Shown here piece after piece: positions 1-64,000 of a stretch of DNA of 64,000 nt. Every line of letters begins with the position of its first letter. Positions within the stretch are counted from its first letter, which is position 1. The DNA comes from Bacteroidaceae bacterium (lineage in GTDB: Bacteria > Bacteroidota > Bacteroidia > Bacteroidales > Bacteroidaceae). The position numbers were made by a program, and so were the translations under genes. The stretch is taken from assembly GCA_017534535.1 (NCBI GenBank), contig JAFXVZ010000028.1:1-64000 (forward strand), in the 5' to 3' direction. The notes beneath the pieces were generated by a model. That model saw only the letters and a list, made by a program, of their open reading frames with translations, ran no database searches and was not told the DNA's origin.

Positions 1-74
1 CAAAACGGGAAAAAAGCTCTCTCACATGAAATATTCCTCCAAAAGGAGTGATTTTCTCAGATTTTATTTGTACC

Positions 75-148
75 TTTGCCATGTCATTGACGATTTTGCT
101 TGTCTTTAAACGCAACACTAAGATAAGTGAAAAATCTGACATGGCAAA
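75..148. repeat. 12-bp perfect inverted repeat with 50-bp spacer
   Basis: TTTGCCATGTCA at 75-86 is the exact reverse complement of TGACATGGCAAA at 137-148. The left arm overlaps the end of the -7 box at 71-78, so the repeat could be a regulator site or a leader stem at the transcript 5' end. Its function is not known. Confidence 0.6.
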
Positions 149-150
149 AT

Positions 151-175
151 CCTGAGCAACTTTTTGTTGCTCAGG
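151..175. terminator. Perfect 10-bp stem hairpin, possible attenuator or terminator
   Basis: CCTGAGCAAC, a TTTTT loop and GTTGCTCAGG form a perfect 10-bp stem. No U-tract follows, so intrinsic termination is doubtful. It could be a leader structure of the transcript that starts near position 85. Confidence 0.4.
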
Positions 176-297
176 TACTTATAAATAAAGTTAAATCAAA
201 GTGTTGCAGAATTAAGGAATATATCATTCCTGTTTTCATAGTAATTTTGTAATGTGGAAATCGAGAATGGTTCTTGATTGCATTAAAGATTAGACTT

Positions 298-2604
298 ATG
301 CGGAGATTTTTATTGTTTTTAGCCTTTATGGGGTTGACAATGCAAGTAAAAAGCATTGATGTTATTGGAAACGTGGTTGGCGCAGACGACCACCAACCTA
401 TTGTTGGAGCTTATCTATTGTTGCAGAAGACAGACTCAACATTAGTGGCACAAACGTCCTCTGATGCCAAAGGAGCGTTCAAGCTTTCTGCTCCCAATGC
501 AAATGATTATGTCTTGGTGATTACTTCTGTTGGCTTTGCCAAGCAAAAGATTGTCCTAAACAACTTGCAGAAAAAGATAGACTTAGGCACCATTGAGATG
601 TTGGTGGAGTCAGTGGAATTAGGCGAGGTAACTGTACAAGCAGAGAACATAGTCAAAGTGGATAGGCAGATATATTTTCCTCCTTCAGTAGCTGTTGAAA
701 ACTCTTTTAATGGCTTGGAATTGTTGTCGAAGTTAAGGTTGCCAGGCTTGTTGGTGAATATTGGGGATAATAGTATCACAGCAATTGATAATCGTAGTTT
801 GCAGATCCGAATCAATGGCGCGGAGGTTGAGATGTCTGATGTGATGGCATTGAATCCAGATCGTATTCAGAAGGTGGAGTTCATTGATATGCCAGGCGTC
901 AGATATGGCGATGTGGGGAGGGTGATTGATATCATTACCAAGCGTTTGGAATCTGGCTTTTCCACCAGTGGAATGTTGAGGACAGCTGTTACTGCTCCTA
1001 ATGTCAGTTCTCAGGTGAATTTAAAGTTTAACCACAAGCTTTCTGAATTTGGCTTGAGCTACAATTACAATTATTCTTATTATAAAGATAGGTGTCAAAA
1101 TAATTCATTGGAAATCAAGTTGCCTGATGAAGTTTTAATCTTGAATAGGGTAGGATTCAATGCACCTACCAAAAGTTTAGGGCATAACCTTACGCTAACC
1201 TATAATTGGCGAAATGATCAAGGAACGATGTTCAACGCTGTGTTGAGAAATCAATGGAACCTCCCTCAGCTGAGAGTCAAACAGTTTGTTACAGACCAAC
1301 TGAACAATGAATCGTATAACTATTACCTGCATACGAAGGATCATTCTTATACGCCATCTTTGAATCTGTATTTCGAGCATCCCATTAACGAGAAGCAAAC
1401 GATAATTGCCAATGTGGTGGGCACTTATATCAACACTGACTATCAAAGAGAGAATAAGGAGTGGAGTGAGAATGGAGATATACAAAGAGATTTGTCTTAT
1501 ACCACCAAAGGTGACAAGCAGACTTATCAAGGGGAGTTGCTTTATGAAAACAAGTTCAACCAACAGGCGCATCTTACGGTGGGTGTAAATTACAAGTGGT
1601 CAAAAGCAAAGAATGTTTATTCTGAATCTTTGACCAACAAGATGTTTACCTCTGACCTTTATGGATATGCCCAATTGCAAGGTAGCATCAAGAAGTTTGT
1701 TTATCAGGTGGGGGTTGGCTTTACTCATCAGACATTCGAAGAAGGCGATTATAAATATCATAAAAGTTTGTTCCGACCACAGATGACACTTTCTTATAGT
1801 CCGCTTAAAAACCTGGATATCAGGTATAATGTCAGGATGGAGCCAGGCTTGTCAAGTTTGAGCCAAACCAGTGAATATGAGCAATGGCTCAACTATTATG
1901 AAATGGATAAGGGAAATCCAGATTTGAAGCCTTTTCAAGTCTATGTAAATATGTTGACCCTAGATTGGCGAATCAAGAGGCTTTCCATTGATTTGTCTTT
2001 CTATTACCAGTTTAACAACAACTATGTATTTAACACCATCTATCGTAGAAATGATGGCAATCACTATTACATAGAGTATCATAAGGAGAACCAGAAAGAC
2101 TATCAACACATTCAACCTCGACTGTTCCTGACATACGAGGCTATCAAGAACCATCTCAACATCACTGTCTTTGGTGTAATAAACAGGTATTTGAATCATG
2201 GTAATTCCTATACTCGTTGTTTGACAAATCCGATGTGGGGTGCTCAATTGCAAGGTAACTATAAGAATTGGTCTCTGTCGGCTTCATATTTGAGTAAAGG
2301 TAAAATGCAGTCTGCTGAATTGACCAATATAACTGCATCAAGTTCAAATCTTTCACTTAGATACAGATATAAATTATGGCAATTCGGTATGGATGTGCAA
2401 AACATTTTTCAACCTAATGGTAGTCCTTATAGGGATGAAACCATATCAAAATATGTTCATAAGTTAAGCGAGATTGTTACTCGAAGTACGGGAAACCTGA
2501 TTTTGTTCAGTATCTCTTGGAACTTCGACTCTGGTCGCAAGTATCGTTTAGGTAACAAAAAGACAAGTAACAATGCTGACAGTGATTCTGGTGTGATGAA
2601 GTGA
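298..2604 (+). CDS. Outer-membrane beta-barrel protein, TonB-receptor-like with CarboxypepD_reg domain
   Basis: About 768 residues. The ATG at 298 is preferred to an upstream in-frame ATG at 274 because it gives a normal signal peptide (MRRFLLFLAFMGL...). After the signal comes a carboxypeptidase-regulatory-like beta-sandwich (about residues 22-100, with the typical GNVVGADDHQPIVGAYLLL pattern). A plug-like stretch follows (about 115-220, containing QIRINGAEVEMSDVMALN and VEFIDMPGVRYG), then a long tyrosine- and asparagine-rich alternating region ending in aromatic residues, as in the OMP_b-brl_3 barrel family. It would sit in the outer membrane; the ligand is unknown. No SusD-like partner follows. 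Family assignment is good, substrate unassigned. Confidence 0.85.
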   Translation: MRRFLLFLAFMGLTMQVKSIDVIGNVVGADDHQPIVGAYLLLQKTDSTLVAQTSSDAKGAFKLSAPNANDYVLVITSVGFAKQKIVLNNLQKKIDLGTIEMLVESVELGEVTVQAENIVKVDRQIYFPPSVAVENSFNGLELLSKLRLPGLLVNIGDNSITAIDNRSLQIRINGAEVEMSDVMALNPDRIQKVEFIDMPGVRYGDVGRVIDIITKRLESGFSTSGMLRTAVTAPNVSSQVNLKFNHKLSEFGLSYNYNYSYYKDRCQNNSLEIKLPDEVLILNRVGFNAPTKSLGHNLTLTYNWRNDQGTMFNAVLRNQWNLPQLRVKQFVTDQLNNESYNYYLHTKDHSYTPSLNLYFEHPINEKQTIIANVVGTYINTDYQRENKEWSENGDIQRDLSYTTKGDKQTYQGELLYENKFNQQAHLTVGVNYKWSKAKNVYSESLTNKMFTSDLYGYAQLQGSIKKFVYQVGVGFTHQTFEEGDYKYHKSLFRPQMTLSYSPLKNLDIRYNVRMEPGLSSLSQTSEYEQWLNYYEMDKGNPDLKPFQVYVNMLTLDWRIKRLSIDLSFYYQFNNNYVFNTIYRRNDGNHYYIEYHKENQKDYQHIQPRLFLTYEAIKNHLNITVFGVINRYLNHGNSYTRCLTNPMWGAQLQGNYKNWSLSASYLSKGKMQSAELTNITASSSNLSLRYRYKLWQFGMDVQNIFQPNGSPYRDETISKYVHKLSEIVTRSTGNLILFSISWNFDSGRKYRLGNKKTSNNADSDSGVMK

Positions 2605-2617
2605 TTTATGAGTGATG

Positions 2618-2642
2618 GGCAGGGCTTCGGCTCTGCCTTTTT
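2618..2642 (+). terminator. Rho-independent terminator after the outer-membrane protein gene
   Basis: GGCAGGGC, a TTCG tetraloop and GCTCTGCC pair (with a G-U wobble) and are followed by TTTTT. Nearly the same hairpin recurs at 45959-45982 and 55582-55613. Confidence 0.85.
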
Positions 2643-2670
2643 ACTTATATAAAGTACTGAGAAATGGGAT

Positions 2671-2727
2671 TGTGAACTTTTTGTGAACTCATTTTATGCG
2701 ATGAAATGGGAGAAATTTGTATTTTTG
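2671..2727 (+). promoter_or_regulatory. Promoter with 11-bp-period direct repeat (site A), upstream of the TPR-HTH regulator
   Basis: Two perfect TGTGAACT octamers start at 2671 and 2682, an 11-bp period. The -7 box TATTTTTG lies at 2720-2727, 38 bp from the start of the second octamer. No TTTG element is seen at the -33 position, which fits an activator-dependent promoter. The regulator gene starts at 2734, almost at the expected transcription start, so autoregulation and a near-leaderless mRNA are inferred. Confidence 0.75.
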
Positions 2728-2733
2728 CCCACT

Positions 2734-4056
2734 ATGAAACAAATGGTTCATATCGTATTGGCAGTTTTGCTGTTTTGTCTCACCTCTTGTTACAGACAAA
2801 TGAGGGTAGATGAGGCATTGGCTTTGGCTGACAGTTTGTGTCAGGTCGCAAATGATAGCGTGGGAGAGGAACCTGTGATGCAGTCATTGCTCTATTATCA
2901 GCGAGCCATTGATGCTTTATCTGGCAATGATACTGCTTTCTTGGCTCGCAAGGCAAGGATATACACAAGTATGGGTGTACTGTTTGCCAAGCAAATGCTT
3001 TACAAAGAGGCCATTGGCAGATACCAATTAGCATACGAATGTGCTGAAAGTCTGAAAGACACCCTTAATATGATTTCAGCTTACAAAGGCATCGGAGATA
3101 TGTATCGCAAGCTAATTGATTTGGGCGAATCTGTTCATTACTATGACCTCGCAGAACAGTTGGCCATCCATGCTAATCAAGAAAAGCCTCGCATCTCTTT
3201 GGCACTTCGCCTGGCCACTGCTTTTTTGGAAAATGGAAGGATGAATTTAGCCGTTGAACTTTTGCCTAAGCCTCCGTATCAGGTTGAACCTGAGGATGAA
3301 GACGTCTATAACTATGTGATGTGGCATATCTATAACTTTACTGAACGTGAGGATAAGGATTCTGCTGAGTTATATATGCAGAAGTTGTTAGAATCCCAAG
3401 ATAGCTATTATCAAAGCTATGTCATCGATTGGCAAATAGGGCAGGCTCTTATCGATGCTGGTGAACGTTCAGTATATCAGTTGTATAGGAAAAATGTAAG
3501 ATTGCAAAGCGCTATGTCTAAAGAGCAGATTGCCGAGACAACATCAGCTGTTAGTACGATGTATCAGGCCTTGAACATGGAGCGTCAGAATGCCGAGCTG
3601 CAGGCTCGTAATCAGCTAATCAAGTACTATGCCATCATTGCCATTCTGCTTCTGGTATTGGTGGTAGCAATAACAGTGATCATTATCTATCGAATAATCA
3701 ATAAACGCATTCAGTTAGAGCATACCAATACGATGAGCATTCGCGACTCCGAGATCTACCAACGATTGCTTGCTACGGAGAAAGCCATGAACGAGGAAGA
3801 ACAACAAGAGGTGATAGTCCTGCTTAACCAGCTCTATCCCTCATTCCTCTCCAGTTTGCAGAAGATGGGGGTGGAGAAAGAACACGACTTGAAGGTGTGC
3901 CTCTTGCTCAAAATGGGTTTCAAGCCCTCTCGAATTGCCAGTTTGGTTAGTCGAACTGATAGTGCCATCGCCAATACCAGAGCCCGATTATATAAAAAGG
4001 TGTTTGGCATTGATGGCAAGGCAGAGGATTGGGATAAAATAATTATGAGTCTATAA
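2734..4056 (+). CDS. Membrane-bound TPR transcriptional regulator with C-terminal HTH (TPR1)
   Basis: About 440 residues from the ATG at 2734, chosen because an in-frame ATG at 2683 lies inside the operator. The N-terminus is a signal sequence ending in a lipobox-like LTSC. Residues about 40-270 contain TPR-type helices (YYQRAIDAL, YKEAIGRYQLAYECAESL, ESVHYYDLAEQLA). A coiled coil and one strong transmembrane helix (about 297-320) follow, then a LuxR-like helix-turn-helix near 390-425 (GFKPSRIASLVSRTDSAIA, then RARLYKKVFG). Topology suggests a periplasmic TPR sensor and a cytoplasmic DNA-binding end. It is closely similar to the regulator at 36869-38188, with a nearly identical C-terminal third. 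It sits directly before site B and the TlpA-like gene, its likely target. Confidence 0.85.
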   Translation: MKQMVHIVLAVLLFCLTSCYRQMRVDEALALADSLCQVANDSVGEEPVMQSLLYYQRAIDALSGNDTAFLARKARIYTSMGVLFAKQMLYKEAIGRYQLAYECAESLKDTLNMISAYKGIGDMYRKLIDLGESVHYYDLAEQLAIHANQEKPRISLALRLATAFLENGRMNLAVELLPKPPYQVEPEDEDVYNYVMWHIYNFTEREDKDSAELYMQKLLESQDSYYQSYVIDWQIGQALIDAGERSVYQLYRKNVRLQSAMSKEQIAETTSAVSTMYQALNMERQNAELQARNQLIKYYAIIAILLLVLVVAITVIIIYRIINKRIQLEHTNTMSIRDSEIYQRLLATEKAMNEEEQQEVIVLLNQLYPSFLSSLQKMGVEKEHDLKVCLLLKMGFKPSRIASLVSRTDSAIANTRARLYKKVFGIDGKAEDWDKIIMSL

Positions 4057-4084
4057 AACAGCCAATTAACAGCTTACTTTCTTT

Positions 4085-4142
4085 TGTGAACTTATTGTGA
4101 AACACCTTTTTCCTCACTTTTCTCACCTTTTTCATTACTTTG
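4085..4142 (+). promoter_or_regulatory. Promoter with 11-bp-period direct repeat (site B), upstream of TlpA-like lipoprotein
   Basis: TGTGAACT at 4085 and TGTGAAAC at 4096 are 11 bp apart. The -7-like box TTACTTTG at 4135-4142 lies 39 bp from the second octamer. The stretch ATTACTTTGT around the -7 box is shared with site D at 38218-38275. Confidence 0.75.
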
Positions 4143-4167
4143 TAGCAAAAAACATAAAAGCAAGGAT

Positions 4168-5382
4168 ATGAAAAAAACAATGAGTTTAGTGGTGGCAATG
4201 TTGGCCATCTTGATGAATGCCTGTACAAGCAGACAAGTAGATACTGACACCTATTTGCGTCAGATGCGAGAGAGGCTTGACCAGATTCAAACGGCAAGCT
4301 ATACAAGTGAAAAGTTGAGTTTTAGTCCTGGTGATCCCAATCCAAAAGCTCATTGGTTCATCAAGTATAAGGAGTATAAGAACCCAGCTGACACCACAGT
4401 AGGAACTAATTTCGTCCGATATTCGGAAGATGACAGTACCCTTGTCGAGGGAGCCTATGATGGCGAGGCGAAATACACTGTTTTTCACGAACATAAAGGC
4501 GTCATCAGGGATGACTTTACGGCAAGAAACTTGCCTTTCAGGTTGGTGTGGCCTCCTTTCTTCCGCTATGCCTATCATGTCATCGACTATGCACTTACCA
4601 CGCATGATAACATTGAATATACTTTGGTTGACTCTTTGGAGTTCTATAAATTCCACATGATTACCCATGAGCATGAACAGATTGAGTTTACTGGAGGTAA
4701 AGCCACTCATGTTGATGGAGGAGGCTATATCATTGACCCAACTTCTGAGTATGAAATATGGTTCAGTAAACAAACCAACTTACCCTATCGTATTAGACGA
4801 ACACAAGAGCATGATATCGGTGATGATACTTGCCATAATCCTGTTCTCAATGCAGAAAACCCATCCGACTTTGACATAAATGACTACCTGCCACAAGACT
4901 ATCTCATGAGGCCATACAAAGGGAAGCAACGTTCTGTGAATGATGCCAATAGTTTGTTGAATAAGCCTGCTCCTATGTGGACTCTCACAGATTTGGAAGG
5001 TAATGCTGTTTCTTTGAAAGACTTACATGCAAAGGTCATTTTGCTTGAGTTCTCTGCAACGGCTTGTGCTCCCTGCCAAGCGGTTGTGCCTTTTCTCAAA
5101 CAATTAAGAGAAGAGTATAACGAGGATGATTTGCTCATTATCACCTTTGAGTCGTGGGGAGCCAAAGATTCCACGATGAAGTTCTATGCCGAGAAGAAAG
5201 GGCTGACCTATCCCTTCATTCGGGCTACTGAGGAAATGTTGGACACTTACAAGACAGGAGGCTCTGCCCCTTGGTTTTTCCTGCTTGACAGAAGCCACTT
5301 CGTCCGCAAATCCTTTTTTGGCTTTGACGAGGGTACCACTGACCAGGAAATCAGGAATGCCATCAGGGAAATGATGAAATAG
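4168..5382 (+). CDS. TlpA-like thioredoxin-fold lipoprotein (CAPC)
   Basis: 404 residues. A lipobox (LMNAC) at about residue 19 predicts an exported lipoprotein. Residues about 25-260 form a domain I do not recognise by name, rich in beta strands. From about 270 comes a TlpA/AhpC-type thioredoxin fold with CAPC at about residues 300-303 and the cis-proline segment GGSAPWFFLLD. It is expected to act as a thiol-disulfide oxidoreductase in the periplasm. It differs from the DUF4369-TlpA proteins at 32972, 39385 and 44711 in the N-terminal domain and in the active-site dipeptide. It is preceded by site B and the TPR1 regulator. Confidence 0.82.
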   Translation: MKKTMSLVVAMLAILMNACTSRQVDTDTYLRQMRERLDQIQTASYTSEKLSFSPGDPNPKAHWFIKYKEYKNPADTTVGTNFVRYSEDDSTLVEGAYDGEAKYTVFHEHKGVIRDDFTARNLPFRLVWPPFFRYAYHVIDYALTTHDNIEYTLVDSLEFYKFHMITHEHEQIEFTGGKATHVDGGGYIIDPTSEYEIWFSKQTNLPYRIRRTQEHDIGDDTCHNPVLNAENPSDFDINDYLPQDYLMRPYKGKQRSVNDANSLLNKPAPMWTLTDLEGNAVSLKDLHAKVILLEFSATACAPCQAVVPFLKQLREEYNEDDLLIITFESWGAKDSTMKFYAEKKGLTYPFIRATEEMLDTYKTGGSAPWFFLLDRSHFVRKSFFGFDEGTTDQEIRNAIREMMK

Positions 5383-5599
5383 CTTGCCTAACTTTTTGCT
5401 TTCAGAGGAAAAATTTAAGATTGGTTCTTGCAAAAGAGTAGGATGTGCCAATTTTGACATACCCTCTTTGTTTTCGTTTTTCTTAAATTCTATGCTCTTT
5501 TTATGTTACTATTCTAAATACACCTTGTTTTATGGCAGTTTGAGAGAGATATTAATTTTCAACAAGGAAGTATAATTATCTTACGAGGGAGAAATGATG

Positions 5600-5770
5600 A
5601 TGCATAAATTTCCGCATATACAGCCTAAATTTTAGCTCAAAAACTTGCTTGAAGCAAAAGGCTCGATTAGTTCAGGTAAAAGGGGCGTTTACTTCGGGAG
5701 GATGACCCGTTTACTTGGACTAAATGAAAGGTTGCTTTTTGGATGTGTTTTTCTGCATAAATATACATAA
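5600..5770 (-). repeat. 171-178 bp interspersed repeat, copy 1
   Basis: Read on the minus strand it matches the copies at 40570-40747 and 59567-59744. It starts with ATATTTATGC, contains GTCCAAGTAAACGG-like and TACTTGAA/TTGCTTCAAG-like segments around an AATCGAGCC core, and ends with a second TTTATGC. It contains no gene and lies between a convergent-free gene end and metK. Confidence 0.75.
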
Positions 5771-5958
5771 CTTGAGATTGCCGATTGCGTATGCATTTAA
5801 GAGCAAAAAAGCCTTCAATTATATTTCAGTTATATTTCCTACAACTTTATAGTTGATAGGCAAAACCGTAGCCCTGCCTATAGTTACCGAGTAAATCTTT
5901 AAATGGCACGATATTTAGGGAATGATGGCAAAAGTTACAAAACAAATAAGCTCACTAA

Positions 5959-5990
5959 TTTGGTTATGTCTTAAAGATAAACTAATTTTG
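5959..5990 (+). promoter_or_regulatory. metK promoter
   Basis: TTTG at 5959-5962, a 20-bp spacer and TAATTTTG at 5983-5990 match the Bacteroidetes housekeeping consensus. The start codon is about 80 bases downstream. No known SAM riboswitch consensus was recognised in the leader. Confidence 0.75.
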
Positions 5991-6069
5991 CACCCGAATT
6001 TGATATATTATTAACCAAGGTGGATGGATTTGCATTGCTTGCAACCACACTAAAAAATGCTAAAAGATT

Positions 6070-7362
6070 ATGGGATACTTATTTACATCTGAATCGGTGT
6101 CTGAAGGACACCCAGACAAAGTGGCGGATCAAATCTCTGACGCCATTCTCGACAAACTGTTGGCTTATGACCCAGACTCCAAGGTGGCCTGCGAAACGCT
6201 GGTGACCACAGGACAGGTGGTGTTGGCTGGCGAAGTGAAAACCAAGGCTTATATCGACATGCCACTCGTGGCTCGGCAGGTGATTAAACGTATTGGCTAT
6301 ACCAAGGGTGAGTATATGTTTGAAAGTAACTCGTGTGGTGTGCTGAGTGCCATCCATGAGCAGAGTCCTGACATCAATCGTGGCGTGGAACGCGAAGACC
6401 CTATGAATCAGGGTGCTGGCGACCAAGGGATGATGTTTGGCTATGCCACGAATGAGACCGAGAATTATATGCCTCTCTCCCTCGACCTCTCTCATCGCAT
6501 TTTACGAGTATTGGCAGAGATTCGTCGTGAAGGAAAGGTGATGAATTACCTAAGACCTGATGCCAAGAGTCAGGTAACGATTGAATATGATGACAATGGG
6601 AAGCCTGTGCGTATTGATACGATTGTGGTATCAACTCAGCACGATGAGTTTATCTTGCCTACAGATAATAGCGAAGAGGCTCAGTTGAATGCAGATAAAG
6701 AGATGCTTGCCATCATCCGTAATGATGTGGAGCAGGTGCTTATGCCCAGAGTGATTGATACTATTCAAGCTGAGCATGTGAAGAAGCTGTTCAACAGTGA
6801 TATTATCTATCACGTTAACCCTACGGGTAAGTTTGTGATAGGTGGTCCTCATGGCGATACGGGCTTGACTGGCCGTAAGATTATTGTGGATACTTACGGA
6901 GGCAAGGGTGCTCATGGTGGTAGTGCCTTCTCTGGCAAGGATCCCAGCAAGGTGGACAGAAGTGCTGCTTATGCGGCTCGTCATATCGCCAAGAACCTGG
7001 TGGCGGCTGGTGTAGCTGATGAGGTACTGGTGCAGGTTTCGTATGCGATTGGTGTGGCTGAGCCTGTGAGCATTTATGTGAATACTTATGGCAGGAGTCA
7101 TGTGCAGATGACTGATGGTGAGATTGCTAATAAGGTGAAAGAGTTGTTCGACTTGCGTCCAAAGGCAATTGAGAATCGTTTGAAGTTACGTAATCCCATC
7201 TATGAGGAAACAGCTGCATACGGACACATGGGGCGTGAGCCACAAGTGGTTACTAAGCATTTCCGCTCAATATATGAAGGTGATAAGGATGTAGAGGTGG
7301 AGTTGTTCACTTGGGAGAAGCTCGACTATGTTGACATAGTAAAAACAGCCTTTGGCTTATAA
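6070..7362 (+). CDS. metK: S-adenosylmethionine synthase
   Basis: 430 residues. It makes S-adenosylmethionine from methionine and ATP in the cytosol. The start [17 protein letters not shown] is the canonical MetK N-terminus, with the ATP-binding His in GHPD. The methionine-binding hexapeptide region GAGDQG and the P-loop-like [14 protein letters not shown] are both present. Length is slightly above the usual 380-400 residues, as is common in Bacteroidetes. It heads a long plus-strand run of housekeeping genes that ends with tyrS. Confidence 0.98.
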
Positions 7363-7366
7363 TCTT

Positions 7367-7414
7367 CAATCGTCAATGGTCAATCGTCAATGGTCAATCG
7401 TCAATGGTCAATTG
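7367..7414. repeat. Tandem 14-bp repeat CAATCGTCAATGGT x3 supplying a start codon
   Basis: Three perfect copies of CAATCGTCAATGGT (7367-7380, 7381-7394, 7395-7408) are followed by CAATTG. The array sits between metK and the next gene, and the ATG at 7390 inside it is the first in-frame start of that gene. Related sequence occurs at 8179-8230 and inside genes at 17025, 18753 and 20437. Confidence 0.9.
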
Positions 7415-8145
7415 TATTCAATTTCACCCATGTATATGAAGCATACGACTTTATGCAGAGTGAGGCGTTTCAGTGGGTGGACTGCACACAGATTAATGGC
7501 ACTGACTGTTATTGCGATGGGGAGGCAGAGCGAAAGTTGAAGGAGTTGATGGCTGATTTGCCGCTGAACGCTGTACATTGGATAGACTCTGGTGATTATC
7601 ACTATGTTTCTAAACTCTGGATAGACCGCATTGAAGAACCTTTTACGCTGGTGGTACTTGACCATCATCCAGATATGCAACAACCCATGTTTGGAGAATT
7701 GCTCTCGTGTGGTAGTTGGGTGAGGGTGGTATTGGAACAGAACCCACTTGTTAATAAGGTGTGGTTGATAGGGGTGGATGATAAACTGTTAGGCGAGACG
7801 GAAGGATTTGCCGAGAAGGTGGATGTGATAAGTGAAAGTGAGCTTATGGGCAAGCCTATTGTAGAGACCATCAAACGGCTTGATATTCAAGGACCCTTGT
7901 ATCTTTCCATCGATAAAGATGTAATGACAAACAGTGAGTGCTCTACCAACTGGGATCAGGGAAGTATGACTTGGAAACAGTTGACAGCTTTGTTGAATCA
8001 TTTGCTTCAACGCCAAGTGTTGGGCGTCGACATTTGTGGCGAGGAACCCAAGATATTGACCCAATGTGTGTATGGTGTGGATAGTCGCATCAACATGAAG
8101 TTTAATGAAAGCTTGCTTAATTTAATAATGAACAAAGAACAATGA
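7390..8145 (+). CDS. Arginase/ureohydrolase-family protein
   Basis: 251 residues. The fold is recognised from metal-binding motifs of the arginase-agmatinase-formiminoglutamase family: VVLDHHPDMQ (DxHxD) near residue 95, SIDKDVM (DxD) near 178, a GVDICGEEP segment near 215, and SGDYHYVS where the family has GGDHS. A binuclear manganese hydrolase of a guanidino-type substrate is expected, but the substrate cannot be told. The start is uncertain because the only upstream ATG in frame lies within the 14-bp repeat array; the first ten residues (MVNRQWSIVF) are repeat-derived. The stop overlaps the next start by four bases. Confidence 0.78.
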   Translation: MVNRQWSIVFNFTHVYEAYDFMQSEAFQWVDCTQINGTDCYCDGEAERKLKELMADLPLNAVHWIDSGDYHYVSKLWIDRIEEPFTLVVLDHHPDMQQPMFGELLSCGSWVRVVLEQNPLVNKVWLIGVDDKLLGETEGFAEKVDVISESELMGKPIVETIKRLDIQGPLYLSIDKDVMTNSECSTNWDQGSMTWKQLTALLNHLLQRQVLGVDICGEEPKILTQCVYGVDSRINMKFNESLLNLIMNKEQ

Positions 8146-8825
8146 ATAATAAATTGATGGATAATGAGAATCCAATAACGTTCGATGGTCAACGTTCGAC
8201 GGTCAACGTGCAATCGTCAATGGTCAATTGCTTGAAGTTCAATGAAATTAAGGCTGTTAGTGTGTTCTGTGCATCGAGTACGCAAGTGGATGGTGCTTAT
8301 TTCGAAGCAGCTTCAAGATTAGGTGCCCTTTTGGCGAAGCATGGAGTGACCTTGGTATATGGAGGTGGTGCTGTAGGATTGATGGGTGCCATTTGCGATG
8401 CCGTAAAGGCACATGGAGGCAAGGCCATAGGTGTGATACCTCGTTTTATGGTGGAGAAAGGTTGGTTGCGTCCAGGTCTTGACGAGGTGATTGAGGTGGA
8501 AACGATGGCAGAACGCAAACGCATTATGTCAGAGATTTCAGATGCTGCTATCGCCTTGCCTGGGGGTGTGGGTACTTTTGACGAACTGATGGATATTGTG
8601 GCATTGAAGAAGTTGGGTTTGTACCTTAAACCCATTGTCATCGTCAACACGCGGGGCTATTACCAGCCTTTGGCAGAGTTGTTGGAAAGATCGGTGGCTG
8701 AGAACTTCCAAGACAAGAAGTTCTGTCACGTGTGGAAGATGACCGATACGCCAGAAGAAGCAGTAGAAACCATATTCTCAGAACCTTACTGGACAGAAGA
8801 TGTGATTGTGAAAGCTGCTTTATGA
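8142..8825 (+). CDS. LOG-family nucleotide phosphoribohydrolase
   Basis: 227 residues. LOG/YvdD-family enzymes cleave nucleoside 5'-monophosphates to base and ribose phosphate. Both signatures are present: YGGGAVGLMG near residue 74 and LPGGVGTFDE near 142, in a Rossmann fold starting at about residue 37 (KAVSVFCASS). The first 35 residues are encoded by simple repeats (8179-8230) and are unlike the family; an in-frame ATG at 8220 inside the repeat would give a more typical protein. It overlaps its neighbours on both sides by ATGA junctions. Confidence 0.88.
   Translation: MNNKLMDNENPITFDGQRSTVNVQSSMVNCLKFNEIKAVSVFCASSTQVDGAYFEAASRLGALLAKHGVTLVYGGGAVGLMGAICDAVKAHGGKAIGVIPRFMVEKGWLRPGLDEVIEVETMAERKRIMSEISDAAIALPGGVGTFDELMDIVALKKLGLYLKPIVIVNTRGYYQPLAELLERSVAENFQDKKFCHVWKMTDTPEEAVETIFSEPYWTEDVIVKAAL
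8179..8230. repeat. Diverged 14-bp tandem repeat in the LOG N-terminus
   Basis: Two units CGTTCGAYGGTCAA (8179-8192, 8193-8206) are followed by a GTGCAATCGTCAATGG segment and CAATTG, the same word family as at 7367-7414. It lies in the coding frame before the conserved Rossmann fold. Confidence 0.8.
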
Positions 8826-9517
8826 CAGGCGAACCGATTCCATATCTGTTACGGACTGATGATGCCTTGACGCTGACTTTGTTCTTTTGCGTTCTATTGG
8901 TAGTGTTTACTGTGGTTTTGTTGGGCAGGCCTTTGATGCGCAAGATTGAGCAGATGCCCCTCTTTGCTTATAGACAGAACGATAAGACAGGCATTGAGAC
9001 CCCAGCAGGCATACATCCTTTGATGCTGACTCATTTAGGTGTCATCATAGGTGCTTTTGCCTTAGCTGTGTCAATACATATTCATCCAGATTTGCCTCTG
9101 TTGCCCTTTCCCACGTTGATCTTGTTGATTGCCTATGTGGTGATAGCTGTTCTATATTTGTGCTTCTGTTGGGTGCTATATCAGTTTGTTGGATGGCTGT
9201 TCTTTGAACCTGATGAGGTGTATATGGCAATAGAGGGTTGGATCAATTCTATGTGTGTTAGTGGACTCCTTCTGTTGCCCCTGACGATATTAGATGTCTA
9301 TTTCAACATCTCTTTCAGTTTACTCCTTTTTTTAGTTTCATTAGCGTTACTTTTGCCAGGTATTTTGCTCTTTTATTGGCTAAAGAAACTTTTTTGTGCA
9401 AATTTTTATGGCAGTTTGTTATTAATTTTGTACCTTTGTGCGCTCGAAATTATTCCCATTATTCTTATGGTTTTGGGAATTGAGCAGTTGAATGGGTATT
9501 TATTATTAAATTATTAG
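8822..9517 (+). CDS. DUF4271 integral membrane protein
   Basis: 231 residues from the ATG at 8822, which overlaps the LOG stop codon. It has several hydrophobic helices: LTLFFCVLLVVFTVVLL near residue 20, a group between 75 and 130, and a strongly hydrophobic C-terminal half ending in ILMVLGIEQLNGYLLLNY. Location before hemD and the overall pattern match the Bacteroidetes DUF4271 family. Function is unknown. It lies in the metK-tyrS run, 17 bases before hemD. Confidence 0.75.
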   Translation: MTGEPIPYLLRTDDALTLTLFFCVLLVVFTVVLLGRPLMRKIEQMPLFAYRQNDKTGIETPAGIHPLMLTHLGVIIGAFALAVSIHIHPDLPLLPFPTLILLIAYVVIAVLYLCFCWVLYQFVGWLFFEPDEVYMAIEGWINSMCVSGLLLLPLTILDVYFNISFSLLLFLVSLALLLPGILLFYWLKKLFCANFYGSLLLILYLCALEIIPIILMVLGIEQLNGYLLLNY

Positions 9518-9534
9518 TTTTAGAAGCTTTGGAA

Positions 9535-10272
9535 ATGAAGAAGTTATTAGTTTCTCAACCCAAGCCTAGTGCCGATAAGTCACCGTATTTCGATATCGCG
9601 GCAAAATATGGTATAGAAATTGAGTTCAAACCGTTTATCAAGGTAGAAAGATTGTCTGCTCGCGAATTTCGTGCGCAGAAGATAAACATATTGGACCATA
9701 CGGCTATTATCTTCACCTCTCGTCATGGCATTGACCATTTCTTCCACCTGTGTGAGGATTTGCGAGTGTCGATTCCTGAAACGATGAAGTATTTCTGCGT
9801 AGCAGAGAAGATTGCCCTCTATATCCAGAAGTATGTGCAGTATCGCAAGCGTAAAGTATTCTATGGCGCTACTGGCAAGTTTGAGGATTTACTTCCGTTG
9901 ATTATGAAGCATAAGTCGGAGAAGTATTTCATCCCTATGTCTGACGTGCATAACGATGATATCAAGAACATGCTTGATGAAAGAAAGATACAACATACTG
10001 AAGGTGTGATGTATCGTACGGTAAGTAATGAGTTTACGCCAGAGGAAATAGCACAGTACGATGGTTTGGTGTTCTTTAGTCCCGCTGGTGTTGCTTCTCT
10101 GCTAAAGAATGACCCTAACTTCAAACAGGGCGATGTGAGAATCGGTACTTTGGGAAGTACTACGGCTCAAGCTGTCAAGGATGCTGGCCTTCGTCTTGAT
10201 TTCCATGCACCAACGGCAGAGGCACCATCAATGACTGCTGCGTTGGAGAATTTTTTGAAAGGACATTCCTAA
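9535..10272 (+). CDS. hemD: Uroporphyrinogen-III synthase-like protein
   Basis: 245 residues. HemD cyclises hydroxymethylbilane to uroporphyrinogen III in haem synthesis. Sequence pattern fits the two-lobed family: MKKLLVSQPKP at the start, IIFTSRHGIDHFF in the first lobe, and VFFSPAGVASLL with IGTLGSTTAQAVKDAGL in the second. The ATG at 9535 is preferred to a TTG two codons earlier. It precedes rnpA, the usual Bacteroidetes order. In this phylum such proteins may act outside haem synthesis, and no other hem gene is in view. Confidence 0.85.
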   Translation: MKKLLVSQPKPSADKSPYFDIAAKYGIEIEFKPFIKVERLSAREFRAQKINILDHTAIIFTSRHGIDHFFHLCEDLRVSIPETMKYFCVAEKIALYIQKYVQYRKRKVFYGATGKFEDLLPLIMKHKSEKYFIPMSDVHNDDIKNMLDERKIQHTEGVMYRTVSNEFTPEEIAQYDGLVFFSPAGVASLLKNDPNFKQGDVRIGTLGSTTAQAVKDAGLRLDFHAPTAEAPSMTAALENFLKGHS

Positions 10273-10284
10273 TACACAATATGT

Positions 10285-10713
10285 ATGCCCAACACACTGA
10301 AGAAAGCCGAAAGGCTTGACCGTAAAAAGGTGATTGGGAAGATGTTTATAGGAGGGGCAGGTGCCCATTCTTTCACAGTCTTCCCGCTTCGTGTGGTTTG
10401 CCTTACGGAGCCTGAGCTGAAGTCTCAGGCTTCTGTACTTATATCCGTTTCCAAGCGTTATTTCAAGCATGCTGTGGATCGTAACCGGGTGAAACGTCAA
10501 ATCCGCGAGGCTTATCGACTGAACAAGGCCCCTCTGGTGGAAGCTTTAGCCAATAGGAAGGAGAAGTTGGCTTTGGCATTCATCTACTTGAGTGACGAGT
10601 TGATTGCTACCTCGTTTCTGCAGAAACGTATGTGCATAGCTTTGGACAAATTGGTAGAGAAGTTGTCTTCAAATCAATTAAATCCTGTGACTGATGAGGA
10701 AGGTGCTGAGTGA
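10285..10713 (+). CDS. rnpA: Ribonuclease P protein component
   Basis: 142 residues. It is the protein subunit that assists the RNase P RNA in maturing tRNA 5' ends. The RNA-binding signature is clear: [23 protein letters not shown] (residues about 53-75), with the RNR motif. The N-terminus has [16 protein letters not shown]. It overlaps yidD by 20 bases, a common pairing. Confidence 0.96.
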
Positions 10714-10915
10714 AATATTGTTGGCACCCATCTACTTCTATCAGCGTTTTATCTCGCCGATGCTGGGACCTTCCTGCCGATTTACCCCCACCTGTTCACA
10801 GTATGCGGTAGAGGCTATCAAGAAGCATGGCCCATTCAAAGGTTTGTATTTGGCAATTAGACGCATTTTGAGATGTCATCCTTGGGGTGGCTCAGGTTAT
10901 GACCCCGTGCCATGA
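10694..10915 (+). CDS. yidD: Membrane protein insertion efficiency factor YidD
   Basis: 73 residues. YidD-family proteins are small peripheral membrane proteins linked to YidC-dependent insertion. The family fingerprint is complete: [17 protein letters not shown], then [19 protein letters not shown], then [17 protein letters not shown]. Three cysteines of the family are kept. It overlaps rnpA and the next gene. Confidence 0.97.
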
Positions 10916-11556
10916 GTGTAGAGTTATTAGATATCCATACCCATCAAACTGATGGGATACCAGGGGAAGCGATTATTAACAAGATGCCCAAAGAACTGGT
11001 GATTGAGCCAGGGAAATGGTATTCTGTGGGTATTCATCCTTGGTTTATTTACGAAATGGGAAAGGAAGATAAAGACTTGTTGTACGAGTTGGTAAAACAT
11101 CCTCAGGTTATAGCGGTAGGCGAGGCTGGATTTGATAGAGCGAAAGATTATTTTGAGGCTGATCAAATGTCGTTTTTTGCAGAACAGGCATTCATTGCAG
11201 AGGAAGTAGATAAGCCTCTAATCATCCACATGGTGAAAGCTGCTGATTTGCTTTTGGCTGAGAATAAAAAGCTGATGCCCAAGATGCCTTGGATCATCCA
11301 TGGCTTTCGTGGAAAGTCAGAGTTGGCTCATCAGTTGTTGGATGCGGGCATGTATCTCTCGTTTGGCGAACGGTATAATGTTGGGGCTTTACGAGCTACA
11401 CCCCTTGACCACATGTTTCTGGAAACAGATGAGGCAATTTGTGGCATACACCATATTTATAACAAGGTGGCAGATGATTTGGGTATGGATGTAGAAGTAT
11501 TAAAGGAACAAATGAAAAAGAACATCGGCCGTTTCTTTTTCAAAAAAAAGTCGTAA
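10912..11556 (+). CDS. TatD-family metal-dependent hydrolase
   Basis: 214 residues, shorter than typical TatD (about 260). The metal-binding LDIHTH is at residues 5-10, AVGEAGFD near 69, LIIHMVKA near 103, WIIHGFRG near 123, and FLETDEA near 168. A TIM-barrel amidohydrolase or DNase is expected in the cytosol. It overlaps yidD by four bases, and its stop codon overlaps the -7 box of tyrS. Confidence 0.88.
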
Positions 11557-11561
11557 CTTTG
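11554..11561 (+). promoter_or_regulatory. tyrS -7 promoter box
   Basis: TAACTTTG matches the TAnnTTTG consensus and overlaps the stop codon of the TatD-like gene, 33 bases before the tyrS start. A clear -33 element is not seen. Confidence 0.5.
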
Positions 11562-11593
11562 TGGCCTAAAAGAAAAAAACATACTAACATACA

Positions 11594-12898
11594 ATGAAAA
11601 AGAACTTTGTTGAAGAATTGAAGTGGCGTGGTATGCTGGCGCAAATCATGCCGGGAACTGAAGAACTGCTTCAGAAAGAAATGGTGACGGCTTACTTGGG
11701 TACTGACCCAACAGCAGACTCTTTGCACATTGGTCACCTGTGTGGTATCATGATGCTTAGGCACTTCCAGCGTTGCGGACACAAGCCTATCATCTTGGTG
11801 GGTGGCGCAACAGGTATGATTGGTGACCCCTCTGGCAAAAGCCAGGAGAGAAATCTGCTGGATGCTGAGACTTTGTATCACAACCAGGAGTGTATCAAGA
11901 AGCAGGTGGCTAAGTTCCTAGACTTTGAAAGCAAGGAGGAGAATGCTGCAGAGATGGTGAATAACTACGATTGGATGAAGGATTTCACTTTCCTGGATTT
12001 TGCTCGTGAGGTGGGTAAGCACATCACCGTCAATTATATGATGGCTAAGGATTCTGTGCAGAAGCGTCTGAATGGCGAGGCTCGTGACGGCTTGTCGTTT
12101 ACGGAGTTCACCTATCAGTTACTGCAGGGCTACGATTTCCTGCACCTGTATCGAACCAAGCATTGTAAACTTCAAATGGGCGGTAATGACCAGTGGGGTA
12201 ACATTACTACGGGAACAGAGTTGATTCGTCGTACCCTGGGTATCGAGAACGAAGCATTCGCCCTGACTTGTCCGCTAATTACCAAGGCAGATGGTAAGAA
12301 GTTTGGTAAGACAGAGAGTGGCAATATCTGGCTTGACCCGAAGCGCACAACTCCTTATAAGTTCTATCAGTTCTGGCTGAATGTGAGCGATGAAGATGCT
12401 GAAAAGTACATAAAGATTTTCACTAGCTTAGAGAAAGAGACTATTGACGCACTGGTGGCTGAACATCAGCAAGACCCCGGCCGTCGTATCCTGCAGAAGC
12501 GTTTGGCGCAGGAGGTAACCATTATGGTTCACTCTGAGGCAGATTACAATGCAGCGGTTGAGGCTTCTGGCATTTTGTTTGGTAACAATACCCACGATGC
12601 TTTGTTGAAACTGGATGAAGAAACCCTGTTGGCTGTGTTTGAGGGTGTACCTCAGTTTGAGGTGGAGCGTAGCTTGTTTGTTGGTGGCGTGAAAGCTGTG
12701 GATCTGTTTGCAGAGCATACCAAGGTATTTCCATCAAAGGGTGAGATGCGTAAATTGGTGCAGGGTGGTGGCGTTTCCATGAACAAAGAGAAGCTCACTG
12801 CTTTTGACCAACAGGTTACTGAAGCCGATTTATTGAACGGTAAATACCTGTTAGTTCAGCGTGGTAAGAAGAATTATTACCTGCTTTTGGCGAAATGA
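11594..12898 (+). CDS. tyrS: Tyrosine-tRNA ligase
   Basis: 434 residues. It charges tRNA-Tyr. The class I signature is [10 protein letters not shown] (residues about 43-52) and the KMSKS-type loop is KFGKTESG (about 235). The C-terminal part (about 365-430) is an S4-like RNA-binding domain ([12 protein letters not shown]). It closes the plus-strand housekeeping run; no strong terminator follows at once. Confidence 0.97.
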
Positions 12899-12950
12899 GT
12901 GTGATAAATACATTAAAATACGTTAATTTAGTGTTTTTTTTACACGAAAT

Positions 12951-12982
12951 ATTGCAGGTATTAAAGAATTGTTCTATATTTG
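12951..12982 (+). promoter_or_regulatory. Promoter of the candidate small RNA
   Basis: ATTG at 12951-12954, a 20-bp spacer and TATATTTG at 12975-12982 form a good Bacteroidetes promoter with no reading frame behind it. Confidence 0.65.
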
Positions 12983-12988
12983 CACTAT

Positions 12989-13173
12989 CATATTAGAAAT
13001 AATATGAACGCCTTTGGGAAAAGGTTCAAGCTATCAAGGTTCTTGATTGCTTTCATAATTTAAGAAAAGTGTATGACAGACTAGGTAAATATTTTTGGTC
13101 TTTATTCTTTGTGAAAAGCGTAAAGGTGGTTAAAGGATGAAGGTTGCTCTCCCGAGCAGCCTTCACTCTTTTT
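12989..13173 (+). ncRNA. Candidate small RNA of about 185 nt
   Basis: A promoter is followed by a gene-free segment that ends in a strong intrinsic terminator. Local hairpins can be read by eye: GAA/TTC plus CCTTT/AAAGG around 13005-13030, TCAAG-GTT-CTTGA just after, CATA/TATG, and AGACTA/TGGTCT. The 3' end is the terminator stem. The length is in the range of 6S RNA, but the ends do not pair as in 6S and I do not recognise a known family. Start is estimated as about 7 bases after the -7 box. Confidence 0.5.
13138..13173 (+). terminator. Strong intrinsic terminator of the small RNA
   Basis: TGAAGGTTGCTC and GAGCAGCCTTCA pair over 12 bp (one G-U) around a TCCC loop, followed by CTCTTTTT. Confidence 0.85.
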
Positions 13174-13184
13174 ATAAAGAAACT

Positions 13185-13204
13185 CTCCCCTAAGGGGGGG
13201 GGAG
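13185..13204. terminator. CTCCCC/GGGGAG hairpin between convergent transcripts
   Basis: CTCCCC at 13185-13190 and GGGGAG at 13199-13204 can pair. It lies just after the stop of the tricorn-like gene (minus strand) and could terminate it; the U-tract on that strand is weak. Confidence 0.35.
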
Positions 13205-13213
13205 CTTTTCATG

Positions 13214-16200
13214 TTATTTACCGTCAATCTCCTTCAGTAATTCATCCACAGCAGCTTTCAACTGGGAATCCATACCTTTCACAACGGTGTCTGGCGCATT
13301 GGCTATCAAGATGTCTGGTTCAAGTTGGCTGTTCTCCAACCAAGTGCCCTCCTCTGTTCGATAGCCAATCACAGGCACACCAAATACCATGGTTGGATCT
13401 TGCAAGGTTTCCCACATTACACTACTCATGGTACCTGGTACGGGCATACCAACCAGCTTGCCTATCTTCTCGTGCTGATATACCCAAGGGGTACCATGTG
13501 CATTACTGTAGTTAGCTTCGCACTGAATCATAATGCTTGGCTTGTTCCAACGACGGCTTGGCATATCGCAGGCTTCCTCGCCACGAATCACCTGAGTGAG
13601 GTACTTGCTACCACTAAACAATATCTGGATGTCCTCGTGCAGACGACCACCACCGTTAAAGCGTGTGTCTATTACAATGCCTTCCTTTTGGTTGAACTTG
13701 CCGAGGATGTCAGAATAGATGGTTCGATAGCTGGCATCACCCATTGATTCGATGTGTACATAGCCCAATCTGCCATTCGACCACTTCTCCACATCAGCTG
13801 CACGCTGCTTTACCCAACGTTTGTAGAGCAGAGCATTCAGGGCTGATTGCTGGATAGGAAGAACCACCTCGTCCCAACGCTCTTTGGTTTGTGGGTTGTA
13901 GAGGGAAACCAATGTCTTCCTACTAGCCTTGCCGTTCAACAGATTATTATAATTGGTGTTCTCGTCAATCACGATGCCATCAATCTTCTCTACAATCACA
14001 CCAGGTTTTACCTTAGAGTTGGCATGATCGAACGGTCCATTTTCCACTACCTCATCCACCTTTAGGCCTTTGTCGGTATAAGTCCAGTCATATAGCAAAC
14101 CGAGGGTTGCTGTTTGGTCACCATTCAAATTAGGTGAATAACGTCCGCCACTATGTGATACGTTCAGCTCGCCTAGCCATTCACTCAACAACTCCTGGAA
14201 GTCGTAGTTGTTGCTGATGTGAGGCAGGAACTTACGGTAAGCTGTGGTCATCTTCTCCCAATCCGCAAAGGCAATCTTGGGGTCGAAGAGCCTTACTTTT
14301 ACCTGCTGATAAACTCGGTTGAACATATAATCGCGCTCTGCGGCCAAGTCTAGTTTCATCTCAGCATTGAAGCTAATAGGCGTTAACTTGTCACCCTTAG
14401 GGTCGAGCTTCTGCATCCTGGTTCCAAGGATGAAGATGTTCTTGCCCTCTGCATCCATTTCCATCGTACCAGGACCTGCGCCCTTGCTCACCAATTTAGT
14501 TTCATGCTTGCGTAAATCCATCTTCCACAGGTCATAGCCACTCTCGAAAGAAGCAAAGTAATACAGGTTTTCGCCATCTTTGTCAATCATCATTCCGCGC
14601 AAGTTAGATGAATTAGGTGTAACACGTACAATGCGGTCTTCTATGCCTTTGAGCTCTACATTAATAGGTTTAACCTCATCTTTCTTTTCGTCTTTCTTGT
14701 CGCCATCTTTTTTGGCTTCATCCTTGCCTTCAGCTTTCTTCTGTTCCTTCTCTAACTCCTTCTGCAATTCATAGTCTTCCTTGCTTAGGCGATACTTGTC
14801 ATAGGCATCTTGGTTCACAAAGGCCATCATTACATCGTTCTGTGAACCCCAGGAAGCATGACTACGCATACCATAGCGATTGCTCTCGAAGATGATGGCA
14901 TTGCCATCCATCACCCACATAGGGCTACCATCGATGTAACCGCTGTTGGTAAGGTTGGTAATGGCACCACCATTGGCACTTACCAAACCGATGTCTGCGT
15001 ATGGGTCACGCTTGTTGCCGATAAATTCAATGGCAAACCACTTGCCGTCAGGCGACCAGTCATAGCTGAAACCTCCTGATGTATCAGGCCACTTAGAGCC
15101 ATCTGTTACCGTGCGTACTTTCTTGCTCTCTAAGTTCATCACCTTCAGTTGGCGACGATTCTCTATGAAAGCCAACTCTTTACCATCAGGTGAGAAGGTT
15201 GGATAAGTACGTTCGATGCCGTCATTGCCAGGGAAGAGGGCTTTCTCTTCAATTACTGTAGCATTGGCGAAGTTGGGCTCTTCCTTACGGGCAATCTTGG
15301 CCTCATAGAGGTTCCAATGTCCATCGCGTTCACTGACATACACTAACGTGCGATTGTCCTTACCAAACACAGGACTCGTCTCATTAGCAGCTGTATGGGT
15401 GATTTGCTTGGTAGTATTATACTCTACAGAAGTCACGAAGATTTCGCCTCTAACAGCAAATGTAACTTCCTTACCATCTGGTGATACAGAAGCTGAACGT
15501 GCCCCATTGCTGAACTTCAGGTCAACAGGCAGATTTTCATCATCTCGAGTCAGGTTAATGGCTACCTTCTTGGCACTACCTGATGCAGGTTGTGTATAGA
15601 TTTCACCGTCATAAGTATAGCAGAGGGTACCATTGTTGGCAACAGAAAGGAAACGAACAGGATGATCCTTGTAGGAAGTCACTTGTTGTGCATTCTGTGC
15701 ATTGCCCAAGGTAAAAGAAAACACATTGAATGAGCCACGATTGCGTTCACTCAGGAAATACACCGTCTTGCCATCGGGGGCAATGATGGGGTTACGGTCC
15801 TCACCTGTACGGTTGGTTAAATTAGTGTGCTTACCCGTCTTCACATCATATTGCCAGATGTCTCTGGTGATAGATGAAGTCTGGTGCTTACGCCACTGGT
15901 CCTCCAATCCCTTTTGGTCTTGATAGAGGAACATATTTCCATCCTTGCTGAAGTTCACCATCTCGGCAGGAGTACCCAATACCTGAGTGGTTCTACCTCC
16001 TGCACTTGGCACTCTATAGAGCTCTGTCATTTGTGCACGAGGGAACAAGGCGCTAGATGCCGGGTCTTGGATGGTAGCTGAGAACAATATGTACTTGCCA
16101 TCAGGAGTAAATGTCCAGGGAGTTTCAGCGGCAGAGTTGGTGGTCAGGCACTTGGCAGAGCCACCATCAGCAGGCATCACATAGATGTCGAAGTTGCCGT

Positions 16201-16450
16201 TTCGGTCACTGGCAAAAGCTACCTGTCTGCCGTCAGGTGACCAGAGGGGATTACACTCGTAAGAGTCCTGGGTGGTGAGCTGGATAGCTGTGCCACCTTG
16301 CGAACTTACTTTATAAATGTCACCTTTGTAGCAGAAGAGTATCTGCTGACCGTCAGGTGAGATCTGAACATCACGCAACCACAACGGGGTTATTGCCATA
16401 GTGCTCAGCGAAAGCATGGCCGAAGCCATCAAGGTTAATAATTTCTTCAT
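13214..16450 (-). CDS. Tricorn-like S41 peptidase with beta-propeller and PDZ domain
   Basis: About 1078 residues from the ATG at 16450, which gives a clean signal peptide (MKKLLTLMASAMLSLSTMA). Two beta-propeller regions are built of PD40/TolB-like repeats (ISPDGQQILF, WSPDGRQVAFASDRNGN, FTPDGKYILFSA). A lysine- and glutamate-rich segment lies near 555-590. Then come a tricorn C1-type domain with NVSHSGG near 755, a PDZ domain near 770-860, and an S41 domain with IVIDTRFNGGGRLHEDI and the serine segment ANYSNAHGTPW. It is expected to degrade peptides in the periplasm or at the cell surface. Monocistronic, pointing away from tRNA-Gln. Confidence 0.92.
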   Translation of the reverse strand: MKKLLTLMASAMLSLSTMAITPLWLRDVQISPDGQQILFCYKGDIYKVSSQGGTAIQLTTQDSYECNPLWSPDGRQVAFASDRNGNFDIYVMPADGGSAKCLTTNSAAETPWTFTPDGKYILFSATIQDPASSALFPRAQMTELYRVPSAGGRTTQVLGTPAEMVNFSKDGNMFLYQDQKGLEDQWRKHQTSSITRDIWQYDVKTGKHTNLTNRTGEDRNPIIAPDGKTVYFLSERNRGSFNVFSFTLGNAQNAQQVTSYKDHPVRFLSVANNGTLCYTYDGEIYTQPASGSAKKVAINLTRDDENLPVDLKFSNGARSASVSPDGKEVTFAVRGEIFVTSVEYNTTKQITHTAANETSPVFGKDNRTLVYVSERDGHWNLYEAKIARKEEPNFANATVIEEKALFPGNDGIERTYPTFSPDGKELAFIENRRQLKVMNLESKKVRTVTDGSKWPDTSGGFSYDWSPDGKWFAIEFIGNKRDPYADIGLVSANGGAITNLTNSGYIDGSPMWVMDGNAIIFESNRYGMRSHASWGSQNDVMMAFVNQDAYDKYRLSKEDYELQKELEKEQKKAEGKDEAKKDGDKKDEKKDEVKPINVELKGIEDRIVRVTPNSSNLRGMMIDKDGENLYYFASFESGYDLWKMDLRKHETKLVSKGAGPGTMEMDAEGKNIFILGTRMQKLDPKGDKLTPISFNAEMKLDLAAERDYMFNRVYQQVKVRLFDPKIAFADWEKMTTAYRKFLPHISNNYDFQELLSEWLGELNVSHSGGRYSPNLNGDQTATLGLLYDWTYTDKGLKVDEVVENGPFDHANSKVKPGVIVEKIDGIVIDENTNYNNLLNGKASRKTLVSLYNPQTKERWDEVVLPIQQSALNALLYKRWVKQRAADVEKWSNGRLGYVHIESMGDASYRTIYSDILGKFNQKEGIVIDTRFNGGGRLHEDIQILFSGSKYLTQVIRGEEACDMPSRRWNKPSIMIQCEANYSNAHGTPWVYQHEKIGKLVGMPVPGTMSSVMWETLQDPTMVFGVPVIGYRTEEGTWLENSQLEPDILIANAPDTVVKGMDSQLKAAVDELLKEIDGK

Positions 16451-16528
16451 AACGTTGTCTTTTTTAATAATAAATATGGTGTAAAGGTAGTGCATTTTGG
16501 CGGCTTTTGAAAAATATTCGCAAAATAA

Positions 16529-16559
16529 TTGGCAAAATCAATGGAAAAGTGTATCTTTG
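16529..16559 (+). promoter_or_regulatory. tRNA-Gln promoter
   Basis: TTGG at 16529-16532, a 19-bp spacer and TATCTTTG at 16552-16559, about 30 bases before the tRNA. Confidence 0.75.
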
Positions 16560-16589
16560 CACCCGCATTCCATAGGTTGATACATAGTT

Positions 16590-16660
16590 TGGACTATGGT
16601 GTAATGGTAGCACAACAGGTTTTGGTTCTGTTTGACTGAGTTCGAATCTCGGTAGTCCAA
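16590..16660 (+). tRNA. tRNA-Gln (anticodon TTG)
   Basis: The acceptor arms TGGACTA and TAGTCCA pair, with A as discriminator. The anticodon stem ACAGG/TCTGT closes the loop TTTTGGT with anticodon TTG. The T-arm has GTTCGAATC. CCA is not encoded. It has its own promoter and terminator. Confidence 0.97.
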
Positions 16661-16677
16661 CCTATAATAAACAACAC

Positions 16678-16712
16678 ACGCTGGCAGTCTGAGAAGATAG
16701 CCAGCGTTTTTT
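16678..16712 (+). terminator. Intrinsic terminator of tRNA-Gln
   Basis: ACGCTGGC and GCCAGCGT form an 8-bp stem followed by TTTTT. Confidence 0.85.
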
Positions 16713-16732
16713 GTCTCCCTTATGTGAAGAAT

Positions 16733-17401
16733 TTATAGCAACCTAAATTCATAGCCTTCTTCCTTGAAGAACCACATGGCATGGGAGAGGGCATATTGCA
16801 GGTTGCCTCCTTTCCAAGATTTCAAGCTGTCATGGAAGGTGATGATGCTACCATTACGGGTGTATCTTAAGACATTAGACAGTACCTGAGGGGGACGGAG
16901 CTTGCTACTATAATCACGAGTCACGAGGTCCCACATCACAATCTTATAACCAGCCCATTGTAATTTCTTGTATTGATAATGGTTCAGAAATCCGTGAGGA
17001 GGACGGAAAAGGCGGCAATGATTGTTGGTAGTTAGTGGTTGACTATTGATGGTTAATGGTAAATGGTCAATGATTGTTTGGTCTGCTTCTCGCACATCAT
17101 CCATATAACGTAGGGAGTTGCGGTCGAAAAACTTAATGTGATGCATGGTGTGATTTCCGATGCCGTGACCTCGCTCCACCACCATACGGAAAATATCTGG
17201 GTGTTTGCGCACGTTATCGCCAACCATAAAGAAGGTGGCCTTGGCATTAAACTGATCAAGCTTATCGAGCACCCAAGGCGTCACTTCGGGGATAGGTCCA
17301 TCGTCGAAAGTCAGATAGATGGCTTTCTCGTCTGGATCCATCCGCCAAAGTGCCGACGGATACATTTTCTTTAACAGTATATTCGGTTGCTCAATCAGCA
17401 T
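16733..17401 (-). CDS. Polysaccharide deacetylase family protein
   Basis: 222 residues. NodB-homology enzymes remove acetyl groups from polysaccharides such as peptidoglycan or chitin-like polymers. All motifs are visible: TFDDGP (residues about 30-35), the HxxxH metal ligands in HTMHH, RPPHG, and FHDS near the end. No signal peptide is seen. Between the helix VREADQTI and FRPPHG there are about 13 extra residues encoded by the repeat at 17025-17076. The start overlaps the preceding stop (TAATG). Last gene of the GH3-cysS-DUF2723 operon. Confidence 0.9.
   Translation of the reverse strand: MLIEQPNILLKKMYPSALWRMDPDEKAIYLTFDDGPIPEVTPWVLDKLDQFNAKATFFMVGDNVRKHPDIFRMVVERGHGIGNHTMHHIKFFDRNSLRYMDDVREADQTIIDHLPLTINSQPLTTNNHCRLFRPPHGFLNHYQYKKLQWAGYKIVMWDLVTRDYSSKLRPPQVLSNVLRYTRNGSIITFHDSLKSWKGGNLQYALSHAMWFFKEEGYEFRLL
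17025..17076. repeat. GTCAATG-type repeat inside the deacetylase gene
   Basis: On the plus strand the tract reads as reiterated TGGTTGACTATTGATGG, TTAATGGTAAATGG and TCAATGATTG words. It encodes the peptide DHLPLTINSQPLTTNN, in frame, in a loop before the catalytic RPPHG. Confidence 0.7.
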
Positions 17402-20400
17402 TACTCACCCATTCTTTGCTTATATATGCTAAACAGCTCGTTCAGGGTATCATCCAGTTCCTCAACTCGAGGTGACTCATACTGCTCCATGATGGAGATG
17501 ATGCGATTCAGCACAGCTGCATGATACTCAAACTCACCAGCAGAGATATCCAGACGCCAATCGTCGAGGCTGAGGTAGTATGTCATATACTGAATCTCCT
17601 TCTCAGCCATCGTATTCATCATGTGCTCAGCCGTTTCATTTTCACCCAGTTCATAATAAGCAGTTGCCATATCCACAGCTCCGTTCTGATAATCCCAAAC
17701 CACATTATAGTGCGGAATCACCTTTTCGGCATAGTCAAGTGCCTCCTTTGCCTTGTCGCGCTTGCCCTCCTCCATCAGTTGCTGAATAAGCAAAGAGAAC
17801 ATGCGACGATGGGTATAGCACATACGAGAAGCATTCTCGTCGATATAGATACCAGGCTTGTCGATACCTCCAAACTTGAACTTATGCATCAGATTATCGA
17901 ACATCTTCTCGCTATCTATGCCCACACCCGTTTCCTTTTGGTTGAAAGGCGTGAAACGATAAGCAAGACCTTCCAGCATAAAGTAGTCAGAGAGTCCCAT
18001 GTGCTCATCACTACCCACACTCACGGCAATGTAAATAGGACGTTCCCAATTGGCTTCTGCCAGCATTTCTAACTTCATCAAATCTTTCTTATACAGAGCT
18101 CGTTGCCCCTTCAATGAGATGTGCATATAGTCAGGAATGCTATCTCCAGGAATCAACATGCCACTTCGACGAACGGCTTCCTTATCTACCTTGAGCACGA
18201 TGCTGTCTGTAGGAATCACATGTAGGTCACTACGTTTGCCACGAATCCAGTACTTCAGGATGTTCTTCAACTCGTAAGGATTATCACCAAACTCACGCTC
18301 CACATTAATTAATGTTTCCGTATTGCCATTCAAAGCTTCCTTACGTGCAGAAGCATACAACTCGTCGATGCTTTTCTTATATTCTGGCTGAATCACCACA
18401 TACTCATTGGTGCCCTCCACATATTCTGTACGGTCCCAAGTAATAGGCAATGAAGGTGAGAGATAAGATGGGCGTTTCATTTGGTCGATGTACCAGTCGG
18501 TTTGCAGATAACTCAGGTTGCAAGTACGAGCATCTGTGCGGAAGCCCTCTGTTTCCTGGTTATACCACAAAGGGAAAGTATCGTTATCACCATTCGTATA
18601 AATGATAGGATAACCTGTTTCCTGCAATGACATCAGGTAATTCTGACCAAAATCGCGAGTCATGGTTCGTCCACTACGGTCATGATCATCCCAAGTCTGT
18701 GATGCCATCTGAATGGGGACAAGGAGGCAAATGAGGGTTACGGCAAGGGCTAACCATTGACCATAGGCCGTTGACCGTTGATCGTTATCTAAATCCTCAG
18801 GTTTGGTGAAGAGGTCGTGAATGAGGTTAATCAATCCTGCCACACCCATACCAACCCATATAGCAAAAGCATAGAATGAGCCAGCATAAGCATAGTCGCG
18901 TTCACGGGGCTGACCAGGCGTCTGGTTCAGGTAAAGCACAATGGCAATGCCTGTCATAAAGAACAGGAAAAACACTACCCAGAACTGCTGGATGCCCTTC
19001 TGACCTTTGTAAGCTTGCCAAAGCAAACCTATCAAGCCTAAAATCAAAGGCAAAGCATAATAGACATTATGCCCCTTGTTCTCCTTCAGTTCATCTGGTA
19101 GCAGGTTCTGATTGCCCAGCATTAAGTTATCCACCCAAGAGATGCCTGATATCCAGTTGCCGTGTTCCAGCTCACCATTACCTTGTATATCGTTCTGACG
19201 ACCCACGAAGTTCCACATGAAATAGCGCCAGTACATCCAGTTCACCTGATAAGAGAAGAAGAACTGAATGTTCTCCCACATAGTGGGGACATTCACCATC
19301 TGTACCTCGCCACATTGGTTATAAGGCACATCGTGGCCCTTGATGTTCATCCACGATTTATAGAGTTGTGGATGGTTCATGGCAGAACTATACATGCGAG
19401 GGAACAGCATGTTCTGTGCATACTTATATTCAATGCGTCCCTCCACCTGAACGTAGCTATCAGGTTCATTCTCATTATTTTTCTCCTTGCGAATCCACTT
19501 CATCTGCTCACTTGCAACCACAGGTTCGCAATAGCCATCCTTCTCCTGGAAAGCCACCTTAGATGCAAAGGTCGGCCCGTAGAACAATGGACGAGTGCCA
19601 TATTGCTCACGGCCTAAATACTCACCCAAAGTGAAGATATCCTCTGGTGAGTTCTGGTCCATGGGTGTGTTTGCCGTGGAGCGAATCACTATCAAGGCAT
19701 AAGATGAGTAGCCAATCACAATCATCATGATGCTCAACATCGTGCTGTTCAGTACACGGGCTGAAACTTTCCAATTTGGACTTAAGCTGCGTTGTGTTGC
19801 AGGACGCAGGTAGAGCCACAACAAGCCCAGTACAATGACACCTATAATAAAAGAAGTTGTACCATGTCCATAGAAAGGAATACCTAACAACCCCACCGTG
19901 AGGATGAAACTCCACATCATACGGTTCTCGTTCTTATCGACATAACTCTCATACACCGCCCAGATGATAGTGGCTGAAGCGATGAGGATATAGACGATGA
20001 CACCTGTATTGAACGACATACCCAGGTCGTTGACAAACAACAACTCAAACCAGCCACCCACCTTCACGATGCCAGGAACAATGCCATAAAGCACTATAGC
20101 CACCAATACAGCTGAGGCAAACAAAGCCAGCAATGAGCCTTTAGCATTGGCATTAGGCACTCGTTTATAATAATAAACCAGTACGATAGCAGGTAAGCAG
20201 AGCAGGTTCAAGAGGTGCACACCAATACTGAGGCCTGTCAGGTAGGCAATCAACACTAACCATCTGTCACTATGAGGTTGATCTGCTACATCTTCCCATT
20301 TCAGTATCAACCAGAATACCACAGCAGTGAACAGAGACGAAAAGGCATATACCTCACCTTCAACAGCACTGAACCAGAAGGTATCGCTGAAGGTATAGAC

Positions 20401-20835
20401 CAAGGCGCCTACTACACCACTGCCCATGATGGTAATCAGTTGACCATTACTGATTGACATGTCCTTCGGGCATTGAGAATTGACATGCCCTTCGGGCATT
20501 GACAATTGTTCTTCTGAAATCACTAATTTGCGAACCAAGTGGGTGATGGTCCAGAATAGGAACAGGATACAGCCTGCACTCATCAGTGCACTCATATAGT
20601 TCACCATCTTCGCCACCTGTGTGGTGTCTGAGGCAAACTGAGAAAAGAGGTTGGCCACCAACATGAAGAATGGTGCGCCAGGGGGATGGCCCACCTCCAA
20701 CTTATAGCCTGTGGTGATAAACTCTGGGCAATCCCAGAAGCTTGCGGTGGGCTCTATCGTCATGCAATACACAATAGCTGCAATGGCGAAAACGATCCAG
20801 CCGATGATATTATTGATGGTTTGATATCTTCTCAT
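17401..20835 (-). CDS. DUF2723 multi-spanning membrane protein
   Basis: About 1144 residues from ATG 20835, chosen because it starts the membrane region (MRRYQTINNIIGWIVFAIAA). The N-terminal half has many transmembrane helices and the DUF2723 signature SFWDCPEFITTGYKLEVGHPPGAP near residues 38-60, reminiscent of GT-C glycosyltransferases with an acidic residue after the first helix. The C-terminal 450 residues are soluble with a TPR-like tail (EALDYAEKVIPHYNVVWDYQNGAVDMATAYYELG). A role in protein glycosylation is proposed for relatives; here it is inference. It contains two in-frame repeat tracts (18753-18787, 20437-20509). Ten bases follow the cysS stop. Confidence 0.85.
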   Translation of the reverse strand: MRRYQTINNIIGWIVFAIAAIVYCMTIEPTASFWDCPEFITTGYKLEVGHPPGAPFFMLVANLFSQFASDTTQVAKMVNYMSALMSAGCILFLFWTITHLVRKLVISEEQLSMPEGHVNSQCPKDMSISNGQLITIMGSGVVGALVYTFSDTFWFSAVEGEVYAFSSLFTAVVFWLILKWEDVADQPHSDRWLVLIAYLTGLSIGVHLLNLLCLPAIVLVYYYKRVPNANAKGSLLALFASAVLVAIVLYGIVPGIVKVGGWFELLFVNDLGMSFNTGVIVYILIASATIIWAVYESYVDKNENRMMWSFILTVGLLGIPFYGHGTTSFIIGVIVLGLLWLYLRPATQRSLSPNWKVSARVLNSTMLSIMMIVIGYSSYALIVIRSTANTPMDQNSPEDIFTLGEYLGREQYGTRPLFYGPTFASKVAFQEKDGYCEPVVASEQMKWIRKEKNNENEPDSYVQVEGRIEYKYAQNMLFPRMYSSAMNHPQLYKSWMNIKGHDVPYNQCGEVQMVNVPTMWENIQFFFSYQVNWMYWRYFMWNFVGRQNDIQGNGELEHGNWISGISWVDNLMLGNQNLLPDELKENKGHNVYYALPLILGLIGLLWQAYKGQKGIQQFWVVFFLFFMTGIAIVLYLNQTPGQPRERDYAYAGSFYAFAIWVGMGVAGLINLIHDLFTKPEDLDNDQRSTAYGQWLALAVTLICLLVPIQMASQTWDDHDRSGRTMTRDFGQNYLMSLQETGYPIIYTNGDNDTFPLWYNQETEGFRTDARTCNLSYLQTDWYIDQMKRPSYLSPSLPITWDRTEYVEGTNEYVVIQPEYKKSIDELYASARKEALNGNTETLINVEREFGDNPYELKNILKYWIRGKRSDLHVIPTDSIVLKVDKEAVRRSGMLIPGDSIPDYMHISLKGQRALYKKDLMKLEMLAEANWERPIYIAVSVGSDEHMGLSDYFMLEGLAYRFTPFNQKETGVGIDSEKMFDNLMHKFKFGGIDKPGIYIDENASRMCYTHRRMFSLLIQQLMEEGKRDKAKEALDYAEKVIPHYNVVWDYQNGAVDMATAYYELGENETAEHMMNTMAEKEIQYMTYYLSLDDWRLDISAGEFEYHAAVLNRIISIMEQYESPRVEELDDTLNELFSIYKQRMGE
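18753..18787. repeat. TTGACC-type repeat inside the DUF2723 gene
   Basis: The plus strand reads CCATTGACCATAGGCCG then TTGACCGTTGATCGTTA. It encodes DNDQRSTAYGQW between a cytoplasmic-type loop and the next membrane helix, and stays in frame. Confidence 0.6.
20437..20509. repeat. 26-bp tandem duplication with GACATG/CATTGA words inside the DUF2723 gene
   Basis: Two 26-bp units begin with TTGACAT at 20454 and 20480, each holding CCTTCGGGCATTGA. They are flanked by GTTGACCATTACTGA and GACAATTG, the same word family as at 7367. In the protein this gives the odd loop SMPEGHVNSQCPKDMSISN between two membrane helices. Confidence 0.75.
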
Positions 20836-20845
20836 TATTTTTTCT

Positions 20846-22318
20846 TCATTTATTAAGTTTCCATTCGGCACCGTTCTTACCATCCTTGATCTCAAAGCCC
20901 AAAGCAGAGAGTTCATTACGAATGCGATCAGACTTAGCCCAATCTTTATTGGCCTTGGCCTCTTGACGCTCTGCTAAAAGCAGATTGACAGCTCCAGCAA
21001 AAGCTTCTTCACGTCCAGCATTGGAGGCATGCTCTTCCTGTAAGCCCAAGATGTCAAAGCAGAATATATGGAAAGTCTCCTTCAAAGAGTCTAAGTCTTC
21101 TGTGGTGATAGTAGCCTTGCCATCAGCCAACTGGTTGATGATGCGAGAGGCATCAAACAAATGGGCAATCACGATAGGTGTGTTCAGGTCATCATCCATC
21201 GCATCATAGCATTTCTCACGCAGGTCATTGATTTGTACACTGGTTGTATTGCCAGGCTTAATCTTATCAAGTGAATGAACAGCATCCATCAATCTTTCCA
21301 AGCCCTTTTCAGCTGCTTGCAGGGCTTCATTGCTGAAATCCACCGTACTGCGATAGTGAGCTTGGAGAATGAAGAAGCGTATAGTCATTGCACTATAGGC
21401 CTTTTCAAGGTTTTTGTTATCGCCATTGAAGAACTCAAACAGTGTGATGAAGTTGCCCAAGCTCTTACCCATCTTCTGTCCATTGATGGTAATCATGTTG
21501 TTGTGCATCCAGTAGTGCACCATATCATCGCCCTGTGAAGCCACACTTTGGGCAATCTCGCACTCATGATGTGGGAATACCAAGTCCATGCCACCTCCGT
21601 GAATGTCGAAGTGAGAACCTAAATACTTCTTACCCATTGCTGTGCACTCGCAATGCCAACCAGGGAAACCATCACTCCAAGGGGATGGCCAACGCATGAT
21701 GTGCTCTGGCTGAGCTTTCTTCCACAAGGCAAAATCCACTGGGTTGTGCTTCTCATCCTGTCCGTCCAGCTCACGAGAAGTATTAATGACATCCGTCAGA
21801 TTACGACCAGAAAGCTTGCCATAATGATGATCTTGGTTATATTTGGGTACATCGAAATAGACAGATCCATCGCTTACGTATGCATAGCCATTATCCATGA
21901 TTTGCTTTACCAACTCAATTTGCTCGATGATATGGCCAGAGGCATGAGGTTCGATGCTGGGTGGCAATACATTGAGGGCATCCATTGCCTTGTGATAGCG
22001 ATTGATGTAATATTGTGCCACCTCCATGGGCTCTAACTGCTCAAGGCGAGCTTTCTTGGCTATCTTGTCCTCGCCCTCATCGGCATCGTGTTCCAAATGG
22101 CCCACATCCGTGATATTCCTCACATAGCGCACTTTATAGCCGATGTGCTTGAGGTAACGGAACAAAATGTCAAATGTGATAGCTGGACGAGCGTGTCCCA
22201 GGTGTGGGTCACCATATACGGTAGGTCCGCATACATACATTCCCACATGAGGGGCATGTAGAGGGGTAAATCTTTCTTTTTGTCTGCTCAGTGTATTGTA
22301 AATAACCAAATTTCTCAT
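20846..22318 (-). CDS. cysS: Cysteine-tRNA ligase
   Basis: 490 residues. It charges tRNA-Cys. The class I signatures are [10 protein letters not shown] (HIGH equivalent, residues about 37-46) and [10 protein letters not shown] (KMSKS, near 280). Zinc ligands are expected at Cys30 (YVCGPTVY), in [10 protein letters not shown], and at HHECEIAQS. Second gene of a minus-strand operon after the GH3 gene, 12 bases downstream of it. Confidence 0.97.
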
Positions 22319-22330
22319 ATTTCTTATCTC

Positions 22331-23845
22331 TTACTTATTCAAGATTAACATGTCTTCAATATAGGTTCGCGTGTTACTCAAACGTGGAATCTTGTGTTGT
22401 CCACCCAACTTACCCTTTCTGTCGAGCCAGTCGTGGAACAAGCCCTTGCGAGCTACAATTACCTCCAGCTGTTGCAGAGCCAGATCGTTCTGACGTTTCG
22501 CCTCATAGTCAGAGTTGATTTCCTTCAGCGTATCATCTAAGATCTTGGCAAAACGTTCTAAGTTATCGGGCATCTTGGCAAACTCGATAAGCCACTGATG
22601 ACGACACTTGGCATTTTTGTCCATAAAAACAGGAGCAGCTGAATAGTCTGTGATCAAAGCACCAGTTTTGGCACAAGCCTTAGCCAGTCCTTTCTCGGCA
22701 TTGTCCACAATCAGTTCCTCACCAAAGGCATTGATAAAATGCTTGGTACGACCTGTAATCACAATCTTATATGGATCTTTGCTGGTGAACTTCACCGTAT
22801 CACCAATCATATATCGCCATAAGCCAGCTGAAGTGGATATCACCATCGCATAGTTCTTGTTCAGTTCTACGTCCCACAAAGGCACCACTTTAGGATTCTT
22901 CTTCTCTAATTCATCCATAGGGATGAACTCATAGAAAATACCATAGTCAATCATCAGCAACATCGCAGGATCAGTCAAGTCGTTTTGTGTAGAGAAATAA
23001 CCTTCTGAGGCATTATATGTCTCCACATATAGCATATCCGACTTACGGATAATCTGCTTATATTGTTCGCGATAAGGGGTAAACGCCACGCCTCCGTGGA
23101 AGAACACTTCCAGATTAGGCCATACTTGCTCCAAGGTCTTTTTGCCCGTCTTCTTTAGGATGTGCTTGATAAGCACCAGCATCCAAGATGGGACACCAGA
23201 AAGGCTCACCACATTCTTGCTGATTACCTCGTTTGCAATTGCTTCCATCTTGGGTTCGAAATGCTCCATCAGTGCCGTCTGCTTGCTGGGCACCCTGAGA
23301 TACATACCCATGGCAGGCATGTTCTCAATCAGGATGGCACTCAAGTCGCCCACCAAACTGTTGTTGGTATTCAGGTTAGGGGCATGACTGCCTCCCAACA
23401 CCAAGCTCTTACCTTTTGAGAAATGACTTTTGGGATTCATGTGCAAGTAAAGCGCCACAGCATCCTTTCCACCGCGATAATGGGTATCTTGGATAGAGTC
23501 ACTGGTTACAGGGATGAATTTGCTCTTGTCGTTTGTAGTGCCAGATGACTTAGCAAACCATACAGTACTGCCTGGCCAAAGCACATTTTTCTCACCCTGA
23601 CGGGCTCTTTCAACCCATGTCTTCACTTCTTCATAGGTTTGAATAGGGAGTCTGGAAGCAAACTGAGAATAATCTTTAATTGTTTTATAATTGAATTTCT
23701 TGCCCCACTCGGTATCGGTTGCCTTGCTCACTAACCTGCGCATCACCTCCTGTTGGATTTCCTCCGCATGGGTGACATACCGCTCTATCCTGCGGTATCG
23801 TGGTGCGAAATAAACGCTGTCTGCTAAACGTGTAATGAAGTCCAT
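22331..23845 (-). CDS. GH3 auxin-responsive-promoter-family acyl adenylase-like protein
   Basis: 504 residues. GH3-superfamily proteins are ATP-dependent acyl-adenylating amide synthetases in plants; bacterial members are common in Bacteroidetes but their substrates are unknown. Motifs seen: SSGTTNDKSKFIP (nucleotide-binding, near residue 100), YNASEGYFSTQ near 275, LWRYMIGDTVKF near 345, and ITGRTKHFINAFGEEL near 370. First gene of the operon with cysS, DUF2723 and the deacetylase. A -7 box TAATTTTG lies at 23873-23880 on the minus strand. Confidence 0.88.
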   Translation of the reverse strand: MDFITRLADSVYFAPRYRRIERYVTHAEEIQQEVMRRLVSKATDTEWGKKFNYKTIKDYSQFASRLPIQTYEEVKTWVERARQGEKNVLWPGSTVWFAKSSGTTNDKSKFIPVTSDSIQDTHYRGGKDAVALYLHMNPKSHFSKGKSLVLGGSHAPNLNTNNSLVGDLSAILIENMPAMGMYLRVPSKQTALMEHFEPKMEAIANEVISKNVVSLSGVPSWMLVLIKHILKKTGKKTLEQVWPNLEVFFHGGVAFTPYREQYKQIIRKSDMLYVETYNASEGYFSTQNDLTDPAMLLMIDYGIFYEFIPMDELEKKNPKVVPLWDVELNKNYAMVISTSAGLWRYMIGDTVKFTSKDPYKIVITGRTKHFINAFGEELIVDNAEKGLAKACAKTGALITDYSAAPVFMDKNAKCRHQWLIEFAKMPDNLERFAKILDDTLKEINSDYEAKRQNDLALQQLEVIVARKGLFHDWLDRKGKLGGQHKIPRLSNTRTYIEDMLILNK

Positions 23846-23872
23846 TTATGTGCAATCATCTAAAATAATGTG

Positions 23873-23880
23873 CAAAATTA
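23873..23880 (-). promoter_or_regulatory. -7 box of the GH3-cysS operon
   Basis: On the minus strand TAATTTTG, 28 bases before the GH3 start codon. No clear -33 element. Confidence 0.5.
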
Positions 23881-23953
23881 ATCTTTTATCTTGGCATATC
23901 TATCTTTTTTAAGTTTTTTTTCCATCTTTACACATAGAAAAAGACATTTTGAT

Positions 23954-24298
23954 TTAAAAACTGAGCTTATACCCGTGTTCTGTCGTCTCGATGCTGAGTG
24001 TTTGATCATTAACTAATAATTCGCAAAGTTTTGATATGTAGTTGTATAAAGAGTGGTAATTCATGACTGAACCATTCCATATTGATTCCAATTCTTTGTG
24101 GGTAACTTCTTCATTCCTTTTTGAATACAACATCAACAAGATGGCAAACTCAGTCTTTGTCAGCCTTCTTTTTACAAACCCATTATATTTCAGCTCTCTG
24201 TTTTCTGCATTTAATCTGAATTTGCCTATCAAAGGCTTGACATAGCTAAACCATAGGTTTGGAGGTGCCAAACCATAGGCTTTTTCTGCATAAACCAT
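23954..24298 (-). CDS. Orphan winged-helix (OmpR/PhoB-type) DNA-binding protein without receiver
   Basis: 114 residues. From about residue 25 to the end it is a trans_reg_C winged helix: FRLNAENRELKYNG beta hairpin, LTKTEFAILLMLYSKRNE, THKELESIWNG, SLYNYISKLCELL, and the terminal ETTEHGYKLSF wing. No receiver domain precedes it; the first 22 residues are encoded by the 22-bp repeats described next. It could be a remnant of a response regulator or a free-standing regulator. Divergent from pfkA. Confidence 0.65.
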   Translation of the reverse strand: MVYAEKAYGLAPPNLWFSYVKPLIGKFRLNAENRELKYNGFVKRRLTKTEFAILLMLYSKRNEEVTHKELESIWNGSVMNYHSLYNYISKLCELLVNDQTLSIETTEHGYKLSF

Positions 24299-24301
24299 AG
24301 G
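24248..24301. repeat. AAACCATAGG x3 at exact 22-bp spacing
   Basis: AAACCATAGG occurs at 24248, 24270 and 24292. The 22-bp period is not a multiple of three, so it is unlikely to be driven by the protein code even though it overlaps the start of the winged-helix gene. Two helical turns between copies fits an operator array. Confidence 0.7.
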
Positions 24302-24336
24302 TTAGCTAATGCCAAGCACTATATTACTCTTTTTAT

Positions 24337-24367
24337 TTTGATAATTGCGAGTAAAAGACTATTTTTG
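24337..24367 (+). promoter_or_regulatory. pfkA promoter
   Basis: TTTG at 24337-24340, a 19-bp spacer and TATTTTTG at 24360-24367. This places the transcription start near 24374 and excludes an in-frame ATG at 24345 as start. Confidence 0.75.
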
Positions 24368-24385
24368 TGACGTTATTCACAAAAA
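24362..24385. promoter_or_regulatory. CRP/FNR-like palindrome over the pfkA -7 and start region
   Basis: TTTTTGTGA at 24362-24370 and TCACAAAAA at 24377-24385 are perfect inverted arms around CGTTAT. The inner part is TGTGA-N6-TCACA, the consensus form of CRP-family sites. It overlaps the -7 box and transcription start, so repression is the likely effect. A leader hairpin is the alternative. Confidence 0.65.
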
Positions 24386-24392
24386 GGTTATT

Positions 24393-25406
24393 ATGAGAAT
24401 AGGGGTTTTAACATCGGGTGGCGATTGCCCAGGCATCAATGCGGCAATCCGTGGCGTGTGTAAATGTGCCATGAGCCATTATGGCATGGAGGTAATTGGC
24501 ATTCATAGTGGTTTCGAGGGTTTGCTGACCAAAGAGGTGCAGGTGCTGGATGAGGCTTCCCTCTCTGGTTTGCTCAGTCAGAACGGTACTATCTTGGGTT
24601 CATCACGAGAACAGCCATTCAAAAGGGGTGGCATCATGCCTGACATTGACAAACCCTCACTTATTAAAAAGAATGTGCAGGATTTGAGGCTCGACTGTGT
24701 GGTGTGTATAGGTGGTAATGGTACCATGGACACGGCAGCTAAGATGATGGCTTTGGGCATTAATGTGGTTTCCATTCCCAAGACTATCGACAATGATGTG
24801 TGGGGTACTGACACTACTTTTGGTTTCGACTCTGCCGTCAGTATTGCCACTGATGCCATTGACCGTCTGCATTCTACTGCCAGTTCCCACAAGCGAGTGA
24901 TGGTGATTGAGGTGATGGGGCATAAGGCCGGATGGATAGCCCTCTATTCAGGTATGGCAGGTGGTGGTGACATCATCTTGTTGCCTGAGATTCCTTTTAA
25001 TATCAGCAACGTAGGTAACACTCTTATAGATCGTATCAAGAAAGGGAAGAATTACTCCATCGTGGTAGTGGCTGAGGGTATTAAAACCTCCAACCCCAGA
25101 AAGCATGCAGGTGAGTTCATTGCTGAAGAGATAGAATATGAAACAGGCATTGAGACCCGTCAAACGGTGTTAGGCTATATCCAGCGAGGAGGAGCCCCAA
25201 CCTCGTTCGATAGGAATCTGGCAACACGAATGGGAGGTCATGCAGTAGAATTGATAGCCAACCAGCAGTTTGGTCAGATGGTAGCTCTGCAGGGTAGAAA
25301 AATTACTTCGATAGATATTCGTGACGTAGCGGGCAAGCAGAAATATGTGTCTGAACGTGATGACCTAGTAGTTGAAGGCAGAAAGATTGGCGTTTGCTTC
25401 GGCTAA
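24393..25406 (+). CDS. pfkA: 6-phosphofructokinase
   Basis: 337 residues from the ATG at 24393. It phosphorylates fructose 6-phosphate in glycolysis. The start MRIGVLTSGGDCPGINA is canonical. The phosphoryl-donor motifs are GGNGTMDTA, with Gly at the position that is Gly in ATP-type enzymes, and PKTIDNDV, with Lys at the position that is Lys in PPi-type enzymes. That mixed pair leaves the donor (ATP or PPi) open. Substrate motifs MGHKAGWIA and LGYIQRGGAPTSFDR are intact. Convergent with rnc, three bases apart. Confidence 0.95.
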   Translation: MRIGVLTSGGDCPGINAAIRGVCKCAMSHYGMEVIGIHSGFEGLLTKEVQVLDEASLSGLLSQNGTILGSSREQPFKRGGIMPDIDKPSLIKKNVQDLRLDCVVCIGGNGTMDTAAKMMALGINVVSIPKTIDNDVWGTDTTFGFDSAVSIATDAIDRLHSTASSHKRVMVIEVMGHKAGWIALYSGMAGGGDIILLPEIPFNISNVGNTLIDRIKKGKNYSIVVVAEGIKTSNPRKHAGEFIAEEIEYETGIETRQTVLGYIQRGGAPTSFDRNLATRMGGHAVELIANQQFGQMVALQGRKITSIDIRDVAGKQKYVSERDDLVVEGRKIGVCFG

Positions 25407-25409
25407 GCT

Positions 25410-26159
25410 TTACATACTCTCGATGCGTTTCATAGCCTCCTCAGCGGCATGTTGCTCGGCTTCTTTCTTAGAATGACCAACACCTTGTCCGTAAGGTTCA
25501 TTGTCAATGAGGACTCTAATCTCAAAGGTGGGCTGAGAGAAAGCGTCCTGCTTTTCAGAAAGCAGTTCGAAACGGTGTGATTTCTTGTTTTTCTGGCACC
25601 ATTCCAGCATCTTCGCTTTGTGGTTTGTTTCCTTTTGGATGATGGAATCCAAGTATGCTGGGCTTTTGATGAGGTGCTTATAAATATACTGGTAGCTGTT
25701 TCTGAAGCCTTTGTCTAAGTAGATGGCTCCTACCAAAGCTTCCAGTGTGTTGCCATACACATTACTTTGTAAGGAAAAAAGCGTATCATCTTTCCTTATC
25801 ATTTTTTCGATGCCCATTCCCAAGGCAATCTTATTGAGATTTTGTCTGTTGACAATCTTGGCTCTACTGGATGTAAGCATACTCTCACTGGCATGTTGGT
25901 AGTGTTTGAACAGGTAGTCGCCTACCACCATGCTGATGACGGCATCGCCCAAAAACTCCAAACGCTCATTATTCATACGTCTTCCATTCAGGATGATAGA
26001 TTTGGATTTATGGCTCAGCGCCACGTCATAGTACAAGATATCATTTGCCAAGATACCCAGGTTATGATACAGTGAGAGGTAACGCTTCCTGTCTTTTTTG
26101 AAAAGAAGCATTACCCCCCAATAGATTATCTGCAGCCAGTAACTGAGATTACTCTGCAT
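25410..26159 (-). CDS. rnc: Ribonuclease III
   Basis: 249 residues. It cleaves double-stranded RNA in rRNA and mRNA processing. The signature ERLEFLGDAVISMVVGDYLF is near residues 62-81, the second acidic site in YGNTLEALVGAIYLDKG near 133, and the C-terminal dsRBD ends in GHSKKEAEQHAAEEAMKRI. The start at 26159 overlaps the fabF stop by 11 bases; an internal ATG at 26111 would also fit. Confidence 0.95.
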   Translation of the reverse strand: MQSNLSYWLQIIYWGVMLLFKKDRKRYLSLYHNLGILANDILYYDVALSHKSKSIILNGRRMNNERLEFLGDAVISMVVGDYLFKHYQHASESMLTSSRAKIVNRQNLNKIALGMGIEKMIRKDDTLFSLQSNVYGNTLEALVGAIYLDKGFRNSYQYIYKHLIKSPAYLDSIIQKETNHKAKMLEWCQKNKKSHRFELLSEKQDAFSQPTFEIRVLIDNEPYGQGVGHSKKEAEQHAAEEAMKRIESM

Positions 26160-27414
26160 ATTTCTTAACTATAAGACACGCGTTGTGACCACCAAATCCG
26201 AATGTGTTGGACAGGGCAACGTTCACTGTGCGTTTCTGCGCTTCATTGAATGTAAAGTTCAGGTTATAGTCAATATCAGGATCTTCGTCACCTTCCTCAT
26301 GGTTGATGGTTGGAGGAACAATGTCGTTCACAACAGACAAGATACTAAAGATAGCTTCAGCGGCACCAGCAGCACCCAGCATGTGACCCGTCATTGACTT
26401 GGTAGAACTGATATTCAGCTCATAAGCATGTTCACCAAACACCTGCTTAATAGCCTTTACTTCAGAAATGTCACCTACAGGAGTAGATGTACCATGCACA
26501 TTGATATAGTCAATATCTTCTGGCTTAAGACCAGCATCTTCCAATGCGTTTTGCATCACCAATATAGCACCCAAACCTTCAGGATGAGAAGCTGTCAAGT
26601 GGTAAGCGTCTGCAGACATGCCTTCGCCCACTATTTCAGCATAAATCCTGGCACCACGTGCCTTGGCATGTTCCAACTCTTCAAGAATCAAGCAACCTGC
26701 ACCTTCACCCATGATAAATCCATCGCGACTCGCACTGAATGGGCGAGAAGCTGTCTTGGGAGAATCGTTGCGGGTTGTCAAAGCGTGCATAGCGTTAAAA
26801 CCGCCTACCCCACCAGCAGTGATTGCCGCCTCAGATCCACCAGTCACCATGATGTTTGCCTTGCCCAGACGCACCAAGTTGAATGCATCGGCAATGGCGT
26901 TGGTAGAGGTAGCGCAGGCAGAAGCAACTGAGTAGTTGGGGCCATGGAAACCGAAGACGATGGATATCTGACCAGCTGCAATGTCTGAAATCATCTTGGG
27001 GATGAAGAAAGGATTGAACTTAGGACCTAAGTCCTGATGCTGATAATAATAACCAATCTCGTCTTCAAAGGTGCGGATGCCACCAATGCCGGCACCAAAC
27101 ACCACGCCTACACGGTTCAAATCTTCTGTCTCGAGGTCAATGGCAGCATCTGCCACAGCTTGCTTGGCCACAGCCACAGCAAACTGTGTGTAGATGTCCA
27201 TTTTGCGGGCTTCCTTGCGGTCAATATTATATTGACTTGGATCAAAGCCTTTAACCTCACAAGCGATTTGTGTCTTGAAAAGTGAAGCATCAAAACGAGT
27301 AATTGGTCCTGCACCACTTTCACCCTTCAACAGGTTTTCCCAAGTTTCCTCAACAGAATTACCTAATGGTGAAAGTATTCCAAGACCAGTTACTACGACT
27401 CTTTTTAACTCCAT
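26149..27414 (-). CDS. fabF: 3-oxoacyl-ACP synthase II
   Basis: 421 residues. It condenses malonyl-ACP with acyl-ACP in fatty acid elongation. The catalytic Cys is in ASACATSTNAIADA near 165, the two His in NVHGTSTPVGD near 305 and KSMTGHMLGAAG near 342, and the C-terminal glycine loop in SNTFGFGGHNACLI. It follows acpP with 22 bases between and precedes rnc, the usual arrangement. Confidence 0.97.
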   Translation of the reverse strand: MELKRVVVTGLGILSPLGNSVEETWENLLKGESGAGPITRFDASLFKTQIACEVKGFDPSQYNIDRKEARKMDIYTQFAVAVAKQAVADAAIDLETEDLNRVGVVFGAGIGGIRTFEDEIGYYYQHQDLGPKFNPFFIPKMISDIAAGQISIVFGFHGPNYSVASACATSTNAIADAFNLVRLGKANIMVTGGSEAAITAGGVGGFNAMHALTTRNDSPKTASRPFSASRDGFIMGEGAGCLILEELEHAKARGARIYAEIVGEGMSADAYHLTASHPEGLGAILVMQNALEDAGLKPEDIDYINVHGTSTPVGDISEVKAIKQVFGEHAYELNISSTKSMTGHMLGAAGAAEAIFSILSVVNDIVPPTINHEEGDEDPDIDYNLNFTFNEAQKRTVNVALSNTFGFGGHNACLIVKKYAE

Positions 27415-27436
27415 ATTTCAGCTATACTGGATTTAT

Positions 27437-27676
27437 TTAGAGGTTAGCTTCAATATAAGAAATAGCATCGCCTACAGTCTGGATAGTTTCTGCCTTCTCA
27501 TCTGGAATCTGCAGTTCGAAAACTTTCTCAAACTCCATAATCAGCTCAACTGTATCCAGTGAGTCTGCGCCAAGATCATTTGTAAAGCTTGCTTCGTTGG
27601 TGATTTCTGATGGCTCAACACCCAACTTGTCTGCAATGATAGCATAAACTTTTGCAGAAATTTCTTCTGTTGTCAT
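27437..27676 (-). CDS. acpP: Acyl carrier protein
   Basis: 79 residues. It carries fatty acyl chains on a phosphopantetheine arm attached to the Ser of [10 protein letters not shown] (residue about 39). Highly acidic, with the standard helix pattern. First gene of the acpP-fabF-rnc operon. Confidence 0.98.
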
Positions 27677-27720
27677 AACTTTTAGTTTTTAGTTAGTAAA
27701 TAATTATCTTCTTTTAGTAG

Positions 27721-27728
27721 CAAAAATA
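27721..27728 (-). promoter_or_regulatory. acpP -7 box
   Basis: On the minus strand TATTTTTG, about 45 bases before the start codon. The -33 region is T-rich without an exact TTTG at the best distance. Confidence 0.5.
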
Positions 27729-27893
27729 CCAATGAAGTGAAAAATACACGCAGATTCTTGCGATTTTCCCCACTTTAGACTATTTTTGCGATGCAAAGGA
27801 ATGATTTTTTCTTTTACAAAACAAATATTTGGTTAATTAAATGTTATTTTTTGCACAAAATTAAGAATAGTGTGTATTAAAAATAGATTTTTT

Positions 27894-28466
27894 ATGATTA
27901 CAAACGTTGCAATTCTCGCTTCTGGCAGTGGTACTAATGCTGAAAATATCACCCGCTATTTCATGTCGAACCCCGATGTGCATGTATCGTTGATTTTAAC
28001 AAATAGCCAAAAGGCATTTGCCCTGCAAAGGGCACGTAATTTGGGCATCCCATGCGCCTATTTTTCCAAAGAGTTCTGGCAGGATGGCGAGGCTGTGCTG
28101 GGTTTGCTCAAAGCTTACAACATCGGTTTCGTGGTATTGGCAGGTTTCTTGGCGAAGATTCCCGATGCCATCTTGCGGGCTTATCCCCATCGTATGGTCA
28201 ATATCCATCCTTCCTTGTTGCCTCTGCATGGTGGCAAGGGTATGTATGGCGACAGGGTTCATGAGGATGTGTTAAGATGTGGAGATAAGGAGAGTGGCAT
28301 CACCATTCATTACACCAGCGAGGTGTATGATGCTGGCCAGATTGTAGCACAATACCGTTGTGAGGTGAAACCAGACGATACCCCAGAGACTTTAGCCACC
28401 AGGGTGCATGCTTTGGAATACGAGTATTATCCTAAGGTAATTGAAAGACTCATCAGCGAACTATAA
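27894..28466 (+). CDS. purN: Phosphoribosylglycinamide formyltransferase
   Basis: 190 residues from the ATG at 27894; an upstream in-frame GTG is less likely. It transfers a formyl group from 10-formyl-THF to GAR in purine synthesis. Seen: VAILASGSGTNAENI (phosphate binding), VLAGFLAKIP, MVNIHPSLLPLHGGKGMYG with the catalytic His, and GITIHYTSEVYDAGQIVAQ with the catalytic Asp. Divergent from acpP; its last bases overlap the end of the convergent kinase gene. Confidence 0.96.
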   Translation: MITNVAILASGSGTNAENITRYFMSNPDVHVSLILTNSQKAFALQRARNLGIPCAYFSKEFWQDGEAVLGLLKAYNIGFVVLAGFLAKIPDAILRAYPHRMVNIHPSLLPLHGGKGMYGDRVHEDVLRCGDKESGITIHYTSEVYDAGQIVAQYRCEVKPDDTPETLATRVHALEYEYYPKVIERLISEL

Positions 28467-29213
28467 TTCTACCTCAAAATCTACGGAATGTTTTTTCAAG
28501 TAGGTGCACCAGAACTTTCTGCGTGCTTCAAGGGCAATGTGCACAGAGCTTCCCACATCGAAGCCTCGGGAGCGTGCGTACGCCTCTACCGTGAGGATGA
28601 TGAATCGCTTGGGTCCCCACAAACGAGCGAAGTTTCCACATCCTGTTTCTAAGTTTACACGACCAAACTGCATACGGTTGATATCTACGATGGTGAATTG
28701 GTAGGTGCCTTTTTCCACCTTATATAATATGTTGCCTGGTGAGTAATCCTTGTGGAGTACCTCCATTTGGTGTAACTTTGCGGTAAATTTGCCCAAAGCC
28801 TCTGCCAATGCCTCATAGGTTCCTTCCTTTGCATTGCCCACCCCATAGAGGGTGTCATAACCTTGAGCCTGGATGCTGATGAAATAGCTGTATTGCAACA
28901 ATCCCCATTTTCTGTCCTCGATATAAGCAATCGCCTCAGGCGTATTAATATCTTTCTGTTCCAAGATAAAGGGATATTCATAAGCTCGTTGACCTTTAGG
29001 CTTCCTGATGCCAGTGGAATACACGATGCTATTGATGATAAATGGCTTGTGGTATCGCTTCACATTGATGTGTAAGCCATCAGGTGTCACCAATTCTTTG
29101 ATGAGGTTGCGTTTGTTGTATAAGATAGTGCCTTCTTCGAGCATCCTTTCGGGGATACTCTCTATGTAGCTTCTTAGTGCTTCGTATTTGGGATTAATGA
29201 GGATTTTATTCAT
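28461..29213 (-). CDS. Lipopolysaccharide kinase (Kdo/WaaP) family protein
   Basis: 250 residues. A protein-kinase-like fold is indicated by HKDYSPGNILYK (catalytic loop, residues about 157-168) and VDINRMQFG (DFG equivalent, near 178). Such enzymes phosphorylate Kdo or heptose in lipid A-core. It overlaps the GT9 gene by four bases, so a role in core oligosaccharide synthesis is consistent. The exact acceptor is unknown. Confidence 0.8.
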   Translation of the reverse strand: MNKILINPKYEALRSYIESIPERMLEEGTILYNKRNLIKELVTPDGLHINVKRYHKPFIINSIVYSTGIRKPKGQRAYEYPFILEQKDINTPEAIAYIEDRKWGLLQYSYFISIQAQGYDTLYGVGNAKEGTYEALAEALGKFTAKLHQMEVLHKDYSPGNILYKVEKGTYQFTIVDINRMQFGRVNLETGCGNFARLWGPKRFIILTVEAYARSRGFDVGSSVHIALEARRKFWCTYLKKHSVDFEVEL

Positions 29214-30244
29214 GGCTCGTGAGGGAGTAAAGATTTCACTTTCTGGGTTATCTCTTGTGCAGTGATGCTATTGAGGCAAGCATAGTCGCCTCTCAAGCAA
29301 GGCTTGTTGCCGAAGATAGAGCATGGACGACAATCCAAATCTGTTTGAACAGCCAGGTCTTCTGATTGTCCCCATCCCATGAAACCAGCGTATGGGTGGG
29401 TGGCTCCCCAAATGGACACCACAGGAGTACCCACCAGCGATGCCAAATGCATATTTGCGGAGTCCATTGACACCATCACATCCAAATGACTCATCAGTGC
29501 CAACTCGCCTGCCATCTTCAGTTTACCTGCTACAACGGTTACTTGTGGCTTCCCCTCTGCCAAGGCTTGCAATTGTTCGATTTCCTGCTTGCCACCTCCG
29601 AATAGGAAGATATGATTGCGGTTATCTTCTAAAAGCTTATTGATAACCTCCTTTGTGGTAGTTGTGGGCAAGATCTTGCCTTTATGGGTGGCAAAAGGGG
29701 CGATACCTATCCATCGTTTTTGCTCAGTATGCTTGGCCAATTGCTCAAATAGGGTGGTATCGCCTTTCTGATCTCCAAAAACAGAGTGGAATTGTAGCTT
29801 CACAGGCATTCCCAAAGCTTGAAACGCATCGGCATAGCGTTCAAAAGATGTCTTCAATTGCACCAATTGCTTGCCTTTCGCTCTGCAAAGAGCCTTTTTC
29901 TCTGCTCTTCCCTTATCGATGTGGGCAATCTTTATTCCTGAAAGGGAAAAGAAGAAACGTAGGACCTTGGTGCGGAGCACATCGTGGACGTCGGCAATGG
30001 CATCGAAATGTTCTCGCTTCAGTTCTTTATACAAACGATAAAGTCCCGCTAAGCCTTTATAATCATTCAGGTTCACACCTTTGAACTGCACATTTTGAGG
30101 CATATTGGCAAACAATGGAGCCACAAAACCCTTGCTCAGCATCGTAATGCTGAGGTCGGGATATTGTCTCGCCAAAGAATCAATCACTGGCACAGTCATT
30201 GCCACATCCCCCAAAGCCGAGAACCTGATGACGAGCAATTTCAT
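29210..30244 (-). CDS. Glycosyltransferase family 9 (heptosyltransferase-like)
   Basis: 344 residues. MKLLVIRFSALGDVAMTVPVIDSLARQYP is the typical GT9 N-terminus, and the sugar-nucleotide site is in SMDSANMHLASLVGTPVVSIWGATHP near 260. Cysteines cluster in DCRPCSIFGNKPCLRGDYAC. It likely adds a heptose or related sugar to the lipopolysaccharide core. Overlaps DUF4254 upstream and the kinase downstream by four bases each. Confidence 0.9.
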   Translation of the reverse strand: MKLLVIRFSALGDVAMTVPVIDSLARQYPDLSITMLSKGFVAPLFANMPQNVQFKGVNLNDYKGLAGLYRLYKELKREHFDAIADVHDVLRTKVLRFFFSLSGIKIAHIDKGRAEKKALCRAKGKQLVQLKTSFERYADAFQALGMPVKLQFHSVFGDQKGDTTLFEQLAKHTEQKRWIGIAPFATHKGKILPTTTTKEVINKLLEDNRNHIFLFGGGKQEIEQLQALAEGKPQVTVVAGKLKMAGELALMSHLDVMVSMDSANMHLASLVGTPVVSIWGATHPYAGFMGWGQSEDLAVQTDLDCRPCSIFGNKPCLRGDYACLNSITAQEITQKVKSLLPHEP

Positions 30245-30849
30245 TTCTTCTGGCCGTAAAGCACAGGGTTCAAGGCAGGGTCATTGTACATCTTCATCTG
30301 CTTATAGACTTTCATGTACTTCTTGCCAGCTTCAATGTCAGCCAAGAGTTGGTCGATGGCAGAGCTCAAGTCTTTCTGTTGTTCGAGCAGGATATCCAAC
30401 TTCTTCTGGCAAGCCTCATGATGCTCAGGAGTGGTGTCTTGACGCTCCACCTGTTCACGCATGTGGTAAATCTTCAAGGCCAAGATAGACAAACGGTCAA
30501 TTGCCCAAGCAGGACTTTCCGTATTGATAGTAGCATCAGGCAAAACCTTTACATCCTTGTTCTTATCCAGGAAGTAACTGTCAATCAGCTCTACCAAGTC
30601 AGTACGGTCTTGGTTTGACTTGTCTATTCTGCGCTTAATCCTCAACGCTTCCACAGGGTCGATATTGGGGTCGCGAATGATGTCCTCCAAGTGCCACTGT
30701 ACGGTATCTATCCAATTCTTAAGGTACAAATAGAACTCAATGCTCTTCACAGGATAGGGGTTTTGGATGGGTGTATCCACGTTGTCAGTCTTGTGATAGT
30801 TGTCTATCACAGTCTCGAAAATGCTGTTGCTAAGTTCTGTAAATTTCAT
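30241..30849 (-). CDS. DUF4254 protein
   Basis: 202 residues, mostly helical and charged, with no signal peptide. The position before a GT9 gene and a Kdo-kinase-like gene and the motifs ALRIKRRIDKSNQDRTDLVE and PAWAIDRLSILALKIYHM match the Bacteroidetes DUF4254 family. Function unknown; presumably tied to lipopolysaccharide core assembly. First gene of the operon. Confidence 0.8.
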   Translation of the reverse strand: MKFTELSNSIFETVIDNYHKTDNVDTPIQNPYPVKSIEFYLYLKNWIDTVQWHLEDIIRDPNIDPVEALRIKRRIDKSNQDRTDLVELIDSYFLDKNKDVKVLPDATINTESPAWAIDRLSILALKIYHMREQVERQDTTPEHHEACQKKLDILLEQQKDLSSAIDQLLADIEAGKKYMKVYKQMKMYNDPALNPVLYGQKK

Positions 30850-30880
30850 GTCAGTTAGGTTTTACACATATACTATCTTG

Positions 30881-30888
30881 CAAATATA
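30881..30888 (-). promoter_or_regulatory. -7 box of the DUF4254-GT9-kinase operon
   Basis: On the minus strand TATATTTG, about 32 bases before the start codon at 30849. It is back to back with the exporter promoter. Confidence 0.6.
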
Positions 30889-30956
30889 GCAACTTTTTTT
30901 CAAAACAACCACTTTTTTGCATAAAATAGGCTTCGTCTCAACAAAGCTTAAATAAA

Positions 30957-30988
30957 TTTGGCTTTGTCTTTAACTTGCACTATCTTTG
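30957..30988 (+). promoter_or_regulatory. Promoter of the MsbA-like exporter
   Basis: TTTG at 30957-30960, a 20-bp spacer and TATCTTTG at 30981-30988. The start codon at 31010 is about 15 bases from the expected transcription start. Confidence 0.75.
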
Positions 30989-31009
30989 CAAAATAAAACC
31001 ATTAGAGAC

Positions 31010-32851
31010 ATGAAAGAGTTTATCCAGGTACTGAAGCGATTCATACCACCCTATAAGAAATACTTGGTGCTCACCGTACTGTTTAACATCCTCAGTGCGT
31101 TGCTCAATATTTTTTCCTTTATGGCAATCATTCCCATCCTCAACATCCTATTTCAGACAGAAGGGGCTATGGAGCCAGTAGAGTGGATTCCTTGGAGTGA
31201 GATGACGCTTGGTAACATCAGTGATGTGCTGAGCAACAATGCCAATAGCTTTGTACAATATATGGTTACAAGCACAGGACCTACCACTACTATGCTGGTG
31301 ATAGGCCTTTTCCTGGCATTTGCCACCTTCCTCAAGACAGGTGCTTACTTCCTTTCCTCTGCGACCATCGTTCCTGTAAGGACAGGTGTGGTAAGAGATA
31401 TCCGTAACCAACTATATCAGAAAATTAACTCCCTGCCTTTGGGCTTCTTCAGCGAGGAACGCAAAGGCGATATCATAGCCCGCATGAGTGGCGATGTGCA
31501 AGAGATAGAAAACTCCATCATGGCGAGTCTCGACATGCTTTTCAAGAACCCCATCCTTATTATCTCCTACTTTGCCGCTTTGTTGGTGGTGTCTTGGGAA
31601 CTCACCTTATTTACTTTGGTGTTTGTGCCCATCTTTGGATGGTTCATGGGATTTGTGGGTAGAAAGTTGAAGGCAAAGAGTATTAAGGCACAGTCGCTTT
31701 GGAGTGATACCATGAGTATTGTGGAGGAAACTTTGGGAGGCTTACGCATCATCAAGGCATTCAATGCGGAGGAGAAGATGAATCGCAAATTCGACAAGAT
31801 TAACTCTGGTTATCGCGACCACATCATGCGAGTAAATATCCGCCAGTCGATGGCTCACCCCATGAGCGAGTTCTTGGGCACAGTGATGATTGTTATTGTC
31901 TTATGGTTTGGTGGCATCTTGGTATTAAATCAACAAGTGCTTGATGGCTCTACCTTTGTGTATTATCTGGTAATTCTCTATAGCATCATCAACCCCCTGA
32001 AGGAGTTCTCTCGTGCCAGCTATAACATCCCCAAGGGTTTGGCATCTATGGAGCGAGTGGATAAGATTCTGATGGCAGAGAATAATATCCGTGAACCTGA
32101 GAATCCTGTGCATATTGCTGATTTCCAACACCAGATAGAGTTCCGTCATGTATCTTTCAAGTATGCCGATAAGTGGGTATTGCGAGACATCAACCTCATT
32201 ATCGAGAAGGGCAAGACCATCGCCTTGGTAGGTCAGAGTGGTGGTGGTAAATCCACGTTGGTGGATCTCATTCCCCGCTATTATGATGTGCAAGAGGGTG
32301 AGGTGCTTATCGATGGTATCAATGTTAAGGACTTAGGCATCCACGACCTGCGCCAACTCATTGGCAATGTGAACCAGGAGGCGATTCTTTTCAATGATAC
32401 TTTCTTCAACAACATCTCTTTTGGTGTGGATGGTGCTACCCAAGAGCAGGTAGAGCAAGCTGCTCGCATTGCCAATGCCCACGAGTTCATCATGGCTTCC
32501 GAGCAGGGTTATGATACCAACATTGGTGATCGGGGTGGTCGTCTCTCTGGTGGCCAGCGTCAGCGTGTTAGCATTGCCAGAGCTATCCTCAAGAACCCAC
32601 CTATCTTGATTCTTGATGAGGCAACCTCTGCCCTTGATACGGAAAGCGAACGTTTGGTACAAGATGCCCTTGAGCGTTTGATGAAGACTCGCACTACCGT
32701 TGCTATTGCACACCGATTGAGTACCATCCGCAATGCAGATGAGATTTATGTGCTCCATGAGGGGCAGATTGTGGAGCATGGCAAGCACGACGAACTCCTC
32801 CATCAAGATGGCTATTACAAGAAGCTAAATGATATGCAGTCGTTGGGATAA
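31010..32851 (+). CDS. ABC exporter, ATPase and permease fused (MsbA-like)
   Basis: 613 residues from the ATG at 31010 (an upstream TTG lies inside the promoter). The N-terminal half has six membrane helices typical of type I exporters. The ATPase domain has Walker A GQSGGGKST near 405, the Q-loop, signature LSGGQRQRVSIARAI near 510, Walker B PPILILDEATSALD, and the H-loop AIAHRLSTIRN. It likely flips lipid A-core or a related lipid. The divergent lipopolysaccharide-core genes support this. Confidence 0.92.
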   Translation: MKEFIQVLKRFIPPYKKYLVLTVLFNILSALLNIFSFMAIIPILNILFQTEGAMEPVEWIPWSEMTLGNISDVLSNNANSFVQYMVTSTGPTTTMLVIGLFLAFATFLKTGAYFLSSATIVPVRTGVVRDIRNQLYQKINSLPLGFFSEERKGDIIARMSGDVQEIENSIMASLDMLFKNPILIISYFAALLVVSWELTLFTLVFVPIFGWFMGFVGRKLKAKSIKAQSLWSDTMSIVEETLGGLRIIKAFNAEEKMNRKFDKINSGYRDHIMRVNIRQSMAHPMSEFLGTVMIVIVLWFGGILVLNQQVLDGSTFVYYLVILYSIINPLKEFSRASYNIPKGLASMERVDKILMAENNIREPENPVHIADFQHQIEFRHVSFKYADKWVLRDINLIIEKGKTIALVGQSGGGKSTLVDLIPRYYDVQEGEVLIDGINVKDLGIHDLRQLIGNVNQEAILFNDTFFNNISFGVDGATQEQVEQAARIANAHEFIMASEQGYDTNIGDRGGRLSGGQRQRVSIARAILKNPPILILDEATSALDTESERLVQDALERLMKTRTTVAIAHRLSTIRNADEIYVLHEGQIVEHGKHDELLHQDGYYKKLNDMQSLG

Positions 32852-32890
32852 AGGACTTTTTTTAGGTATTTTCGCCTTTTGTCAACAAAA

Positions 32891-32937
32891 AGTGAACTGT
32901 TTGGGAACTGTTTTTCATTGCCTAAACCCTTATTTTG
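32891..32937 (+). promoter_or_regulatory. Promoter with 11-bp-period direct repeat (site C)
   Basis: AGTGAACT at 32891 and TGGGAACT at 32902 are 11 bp apart. The -7-like box TTATTTTG at 32930-32937 is 28 bp from the second octamer, one helical turn closer than in sites A, B, D, G and H. Confidence 0.7.
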
Positions 32938-32971
32938 TGGTGTTGAATTTAAAAATGAAGAAATGAAGACA

Positions 32972-34162
32972 ATGAAAACGAAGATTTGGATGATGGCAAC
33001 GCTCACTTTGATGGTGGTTGCTTGTACAGAGAAACCCGTGAGTCTTGATACACCTTATATAATAGAAGGAGAGCTGACGGGAGTAAGGGATGGGGTATCG
33101 ATTCGTCTTTCCCAAATGGATGGCAATGTAGGTACTAACTTAGCCACTGATACCATTATTGGGGGAAAGTTCCGTTTCGAGCAACAAATGCAAGACCCTG
33201 AGTTGAACAAGTTAATGCTATTGGTTACTGATAATGATTTTCCTCTTTTGGGTAAGACAATTTATGTAAAGCCAGGTGCCCGAGTGAAAATAAAAGGAAA
33301 TGGCAATCACATCATGACTTGGAAAGTGGAAAGCAAGGTGCCTGAACAACGGGCTTATGATGAATTGCAGGCGATACCCGAGTATGAAGCTTTCCAGGAG
33401 GTGGCACTTGAAAGAACGAAAATTATGAATGAATTGTTCGCAATCGACAGAAAGACAGAAAAGGAGCGTTATCGTGAAGCCTATAACCGTTATGCAGCCA
33501 ATGGTAAGCAGGCGGATTCTATCCAAAATATCATTACTGGCAAGCAAATTGAAATCATGAAGCGTACAAAGCCCTCTGAGCCTTGGCTCAGTGAGTTGTT
33601 TGATTTAGCAAGGATGTCAAACGCTTATTCTGAATATGCTTTTACTGAGGATGCCAAAGCATTGTATCAGTCTTTGCCTGAGGAAACGAAGCAGAGTAAG
33701 CAAGGTTTGGAGGTATATGCCAACCTTTATCCCCCCAAGCAGGCGTTGAATGGCGATGATTTCCCTGATGCTGACTTCTACGACCTCAATGGTAATCTGC
33801 ATCACATAGCCGAGCACAAGGGCAAATACATTTTGCTCGACTTCTGGAGTAGTGGTTGTGGGCCTTGCATTACTGCTTTTCCTGTTATGAAGCAACTTTA
33901 TGAAGAATATGGTGACAGGTTGGCTATTGTGAGTATGAGCACTGACACAGAAAGACGTTGGCGCAAGGCTTCTGCAGAGCATGATATTACTTGGAGCAAT
34001 TGGAATGAATTGAAAGGAGAGGGTGGTATCTATACCAATTATCGCATAAGCGTCACCCCTTACTATGTGTTGATTAACCCCGAGGGTAAGATAGAACAAC
34101 AGATTGAGGGCTTCAGAGAAGAACCATTCAGGGCTCTCTTCTCTGAACTATTTGAGAATTAA
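32972..34162 (+). CDS. DUF4369-TlpA thioredoxin-like lipoprotein (CGPC)
   Basis: 396 residues. The start at 32972 is chosen because it gives the same 18-residue lipoprotein signal (ending VVAC) as the paralogues at 39385, 42867 and 44711; an ATG at 32963 is possible. The DUF4369 domain (about 25-125) begins with DTPYIIEGELTGVRDG. The C-terminal TlpA domain has CGPC at about residues 296-299, and a cis-proline in SVTPYYVLINPEG. Predicted exported thiol-disulfide enzyme. First gene of an operon with a propeller lipoprotein (15 bases on) and TPR regulator 2, under site C. Confidence 0.88.
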   Translation: MKTKIWMMATLTLMVVACTEKPVSLDTPYIIEGELTGVRDGVSIRLSQMDGNVGTNLATDTIIGGKFRFEQQMQDPELNKLMLLVTDNDFPLLGKTIYVKPGARVKIKGNGNHIMTWKVESKVPEQRAYDELQAIPEYEAFQEVALERTKIMNELFAIDRKTEKERYREAYNRYAANGKQADSIQNIITGKQIEIMKRTKPSEPWLSELFDLARMSNAYSEYAFTEDAKALYQSLPEETKQSKQGLEVYANLYPPKQALNGDDFPDADFYDLNGNLHHIAEHKGKYILLDFWSSGCGPCITAFPVMKQLYEEYGDRLAIVSMSTDTERRWRKASAEHDITWSNWNELKGEGGIYTNYRISVTPYYVLINPEGKIEQQIEGFREEPFRALFSELFEN

Positions 34163-34177
34163 TTGAATTACTGAGGC

Positions 34178-35200
34178 ATGAAAGAAATAGGAATTGTTGG
34201 TTTGTTGCTTGGTTTGTTGGCATTGGTTTCTTGTCAGCATGAACAACAAGTGACTGACATTCAAGAAATCGTGCCATCAGATTCCATTGAATTGGAGATT
34301 GGTCGTCAAAATAACCTCTTTGTTTATGATGACAAACTGTTTGTTACTGATACCAAGTTGATGGATGGTGCCATTCAAGTGTATGACCTCAATACAAATC
34401 AATTCTTGTTTTCTTTCGCCAATGAGATGGATCTTTATATTGACACAAATCAGGTCTCTCATTTAGATTTCTATGAGGTGAATGGTGAGGAAAGAGTGGA
34501 TATTTATGTGTTCAACAGAAAGATTGTGACCTATAACTATGAGGCTATCTTGCAAGAAAAATACAAAGCTAAGCCTTTGATGGAACGTAATGTTCATGAA
34601 AAGTTTCCACATTTCGGGCTTTTTTCTAAGACCAAGAATGGTTACATAATAACAGAAGCTCATCCTGAAGGTAAATTCCTATTACTCTCAGATTCTTTAG
34701 AACTTTTAAAACATGCAGGGAATTATCGTCCCAAGCCTGATGAATCTTATGGAGATGTAGTGCATGCTTTAGCAAACTGGGGTTATATAAGTTTATCGCC
34801 TGATAAGCGATATTTGGCTGATTGTCTGACGATGGCACCAATTATCACCCTTTATGAGTTGACCGAAAACGATATGGTGAAGCGATGGGAGTATGTAGAA
34901 GAGGAGTTGAACTATGTTCCTTTTGATGAGAATAATTATATGCCTAATATTAAGGATGGATATGTGTCTGCTTCTTTCTCAGAAAGATATCTATATGCCC
35001 TCTATGGGGATGAGCCAGAGGATGATGAGATTGGTCATTACAGGCGAGAGGTGCATGTGTTTGATATTCTGACGGGTGAAATAGTGAAGCAATATCTCCT
35101 GAATAGACCTTCTAAAGATATCGTATGGCATAGGGGTTGGTTATATGTCTTGACCTATGAGCATAGCCCCATTGTGCAGATTTACAAACTTGAGGAATAG
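34178..35200 (+). CDS. BF3164-like six-bladed beta-propeller lipoprotein
   Basis: 340 residues. The signal ends in a lipobox (LVSC) at about residue 19. The body shows repeated propeller strands (NNLFVYDDKLFVTD, IQVYDLNTNQFLFSF, YISLSPDKRYLADC, REVHVFDILTGEIVKQYLL). Family members are surface or periplasmic lipoproteins of unknown function common in Bacteroidetes. It lies between the DUF4369-TlpA gene and the TPR2 regulator, with 15 and 5 bases between. Confidence 0.75.
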   Translation: MKEIGIVGLLLGLLALVSCQHEQQVTDIQEIVPSDSIELEIGRQNNLFVYDDKLFVTDTKLMDGAIQVYDLNTNQFLFSFANEMDLYIDTNQVSHLDFYEVNGEERVDIYVFNRKIVTYNYEAILQEKYKAKPLMERNVHEKFPHFGLFSKTKNGYIITEAHPEGKFLLLSDSLELLKHAGNYRPKPDESYGDVVHALANWGYISLSPDKRYLADCLTMAPIITLYELTENDMVKRWEYVEEELNYVPFDENNYMPNIKDGYVSASFSERYLYALYGDEPEDDEIGHYRREVHVFDILTGEIVKQYLLNRPSKDIVWHRGWLYVLTYEHSPIVQIYKLEE

Positions 35201-35205
35201 ATGAA

Positions 35206-36795
35206 ATGTTAAAGCGAATCTTTTACATAGTATTGATGTGTTGCTTGATGTGTGGAGGCATCTGGTTGGTTTGGTATGGAAGCTATTCTCCTGCGATGAA
35301 TCAAGCAGAGCAATTGTTTGCTGAGTCAAGATACATTGAATTAAGGCAGATGCTTGATAGCATCAAGGGCGATATCTTGCAAGAGGGTAAGTCGGTAAGG
35401 ATGCGTTATCATCTATTGAACATCAAGACAGACAATGTCTTAGGCATTCGTCCTGCATCAGATAGCCTTGCCCTTTCTGTGGTGGATTACTATGAGCATG
35501 GAGGAAGTAAGGCCTACTTGGGCGATGCCTATTACTATGTTGGTAATATCTACCACGATTTCAATGATGCCAATAGGGCCTTGGAGTACTACCAGAAAGC
35601 CCTCGACACGATGGAGGGGATGCAAGATAAACCGACTTTGCTGGCTAAGGAGCATGTCTATGAGCAAATGGGGCATCTCTTCTATGGCCAACAACTTACT
35701 GAACAAGCCCATGAGTCGCTGAAGAAGGCACGCTCTATAGCCAAGCAATTGAATGACACCATCGGCATGATTCGCATTTATCGTGATGTTGGTAGAATAT
35801 TCTTACAAAAGAAAAACTATTTGATGGCACATCATAACCTCAATGTGGCAAACAACCTGTCTTTACTCATCAAGCGTGATGGAGGACTTTATCGCTCTGT
35901 TCTTTTGCAGGAGTGCTTGCTTTATATGGCTGAAGATGAATGGTCTTCAGTTGAAAATCTGCTCAATATGTTCCTCAAACGGCCTCGTATTACAGATGAT
36001 AAAGAAATGCTTTACACCATTGCTGGCGATTATCATGCCCACGAGCAACGTTATGACTCAGCTGCTTTTTATTACAACAAGCTTTTGCAAATGGAGTCAG
36101 TGAAAGTAAAGCGAGAGGCAAGTGGTAAACTCTTGGATGTTGCAGCTCGGGCAGGCGATAAGCAAATGGTGTTACCCTACTTGTTGAAATATCAGCAATA
36201 CACTGATTCTGTGCTGAATATCACCGATACAGAGAACATTGCCCGCATCAATGCCTTGTACAACAGTCGTCAGCTGGAACGTCAGAACGAGGCACTTCAC
36301 AAGGAGAAGCAACGATATGCCTTCTATGTCATCGTCATTTCTTTACTGATGCTTATTTTGGTGGCTGGTGCCTTGGTGTATTATCGTATGTCGAAGGCTG
36401 AGATTCAGCAACTTCGTTCCAACAATGCCTTGCTGGATGAGTTCCGTATGAAGCAAACGGATGAACGCAAGCAGATTATCATGACAAGTGAGCTTTATAA
36501 GCGACTCCAGCACTCCCTAATGCCTGCAAAAGATGCTGATTGGGAGGAAATGACCAACCTGATTAACCAAGTTTATCCAGACTTCCTCACTCGCTTGGGT
36601 ACTTTGGGTATCCTCAAAGAACAAGAGTTGAAAGTATGTATGGCCCTTAAGATGGGCTTCAAGCCAGCAGAAATTGCTCGCTTGATATCGAGGGAGAAGA
36701 ATACCGTCACCAATGCACGAGCCCGTATGTACAAGAAGGTGACAGGTAAGCCTGGCAAAGCTGAAGATTGGGATGAAGTCATCATGAAGCTATAG
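35206..36795 (+). CDS. Membrane-bound TPR transcriptional regulator with C-terminal HTH (TPR2)
   Basis: 529 residues, the longest of the four paralogues. The N-terminus is a membrane helix without a lipobox (FYIVLMCCLMCGGIWLVW). TPR repeats cover about 25-330 (GDAYYYVGNIYHDFNDANRA, ALEYYQKALDTMEG, EQMGHLFYGQQLTEQAHESL). One central membrane helix (about 371-393) is followed by a coiled coil and an HTH near 483-515 (GFKPAEIARLISREKNTVTN, then RARMYKKVTG). The recognition helix differs from TPR1, TPR3 and TPR4. Unlike them it is the last gene of its putative target operon (site C). Confidence 0.85.
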   Translation: MLKRIFYIVLMCCLMCGGIWLVWYGSYSPAMNQAEQLFAESRYIELRQMLDSIKGDILQEGKSVRMRYHLLNIKTDNVLGIRPASDSLALSVVDYYEHGGSKAYLGDAYYYVGNIYHDFNDANRALEYYQKALDTMEGMQDKPTLLAKEHVYEQMGHLFYGQQLTEQAHESLKKARSIAKQLNDTIGMIRIYRDVGRIFLQKKNYLMAHHNLNVANNLSLLIKRDGGLYRSVLLQECLLYMAEDEWSSVENLLNMFLKRPRITDDKEMLYTIAGDYHAHEQRYDSAAFYYNKLLQMESVKVKREASGKLLDVAARAGDKQMVLPYLLKYQQYTDSVLNITDTENIARINALYNSRQLERQNEALHKEKQRYAFYVIVISLLMLILVAGALVYYRMSKAEIQQLRSNNALLDEFRMKQTDERKQIIMTSELYKRLQHSLMPAKDADWEEMTNLINQVYPDFLTRLGTLGILKEQELKVCMALKMGFKPAEIARLISREKNTVTNARARMYKKVTGKPGKAEDWDEVIMKL

Positions 36796-36828
36796 CCAAC
36801 TTGTATGTTGAAAAAAGCAACCTTTTGT

Positions 36829-36859
36829 TTTGTGCTCTCGTTGGCTATCCTTATCTTTG
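36829..36859 (+). promoter_or_regulatory. Promoter of TPR3 regulator
   Basis: TTTG at 36829-36832, 19-bp spacer, TATCTTTG at 36852-36859. It has a full housekeeping form and no TGTGAACT repeats. The start codon at 36869 is only about 4 bases from the expected transcription start. Confidence 0.7.
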
Positions 36860-36868
36860 CATTAGTTA

Positions 36869-38188
36869 ATGAAACATCTATTATACATATTACTCTCTTT
36901 AATGCTCAGCTTCACCTCTTGCCACAGACAAATGGGGTTGGGGGAGGCTTTGGCATTGTCAGATAATTTGTATAAAAATGGTAATGTTAGTGCGAAGGAA
37001 GAGTCCATGATGCAATCATTGCTGTACTACCAACGTGCCATCGATATATTACCTAACAAAGATACGGCTACATTATACCGTAAGGTAAGGATATACACAG
37101 AGATGGGAAGCCTCTTTGCCAAACAACTGCTCTACCAAGAGGCCATCGACAGATACCAATTGGCTTATGAATGTGCTGAAAAACTGCAAGATACCCTCAA
37201 TATGATAAAGTCCTATCAAGGGGTAGGCGATATGTATCGCAAACTGCATGATGTGGGAGAATCTGTCCATTACTACGACTTGGCAGAGCAATTGGCTGAA
37301 CAAGCAGGATTGGAGAAAGTAAGAGTATCAACAGCTCTCCGCATAGCCGCATCTTTCCTCGATAATGGCAGGTTGAACTTAATCACAGAGCTCTTGCCCA
37401 AGCCTCCTTATGAGGTTGAACCTGAGGATGAAGACATCTATAACAATGTGATGTGGCATATCTATAGTTTTACTGATCGTGAGGATAAGGATTCTGCCGA
37501 CTATTTTATGCATAAGTTGATGGAATCTCCTGACACCTATTATAAAAACTATCTCATCAATTGGCAAATAGGGGTAATGCTTAGAAATTCAAATGGAGGT
37601 ACTGGCTATCAGTTGTATAGACAGAAAGAAAGATTGGAAAGTGAAATGTCCAAAGAGCAAAGTGCCGAGGCAACATCAGCAGTAAGTACCATGTATCAAG
37701 CCTTGAACATGGAACGCCAGAATGCCGAATTGCAGGCTCGCAATCAGCTTATCAAGTACTATGCCATCATCGTCATCCTGCTTTTGGTGTTGGTGGTGAC
37801 CATCTCCGTTATCCTCATCTATCGCATCATCAACAAGCGTATTCTTTTCGAGCATACCACCACAATGACCATTCGCGACTCAGACATCTATCAACGATTG
37901 CTTGCCACAGAGAAAGCCATGAGTGATGCCGATCAGGAGGAGGTGATGACCCTGCTGAATCAACTCTACCCAGATTTCTTCCCAAGCTTGAAGAAGCTGG
38001 GAGTGGAGAAAGAACAGGACATGAAGATTTGCCTTTTGCTTAAAATGGGCTTCAAGCCCTCTCGCATAGCCAGTCTCGTAAGTCGTACAGATAGTGCCAT
38101 TGCCAACACCCGAGCCCGATTATACAAAAAGGTGTTTGGCACTGATGGCAAAGCGGAAGATTGGGATAAAGTGATTATGGAATTGTGA
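36869..38188 (+). CDS. Membrane-bound TPR transcriptional regulator with C-terminal HTH (TPR3)
   Basis: 439 residues. Signal with lipobox-like FTSC at residue 18, TPR helices (YYQRAIDILP, YQEAIDRYQLAYECAEKL, ESVHYYDLAEQLAEQAG), a coiled coil, a membrane helix near 296-320, and an HTH near 393-425 (GFKPSRIASLVSRTDSAIA, RARLYKKVFG). The C-terminal part is almost identical to TPR1, so the two are expected to bind the same DNA sequence. It is directly followed by site D and a propeller lipoprotein. Confidence 0.87.
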   Translation: MKHLLYILLSLMLSFTSCHRQMGLGEALALSDNLYKNGNVSAKEESMMQSLLYYQRAIDILPNKDTATLYRKVRIYTEMGSLFAKQLLYQEAIDRYQLAYECAEKLQDTLNMIKSYQGVGDMYRKLHDVGESVHYYDLAEQLAEQAGLEKVRVSTALRIAASFLDNGRLNLITELLPKPPYEVEPEDEDIYNNVMWHIYSFTDREDKDSADYFMHKLMESPDTYYKNYLINWQIGVMLRNSNGGTGYQLYRQKERLESEMSKEQSAEATSAVSTMYQALNMERQNAELQARNQLIKYYAIIVILLLVLVVTISVILIYRIINKRILFEHTTTMTIRDSDIYQRLLATEKAMSDADQEEVMTLLNQLYPDFFPSLKKLGVEKEQDMKICLLLKMGFKPSRIASLVSRTDSAIANTRARLYKKVFGTDGKAEDWDKVIMEL

Positions 38189-38217
38189 ATCAGTGTATTG
38201 CTAAACCTCTCCTCTTT

Positions 38218-38275
38218 TGTGAAGTTTTTGTGAAGTCTATTTTGTACTATCATTCCATCACTTTTCATTACTTTG
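38218..38275 (+). promoter_or_regulatory. Promoter with 11-bp-period direct repeat (site D)
   Basis: TGTGAAGT at 38218 and 38229, 11 bp apart. The -7-like box TTACTTTG at 38268-38275 lies 39 bp from the second copy, as in site B. Confidence 0.75.
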
Positions 38276-38294
38276 TGGCTAAAAAAATAAAGTG

Positions 38295-39287
38295 ATGAAG
38301 AAGATGTTTTATTTATGTGTGGCTGTATGTCTAATGCTTTGTGGCTCAGCCTGCGATGGTACAAAGAAGTTCCAAAATGTGGTGAATGTACATGACAAGA
38401 TTCAGGTTTTTGATCCTGAAGAAGTCATGTGTAGTAAGGTTGCTACTCTGAGTGTAATGGGCGATTACCTGATTATCCGAGATTCTGGAGACCAAGGGAA
38501 ACTTTTCCATTTGTTTGACAAACACAATCTGCAATATCTCTGTAGTACTGGCGATAAGGGACAAGGTCCTGGTGAGCTAAGTGGCGCATGGAGTACTATG
38601 TACGATGAGGCTCGTCATAAGTTCTATGTGCCAGATCCTAACTACCTGAAGATTTTCAGCTTCGATATTGATAGCTTGATGAAAGATCCTGACTATTTAC
38701 CTACTGTGAAACAAGAAATTAAGAAGGATGATGGAGGAAATTATCCCTTGGATGCCATTTATGTGAATGACACCTTGGCTTATGGGAATGGGATTCAATT
38801 TTATGAAGAGAAGTATCGCTATATTGCTATGAAGTGGAATATGCAGACGGGTCAATTGTGGTTCAATCAGCATCATCAAGGTAAAAGGACTTATGGCGCC
38901 TATGTGGCTTATTCAGAGAGGCATAATCTGTTGGTACAGAGTGATGGTGCCTATGATGAGCTGACCTTTTTAGATGGCGATATGAACCTGATTCGCTATG
39001 TGAAAGGTCCTCAATGGAGTGAAGAACGTGATGCTTTGTCTCATTTTGGGAGTGTGGACTTTTATAATGACTACATCATTGTGGAGTATGATGGCACGGG
39101 ATGGGCAGAAGGTCATTATGCTCGAATCTGTTATGTGTTTGACATTCAAGGCAATTATGTCAAGACTCTCAATCTGGATTATAATATCAACACCATCAGC
39201 GTTGACGAAGAGAATGATCGTCTATACATCACTTTCATCGATGAAATCCAGTTTGGTTACTTGGATTTGAAGGGATTGTTGCCTTAA
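38295..39287 (+). CDS. BF3164-like six-bladed beta-propeller lipoprotein
   Basis: 330 residues from the ATG at 38295. Signal with a lipobox-like GSAC at about residue 20. The sequence CSTGDKGQGPGELSGAWSTM (near 80-100) is the typical glycine-rich propeller loop of BF3164-like proteins. Further blades are RHKFYVPDPNYLKIFSFD, RHNLLVQSDGAYDELTF and ENDRLYITFIDEIQFGYL. Transcribed from site D after TPR3, and followed by site E. Function unknown. Confidence 0.82.
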   Translation: MKKMFYLCVAVCLMLCGSACDGTKKFQNVVNVHDKIQVFDPEEVMCSKVATLSVMGDYLIIRDSGDQGKLFHLFDKHNLQYLCSTGDKGQGPGELSGAWSTMYDEARHKFYVPDPNYLKIFSFDIDSLMKDPDYLPTVKQEIKKDDGGNYPLDAIYVNDTLAYGNGIQFYEEKYRYIAMKWNMQTGQLWFNQHHQGKRTYGAYVAYSERHNLLVQSDGAYDELTFLDGDMNLIRYVKGPQWSEERDALSHFGSVDFYNDYIIVEYDGTGWAEGHYARICYVFDIQGNYVKTLNLDYNINTISVDEENDRLYITFIDEIQFGYLDLKGLLP

Positions 39288-39306
39288 ATTTCCCTCAAGC
39301 CAAAAA

Positions 39307-39353
39307 AGGGAACTCTTTGGGAACTCTTTCAAGCCTTCAAAACCCTATATTTG
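39307..39353 (+). promoter_or_regulatory. Promoter with 11-bp-period direct repeat (site E)
   Basis: AGGGAACT at 39307 and TGGGAACT at 39318, 11 bp apart. -7 box TATATTTG at 39346-39353, 28 bp from the second copy. Confidence 0.75.
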
Positions 39354-39384
39354 CCACAAAGTTTAACTAAAGAAGTGCGAGGTT

Positions 39385-40536
39385 ATGAAAATTAGATTTT
39401 TGATGCTGATGGTTTTGGCTTATGTGATGTTGGCTTGCAAGCCTGTGAGCCCTGATACTCCTTATTCAATAGAAGGGGAGTTGACAGGAGTAAGAGACAG
39501 TTTGGTAATCAGATTGGTTAGATGGGAGAATAACTTTGGTGAAACAATAGCCAAAGACACCATTCTGAATGGACATTTCAAGTTTGAAGGAATCATTGAT
39601 GATGTGAGCACTGACATTGAGCTATCGGTTAGAGATGAAGAGTTCCCGTCTATGAGCAGAAGGGTTTATGTAGCTCCAGGAGTAAAAGTCAAAGTGAAGG
39701 GAAGTGACAATTATATTGCTTCATGGAAGGTGGAGAGCCCACTGAAAGAACAACACATATACGATGAGATAGAAGCCCCTGCTAAGGAAGACAATCTGAT
39801 ACATCAAAAGGTGCTTATAGAGTATTACAAGAAGATGGGACTCTATAACCCTGAAAATTTTGATAGAGACGCATTGCCTATACTTTCCAAACAATTTGAT
39901 TCGATAAACAAAGTGATAGTGGATAAAGAGGTTCAACAGATGAAGAAGATGAAACCCTCTATTCCTTGGTTTGAAAAACTCTCGGCGTATGTGCGTTTGG
40001 TGAATAATGCTGAAGCCTATAGCGCACATAAACAGGAGTTTATAGATATGATCAACGCCATTCCTGATGATATGAAGCAAGACCCTATGGCTATGGAGTT
40101 GCAGGCTTTTCTCTTCCCTCCCAAGCAAGCAAAGATTGGTGATGACTATCCTGATACCGATTTCTATGATCTGCAAGGTAACCTGCATCATATCAGTGAG
40201 CTCAAGGGTAAATACATCTTACTGGACTTTTGGAGTAGGGGTTGTGGTGGTTGCTTGCAGGCAATCCCCCAAATGAAAGAAATGTATAGGGAGATGGGCG
40301 ATAAGTTGGTGATGATTAGTATCAGTCTTGACCCTGAGAAACATTGGCGCACAGCTTCAAAACAGCATGAGATTATTTGGAACAACTGGAATGAGATGAA
40401 AGGTAGAGCTGGTCTTTACACCAACTATCGCATCAATGCTATTCCGTATTATGTGCTCATCAACCCAGCAGGGAAAATCCAGGAAATCATCCTAGGCTTC
40501 AATAAAAACTATCTGATGGAGGCAATAGAATTGTAA
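39385..40536 (+). CDS. DUF4369-TlpA thioredoxin-like lipoprotein (CGGC)
   Basis: 383 residues. An 18-residue lipoprotein signal ends in VMLAC. DUF4369 domain (about 25-125) begins with PDTPYSIEGELTGVRDS. The thioredoxin fold has CGGC at about residues 287-290 and a cis-proline in NAIPYYVLINPAG. Cytosolic-type CGPC is not kept, so the redox potential may differ from its paralogues. Preceded by site E; the gene-free region after it begins with a 178-bp repeat. Confidence 0.88.
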   Translation: MKIRFLMLMVLAYVMLACKPVSPDTPYSIEGELTGVRDSLVIRLVRWENNFGETIAKDTILNGHFKFEGIIDDVSTDIELSVRDEEFPSMSRRVYVAPGVKVKVKGSDNYIASWKVESPLKEQHIYDEIEAPAKEDNLIHQKVLIEYYKKMGLYNPENFDRDALPILSKQFDSINKVIVDKEVQQMKKMKPSIPWFEKLSAYVRLVNNAEAYSAHKQEFIDMINAIPDDMKQDPMAMELQAFLFPPKQAKIGDDYPDTDFYDLQGNLHHISELKGKYILLDFWSRGCGGCLQAIPQMKEMYREMGDKLVMISISLDPEKHWRTASKQHEIIWNNWNEMKGRAGLYTNYRINAIPYYVLINPAGKIQEIILGFNKNYLMEAIEL

Positions 40537-40569
40537 CCTGAAAGGATAAACGACATGCAATCCAAGTTT

Positions 40570-40747
40570 GTATATTTATGCGTAAAAATGCCTCAAAATA
40601 GGCACTCCGAGGGGTCGGCTCGATTAGTCCAAGTAATCGGGTCATCCTCCCGAAGTAAACGGCCCTTTTGCTTCAACTAATCGAGCCATTTGCTTCAAGC
40701 AAATTTTTGAGTAAAAAAGGTCTGTGTATATACGAATATTTATGCAC
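40570..40747 (+). repeat. 171-178 bp interspersed repeat, copy 2
   Basis: Matches the copies at 5600-5770 (reverse) and 59567-59744. Bounded by TATTTATGC on both sides, with the central segments TAGTCCAAGTAATCGGG, GTAAACGGCCCTTTTGCTTC and AATCGAGCCATTTGCTTC. No protein is encoded. Confidence 0.8.
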
Positions 40748-40805
40748 AGTATTATTTCCTCGTGAGAGATTATTCACTCCAGGAATAAGCCGATAATATG
40801 TAGAT

Positions 40806-40838
40806 ATGTCGGTATCATGTCGGCATCTTGTCGGTATC
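40806..40838 (+). repeat. Three 11-bp tandem units TGTCGGNATC
   Basis: ATGTCGGTATC, ATGTCGGCATC and TTGTCGGTATC lie head to tail. The same unit forms the larger inverted array at 59855-59952. Confidence 0.85.
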
Positions 40839-41040
40839 TTTCTTTTGGCAAAAGAGTTATATCTATCAGTATATTAGTTATTTACCGTAATGTGTCGGTA
40901 TGTCGGGATGTTTTTTTTTAATTTGTGTCGTTTTTTATAGCGTGAATAAGAAACGTAAAAAATGTGAGGCTTCTTTGGCTGTTTCTGCTAAGATAGCAAT
41001 GGCTTATTTTCTTGTTTAACATTAATTAACCACCTAATAT

Positions 41041-41071
41041 TTTGATTAATTACGAAAAGTTCGTACGTTTG
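41041..41071 (+). promoter_or_regulatory. Promoter of the blaR1-blaI-like operon
   Basis: TTTG at 41041-41044, 19-bp spacer, TACGTTTG at 41064-41071, 28 bases before the start codon. Confidence 0.75.
41051..41065. promoter_or_regulatory. Candidate BlaI-type operator dyad
   Basis: TACGAA-AAG-TTCGTA is a perfect inverted repeat between the -33 and -7 elements and runs into the -7 box. The position suits a repressor, and the operon encodes a BlaI-family protein. Known BlaI sites also carry TAC/GTA ends, but binding here is inference. Confidence 0.5.
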
Positions 41072-41098
41072 CATCGTAGAATTTAATCAAATTGAATT

Positions 41099-42376
41099 AT
41101 GAACGTTATTATCACCATATTAATAAAGACGAATGCCATTTTGGGAGTTCTCTGCTTACTCTATTTGGCGTTATTCCGCAAAGATACCTTCTTCTGTTTG
41201 CGTAGGGCATCGTTGTGGCTGATTTATGCTTTTGTTGCCATTTTACCGTTGGCAAGTAATCTGAATTGGAATGTTGCCTCTCCTGTAGCTGGTAGTGTGG
41301 ATGAAAGTATCAAAACGATTTGGACACAAGCAGTGGAAGTGGGTGTATATCCAGAAAAAACGGTATTTGATTTCAAAGCACTGTTCGTGTATATTTGGTT
41401 AATTGTTGTTGGTTTGCTGGTCTTCAGACTTTTATGGCAACTTGGCATGATTTGTTGGTTGGCCTGGAAATCAAAGGCAGGTGTTGTTGAAGGCGTGCAT
41501 ATCAGACAAACGGACGTAAAAGGCAGTCCGTTCTCTTTCTTTCGTTGGATATTCATTCATCAGGAAATGATGGATGAGCCTTGCCTGCATGAGGTGTTGC
41601 TACACGAGCACACCCATGTAAGGCAGTGGCACTCTGTAGATGTGTTGCTCAGTGAGGTGTTTTGCATACTCTGTTGGTTCAATCCCTTTGCGTGGATATT
41701 AAGGCGCGAGGTGCGTGTTAATCTGGAATACCTGGCAGATCAGAGCGTGGTGGACAAGGGGCATGATGCCCGTTCCTACCAGTATCATCTACTGGCTCTT
41801 ACTTATCAAGGAAGTGTAGCTACTCTCAGTAATAATTTTAATGTTTTACCTCTTAAACAAAGAATCAAGATGATGAACAAAGAACGTACCAAAAAGATTG
41901 GCAGAATGAAGTATCTGTTGCTTCTGCCTGTGTGCGCCCTGCTGTTTATGATGAGCAGTACACCTGTAAGTGCACAACAAGTAAAGAAATCTATCATTCA
42001 TGAAGATGGCTCTGTTACAACGATGTACGGAGACAAGGAAGTGGAAATCAAGAAAGCCGGTGAAGATTTCTATATAGTGGTGGAAGAAATGCCTGAGTTC
42101 CCTGGTGGTATGCAGGCGTTAATAGATTTTTTGAAGGCGAATGTACAATATCCTGAAGCTGCCAAGCAAGCAGGGGCGAGTGGTCGTGTTACCACCTCGT
42201 TCGTAGTAGGTGAAGATGGCGTTTGCCGAGATTTCAAGGTGTTGCGTGGTGTATCTCCAGAACTGGATGCTGAGGCATTGCGTGTTTTAGGACTCATGCC
42301 TAAGTGGAGTCCTGGCAAGCAGGATGGCAAACCTGTCCCTGTGAGATATACAGTGCCTGTTACATTTAACTTATGA
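41099..42376 (+). CDS. BlaR1-type M56 metallopeptidase with C-terminal TonB domain
   Basis: 425 residues. Membrane helices near the N-terminus (5-25, 32-52, 95-120) surround the M56 domain with the zinc motif HEHTH at about residue 169 and EYLADQSVV as downstream glutamate. A further helix near 270-290 is followed by a periplasmic tail with a TonB_C domain (about 335-425: FPGGMQALIDFLKANVQYP, LMPKWSPGKQDGKPVPVRYT). In Bacteroidetes such proteins replace the beta-lactam-binding domain of BlaR1 with TonB_C. The BlaI-like gene follows 52 bases on, so it is expected to signal through proteolysis of that repressor. Confidence 0.9.
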   Translation: MNVIITILIKTNAILGVLCLLYLALFRKDTFFCLRRASLWLIYAFVAILPLASNLNWNVASPVAGSVDESIKTIWTQAVEVGVYPEKTVFDFKALFVYIWLIVVGLLVFRLLWQLGMICWLAWKSKAGVVEGVHIRQTDVKGSPFSFFRWIFIHQEMMDEPCLHEVLLHEHTHVRQWHSVDVLLSEVFCILCWFNPFAWILRREVRVNLEYLADQSVVDKGHDARSYQYHLLALTYQGSVATLSNNFNVLPLKQRIKMMNKERTKKIGRMKYLLLLPVCALLFMMSSTPVSAQQVKKSIIHEDGSVTTMYGDKEVEIKKAGEDFYIVVEEMPEFPGGMQALIDFLKANVQYPEAAKQAGASGRVTTSFVVGEDGVCRDFKVLRGVSPELDAEALRVLGLMPKWSPGKQDGKPVPVRYTVPVTFNL

Positions 42377-42428
42377 TCTATGAACCAGGAGGGTATGCTT
42401 CTGCATACCCTCCGCTAAACGTAAAAAG

Positions 42429-42794
42429 ATGGAGAAACTAACCAAACAAGAAGAAGATGTAATGATGCTCTTCTGGCAATTGGGTAAGGCGTGTTATATC
42501 CGTGAGGTGATGGACATATATCCTGACCCCAAGCCACCTTATACCTCTGTGGCATCAACGGTGAAGAATTTGGAGCGTAAGGGCTATCTGAAATCTACCG
42601 CCAAGGGGGTGTCTTATCTCTATAGCATCAATATCTCGAAAGACAAATATCGCAAGGCGTTCATGCAGACTTGGGTAAAGGACTATTTCCATGACTCTTA
42701 TCGCCAAATGGTATCCTTTTTTGCCAAAGAACAAGCTATTTCTGCCGAAGATTTACGAGAAATCCTAAAAGAGATTGAGAAAGGCAAAATGTGA
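42429..42794 (+). CDS. BlaI/MecI-family repressor
   Basis: 121 residues. Winged helix of the penicillinase-repressor family: LTKQEEDVMMLFWQLGKACYIREVMDIY, then PPYTSVASTVKNLERKGYLKS, then a dimerisation tail SAEDLREILKEIEKGKM. Usually encoded before blaR1; here it lies after it. Its last codons overlap the first octamer of site F. Its likely operator is the dyad at 41051-41065. Confidence 0.93.
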   Translation: MEKLTKQEEDVMMLFWQLGKACYIREVMDIYPDPKPPYTSVASTVKNLERKGYLKSTAKGVSYLYSINISKDKYRKAFMQTWVKDYFHDSYRQMVSFFAKEQAISAEDLREILKEIEKGKM

Positions 42795-42836
42795 ACTTTT
42801 TGTGAACTGCTTAAAGCCTTCCAAGCCCTATCTTTG
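42790..42836 (+). promoter_or_regulatory. Promoter with 11-bp-period direct repeat (site F), before a decayed gene
   Basis: TGTGAACT at 42790 and 42801, 11 bp apart and identical to site A. -7 box TATCTTTG at 42829-42836, 28 bp from the second copy. Promoter and operator are intact although the gene behind them is broken. Confidence 0.75.
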
Positions 42837-42866
42837 CCAAGAAGTTTCACGAAAAACAATTAAGTT

Positions 42867-42992
42867 ATGAAGATTAGATTTTTGATGCTGATGGCTTTGG
42901 ACTGTATTTTAGTGGCATGTGGGTTGAAGCCAGTGAGCCCTGATACTCTTTATATAATTGGGGGAAATGAATGGGTGGAGTTGGTGTCGTAG
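42867..42992 (+). pseudogene. Truncated DUF4369-TlpA lipoprotein gene
   Basis: The frame encodes 41 residues: an 18-residue lipoprotein signal (MKIRFLMLMALDCILVAC) close to that of the 39385 gene, the next segment KPVSPDTLYII, then ten unrelated residues and a stop. The DUF4369 and thioredoxin domains are missing. It is a remnant of a fourth paralogue with its operator still in place. An alternative is a functional lipopeptide, which seems unlikely. Confidence 0.75.
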
Positions 42993-43080
42993 ATGTCATT
43001 CTTCAAACCTTTCCCTTCGAAGTGGAATCCCTTGCCATTAGCCTTGTTGTGCATCTTTTTAAACTCTTTCTCGTGGAGAA
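42950..43080 (-). pseudogene. Possible coding remnant on the minus strand
   Basis: The minus strand reads an open stretch of about 43 codons ending at 42950 (including LHEKEFKKMHNKANGKG, then FHFEGKGLKNDIYDTN). The composition looks protein-like, with no start codon or promoter of its own. It begins where similarity of the truncated lipoprotein ends, so it may mark an inversion breakpoint. Family not recognised. Confidence 0.25.
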
Positions 43081-43095
43081 AAGAAAAACATTTCC

Positions 43096-43103
43096 TATAT
43101 TTG
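43096..43103 (+). promoter_or_regulatory. -7 box of the serpin gene
   Basis: TATATTTG, about 90 bases before the start codon. No TGTGAACT repeats and no clear -33 element. Confidence 0.5.
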
Positions 43104-43194
43104 TGCGATGAAATGAAACTTTTAACACTTTTATGTGCAAGGTTTCATGTTTTTGGAATTTATGAGGCAGAAAACAGTTTAATATTTTGGCATT

Positions 43195-44544
43195 ATGAAG
43201 ACAAGATATCTTTTAATGACTTTGATGGTGGCACTTTGTTTGGGTGCTTGTGGTACTGACAATGATGACCAAGTGATAGGGGGTAAGCCTTCGAATGAAC
43301 TGAAAACAGATGATCCTGTACCTGTAAAACCTGAAGAGCCTGAAGAACCCGAAGAACCAAGTGAACCTGAAGAACCTGTGACTCGTCATAGCTATAAACC
43401 TGTGGTACTGAATGAGGTACAGCAGGCCATCCATGTTAAGTTGCAGGCTTTTTCGTGGAAACTGTTCAAAGAGGTTTATATTAACCGTGAGCCAGGTACT
43501 AACCTGATGATTTCTCCCATCAGTTTGGAGGTAGATTTGGGTATGTTCATCAATGGCTTGGAGGGTGAGACCTTGCAAGAAGTGTTGAAGACTTTGGGCT
43601 TGGAAAGCTTCACCAAAGATCAAATCAACGATTTCTTCAAGACGATGATGAAAGGTATAGAGAGTGCCGATGAAGCGGCCATCTTCAAGAGTGCCAACGC
43701 ATTCTGGCATAATCAAAATAAGAAGGCAACGCAGGATTTTTTGTCTGTCATCAAAGACAAATATGATGCTAAGGCGGAAGCTGTGAATTTCAGTGACCCC
43801 ACCACCAAGGACATCATCAACGCTTGGTGTTCAGAGAAGACCAATAAACGTATTGAGAAGATGGTGGATGAAACCGATGAACTTCATTTGTTCCATCTCA
43901 TGAATGCTGTGTATTTCAAGGCACAATGGGAAGATCAGTTTGTGAAGGAATTCACTCAAAAACAGCCCTTCCATTATGCCGATGGGATAAAAGCGGATGT
44001 GGATATGATGTTTCAGCAATTCAATACCTCATACGCAGAGACCGACAAATATCAGCAATGTGTGAAACCTTTTGTTGATGGGTCTTTCCAGATGGTATTC
44101 ATCTTGCCGAAGGAAGGTGTGGATTTGGTGGATGCGATACCTGATTCCATTGACTATAAGGTAAGAGCAACAGCTGAGGTATATCCAGGGAAGCCCGAGT
44201 GGGAAGAAGTGGCGTTGTCTGTACCGAAATTCACGTCTGAATATACAGAAGAGAATCTGTTTCCTTATATGGGTAACATCAATCCTTCGCTTGTATTCTT
44301 GCCAGAAGATATGAAGTTCTTTGAGAATCCTTCGCCGGAAGTGGAATTGAAGGCCTTGCAGAAAACATTTTTCCTGATGGATGAGGAAGGTGCTGAAGCA
44401 GCTGCTATAACTGACATTATGATGAAAGATACTGCCTTTTTCCCAGATAAAGTGTTTAATATGACGCTCGACCGTCCTTTCATCTATGCCATCATAGAGA
44501 GCAACACCCAATGCCCACTCTTCATTGGCTATTATGGAAACTAA
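43195..44544 (+). CDS. Serpin-family lipoprotein (protease inhibitor)
   Basis: 449 residues. Lipobox LGAC at about residue 19, then a proline/glutamate-rich linker (about 45-65, EEPEEPEEPSEPEEP) that would hold the inhibitor off the membrane. The serpin fold runs from about 75: NLMISPISLEVDLGMFINGL, FKSANAFWHNQ, FHLMNAVYFKAQWEDQF, and VALSVPKFTSEY. The reactive-centre hinge is MDEEGAEAAAIT (about 395-406), the small-residue form of inhibitory serpins. The C-terminal DRPFIYAIIESNTQCPLFIGYYGN is canonical. By counting from the hinge the P1 site falls near the KDTA segment, within a residue or two. It likely protects the cell envelope from serine proteases. Confidence 0.95.
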   Translation: MKTRYLLMTLMVALCLGACGTDNDDQVIGGKPSNELKTDDPVPVKPEEPEEPEEPSEPEEPVTRHSYKPVVLNEVQQAIHVKLQAFSWKLFKEVYINREPGTNLMISPISLEVDLGMFINGLEGETLQEVLKTLGLESFTKDQINDFFKTMMKGIESADEAAIFKSANAFWHNQNKKATQDFLSVIKDKYDAKAEAVNFSDPTTKDIINAWCSEKTNKRIEKMVDETDELHLFHLMNAVYFKAQWEDQFVKEFTQKQPFHYADGIKADVDMMFQQFNTSYAETDKYQQCVKPFVDGSFQMVFILPKEGVDLVDAIPDSIDYKVRATAEVYPGKPEWEEVALSVPKFTSEYTEENLFPYMGNINPSLVFLPEDMKFFENPSPEVELKALQKTFFLMDEEGAEAAAITDIMMKDTAFFPDKVFNMTLDRPFIYAIIESNTQCPLFIGYYGN

Positions 44545-44627
44545 TGCTGTAAGCATTTCGTTAGCTTGTACATCGGGGGGCATCAGCTAAGACTAATTAA
44601 CGGCTAAAAGTACTTGAAAATTGAAAT

Positions 44628-44684
44628 AGTGAATTTTTTGTGAACTCTTTTTTGCCATCAAAAGAAGTTTTATTCGTATTTTTG
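44628..44684 (+). promoter_or_regulatory. Promoter with 11-bp-period direct repeat (site G)
   Basis: AGTGAATT at 44628 and TGTGAACT at 44639, 11 bp apart. -7 box TATTTTTG at 44677-44684, 38 bp from the second copy, as in site A. Confidence 0.75.
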
Positions 44685-44710
44685 ACCGTTAAATCATGAA
44701 ATTGTCAGAA

Positions 44711-45898
44711 ATGAAAGCAAATTATTTGATGACAGCAGTCCTGACTTTAATGCTGACTGCTTGTACAGAGAAACCCGTGAGTCCTGATACACCTTATATC
44801 ATAGATGGTGAGGTGACTGGGGTAAAAGATGGTGTTGAGTTAGTGCTTGCCTCGTTTGACGGTGATGTGGGTAACCTCATTGCAAGAGACACCATTTTTG
44901 GTGGGAAGTTCCATTTCGAGAGTCAGATGGAAGACATTGAGGTAAACAGGTTGGGCTTATTTGCTGTGGATGACGATTTCTCAAGTCTAAAAAGATACAT
45001 ATATGTAGCACCTGGTGCCCATGTGAAGGTTACAGGAAATGGCACACACATTATGTCTTGGAAGGTTCAGAGCAAAGTGCCTGAGCAAAAAGCCCTTGAT
45101 GAACTGTATGCGATTCATGAATATGATTTTACACAAGATGTGCTTGTGGCAGAGAAGAAAGCACTCAAGGAAATGCGGAGCATAGACCGCAATGCGGAAC
45201 CAGAGCGTTATGCGGAAGCAAGGAGTCGTTATAATACTTTTTTTAATCAGCAAGATTCTATGTATTATGTTGTTCAAGAGAAACGTGCTTTGCTGATGAA
45301 AAACCTGAAACCATCTATGCCTTGGATGACAGAATTGAATTATCTAGCCAGGATGGTTCGTACTATGCCAGAATTGACTTATGCAGAAGATGTGAAGGAG
45401 ATGTTTCAAACTTTGTCTGAGGAATGGAAGCAAACCAAGTTGGGGAAGGAGATTTATGCCAACCTCTATCCTCCTCAGGAAGTGAAAGTTGGCGATGATT
45501 GTCCGGATGCTGATTTCTACGACCTTGAGGGCAATCTGCACCATCTGACAGAGCACAAGGGTAAGTATATCCTGCTTGACTTCTGGAATAGTGGATGTGC
45601 AGGTTGCATCCAAGCATTCCCTAAAATGAAGAAGCTTTATGAAAAGTATAATGACAAATTAGCCATTGTGAGTATGAGCATTGATACTGATCGTCGTTGG
45701 CGTATGGCATCAGAGAAGCACAACCTCACTTGGAGCAACTGGAACGAAGGTAAAGGCGAGGGTGGCTTATATACCAATTTCCGTACCAATGGCATACCTT
45801 TTTATGTATTGGTGAATCCAGAGGGCAAGGTCATAAAGATGGAGCTTGGCTATTTGGAAGATAATTTCAGTGCCCTCTTCACCGAATTGTTTGATTAA
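44711..45898 (+). CDS. DUF4369-TlpA thioredoxin-like lipoprotein (CAGC)
   Basis: 395 residues from the ATG at 44711, which matches the 18-residue signal of the paralogues (ending LTAC); an ATG at 44696 is possible but lies only a few bases after the expected transcription start. DUF4369 domain starts with PDTPYIIDGEVTGVKDG. The thioredoxin domain has CAGC at about 296-299, the cis-proline in NGIPFYVLVNPEG, and the shared WSNWNEGKGEGGLYTN. It is most like the 32972 protein. Preceded by site G and the serpin gene. Confidence 0.88.
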   Translation: MKANYLMTAVLTLMLTACTEKPVSPDTPYIIDGEVTGVKDGVELVLASFDGDVGNLIARDTIFGGKFHFESQMEDIEVNRLGLFAVDDDFSSLKRYIYVAPGAHVKVTGNGTHIMSWKVQSKVPEQKALDELYAIHEYDFTQDVLVAEKKALKEMRSIDRNAEPERYAEARSRYNTFFNQQDSMYYVVQEKRALLMKNLKPSMPWMTELNYLARMVRTMPELTYAEDVKEMFQTLSEEWKQTKLGKEIYANLYPPQEVKVGDDCPDADFYDLEGNLHHLTEHKGKYILLDFWNSGCAGCIQAFPKMKKLYEKYNDKLAIVSMSIDTDRRWRMASEKHNLTWSNWNEGKGEGGLYTNFRTNGIPFYVLVNPEGKVIKMELGYLEDNFSALFTELFD

Positions 45899-45958
45899 CG
45901 CTACAACAGAAACTAATGCTTCTTTCAGATACCTTTTCTATTCCTAATCAGTGAATGG

Positions 45959-45982
45959 CAGGCAGGGCTATGGCTCTGCCTG
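45959..45982. terminator. Hairpin between convergent lipoprotein genes
   Basis: CAGGCAGGGC, TATG loop, GCTCTGCCTG. Same arms as the terminators at 2618 and 55582. The U-tract is weak here. Confidence 0.5.
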
Positions 45983-46082
45983 TTATGACTTGTCAATCTC
46001 ACTAAATATATTTTCTTTCGTTATGATAATGCATATATACATAGCTTATCAAGATTTAGCGGGAGAGCGGAAGAAACATTCC

Positions 46083-47228
46083 TTATTTAGCTGTGAGTAT
46101 CATCAATACAGGATTGGAGTCTTCATTTAGTGAAGAGGCGATTTCCTTCAGTTTGCCCTTGAGCTCCCCCTTCTCGTATGCCTCTATTAACTTGTGAGGC
46201 TGCAGGGCTCCTGCGCACAATATCGTTCTGTTTTGGGCAAGCCTAACCATATCCACTTGTTGTTTGGAAGTATAGTCGGCATTCAGCACCACAGACAAAT
46301 AAACCCCATTAGTTAGTTTATCATACACCAGTTCACGGAAAGGGAATCCCCTGCCTGTTTTGGGGTTGAACGTCTTGTCGATGGTTTGGAAGAAACAATA
46401 ACGAGGTGTTACTGTGCCGATGGTCATCAGTCTTTCAGGGTCAGATGAAGGAATCTTCACCAAGAATGGCACTGTTTTGTGATCTTTAGCGGTAAAGCGA
46501 TAGATGGTATCTGAAGAGTTTTGAATAATCAGCATATCGTTGTGCAGAGGCATAATCGCATTGACATTGCCGATAGAGGTTATTCCGCCTTCCTGAATCA
46601 TGGGAATGTTCAGTTTCTTGTAAGGCACAGCAATCTCCTGCACAATACTCCCATCTTGCTTGGATACCAAGAAATGATAAGAACGACTGTTGTCTATCTC
46701 TGCTTTCTCTGCATCCATGAAGATGTTTTCATCATAACAAACCAAGTAGTCTCTGTCGAAACCCTTTACGTTCACGAACTTGTGCTCGTTGCTGTGCTTG
46801 AAACTACGTTTGAAGTTGCCCTCCAGGTCATATACCAGGATTTTTTTGATAGTAGGGTCATTCACAATAAGCTCATTGTTCACTTCATCAAGCACCACTT
46901 CATACGCATAGGTAAATTCCTCAGCCCCTTGTCCCACACGGTTTATCACCCTGATGCCTTTGCCTGTATGTCTGTCGAACAAGAGGAGCTTTCTGTCTGA
47001 AGCCATCACGAAATACTTTTCTCCCACCGCTTTGATGGTGGCAGAAGTAATGAACTCGTCTGAGCTCTCCAAAGGCACATACTCCACTTCCATGAAATCC
47101 TGCAAAATCAGTTCTTTCTCAGGATAAAACTGGTTCAAGTCAATGGTCATCAGTACATTGGGATTCTCATTGTTTTGGCAAGCAGTCAGCAATACTCCAG
47201 CCAAAATCCAACCTGTCAATCGTTTCAT
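46083..47228 (-). CDS. BF3164-like six-bladed beta-propeller lipoprotein
   Basis: 381 residues. Signal with lipobox LLTAC. Typical N-terminal strand LILQDFMEVEYVPLESSDEF (about 40-60), then GKGIRVINRVGQGAEEFTYAYEV and IKKILVYDLEGNFKRSFKHS. It is a close paralogue of the protein at 47689-48846, and the last 30 residues (KLIEAYEKGELKGKLKEIA...) are identical, including the end. Third gene of the operon under site H. Function unknown. Confidence 0.85.
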   Translation of the reverse strand: MKRLTGWILAGVLLTACQNNENPNVLMTIDLNQFYPEKELILQDFMEVEYVPLESSDEFITSATIKAVGEKYFVMASDRKLLLFDRHTGKGIRVINRVGQGAEEFTYAYEVVLDEVNNELIVNDPTIKKILVYDLEGNFKRSFKHSNEHKFVNVKGFDRDYLVCYDENIFMDAEKAEIDNSRSYHFLVSKQDGSIVQEIAVPYKKLNIPMIQEGGITSIGNVNAIMPLHNDMLIIQNSSDTIYRFTAKDHKTVPFLVKIPSSDPERLMTIGTVTPRYCFFQTIDKTFNPKTGRGFPFRELVYDKLTNGVYLSVVLNADYTSKQQVDMVRLAQNRTILCAGALQPHKLIEAYEKGELKGKLKEIASSLNEDSNPVLMILTAK

Positions 47229-47257
47229 CATTCAGTTTTTTTATAAAATGTTAGTGT

Positions 47258-47692
47258 CTATTTCAAGCAAAGCTGATAGCCAACACCTCTGATATTCTCT
47301 ATCCTTATATTGGGGTCTGCTTTGAGTATCTTTCTTAACTGACAGATAAGGTTATTGATAGACTGGTCGATGACGATGACATCAGGCCACAGCATGCGGC
47401 AAATCTCTTCACGAGTCACCGTCATGTTCATGCAGACATAAAGGAGTGTAAGCAACTTGGTTTGGTAGGCAGAGAGGCGAGTGATTTGACCGTTTCCCTC
47501 TAATATCATGCTATTTGGCTGGAAGGTGAACAAGCCAATACTGATGTGCTTGTCCATCAAAATTACATCAGGTGCTATTTCCCTTACCTGCTGACCGAGC
47601 TCATTGGGACTACCTGTCTGCATGTCTTTATCTTGCAAGGCTCGCTCTAAGCTTACCTGCATATCCTTATCTTCTATTATTAGTATCTTCAT
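47258..47692 (-). CDS. Response-regulator-like protein with a half-length receiver and winged helix
   Basis: 144 residues. Residues 1-48 are the first half of a receiver: MKILIIEDKD with the acidic pair, one helix, and DVILMDK with the phosphoryl-acceptor-like Asp at about 47. The second half of the receiver is absent; a PhoB-type winged helix starts at once (ITRLSAYQTKLLTLLYVC, TREEICRMLWPDVIVID, SINNLICQLRKIL, ENIRGVGYQL). The paralogue at 60048 has the same architecture, so this is not a recent truncation. It overlaps the upstream propeller gene by four bases and has a propeller gene downstream. Confidence 0.82.
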   Translation of the reverse strand: MKILIIEDKDMQVSLERALQDKDMQTGSPNELGQQVREIAPDVILMDKHISIGLFTFQPNSMILEGNGQITRLSAYQTKLLTLLYVCMNMTVTREEICRMLWPDVIVIDQSINNLICQLRKILKADPNIRIENIRGVGYQLCLK

Positions 47693-48846
47693 TTGGCTGT
47701 CAGTATCATCAAAACAGGGTTGGAGTCTTCATTCAATGTAGAGGCGATTTCCTTCAGTTTGCCTTTGAGCTCCCCTTTCTCGTATGCTTCTATCAGCTTG
47801 TGGGCTTGCAAAGCCTTGATGCAAGTTTCCTTACCGTTGATAATACCCCTCATTAAATCCACTTGCTCAGGTCGGGTATAATCGTCGTTCAGCACCTCCA
47901 CCTTGAAGAATTCGTTCATCTCTCTGTCATACACTAATTTGTTACGTGGAAAACCCTTGCCTGTCTGGGCATCAAATATTCTGTCCATCGTTTCCATGAA
48001 TATATAGCGAGGGGTGATGGCACCAATGGCCAACAGCCTTTCCGGCTCTTCCTTGGGAATCTTCACCAAGAAAGGTTCTTTCTGATAATCTTTGGCGGAA
48101 AATCGATAGATGGTGTCAGACGAGTTTTGTACAATCAGCACATCATCTTCTATGGGGATCACTGTGCGCAAAGCATCCATAGCCACTACATCGCCTTCTA
48201 TTACCATGGGCACTCTAATCTTCTCAAATGGTATAGGTATCTCCTGTACAATGCTTCCATCTTGCTTAGAAAGCATATAATGATAGATGCGGGTTGTGTC
48301 TATCTCTTTGTTCTCCATTATCATGCTTGCCACATCGTACATAATGGCATCGTCGAGGCAAACTAAATAGTCTTTGTCGAAAAGGGTGATGTCGTCATAG
48401 TGGTGGTCTTCACCATAATTGAAACTGCGTTTGAAGTTGCCTTGCAGGTCATAAACCAACATCCTTTGTGTGTTTGTGTCGCTCACAAACAGCTCATTGT
48501 TCGCTTCGTCCATCTCCACATCGTATGGGAAGGTATATTCTTCTGCCCCTTGTCCTTTGCGGTCTATCACACTGATACCCTTTCCTGTTTGCTTGTCGAA
48601 GAGTTTCAAAGTGCTACTATTGACCATTACGATAAACTTTTCCCCAATTGTTTTTATATTAGTAGTGATAAACTCGTCCGAGCTCTCCAAGGGTACATAT
48701 TGCACCTCCATGAAGTCCTGTAAGATTAGTTCCTTTTCTGGGTAATCCAGATTTAAGTCGATGGTGATTAATCCATCGGTTTTGATGTTACTTTGGCAAG
48801 AGGCCATCAGTAATCCTATCAACATCCATACAATAATTCGTTTCAT
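47689..48846 (-). CDS. BF3164-like six-bladed beta-propeller lipoprotein
   Basis: 385 residues from the ATG at 48846. Lipobox LMASC. The propeller begins with LILQDFMEVQYVPLESSDEF and contains GKGISVIDRKGQGAEEYTFPYDV and TQRMLVYDLQGNFKRSFNYG. First gene of a three-gene operon (propeller, half-receiver regulator, propeller) driven from site H. Paralogue of the 46083 gene. Confidence 0.85.
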   Translation of the reverse strand: MKRIIVWMLIGLLMASCQSNIKTDGLITIDLNLDYPEKELILQDFMEVQYVPLESSDEFITTNIKTIGEKFIVMVNSSTLKLFDKQTGKGISVIDRKGQGAEEYTFPYDVEMDEANNELFVSDTNTQRMLVYDLQGNFKRSFNYGEDHHYDDITLFDKDYLVCLDDAIMYDVASMIMENKEIDTTRIYHYMLSKQDGSIVQEIPIPFEKIRVPMVIEGDVVAMDALRTVIPIEDDVLIVQNSSDTIYRFSAKDYQKEPFLVKIPKEEPERLLAIGAITPRYIFMETMDRIFDAQTGKGFPRNKLVYDREMNEFFKVEVLNDDYTRPEQVDLMRGIINGKETCIKALQAHKLIEAYEKGELKGKLKEIASTLNEDSNPVLMILTAK

Positions 48847-48873
48847 CTTTTCAGCGTTTTTGGTTAGTTGCTG

Positions 48874-48930
48874 CAAAAGTAATTGTTAGTGTGTATAGAT
48901 GCAAAAAAGAAGGTTTACAAAAAATTTACA
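48874..48930 (-). promoter_or_regulatory. Promoter with variant 11-bp-period direct repeat (site H)
   Basis: On the minus strand TGTAAATT (48930 to 48923) and TGTAAACC (48919 to 48912) are 11 bp apart, with -7 box TACTTTTG at 48881 to 48874, 38 bp from the second copy. The octamer has A where the other sites have G (TGTAAA for TGTGAA). It lies directly after the TPR4 regulator gene. Confidence 0.7.
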
Positions 48931-48939
48931 AATTGTAAC

Positions 48940-50340
48940 TTACAGGCTCATAATGACTTTATCCCAATCCTCGCCTTTGCCAGGTTGACCAAACACTTTC
49001 TTGTACAATCGCATACGTCCATTGCTGATGGCACTGTCTGTACGACTGAGTAGGGTAGCAATGCGTGAGGTCTTGAAGCCCATTTTGATGAGATAGCACA
49101 TCTTGACCTCATGCTCTTTGACAACGCCAAAGGTGGTAAGTCGAGTCTTGAAAACGGGATAGTGTGAGTCAACCAATGCCATCATAGTGGTGGCATCCGC
49201 TTCGTTCATCGGCTTCTCTGAGGTCAACAATCTCTGGTAGATGTCTGCTTCACGGATGGCCATAGTTTTTACATCGGAGTCAGGTTGAGGAATCATGCTC
49301 TTGTTGCGCTCAGCCTCCAAGTCCGCCTGCAAGGACTTATTGTACTTCTCCAATAATGACTGGTTGTATGACAAGCGTATCTTCTCGTTTCTCATGCGAT
49401 AAAGCAGGATGATAATGATGGCGATGATGAGCACTAGGGTCAGGATAGCTATGACGGTATATAACATGGTCTGCTTGTTCTTCATTTGCAGGTCTGCTTT
49501 CTCCTTTTCTGCATGAAGTGCCTGATATACAGCTCCTATGGTGCCTGTAGCCTCATATTGGGCATCCGCTTCATTGTCCAAATCCATTGCTTCTTTCTGA
49601 CGAAGCAATTGCATGATTTGGTTGTAGTCCTTTCGTTGGATAGCTTGTTTCAGCTGATGGTTGATGGCGTGTTGTTGGTAATAAGCCGACTTCGATTCCA
49701 TCAAACTGGCATAGTGTTCATCGGCCTGTTCACTTTGGTTAAGCCATTCCAACACATGAGCCATCACAAAATGAAACACATCCACGTCTGCCTCTTCAAT
49801 ATGGTAAGGTGGTTGGGGCAATTGTTTTTTGGCTTGTTCCATTTGATCGGCGTCTATGTATGCAGCTGCTCTGCGAAAGGCAATGGATACCTGCATCTGC
49901 TCGTCTTTTAGTTGGATGGCCAGTTGGTCGGCTAAATTATAATGATGCACTGCTTGCCGGGTGTCATTCGCTCGTTGGTAGGCATCGCCCATCCCCTTGT
50001 GGGCTATCAACATATCCAAGGTGTCGTGTGTCAGTTCCGCACAGGTCAGCGAAAGCTCATAACGGTTGATGGCTTCAACATAGAGTTGTCGCTTGGCATA
50101 CAATCTGCCCATCTCTGCAAATATCTTCGTCTTTCGGATTAGTGTAGCACTGTCGTTACCCTGCAAAACATCCAAAGCACGCTGAAAGTAGAGGATAGAG
50201 CGCATGGTGGGGTATTTGTCAAGGCTTTGCTGCCCAACAGCATACAGGCTGTCAGACACCATCAGTGCCTCCTTACCCCCTTGTTGCTTTTGGCATGATA
50301 CAAGGCAAGTTGCTATCAGTAAAGCCACAATCGTTCTCAT
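48940..50340 (-). CDS. Membrane-bound TPR transcriptional regulator with C-terminal HTH (TPR4)
   Basis: 466 residues from the ATG at 50340. Lipobox-like LVSC at about 16. TPR helices (RSILYFQRALDVLQG, YVEAINRYELSLTCAEL, QAVHHYNLADQLA), membrane helix near 292-317, coiled coil with LLEKYNKSLQADLEAERN, and HTH near 417-447 (GFKTSRIATLLSRTDSAISN, then RMRLYKKVFG). Its recognition helix reads AISNGRMR where TPR1 and TPR3 have AIANTRAR, and the promoter next to it has a variant repeat. A -7 box TACTTTTG lies at 50362-50369 on the minus strand. Confidence 0.86.
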   Translation of the reverse strand: MRTIVALLIATCLVSCQKQQGGKEALMVSDSLYAVGQQSLDKYPTMRSILYFQRALDVLQGNDSATLIRKTKIFAEMGRLYAKRQLYVEAINRYELSLTCAELTHDTLDMLIAHKGMGDAYQRANDTRQAVHHYNLADQLAIQLKDEQMQVSIAFRRAAAYIDADQMEQAKKQLPQPPYHIEEADVDVFHFVMAHVLEWLNQSEQADEHYASLMESKSAYYQQHAINHQLKQAIQRKDYNQIMQLLRQKEAMDLDNEADAQYEATGTIGAVYQALHAEKEKADLQMKNKQTMLYTVIAILTLVLIIAIIIILLYRMRNEKIRLSYNQSLLEKYNKSLQADLEAERNKSMIPQPDSDVKTMAIREADIYQRLLTSEKPMNEADATTMMALVDSHYPVFKTRLTTFGVVKEHEVKMCYLIKMGFKTSRIATLLSRTDSAISNGRMRLYKKVFGQPGKGEDWDKVIMSL

Positions 50341-50361
50341 TTCGAATAACCCATGTTGGGA

Positions 50362-50369
50362 CAAAAGTA
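50362..50369 (-). promoter_or_regulatory. -7 box of TPR4 regulator
   Basis: On the minus strand TACTTTTG, about 22 bases before the start codon. No TGTRAAC repeats and no clear -33 element. Confidence 0.45.
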
Positions 50370-50454
50370 GTAAAAGCTGGTTGAAAATAATGTAATTCGA
50401 TTATAATTTCTGTTTCTTTATGCTTTCATACATACATTTTTAGAAATAATTACT

Positions 50455-50462
50455 TATATTTG
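50455..50462 (+). promoter_or_regulatory. -7 box of the GH5 gene
   Basis: TATATTTG, about 20 bases before the start codon at 50482. The -33 region shows only a T-run. Confidence 0.5.
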
Positions 50463-50481
50463 CATCAGTATAATAATAAAA

Positions 50482-51621
50482 ATGAAAGCAATGAAAAAGA
50501 TTTTTACTTTACTGGCATTTGCCACATTGACAGTGCTTTCTCTGGGTTCTTGTTCAAGTCAACAGGGAGATGGAGTGAATAACTTCAACATCAAGCGAGG
50601 TACCAACCTGAGCCACTGGTTGTCACAATCAAGGGTGATGGGTGAGGAACGCAGGAAGCACATCCAGGAAGACGATTTTGCTCGCTTGGAGCAGTTAGGC
50701 TTCGACTTTGTTCGCATCCCCATTGATGAGGTGCAATTCTGGGATGAGAATGGTAATAAGTTACCTGAGGCATGGGATTTGCTTACCAATGCCATCAACT
50801 TGGCAGAGAAGCATCACTTACGTGTGGTGGTTGATTTGCATATCATCCGTTCACATGCCTTCATTGACAACAACAATAATAACACCTTGTTTACCTCTGA
50901 AGAGTCACAGCAAAAGCTTATTGATATGTGGTATCAATTGTCTGATGTGATGAAGGGCTATAGTAACGACTCTGTGGCATACGAGTTCATGAATGAGCCT
51001 ATTGCTCCTGAACATGAACAATGGAACGTGGTGGTGGAGAAGGTACACAAGGCTTTGCGTGCCATCGAACCACAACGTACTTTGGTGATAGGATCTAATC
51101 GTTGGCAAGACTATGAAACGATCAAGTACCTGCGTGTTCCTGAGGGGGATAAGAACATCATCCTTTCCTTCCACTATTATCATCCTATGCTCATCACCCA
51201 TCGTGGTGCTTTCTGGACTTCATTAGGTAGATTTAAAGGTAGCATCAATTATCCAGGTGTACTCATCACCCAGGAGGATTATGATGCTGCGCCTGAGGAG
51301 ATTAAGGAAGAACTGAAGCCTTTCCTTACCCAGGTTTGGAACAAGGACAAGATTCGTGCTGATTTCAAGGATGCCATCGCTGCTGCTAAGAAATATGGTC
51401 TTCAGTTGTTCTGTGGCGAATGGGGTGTATATGAGCCTGTTGAGCGCGACTTGGCATATAAGTGGTATAAGGATATGATTGAGGTGTTCGATGAGTTCGA
51501 CATTGCTTGGACTACTTGGTGCTATGATGGCGACTTCGGCTTCTATGATCAGCGCACAGAATCCTATAAAGACAAACCTTTGGTGGATATCCTGATGTCC
51601 GGCAAGGCTTTAGCCGAGTAA
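50482..51621 (+). CDS. Glycoside hydrolase family 5 lipoprotein (endoglucanase-like)
   Basis: 379 residues. Lipobox LGSC near 24; an ATG at 50491 is an equally good start. A TIM-barrel GH5 domain fills the rest: NLSHWLSQ, FDFVRIPIDEVQFW, HHLRVVVDLHII, then YEFMNEP with the acid/base Glu near 168, SFHYYHPM with the catalytic-site His and Tyr, and LFCGEWGVYEP with the nucleophile Glu near 314. It would cleave beta-glucan or beta-mannan at the cell surface or in the periplasm; subfamily and substrate cannot be told. Stands alone, with its own terminator. Confidence 0.9.
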   Translation: MKAMKKIFTLLAFATLTVLSLGSCSSQQGDGVNNFNIKRGTNLSHWLSQSRVMGEERRKHIQEDDFARLEQLGFDFVRIPIDEVQFWDENGNKLPEAWDLLTNAINLAEKHHLRVVVDLHIIRSHAFIDNNNNNTLFTSEESQQKLIDMWYQLSDVMKGYSNDSVAYEFMNEPIAPEHEQWNVVVEKVHKALRAIEPQRTLVIGSNRWQDYETIKYLRVPEGDKNIILSFHYYHPMLITHRGAFWTSLGRFKGSINYPGVLITQEDYDAAPEEIKEELKPFLTQVWNKDKIRADFKDAIAAAKKYGLQLFCGEWGVYEPVERDLAYKWYKDMIEVFDEFDIAWTTWCYDGDFGFYDQRTESYKDKPLVDILMSGKALAE

Positions 51622-51640
51622 ACCTCTTACCTATATCCAA

Positions 51641-51677
51641 AACAATAGAGCAGTCAATCTAACTGCTCTATTGTTTT
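51641..51677 (+). terminator. Intrinsic terminator of the GH5 gene
   Basis: AACAATAGAGCAG and CTGCTCTATTGTT form a perfect 13-bp stem with a 9-base loop, then TT. Close to the end of the convergent plug-only gene, so it may serve both. Confidence 0.8.
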
Positions 51678-51715
51678 GTTATTTTAGACAAGTCTGAGTA
51701 ATCACATACATTAAT

Positions 51716-52432
51716 CTAATACTTCCTTTTATCACTACCCCTCATCGTTCTGATAATCACTACACCATTGGCTCCACGAGCACCATAGCCCATGCCATCA
51801 CGATCGACAGTAATTTCTGCTACATCCTCAATAGGTAGGAAATCATCAACCTGCGACACATCGTATGGTACACCATCAATGACATACAGAGGAGGTTCAG
51901 GCAATCGCATGGAGTTGCGACCTCGGATAATGCTAAGCACTGATGAACTTCCACCAACTTGCATCGCTCCTGGTACAAATCGCCTGATGGCAGAGGAAAC
52001 ATCCTTGATATTCTCCCGCATAATCGCATCATGGTTAATAATTCTCATCTTCTTTAAGGTAATCACAGAGGTGTATTCATTCCTTAATGTCGATGGAGCT
52101 GAAGCTGTGGCAGTTACCTCTCCCAATCCTGCCTCTACCGTAAAACCATCATCTTCCAGATGAACAACGATATTGCTATGATCACCTATGGCCAATTGGG
52201 CATCATACTTTGTGCTAATGCCCATTACCAATGTATCAGAGGGCAAGACATCCTTCAATACAAATATCCCTTCCCTGTCTGTCTTGGCACTACCTTTATT
52301 ATGTTTCAGCCAAACCCTGACGTTCTTCTGAGGCTTGCCATCCTTTAGGATAGTGCCTGTCAGCTCTTGAGCCTGAAGCCCTTGGCACATCAGCATTGCC
52401 AACAATCCCATAAGTCCGATTATCCGTTTCAT
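51716..52432 (-). CDS. Plug-only TonB-receptor-like protein (CarboxypepD_reg plus plug, no barrel), copy 1
   Basis: 238 residues. Signal peptide MKRIIGLMGLLAMLMCQGLQA. A carboxypeptidase-regulatory-like domain (about 22-95: ELTGTILKDGKPQKNVRVWL) is followed by a SusC/RagA-type plug (about 105-232: IRGRNSMRLPEPPLYVIDGV, then VAEITVDRDGMGYGARGANG). The protein ends there with no beta-barrel. It has a paralogue at 54807 on the other strand, and the two flank a two-component system. Function unknown; a periplasmic adaptor or decoy for TonB is one idea. Confidence 0.85.
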   Translation of the reverse strand: MKRIIGLMGLLAMLMCQGLQAQELTGTILKDGKPQKNVRVWLKHNKGSAKTDREGIFVLKDVLPSDTLVMGISTKYDAQLAIGDHSNIVVHLEDDGFTVEAGLGEVTATASAPSTLRNEYTSVITLKKMRIINHDAIMRENIKDVSSAIRRFVPGAMQVGGSSSVLSIIRGRNSMRLPEPPLYVIDGVPYDVSQVDDFLPIEDVAEITVDRDGMGYGARGANGVVIIRTMRGSDKRKY

Positions 52433-52596
52433 AGCTTTGCGTTTTTATTGTAAATATGCACAAATATACAAATAAACTTGGTTGCAAATATAATCCATTT
52501 ATAATAATTGTTTGTAATAAGAGTTTTTTAACGGTAAAATGGGGGTTATGATGCCTCAAAATGCTTATCTTCGCATCAAGATAAAAGAAAAGAAAC

Positions 52597-53262
52597 ATGA
52601 AGATTCTGATAATAGACGATGATATAGCCCTATGCACTCTCATCAAGAACCATTTGGAAAAAGGTGACGATGAGTGTGTCTGCCTGTATGATTTGGATAA
52701 TGTTAGTACGCGTGTTAAGGAAGCACAACCAGATATTATCTTGCTCGACATTGGCTTTGAGGGCGATGATGGTGTGTGGGCATTGCCCACCATTGAGAAC
52801 GCTGCTCCATTTGCTTCCATCATCTTCATTACTTCCCATACTGAGAGTTCCGAGATGGTGAGGGCTCTTAATGCAGGAGGTAACTACTTTGTGAGGAAAC
52901 CTTTGCAGATGAATGAGTTGACAGCCATCATCAATAGCCAGAAACGTAATCTGATTACCAATAATCCAGCCATCAGCATTAGCTCGTTTATCTTTAATCG
53001 GAAGAATCAGACCCTAAGCGATGGGAACATTACCCATCAACTCACGGCTTTCGAAAGTCGCTTGCTGAACTTGTTGGCTATGAATAGAGGCAACGCGGTG
53101 ATGCGCAAGGAGATATATCAGCATTTATGGAAGAATGACGATTATACAGCTGCAAGTTTGAATAATTTGGTGTGTCATCTCAGGGATTACTTTCCTCCAG
53201 AGAGTGGGGTAGAGATAGAAACAATTTGGGGTATGGGATATAAACTGACGGTAAAGGAATGA
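52597..53262 (+). CDS. OmpR/PhoB-type response regulator
   Basis: 221 residues. Complete receiver: MKILIIDDDIALC, DIILLDIGFEGDDG with the phospho-accepting Asp near 51, SIIFITSHTES with the Ser/Thr switch, and FVRKPLQMNEL with the conserved Lys. The winged helix follows from about 125 (LTAFESRLLNLLAMNRGN, RKEIYQHLWKNDD, LNNLVCHLRDYF, WGMGYKL). Stop overlaps the kinase start by ATGA. A -7-like TATCTTCG lies about 28 bases upstream. Confidence 0.95.
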   Translation: MKILIIDDDIALCTLIKNHLEKGDDECVCLYDLDNVSTRVKEAQPDIILLDIGFEGDDGVWALPTIENAAPFASIIFITSHTESSEMVRALNAGGNYFVRKPLQMNELTAIINSQKRNLITNNPAISISSFIFNRKNQTLSDGNITHQLTAFESRLLNLLAMNRGNAVMRKEIYQHLWKNDDYTAASLNNLVCHLRDYFPPESGVEIETIWGMGYKLTVKE

Positions 53263-54632
53263 AGAAGTATTATGTCATAGCATTGGTGGCGATAGTTGCC
53301 ATCCTGGTGTTGCTGATTGGTAACATCAAGGGGAAATACGATGGTTATGTGCAGGAGGTGTCGAAGCAAATTGACAAATCTTTGGATATAGCTATGGAAG
53401 AAGAAATGGGCATCAGGCAAAAGAGCATTCGTTTAAATGATTTGGAAGGTCCTATATTTGGAATCAGGTTGCACCTTACTACCCAAGACGTAGTTGATAG
53501 CATAATGAATTTGCCTCAGGTCAAGGATGGCACTTATCGGGTTGACATTGTTGATGGCAGGAAAGAGCGTGCGGAAGGTATTCCTGAATTGGAGATTACC
53601 AGAATGCACAATCAAGATAGGTACATCAAACATCAGATTTATATTGACTTACCAGTGCTCGATAGCATATTCTGTTATTGGCTTAAAGCCGATATTCCTC
53701 ATCTTTTTACTTTATTGGATCATGACACCATTCAAATAAAAAGCTATGGAGATGTTGGAATAAAAAAGGGTAACTATACAAAACTGAAGCGAGTGGGTTT
53801 ACATGAAAAGCAGACGCTAAAGGTACAAGCTTCTATTCCTGTGGAAGATTTTGTGCGAGCAGAAGTCATCCCTTTGTTACTAAGCTTTTTATTGATGCTT
53901 CTGGCTTTGGCTTGTGTCTTGATACAGCTTACTGTTATCCGCAGAAAAGAATTGGAACTGAAACAGAGGGAGATGGCCACAGGTGGCATCATCCATGATT
54001 TGCGAGGGCCTGTTACTACCGCCATCTCAATAGTGGAGAGTTTGCAAGAAGGACAAACGGATGAGGGCATGAAAGCCATTGAGAGCCGAAATGAGGTGAT
54101 GCTGAGGCATGTGCTACATGAGATTGAGACCTTGGGTGATACCATTCGTGAGGAGAGGATGCAGACAACCATTCACCGCAAGCCTACTGATTTAGTCGCA
54201 TTAGCTGAAACGGTGAGGCGAGAAGTGGATGTGGTGTTTCAATCCAAGCATCATACCATTATCATTGATAATCAATTGCCTCAGGACAAGAAGCTGATGT
54301 TGGATGCCGATAAGGTAGAACGCATCTTGCGTAATTTAGTGGAGAATGCCGTAAAGTATGCTGATGCTGGGGTTGAGGTACGGGTAAGGCTTGCTTGGCA
54401 GAATAATATGCCTGTGGTTTCTGTACAGGATAATGGTTGGGGCATTGCTCCCCAACATCTCAAAAAGATTTTCAAGCAGTATTATCGCATCGAGCAACCT
54501 TCAGGTCGTCATCGCAATGGGCATGGTATGGGTCTCACCAATGTACAGCATCTGGTCAAGGCTCATGGTGGCAAGATTTGGGTGCAAAGCCATCCAGGTA
54601 AAGGCAGTACCTTTAGCTTTACATTGGCATAA
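53259..54632 (+). CDS. Sensor histidine kinase
   Basis: 457 residues. Membrane helix at 4-22, a periplasmic sensor of about 180 residues without recognised fold, second helix near 205-225. HisKA-like region with the phospho-accepting His in GGIIHDLRGPVTTAISIVE (near 248), then HATPase motifs RNLVENAVKYA (N box), DNGWGIAPQHLKKIF (G1/F), GHGMGLTNVQHLV (G2) and GKGSTFSFTLA. Partner of the preceding regulator. Plug-only genes on both sides are the nearest candidate targets. Confidence 0.94.
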   Translation: MKKYYVIALVAIVAILVLLIGNIKGKYDGYVQEVSKQIDKSLDIAMEEEMGIRQKSIRLNDLEGPIFGIRLHLTTQDVVDSIMNLPQVKDGTYRVDIVDGRKERAEGIPELEITRMHNQDRYIKHQIYIDLPVLDSIFCYWLKADIPHLFTLLDHDTIQIKSYGDVGIKKGNYTKLKRVGLHEKQTLKVQASIPVEDFVRAEVIPLLLSFLLMLLALACVLIQLTVIRRKELELKQREMATGGIIHDLRGPVTTAISIVESLQEGQTDEGMKAIESRNEVMLRHVLHEIETLGDTIREERMQTTIHRKPTDLVALAETVRREVDVVFQSKHHTIIIDNQLPQDKKLMLDADKVERILRNLVENAVKYADAGVEVRVRLAWQNNMPVVSVQDNGWGIAPQHLKKIFKQYYRIEQPSGRHRNGHGMGLTNVQHLVKAHGGKIWVQSHPGKGSTFSFTLA

Positions 54633-54769
54633 AATCCAGATTATTTTTGGCGGATTCATTTTATTGTTTTAACCCTCTCCTATCAGCACAGACCTCATCG
54701 CACTAACAAATTATCACAGCGAGGGACAAAAATTAGAATTCGATTATATATGTTTTGAAATGGTTTTTT

Positions 54770-54777
54770 TATCTTTG
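54770..54777 (+). promoter_or_regulatory. -7 box of plug-only gene copy 2
   Basis: TATCTTTG, about 30 bases before the start codon. The leader ACAATAAAAAC...AAAGCT is shared with the divergent copy at 52432. Confidence 0.5.
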
Positions 54778-54806
54778 CCTTTGCTAAACAATAAAAACAC
54801 AAAGCT

Positions 54807-55523
54807 ATGAAACGGATAATCGGACTTATGGGATTGTTGGCAATGCTGATGTGCCAAGGACTTCAAGCTCAAGAGTTGACAGGCACCATCTTGAAGGATG
54901 GGAAGCCTCAGAAAAATATCAGGGTGTGGCTGAAGCATAATAGAGGTGTAGCTAAGACAGATAAAGAGGGACAATTTTGGTTGCCCAGGGTGTTGCCTAC
55001 CGATACTTTGGTAATGGGGGTAAGCACCAAATATGATGCGCAATTATTGGTTGGTGAGCATAAAGACATTATTGTCAACTTGGAGGAAGATGGCTTTACG
55101 GTTTCTGGTGGTTTGGAGGAACTGACAGTAACAGCTCCCTCAAGTAAGAAAACTGAATATATCTCGGTGATTACCCTGAAGAAAATGCAGGTGGTGAATC
55201 ACGATGTCATTATGAGAAACAGTATCAAAACTGTGCTTGAGGCCATCAGACGGATCGTGCCTGGGGCTCAGTATATCGAAGATCCACTGTCTAATGAGAG
55301 AATTATATCTATCGTACGAGGTCCTAACTCCATGCGTAATCAATTAGGCCCACCTCTGTTTATCATCGATGACATTCCATATGAGTCTGGAGTATGGGTT
55401 GATGATTTCCTCTCAATGGACGATGTGGCAGAGTTGAGGGTTGACCGAGATGGTAGTGGCTATGGCGCTCGTGGTGCCAATGGTGTGGTAATTATCAGAA
55501 CTTTGAGAGGAAGCGATAGATAA
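54807..55523 (+). CDS. Plug-only TonB-receptor-like protein (CarboxypepD_reg plus plug, no barrel), copy 2
   Basis: 238 residues, the same length as copy 1. The first 35 residues are identical except one (MKRIIGLMGLLAMLMCQGLQ and ELTGTILKDGKPQKN). The plug part has YIEDPLSNERIISIVRGPNS, PPLFIIDDIPY and VAELRVDRDGSGYGARGANG. No barrel follows; a terminator comes at 55582. The near-identical N-terminal DNA of the two copies in opposite orientation brackets the two-component system. Confidence 0.85.
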   Translation: MKRIIGLMGLLAMLMCQGLQAQELTGTILKDGKPQKNIRVWLKHNRGVAKTDKEGQFWLPRVLPTDTLVMGVSTKYDAQLLVGEHKDIIVNLEEDGFTVSGGLEELTVTAPSSKKTEYISVITLKKMQVVNHDVIMRNSIKTVLEAIRRIVPGAQYIEDPLSNERIISIVRGPNSMRNQLGPPLFIIDDIPYESGVWVDDFLSMDDVAELRVDRDGSGYGARGANGVVIIRTLRGSDR

Positions 55524-55581
55524 TATTTTTGTTGTTTTTAACCAAAAAGGAGGGACAATCAATTCTCCATATCTAATAATA

Positions 55582-55613
55582 ATAGGTGGGGCTTCGGCTC
55601 TGCCTATTTTTTT
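55582..55613 (+). terminator. Intrinsic terminator of plug-only gene copy 2
   Basis: ATAGGTGGGGC, TTCG tetraloop, GCTCTGCCTAT with wobble pairs, then TTTTTT. Confidence 0.8.
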
Positions 55614-55734
55614 AGAGAGAATTAATGAATCCATTTCGAGGGACTATTTTTTATCATTTCATCACGCCATAGGTATAACACCAAAGGTGTGATGAAAAGA
55701 GCTAAACATTTGTGTTATATTCCAACAATTGTTG

Positions 55735-55742
55735 TATATTTG
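55735..55742 (+). promoter_or_regulatory. -7 box of the GH29-GH92 operon
   Basis: TATATTTG, with TTTG at 55709-55712 (22 bp upstream, slightly long). The start codon at 55764 is about 15 bases from the expected transcription start; an in-frame ATG at 55689 lies upstream of the promoter and is rejected. Confidence 0.6.
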
Positions 55743-55763
55743 CCAAAAATTAGATTTAATGCC

Positions 55764-57200
55764 ATGAATAAAAACTTTCTATTCGCAGCAATTGTGGCTC
55801 TGGGCTTTGCCTCATGTGCCGACAATACCCCTGAGCCTGCGCCCGTCTATCCTATCCCTGCACCCAAGCAGGTGGAATGGCAACAAATGGAAACCTACGC
55901 CTTTATCCATTTCGGACTCAACACCTTCAATGATATGGAGTGGGGATATGGAGATACTGACCCTAAGACATTCAACCCCAAGCATCTGGATGCCAAGCAA
56001 TGGGCTCGCACATTCGTGGAGGCTGGTATGAAGGGAGTTATAATCACAGCCAAGCATCACGATGGTTTCTGTCTGTGGCCAACAGAGTTGACTGATTATA
56101 ATATCACTCATTCATCATACAATGGTGATGTGGTGGGCGAATTGGCGAGTGCCTGCAGAGAATACGGGTTGAAGTTTGGGGTGTATCTATCGCCTTGGGA
56201 CAGAAACCGTTCCGATTATGGTGAGCCCTCATACGTGGAATACTATCATGCCCAATTGCGTGACTTACTGACACGCTATGGCGATATCTTCGAGGTGTGG
56301 TTCGATGGTGCCAATGGTGGCGATGGCTATTATGGTGGAGCTAAGGAACGCAGGAGCATCGACCGTAGGAATTATTATAACTTCCCCAAAGCTTGGGCGA
56401 TGGTGGAGGAGTTACAACCCAATGCCATCTGCTTCTCGGATGGAGGACCTGGATGCCGATGGGTGGGTAATGAAAGTGGTCATGTAGGCACTACCAACTG
56501 GGCTTTCCTGCGTGGTGCAGAGGTCTATCCTGGCTATCCGAATGGTGACGAACTATTCATAGGTCATGCTGATGGCGATGCCTGGATACCAGCTGAATGT
56601 GATGTTTCTATCCGACCAGGTTGGTTCTATCACGAGAGTGAGGATGATAAGGTGAAAACTCCTGATGATTTGGTAGATATCTACTATCAAAGCGTGGGGC
56701 ATAATGGTAATATGTTGCTGAACTTCCCTGTCAATAAGGAGGGCTTGATTTCAAAAACTGACTCTATCAATGCTGTACGCTTTCATCAACGCATTACGCA
56801 GGAGTTGGGGCATAACCTGTTGCTGGATGCCAAGGTGGAGGCATCCGATGTGCGAGGCAAACGCTTTGATGCCACCCTTGCCAATGATGGTGATTTCGAT
56901 ACCTATTGGGCTACGTCTGATGAAATGACTACAGGTTCTCTTACTTTCACTTTCAATCAGCCACAACAAGTTTCTCGTCTGATGTTGCAAGAATACATCC
57001 CTTTGGGGCAACGAGTGAAAAACTTCCAAGTTGAATACCAGAATGGTAGTGTATGGGTGCCTTTGCCTTTGGATGAGGAGACCACTACCATCGGCTATAA
57101 ACGTATTTTGCGTTTCCCTGAGATTACCTCTTCAGCTATTAGAATCAACTTTACCGATGCCCGTGGACCTCTGTGCATCAGTGAGGTAGCCGCATTCTGA
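55764..57200 (+). CDS. Alpha-L-fucosidase, GH29, with C-terminal discoidin-like domain
   Basis: 478 residues. Lipobox FASC near 18. The GH29 catalytic domain runs from about 35 to 345 (FIHFGLNTFNDMEWGYGD, ITAKHHDGFCLWPT, then FEVWFDGANGGDG with the nucleophile Asp). An F5/8 type C (discoidin-like) domain occupies about 360-478 (VEASDVRGKRFDATLANDGD, FDTYWAT, and LTFTFNQPQQVSRLMLQEYI). It releases fucose from glycans, at the surface or in the periplasm. Operon with the GH92 gene, 26 bases apart; together they suggest use of host or plant glycoprotein glycans. Confidence 0.94.
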   Translation: MNKNFLFAAIVALGFASCADNTPEPAPVYPIPAPKQVEWQQMETYAFIHFGLNTFNDMEWGYGDTDPKTFNPKHLDAKQWARTFVEAGMKGVIITAKHHDGFCLWPTELTDYNITHSSYNGDVVGELASACREYGLKFGVYLSPWDRNRSDYGEPSYVEYYHAQLRDLLTRYGDIFEVWFDGANGGDGYYGGAKERRSIDRRNYYNFPKAWAMVEELQPNAICFSDGGPGCRWVGNESGHVGTTNWAFLRGAEVYPGYPNGDELFIGHADGDAWIPAECDVSIRPGWFYHESEDDKVKTPDDLVDIYYQSVGHNGNMLLNFPVNKEGLISKTDSINAVRFHQRITQELGHNLLLDAKVEASDVRGKRFDATLANDGDFDTYWATSDEMTTGSLTFTFNQPQQVSRLMLQEYIPLGQRVKNFQVEYQNGSVWVPLPLDEETTTIGYKRILRFPEITSSAIRINFTDARGPLCISEVAAF

Positions 57201-57226
57201 ATATTGAAAAAATAAAACATACCATC

Positions 57227-59566
57227 ATGAAGAAGAACATCTTGTTTGCAATGATTGTCGGGTTGTCGTTTCTTACGGCACATGCTGACCAGATAAAAGA
57301 TAAGGTTTCCTATGTGAATCCGATGATCGGTACTGAGGGCATGGGGCATACGTTCCCTGGTGCCTGTGCCCCTTTTGGCATTGTACAACTTAGTCCTGAC
57401 ACTGATACCATCCCCCACAATATCAATGGGGTATATCAAGGCAAGGTCTATGAGTATTGTGCTGGCTATCAGCATACTGACAATACTATCGTGGGCTTCA
57501 GTCATACGCATCTGAGTGGTACGGGTCATTCTGACTTGGGTGACATTATGATTATGCCACAGACAGGTGCTTTGCAACTCAATCCTGGTACAAAGGATAA
57601 TCCCGACAGTGGCTATCGTCAGCGTTTCTCACACGATACCGAAAAAGCGTCGCCTGGCTATTATGCCGTGAAATTGGCAGATAGTGGGGTGGAGGTGCAA
57701 CTCACTGCTACCCAGCGAGTAGGTGTTCACAAATATACCTATCCTAAGGGCTCTGAGCAACGTATCATCCTCGACCTTTTACATGGGCTCTATAACTATG
57801 ATGGTAAAGTTTTGTGGTCAACTTTGCGTGTTGAGAACGATACCCTGCTCACTGGCTTACGAATGACAGATGGTTGGGCTCGAACGAATTATACTTATTT
57901 TGCCATCTCTTTCTCGAAGCCCATCAGCAGTTATGGTTATCGGGACAGGAAGCCTGAGAATTATGTGGGTTTCTGGCGTAAGTTCGACAGGTATCACAAC
58001 TTCCCAGATATGGCAGGGCGAAGCATGGTGGCATATTTTAATTTTGACGGGAATCAATCCACAGAGTTGGTGGTAAAAGTAGCATTATCAGCAGTATCTA
58101 CCGAAGGCGCATTGAAGAATCTGCAAGCAGAAGCTTCAGGCAAATCTTTCGAGACCATTTGTCAAGAAACCAGAAATGCTTGGAATCGCGAGTTGTCTGT
58201 CATTGATTGTGAAGGCACTGACGACCAAAGGGCGATGCTCTACACTTCACTCTATCATACCATGATTAACCCTTCCATCTATATGGATGTGGATAGACAA
58301 TATCGTGGTGTGGATGGTAATATCCACATGGCCAAAGACTTTGATAACTATACCGTCTTTTCCGTATGGGACACCTATCGAGCTGAGCATCCTTTGTTGG
58401 GTTTGTTGAAACCCTCCAGGAATACCAATATGGTGAAGTCGATGATTCAGCATCAGCGTCAGCAGACTTTGGGCATGCTTCCTGTGTGGAGTTTGATGGG
58501 CAATGAGGGTTGGTGCATGACTGGCTATCATGCTGTGACCGTTTTGGCGGATGCCATCGTTAAAGGTGCTAATATAAACAAGGAAGAAGCCCTGAATGCG
58601 ATGGTCAAGACGGCCACCAATCGTTATTTCCCCAGTGTACAGGACTATATGCGATTGGGCTATGCCCCTTACGATACGGATAACACAGCTGCTTCTAACA
58701 CGTTGGAATATAGCTTCGATGACTGGACCATCTATGCAGCTGCTAAGGCGATGGGTAATGAGCAAGTAGCATCTGAGTTTGCGAAGCGTGCCCTGTATTA
58801 TCGCAATACTTACGATACTTCCATAGGTTTTGCCTCACCTCGTTATCTGAATGGAGAGTTCAAGAAGGACCTCGACCCTTACCAGACTTACGATGAGGGT
58901 TTCATTGAGGGCAATTCATGGAACTTCTCTTTCCAAGCACCACAGGATGTATTTGGCTTGATACAAATCATGGGAGGGGAGAAGGCTTTCCTCGACAAGC
59001 TTGACAATCTCTTTGTGATGGACTTGCCTGAGAAATATTATGTAGATAATGAGGACATTACCTCTGAATGCCTGGTAGGGGGCTATGTGCACGGAAATGA
59101 ACCTTCGCATCATGTGCCTTATCTCTATGCGTGGACTTCCACCCCTTGGAAGACGCAAGAGTGGCTTCGCACTATCATGAACAAGATGTATCGAAACCAC
59201 ATTCGTGGCTTGGGTGGCAATGACGATTGTGGTCAGATGTCGGCTTGGTACATCTTCTCCGCTATGGGCTTCTATCCTGTGGCTCCTGGTACTGACCAGT
59301 ATGTCTTGGGTGCTCCTTATCTGCCATCCATGAAGGTGACACTTGAAAATGGCAAGGTGGTGGAAATCAAGGCGCCGAAGGTGAGTGACAAGAATCGCTA
59401 TGTGCAAAGCGTTCGCATCAACGGTAAGCCTTACTCGAAGCTCTATATCACCCATAGCCAACTTACGGATGGTTGTGTCATTGAGTTCGAGATGGGTTCT
59501 AAGCCGAACAAGAAGCGTGGCCTCGCCTTGGCTGATAAGCCTTATTCGATGACGCAATCCAAATAA
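57227..59566 (+). CDS. Alpha-mannosidase, GH92
   Basis: 779 residues. Signal peptide ending in THA. The N-terminal domain has VNPMIGTEGMGHTFPGAC and FGIVQLSPDT, and the catalytic (alpha/alpha)6 domain has FSVWDTYRAEHPL, GNEGWCMTGYHAV (conserved Glu) and GNDDCGQMSAWYIFSAMGFYP. GH92 enzymes are calcium-dependent exo-acting alpha-mannosidases that trim N-glycans. No lipobox, so likely periplasmic. The stop codon abuts the 178-bp repeat copy 3. Confidence 0.96.
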   Translation: MKKNILFAMIVGLSFLTAHADQIKDKVSYVNPMIGTEGMGHTFPGACAPFGIVQLSPDTDTIPHNINGVYQGKVYEYCAGYQHTDNTIVGFSHTHLSGTGHSDLGDIMIMPQTGALQLNPGTKDNPDSGYRQRFSHDTEKASPGYYAVKLADSGVEVQLTATQRVGVHKYTYPKGSEQRIILDLLHGLYNYDGKVLWSTLRVENDTLLTGLRMTDGWARTNYTYFAISFSKPISSYGYRDRKPENYVGFWRKFDRYHNFPDMAGRSMVAYFNFDGNQSTELVVKVALSAVSTEGALKNLQAEASGKSFETICQETRNAWNRELSVIDCEGTDDQRAMLYTSLYHTMINPSIYMDVDRQYRGVDGNIHMAKDFDNYTVFSVWDTYRAEHPLLGLLKPSRNTNMVKSMIQHQRQQTLGMLPVWSLMGNEGWCMTGYHAVTVLADAIVKGANINKEEALNAMVKTATNRYFPSVQDYMRLGYAPYDTDNTAASNTLEYSFDDWTIYAAAKAMGNEQVASEFAKRALYYRNTYDTSIGFASPRYLNGEFKKDLDPYQTYDEGFIEGNSWNFSFQAPQDVFGLIQIMGGEKAFLDKLDNLFVMDLPEKYYVDNEDITSECLVGGYVHGNEPSHHVPYLYAWTSTPWKTQEWLRTIMNKMYRNHIRGLGGNDDCGQMSAWYIFSAMGFYPVAPGTDQYVLGAPYLPSMKVTLENGKVVEIKAPKVSDKNRYVQSVRINGKPYSKLYITHSQLTDGCVIEFEMGSKPNKKRGLALADKPYSMTQSK

Positions 59567-59744
59567 TGCATATTTATGCATAAAATGTCCTCAAAATAGG
59601 AGTTTTTAGAGGTAATTTTATTTAGTCCAAGTAAAAGGGTCGATTACTCCAAGTAAACGGCCCTTTTACTTGAAGCAATCGAGCCGTTTGCTTCAAGCGG
59701 ATTTATAGGCCAAAATCAGGGTTGTATATACGGATATTTATGCG
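59567..59744 (+). repeat. 171-178 bp interspersed repeat, copy 3
   Basis: Starts right after the GH92 stop codon and has the same length as copy 2. Contains TAGTCCAAGTAAAAGGG, CTCCAAGTAAACGGCCC and a perfect hairpin CTTGAAGCAA (59669-59678) / TTGCTTCAAG (59688-59697) around TCGAGCCGT. Bounded by ATATTTATGC on both sides. Confidence 0.8.
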
Positions 59745-60047
59745 TTTGGAGATTGAAAAAATAGCGGAGAATTTTTTAAAAACATCCCGACATCCCGACA
59801 TCTTTTTGTAATGTACTGGAATATTGCGTCTTAGAGTGTTTTTTACAAATTAAACATACCGACAACATCCCGATTATATCCCGACAAGATGCCGACAAAA
59901 AGCCAATATGTCGGTATGTTGTCGGCATCTAAACGGCATCTTGTCGGCATCTTCTTTTTAATAAACTGTGCATATATGTCAGAATGTCAATTGATTATAA
60001 TATCCTGTCGGTATGTCGGGATGTTTTTTTTATATTTGTGTCGGTTT
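59745..60047. other. Gene-free region with CGGCAT repeat arrays
   Basis: No gene is seen. Inverted outer words AACATCCCGACAT (from about 59785) and ATGTCGGGATGTT (ending near 60025) bracket the 11-bp arrays at 59855-59952. The motif TGTCGGTATGTCGGGATG at 60006-60023, with the T-tract and ATTTGTGTCGG after it, is shared with 40895 onward. Confidence 0.65.
59855..59952. repeat. Two opposed arrays of four 11-bp units forming a 44-bp-arm inverted repeat
   Basis: Left arm: CATACCGACAA, CATCCCGATTA, TATCCCGACAA, GATGCCGACAA (59855-59898). Loop of 10 bases. Right arm: TGTCGGTATGT, TGTCGGCATCT, AAACGGCATCT, TGTCGGCATCT (59909-59952). The arms are reverse complements of the same unit, with drift. Confidence 0.85.
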
Positions 60048-60485
60048 TTATTCTGTAAGTTGTAGTTGATACCCCACACCTCGGATGGTTTCTATGCTGA
60101 TGCGAGGGTCAGCACTGAGGTGTTTGCGGAGTTGATAAATAAGGTTGTTAAGTGATTGGTCGATGACGATGACTTCTGGCCAGAGCATACGACAGATTTC
60201 CTCACGAGTCACCGTGATGTTCATGCAGACACAAAGCAGATAAAGTAACTTGTTCTGGGAAATAGAGAGGTGTGTTACCTCTCCATTTCGCTCTAATGTC
60301 ATGCTGATAGGGGAATAGTTGAAAGAACCCAACTTGACGCTCTGATCCATGAGGATGACATCTGGCTTAATCTCCTTCAGTTGCCCATCGAGCACACCAA
60401 GTTTATCTGCCCTAATACCCTTGTCCTGCAAAGCATATTGCACACTGCTCAGCATATCCTCGTTTTCTATAATCACAATCTTCAT
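60048..60485 (-). CDS. Response-regulator-like protein with a half-length receiver and winged helix
   Basis: 145 residues. N-terminal half receiver: MKIVIIENED (one acidic residue replaced by Asn), then DVILMDQS with the acceptor-like Asp near 47. The winged helix starts near 70 (VTHLSISQNKLLYLLCVC, TREEICRMLWPEVIVID, SLNNLIYQLRKHL, ETIRGVGYQL). About three quarters of the winged helix is identical to the 47258 protein. Last gene of the minus-strand operon, 5 bases after the propeller-TonB gene. Confidence 0.82.
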   Translation of the reverse strand: MKIVIIENEDMLSSVQYALQDKGIRADKLGVLDGQLKEIKPDVILMDQSVKLGSFNYSPISMTLERNGEVTHLSISQNKLLYLLCVCMNITVTREEICRMLWPEVIVIDQSLNNLIYQLRKHLSADPRISIETIRGVGYQLQLTE

Positions 60486-60490
60486 GATGC

Positions 60491-62083
60491 TTATTGCTTT
60501 TCAACACCCACTGCCATTGCGTATTTGGAGCGGACAGATTTGCCATCTTTTTTGGCAGGTGTCCATTTAGGCATACTCTTGAATGCTTGGATAACTTGCT
60601 CATCAAGGGCAGGGTTAAGGCCTTTACGCAGTTGGATATCCGTTAAAGTTCCATCCGCATTGACTATAAATGAAACCTGGACAAGACCTTTGATATCGGC
60701 ACTGACGTTGTCAGGATAGTGTACTCTATCTCTGACATATTTCAATGCCCCCTGTACGTCACCATCTGGGAACATTGCCCAATTATCCAAATCATCGTAT
60801 TCATAAACAGTGGTGTCTGCTTCTGCTACATCAACTACTTGGCTTACTGGCTTTTTCTTTACTATGCCATTAGGGTCAAAGTTCATGTCTTTCAGGGTAA
60901 AGCCCTCGTCCTTGTTTTGTTTGAGTTTGCCAATCAGTACTATATTGTTCATGTCTTCAGCGTCCTCTGTTTGGATGTACTTCACGAACTTGGCCACACC
61001 AGTAGGTAGGGCAGAGAGATCTTCCCAGTTCATCCACTGCTCCTGCAGATAGAAAGGAGGAATATTCAAAGTATAGTTTCCATCCACAAAGCCAGTATTA
61101 GTTACATCTATATTACCCATCATGTCGAGAATGAGGCGAACATAGCTACCCTTGAGTGTCTGCTTGTCTATCATAGCCAACATTGACTTAGGTGGATTGG
61201 ACTGAAAACGTGAAACCAAGTAATAATTAGGTAGTTCAATGTAATTATGCATATTATCTATGCTATTTAAGTTGGTACTAAACTTAGGCACCATTCTATT
61301 AGTAGCTTCATCGTAATGATAAAGAGAATCCAATCGGTCTTGTCCCCACCAGAACATGGAATAATCCAAAGCTGAGGTGTTTTGCTGAGAATAGACTTCG
61401 TTGCTGAAATCCATCACTTGCGAAGCCAAGTGATTGGATGGGAATTCCTGGATTATATTACCCTCAAAGTCCTGAATATAGAAAGCAGGTTCTGTTTTCT
61501 CAAAGCATAAAGCAGCCATATAAACCCGCTTTTTCTCTGTATCAATGTGGAACTTGCCTTTCTTCACTTGCTTTGCCAAAGGGATATGCTGTTGAGCATT
61601 ACCTTGCAGGTCGAAGGTCATTATCTTGTTGGCATTGAAATTGACAAAGTACAAACGATTATTCGAATCGTCAATCTGAGCATCGTATAATCCATTACGA
61701 TATTCATCAGGGCCATTGCCTTTCTTAGAAACAGAGGTGATGAAACTACCATCTCTATTGAACAGCTTCACACCTGACTGGTAAGCCAAGGAAACGATGT
61801 GATTAGGGCTGACAAAGGTATAGCCGTCACCTATCAATGCTTCTTGGCTATCATCCAACTTCACTATCTCCAAATCGGAGAGAAGGAGAGACATCGGGAA
61901 ATCGATGGTGTCAGTCATCAAATCCATATTGGTTACCACCACTTCATCCCCTTGTGGAGTCATAATTCGTTGTGCCACCACAGGACTATTGTCTAAGCCC
62001 ACAGGCTGATTACTTGTTGGGCCACAAGCGCATAGGATACCCAGAGCAGCCACTGTTGTGGTTGCTAAATAAATGGTTTTCAT
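60491..62083 (-). CDS. Beta-propeller lipoprotein fused to a TonB C-terminal domain
   Basis: 530 residues. Lipobox ILCAC near 20. Residues about 60-400 are a BF3164-like propeller (LSDLEIVKLDDSQEALIGDG, SVSKKGNGPDEYRNGLYDAQ, NKIMTFDLQGNAQQHIPLA). After a linker, about 440-530 is a TonB_C domain (ALKYVRDRVHYPDNVSADIK, LVQVSFIVNADGTLTDIQL, SMPKWTPAKKDGK). The fusion joins two modules found separately elsewhere in this window. It lies 26 bases after a BlaR1-like gene with two TonB_C domains. Function unknown; an envelope contact or sensor is inferred. Confidence 0.85.
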   Translation of the reverse strand: MKTIYLATTTVAALGILCACGPTSNQPVGLDNSPVVAQRIMTPQGDEVVVTNMDLMTDTIDFPMSLLLSDLEIVKLDDSQEALIGDGYTFVSPNHIVSLAYQSGVKLFNRDGSFITSVSKKGNGPDEYRNGLYDAQIDDSNNRLYFVNFNANKIMTFDLQGNAQQHIPLAKQVKKGKFHIDTEKKRVYMAALCFEKTEPAFYIQDFEGNIIQEFPSNHLASQVMDFSNEVYSQQNTSALDYSMFWWGQDRLDSLYHYDEATNRMVPKFSTNLNSIDNMHNYIELPNYYLVSRFQSNPPKSMLAMIDKQTLKGSYVRLILDMMGNIDVTNTGFVDGNYTLNIPPFYLQEQWMNWEDLSALPTGVAKFVKYIQTEDAEDMNNIVLIGKLKQNKDEGFTLKDMNFDPNGIVKKKPVSQVVDVAEADTTVYEYDDLDNWAMFPDGDVQGALKYVRDRVHYPDNVSADIKGLVQVSFIVNADGTLTDIQLRKGLNPALDEQVIQAFKSMPKWTPAKKDGKSVRSKYAMAVGVEKQ

Positions 62084-62109
62084 AATGTTATATTATTAGG
62101 GTTATTACT

Positions 62110-63783
62110 TCATAGGCGGAATGTTATTGGTATGGTATAACGCACTGCTACTGCTTCTCCATGCTGCATACCGGGGATCCATGTTGGCATAGAGGCAACT
62201 ATTCGCAACGCTTCTTCATCCAATGAAGGCTCCAAACCACGTAACTTAAAGATATTACTGATGGAGCCGTCTTTGTTTACTACAAACTGCACAGTAACTC
62301 GTCCCGTGATACCAGCAGCTTTAGCTTCCTCGGGGTAGCGTATGTTGTCATTAATATATTTCATTAAAGCTTGCATCCCCCCTGGGAATTGTGGCATCTT
62401 CTCCACAACCTGGTAGATGCCGTCTTCGTCTATAAAGGGTGGAGGATTAAACTGCGAAGTCTTTTTCGAGCTTTGAATCCTGAAATTCACAGGCACTGTA
62501 TATCGAGTACGTACCGGTTTGTCTCCTTGCCTGCCAGGTTTCCATACAGGCATAGAGCGGATGACACGCAGCGCCTCTGCATCTAATGACGGTTCCAAGC
62601 CACGCAATATTTGGATATTGCTGAGTGTACCGTCTCTTTCAACAATAAACATGGTGGTGACTCGTCCCTCAATGCCTGCAGCTAACGCTTCAGCAGGATA
62701 GCGTACATTACTGCTGATATAATTCATCAGCTCCACCATACCCCCAGGGAATTCAGGCATGAACTGTACTACTGGGTAGATTGCAGTATCTTCTGGATTT
62801 ATCTGAGGAGCTGGTTCTTCCAATGGTGGAGTGTCAGGCAATATGTTATTCAGTTGTACTGCTTCCAAGTCATGGGAGGCAGACTTCACCTCTGGCCTTG
62901 CGAATGCGGCGATTGCCACAATTGCCAATGGTAAAACGAAAAGACTCCTCAATACTGTCCATTTGCCAGATTTTGGTTTAAGCATCATCAGGATACGCCT
63001 TTGCAGGTTGCTTTGGTTAAGGCTATTGGCGATAGTTACCAATCGAGTGCCCACTGCTTTGCGGATTAACATCATTTGGTATTGCTGGGCATTGACACCA
63101 GCTGAAAGTACGGCATCATCTGCTTCATATTCATGCAAGGTCATCAAGTCCTGCTTCGCCAACCAAGCCGCAGGGTTGAACCATTGCAAGCAAAGGCACA
63201 GTTCGCAGAAAAGCAAGTCCCACGAATGGCGATGCGCCAAGTGAGCATACTCATGTATCAAAATCTCACGAGGGTGTTGGTAATCTTCCTCTGAAATAAA
63301 AATATAGTGTATCCAACTGAAAGGAGATACATTGATTGGCAGTACCACAAGTTGCACACCTTCCTGTGTATAGCCCTCGGGCATCTTGACCTTTCTGCCT
63401 TGACGAAGCAAACCCCGTATCTGCCACAAGGATGCTATGTTAAATACCAGCATACTGAGTACACCTAAAATATATACTAATACCACTCCTTGTGTCCAAG
63501 TGAAAGCAGGGATAGTGGGGGCGGCAATGGCATCAGTAGGCAAGGCCTCTACCTCATCAATGAACCAGTCTTCAGCATAGATCAAAGCCGTATTCACTTG
63601 TACAGGTTTCGAGGTATGTACTTGTATCAAAGGCAACACAAAGCTGAATACCAAGAGCGAGAGCAACAAGAATCGGTTGAATCGCCAGATGGTCTCACGA
63701 TTCAACAGCAAGCGGTAGAACAGGTAGAACAAAGCCAGGCAAACCGCTGATTTGAGGATATAGATTAAAAAAGCTCCCATCAT
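62110..63783 (-). CDS. BlaR1-type M56 metallopeptidase with two C-terminal TonB domains
   Basis: 557 residues. Membrane helices near 5-25, 37-55, 97-120 and 275-295. M56 zinc motif HEYAH near 174, with EYEADDAVLSAGVNAQQYQ downstream. The periplasmic tail has two tandem TonB_C domains: about 335-430 (FPGGMVELMNYISSNVRYP, MPVWKPGRQGDKPV) and about 460-557 (FPGGMQALMKYINDNIRYP, MPTWIPGMQHGEAV). The 41099 paralogue has only one. It follows a BlaI-type repressor gene 9 bases upstream and is expected to cleave it on signal. Confidence 0.9.
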   Translation of the reverse strand: MMGAFLIYILKSAVCLALFYLFYRLLLNRETIWRFNRFLLLSLLVFSFVLPLIQVHTSKPVQVNTALIYAEDWFIDEVEALPTDAIAAPTIPAFTWTQGVVLVYILGVLSMLVFNIASLWQIRGLLRQGRKVKMPEGYTQEGVQLVVLPINVSPFSWIHYIFISEEDYQHPREILIHEYAHLAHRHSWDLLFCELCLCLQWFNPAAWLAKQDLMTLHEYEADDAVLSAGVNAQQYQMMLIRKAVGTRLVTIANSLNQSNLQRRILMMLKPKSGKWTVLRSLFVLPLAIVAIAAFARPEVKSASHDLEAVQLNNILPDTPPLEEPAPQINPEDTAIYPVVQFMPEFPGGMVELMNYISSNVRYPAEALAAGIEGRVTTMFIVERDGTLSNIQILRGLEPSLDAEALRVIRSMPVWKPGRQGDKPVRTRYTVPVNFRIQSSKKTSQFNPPPFIDEDGIYQVVEKMPQFPGGMQALMKYINDNIRYPEEAKAAGITGRVTVQFVVNKDGSISNIFKLRGLEPSLDEEALRIVASMPTWIPGMQHGEAVAVRYTIPITFRL

Positions 63784-63792
63784 GCCTAAAGT

Positions 63793-64000
63793 TTAAAGAC
63801 TACCTTTCTCCACCATCTTAATGAGCTTCTTCAACTCATCTATTGAGATATCTTCCTCCTTGACAAGGGCAGATACGGCTCGCAGGTAAGAATTGTCGAA
63901 GTACTTGCCGATGACTCCCTTGAAAGTTTGCTGACCAAACTCTTCACGAGTCATGGCAGGGCTGTAACGGAAACTCCCTCCAAAGGCCTCATGGGTGAGC
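63793..64000 (-). CDS. BlaI/MecI-family repressor, C-terminal part (cut by window end)
   Basis: The minus strand reads 68 codons open to the window edge, then a stop. The sequence (HEAFGGSFRYSPAMTREEFG, then VIGKYFDNSYLRAVSALVKE, then ISIDELKKLIKMVEKGSL) is the C-terminal dimerisation half of the BlaI family. The start lies outside the window. First known gene of the blaI-blaR1-propeller/TonB-regulator operon. Confidence 0.88.
   Translation of the reverse strand, partial: LTHEAFGGSFRYSPAMTREEFGQQTFKGVIGKYFDNSYLRAVSALVKEEDISIDELKKLIKMVEKGSL

Follow-up and report, generated by a model that had tools for sequence, protein, structure and literature searches.

Octamers repeated at exactly one helical turn (11 bp) before lipoprotein promoters of this Bacteroidaceae bacterium are very probably operators of neighbouring TPR-HTH proteins, membrane one-component regulators that would bind head to tail and mostly activate the adjacent operon; taken as a whole, this is the best explanation of the data. 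The repeats, their lag, their spacing, their adjacency to regulator genes and their co-variation with these regulators were computed. Judged from sequence, the binder is most likely the TPR-HTH membrane protein encoded next to the repeat, which would occupy a head-to-tail operator.

An earlier note had placed eight octamer pairs with an exact 11-bp period between positions 2,671 and 48,930 of the window (the whole analysed stretch of 64,000 nucleotides). All eight were present (Table 1), as were the downstream genes it had named, five TlpA-like (one decayed), two propeller lipoproteins and one TPR-HTH gene. The eight sites are not fully independent, because the promoters at 39307 and 42790 are near-duplicates. 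The half-site at 48930 on the minus strand is of the TGTAAA type, as with TPR4-like proteins, and the others are mostly TGTGAA. The repeat at 2671..2689 is possibly an autoregulatory site of TPR1.

Table 1. Repeats (DR11, octamer pair with 11-bp period), regulators and lipoprotein genes in the window
Feature	Position	Strand	Octamer agreement	-7 box	Gap (bp)	Properties and context
DR11, TGTGAACT-N3-TGTGAACT	2671..2689	+	8/8	2720-2727	30	5' of TPR1
TPR1	2734..4056	+				Starts with a lipobox-like sequence; TPR region, Pfam score under cut-off; single membrane segment; HTH at the C-terminus with recognition helix SRTDSAIANTRAR
DR11	4085..4103	+	6/8	4135-4142	31	Directly 3' of TPR1 stop, 5' of TlpA1
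TlpA1-like lipoprotein	4168..5382	+
Half-site-like octamer triplet 32880/32891/32902, period 11 bp	32880..32909	+	6/8 (site 32891)	32930-32937	20	Downstream in the same direction: TlpA2, 34178-35200, TPR2, TPR3
TlpA2-like lipoprotein	32963..34162	+				Thioredoxin fold; DUF4369 match below cut-off
TPR2	35206..36795	+				TPR-TM-HTH paralogue
TPR3	36869..38188	+				73% identity to TPR1
DR11, TGTGAAGT x2	38218..38236	+	8/8	38268-38275	31	Directly 3' of TPR3 stop, 5' of propeller lipoprotein
Propeller lipoprotein	38295..39287	+				TolB_like
DR11	39307..39325	+	7/8	39346-39353	20	5' of TlpA3
TlpA3-like lipoprotein	39385..40536	+
DR11, TGTGAACT x2	42790..42808	+	8/8	42829-42836	20	5' of decayed TlpA remnant
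TlpA remnant, decayed	42867-42968	+				34 codons; 3' of 42790 repeat
DR11	44628..44646	+	6/8	44677-44684	30	5' of TlpA4
TlpA4-like lipoprotein	44696..45898	+
OmpR-type mini-regulator	47258-47692	-				Trans_reg_C
Propeller lipoprotein	47689..48846	-				DUF5128
DR11, TGTAAA type	48912..48930	-	6/8	48874-48881	30	Directly 3' of TPR4 stop, 5' of propeller lipoprotein 47689-48846
TPR4	48940..50340	-				TPR-TM-HTH; recognition helix SRTDSAISNGRMR
OmpR-type mini-regulator	60048-60485	-				Trans_reg_C

The proposed TAnnTTTG-like -7 box fits at five of the eight sites, whereas 4085, 32891 and 38218 have TTAnTTTG. Between repeat and box there are two classes of gap that differ by roughly one helical turn, 30-31 bp at five sites and 20 bp at 32891, 39307 and 42790; these classes were absent from the earlier note. 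A scan of gaps from 5 to 60 bp, with overlapping registers and loci included, had its peak at 28-34 bp and rose slightly at 19-20 bp, and 39/89 regulators had a DR11 followed by a box 26-36 bp further on. The earlier note had also described the -33 element as missing from several promoters. TTG was found in the expected stretch of 5/20 repeat promoters and of 13/43 control promoters, and this absence was rejected as a defining trait.

For a test free of any motif, self-repeats in 180 bp around the stop of homologous TPR-HTH genes were counted lag by lag. At lag 11, repeats were detected beside 50 of 89 regulators (32 perfect), compared with 0-16 (0-5 perfect) at 18 other lags, so that lag 11 was the only clearly enriched period around the stop. 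This is the non-redundant count, in which at least one duplicate remains (L028, a truncated copy of TPR3 of the window); the first lag-11 count (51, 35 perfect, 61 loci) includes overlapping loci, and from one set of 48 loci L078-L118 were used. Sixty further loci, partly from genomes already used for the first 89, gave 36/60 (27 perfect) at lag 11; nine other lags ranged from 1 to 18 (0-10 perfect), lag 12 being the highest of these. The sites were chosen by self-similarity, which in itself accounts for part of the likeness of the two copies; it affects neither the contrast between lags nor the link to the helix. No lag-11 repeat was found near the stop in 39/89 and 24/60 regulators, among them TPR2, which lacks a DR11 within 200 bp 3' of its stop. 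For three distant TPR-HTH genes, the repeat was absent in two and present without a box in the third.

The half-site varies between regulators (TGTGAACT, TGTAAACT, TGCGTACT and TGCACACA among others), and it does so together with the recognition helix. Residue 431 fits base 3 of the first copy in 27/28 clusters, and residues 426-427 co-vary with base 5. In 500 column-by-base tests over the 28 clusters, the two top results were z 10.1 for residue 431 against base 3 and z 6.2 for residue 427 against base 5. When 97 sliding segments were compared with overall similarity removed, the recognition-helix segments gave the best partial correlations (r 0.27, reached by 0/2000 permutations). Kinship among the clusters was handled only by these two analyses and is not fully removed, because motif and the remainder of the domain are correlated too (r 0.23, 2/2000), if less so with the helix removed (r 0.12, 48/2000).

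A rule predicting base 3 and base 5 was written before the test sites were examined, and unclean sites were dropped (8/51 in training, 11/35 in the test). Base 3 was predicted in both copies at 11/11 novel clean sites, whose regulators are at most 65% identical to training, and at 23/24 of all clean sites; these identity figures are given separately because several test loci come from training genomes (identity 100). Two pairs among the novel sites are closely related (94% and 83%), leaving nine independent cases, and nine of the 11 novel sites have C at base 3. In the 11 dropped test sites, base 3 fits both copies in six. Base 5 was predicted at 7/11 novel and 15/23 of all clean sites, the four novel misses all being Lys-Ser helices. 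The earlier note had suggested an operator for a head-to-tail dimer, with the TPR regulators' C-terminal domain as candidate reader, and both the adjacency and the tracking of the helix support this.

The earlier note had treated the sites as one shared operator, a reading that did not hold across genomes when scanned as a fixed word. With TGTGAACT-N3-TGTGAACT and up to 3 mismatches, the window held 9 matches (0.79 expected, largest shuffle 4), including 34142 without visible role and 32880, which adds a third repeat to 32891 in the same register; the site at 48930 on the minus strand lies outside this set. In the whole genome, up to 2 mismatches gave 7 matches and the reversed pattern 2; six of the 7 were in the window, and the seventh (C13:54497) is 8.3 kb from another TPR-HTH gene. 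Up to 3 mismatches gave 28 matches and the control 19, and removal of the 9 window and 3 C13-cluster matches leaves 16, so the fixed word is at background outside the window and this cluster. In 61 relatives, TGTGAACT x2 gave 94 matches and controls 71; five genomes (G000, G006, G022, G026 and G028) accounted for 32 versus 6 control matches, while the other 56 gave 62 versus 65. Thus the enrichment beside the TPR-HTH family stood, at lag 11 only, but the fixed word exceeds background only in a few genomes with such clusters, and one universal operator was rejected in favour of a family of regulator-specific operators. The TGTAAACT repeats (up to 1 mismatch) numbered 12 in 4/7 genomes with no control match, 11 of them no more than about 8 kb from a TPR-HTH gene, and one of six perfect TGCGTACT repeats had no family match in its own 2.7-kb locus.

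Core members of the regulator family were found in 67/158 genomes of the genus, with up to 10 per genome. A strong membrane segment was present in 76/78 full-length members and a lipobox, by our own rule, in 39/78. The TPR proteins of the window have a DNA-binding domain and a membrane helix and gave no kinase or receiver match, a composition that agrees with transmembrane one-component regulators. Matches of 35 C-terminal domains were weak (GerE 5/35, HTH_23 3, Sigma70_r4_2 2, HTH_Crp_2 2), and Trans_reg_C was not among the matches listed (25 of 44 families). The best GerE E-value among the 35 was 0.0015, with five members at E 1 and no match for the window TPR1 domain. A search of solved structures by sequence gave no convincing relative, the best match being ribosome recycling factor, apparently by chance.

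We infer from these data a DNA-bound dimer that activates transcription. The TPR part would probably be periplasmic, followed by a single membrane helix and, in the cytoplasm, an HTH weakly resembling LuxR or sigma-4. Two HTH domains would lie head to tail on half-sites one helical turn apart, with a consensus of about TG[TC]nnAnT. Residue 431 may read base 3 and residues 426-427 base 5, which would give paralogues separate addresses. The centre of the repeat usually lies some 40 bp ahead of the -7 box, which would place the bound protein just upstream of RNA polymerase, most likely recruiting it. Each regulator would mostly control the operon directly behind it and, in the window, perhaps its own gene. 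Candidate targets are TlpA-like and propeller lipoproteins and, in relatives, NVEALA peptides, DUF3244 proteins and TonB receptors, and the TPR part may sense an operon product or partner.

The same proteins could instead bind as repressors, notably at the three 20-bp sites, which overlap the -33 region. These sites and the minor 19-20 bp rise sit one turn nearer the box, and TTG in the -33 stretch is about as frequent as in controls. Activators usually sit upstream of the core promoter, and the main repeat position is there, which makes repression unlikely. Spread of the repeats with duplicated promoter-gene cassettes, without function as operators, would agree with the near-duplicate promoters at 39307 and 42790 and with four TGTGAAGT matches in G022 that resemble a dispersed element. 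Across clusters, however, half-site and flanks vary while period and box distance are constant, and the half-site follows the helix of the regulator; we consider this explanation extremely improbable.

Binding by OmpR/PhoB-type winged-helix proteins, such as the two mini-regulators, is very unlikely. Both carry Trans_reg_C, one lies inside the propeller cluster, and ordinary OmpR-type regulators occur in nearly all genomes of the genus (54/60 match at E 1e-8). OmpR/PhoB-family sites are direct repeats, those of PhoP having a 7-bp motif and a 4-bp spacer and hence the 11-bp period also found here (PMC4832192, in part). Against this, close relatives of the mini-regulator (E < 1e-30) are confined to 3/60 genus genomes (G000 with two, G028 and G006), and a mini-response-regulator was rejected as general binder. 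Repeats adjoin TPR-HTH genes in genomes without such relatives, e.g. G022 and B. cellulosilyticus, and the dependence of the half-site on the TPR-HTH helix is unexplained by any third protein. OmpR/PhoB proteins are winged-helix response regulators of two-component systems (PMC4832192, in part), while the TPR-HTH protein is a one-component protein of the membrane whose HTH belongs, by sequence, to another type.

Outside Bacteroidetes, direct repeats of one turn are known for OmpR/PhoB-type proteins (PMC4832192, in part) and SARPs (PMC10936776, in part). SARP/AfsR of Streptomyces resembles the present system in the TPR domain of AfsR, direct repeats 11 bp apart and a poor -35 element (PMC10936776, in part). 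The SARP DNA-binding domain, however, is N-terminal (same source, in part); here this domain is absent from the N-terminus, which has a signal-like start and then the TPR region, and the HTH, which by sequence is not of the winged-helix type, lies at the C-terminus of a protein with a membrane helix. The AfsR box has its centre at -29.5 and overlaps -35, and SARP 3' repeats lie 8 bp from -10 (PMC10936776, in part), whereas the repeats here stop short of the -7 box by 20 or 30-31 bp.

In Bacteroides, the TPR protein BT3442 (NF053779) heads a lipoprotein cluster, and its neighbour BT_3441 has an Ig-like fold (PMC2954219, in part). The BT3442 family has weak full-length similarity to TPR2 and TPR4 (NF053779 scores 28.9-46.5 bits, with TPR4 at 44.5 and TPR2 at 46.5, against a cut-off of 940), and TPR1 is not among the matches listed. 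The true BT3442 orthologue in G001 has no DR11 behind the gene. With scores so far below the cut-off and this orthologue lacking the repeat, BT3442 was rejected as family name. BT_3441 we take to be DUF3244-like. Transmembrane transcription regulators, likewise membrane-located and DNA-binding, are reported as abundant in Bacteroidia (PMC10269533, in part), and LuxR, GerE, lipobox and TPR have no occurrence in the main text of that paper. The available parts of PMC10434189 and PMC10352776 contain nothing on DNA sites of TPR-HTH regulators. Searches of the open-access literature (subscription papers and preprints being outside this scope) yielded no operator for the TPR-HTH family, and NVEALA gave no match.

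Tentatively, and with slightly less than even confidence, we propose that Bacteroides and its relatives have a large family of TPR-HTH activators, anchored in the membrane and not described before. These would use a two-contact code (431/base 3, 426-427/base 5) on one-turn repeats. Each paralogue would switch nothing but the secreted-lipoprotein, peptide or antagonism locus next to it, and its periplasmic TPR part may sense a product of that locus. Gut Bacteroides relatives apparently possess many membrane-anchored switches, each with its own doubled DNA word one helical turn apart before neighbouring genes. For many family members the repeat is a readable address from which target operons become predictable from sequence, and through it secreted and lipoprotein loci whose purpose is unknown can be tied to a switch that is open to testing.

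Eight repeat sites, each with two octamers at an exact 11-bp period 5' of a -7-like box, are indeed present in the window, and the box resembles TAnnTTTG, which we take to be the Bacteroides -7 element. The window held 9 motif matches against 0.79 by chance. Over the whole genome, with at most two mismatches, there were 7 close matches versus 2 in controls; six of the seven are window sites, and the remaining one is 8.3 kb away from another TPR-HTH gene. The gap from repeat to box was 30-31 bp at five window sites and 20 bp at three, the two classes being one turn apart. A repeat site also stands in front of the gene of TPR1 itself.

Features of the window and of related loci
Feature	Location	Remark
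Repeat sites (starts)	window 2671, 4085, 32891, 38218, 39307, 42790, 44628, 48930(-)	
TPR1	window 2734-4056(+)	TPR match below Pfam cut-off
TPR2	window 35206-36795(+)	passes Pfam TPR cut-off
TPR3	window 36869-38188(+)	TPR match below Pfam cut-off
TPR4	window 48940-50340(-)	TPR match below Pfam cut-off
Serpin gene	window 43195-44544	inside lipoprotein cluster
Mini-regulators	window 47258-47692(-), 60048-60485(-)	144-145 aa; much shortened receiver-like start, OmpR-type winged helix
114-aa protein	window 23954-24298(-)	sub-threshold Trans_reg_C match
Protein pair	window 51716-52432(-), 54807-55523(+)	closely similar over the first 60 residues compared; oppositely oriented, flank response regulator and kinase (52597-54632)
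Imperfect repeat, locus L352	G188:C62:658344	TTCGTACT/TGCGAACT, about 31 bp before TACATTTG
Small Cys-rich peptides	L242:2919-3134, L218:2392-2580(-)	Gly-Gly-leader-like; 3' of DUF3244-type genes in TPR-HTH system
TGTGACCT repeats	L075:15238(-), L076:3306	11-bp period; 28-29 bp 5' of -7-like box

The earlier note had read TGTGAACT in two copies as one shared operator. As a fixed word it was not enriched in most relatives (94 versus 71 in controls, 61 genomes); minus the five genomes with such clusters the count was 62 versus 65. The half-sites differ from regulator to regulator, comprising TGTGAACT and TGTGAAGT, TGTAAACT, TGTAAAGT, TGCGTACT, TGCACACA, CGCACAAA, TGTACATT, TGCAAACT and TGTCAATT. 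In four loci of one genome (G022; L065, L066, L067, L068) a dispersed element carries TGTGAAGT repeats with common flanks, apparently unrelated to TPR-HTH promoters, and the genes behind the tabulated TGTGACCT repeats are by eye integrase-like, of mobile elements.

TPR-HTH relatives were collected from genome contigs of ruminant Bacteroidaceae, B. cellulosilyticus, B. timonensis, Xylanibacter rarus and others (48 loci, L078-L118 used) as well as from further genomes, and were scanned for self-similar octamers with no motif supplied; the two copies are therefore alike partly by construction, since self-similarity was the selection criterion. Near boxes, in a count that includes overlapping loci, 51 self-repeats were found at lag 11 against 0-10 at each other lag between 8 and 22. 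Of 89 core regulators, 50 had a lag-11 repeat around the stop codon, with 0-16 at 18 other lags; in 60 further loci there were 36, versus 1-18. Both repeat and box were found for 39/89 regulators, the site starting 7-117 bp (median 34) 3' of the stop; the repeat usually ends 30-31 bp 5' of the box, and in the profile of gap lengths the maximum is at 28-34 bp. About 5/28 clusters have an extra half-site 41-42 bp upstream. Against the reading as an activator bound head to tail (below), 39 of the 89 core regulators lack a lag-11 repeat near the stop, and the repeat is absent from a true orthologue of BT3442 and from other distant relatives.

For residue/base comparison, 43/51 sites were clean and formed 28 clusters at 65% identity. 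The top two of 500 tests linked base 3 to residue 431 and base 5 to residue 427; these two residues lie four apart within the recognition helix. When residue 431 is Ser or Thr, base 3 of the first copy is C in 15/16 clusters (A in the remaining one), and with Asn, Ala, Leu or Lys it is T in 12/12; likewise in the first copy, Glu at 427 goes with C at base 5 in 5/5, Gln with T in 4/4 and Ser with A in 11/16, Lys preceding Ser in three of the other five. The best partial correlations among 97 segments were those spanning the recognition helix; a weaker one persists for the rest of the domain (r 0.12, reached in 48 of 2000 permutations), so that some effect of kinship is left. A prediction rule was fixed in writing before being applied to novel sites. 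At 11 novel clean sites base 3 was predicted correctly in all (nine once close kin were merged) and base 5 in only seven, all four misses having a Lys-Ser helix.

Two kinds of candidate binding protein lie near the window sites, the four TPR-HTH proteins and the OmpR-type mini-regulators, close relatives of the latter occurring in only 2 other genomes among 60 of the genus. A strong membrane segment was found in 76/78 TPR-HTH members and a lipobox, by our own rule, in 39/78. The likeness of their C-terminal domain to HTH models, GerE and sigma region 4 among them, is weak; the 25 of 44 families listed for this domain include no OmpR-type winged helix.

The perfect TGCGTACT repeat is single in the about 6.9 Mb of B. 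cellulosilyticus (G188), immediately 3' of the regulator gene. Across seven genomes there are six perfect repeats, of which five adjoin a TPR-HTH gene; the sixth (G200) has none within its 2.7-kb locus. In window-type clusters the genes downstream encode TlpA-like and propeller lipoproteins. Locus L058 has NVEALA peptides there, L064 a TonB receptor, and a DUF3244 protein is first 3' of 6/9 Pfam-tested regulators. Serpin-like genes occur also in the L058 and L062 clusters. The imperfect repeat of L352, upstream of a long open frame taken as a SusC-like gene, marks a possible distant target, and the tabulated Cys-rich peptides are perhaps modified-peptide precursors.

It is quite probable, in our judgement, that the TPR-HTH proteins are membrane one-component activators that sit head to tail on the repeat; binding, dimer, activation and signal are what we infer, and the outcome of the control with the fixed word, together with the trace of kinship, lowers our confidence marginally. 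The repeats have their one-turn direct-repeat form in common with OmpR/PhoB boxes and SARP sites, for which it is already known (PMC4832192 and PMC10936776, respectively). In PMC2954219, BT3442 appears as a TPR protein. The listings and passages of the open-access literature searched describe no operator for the family.
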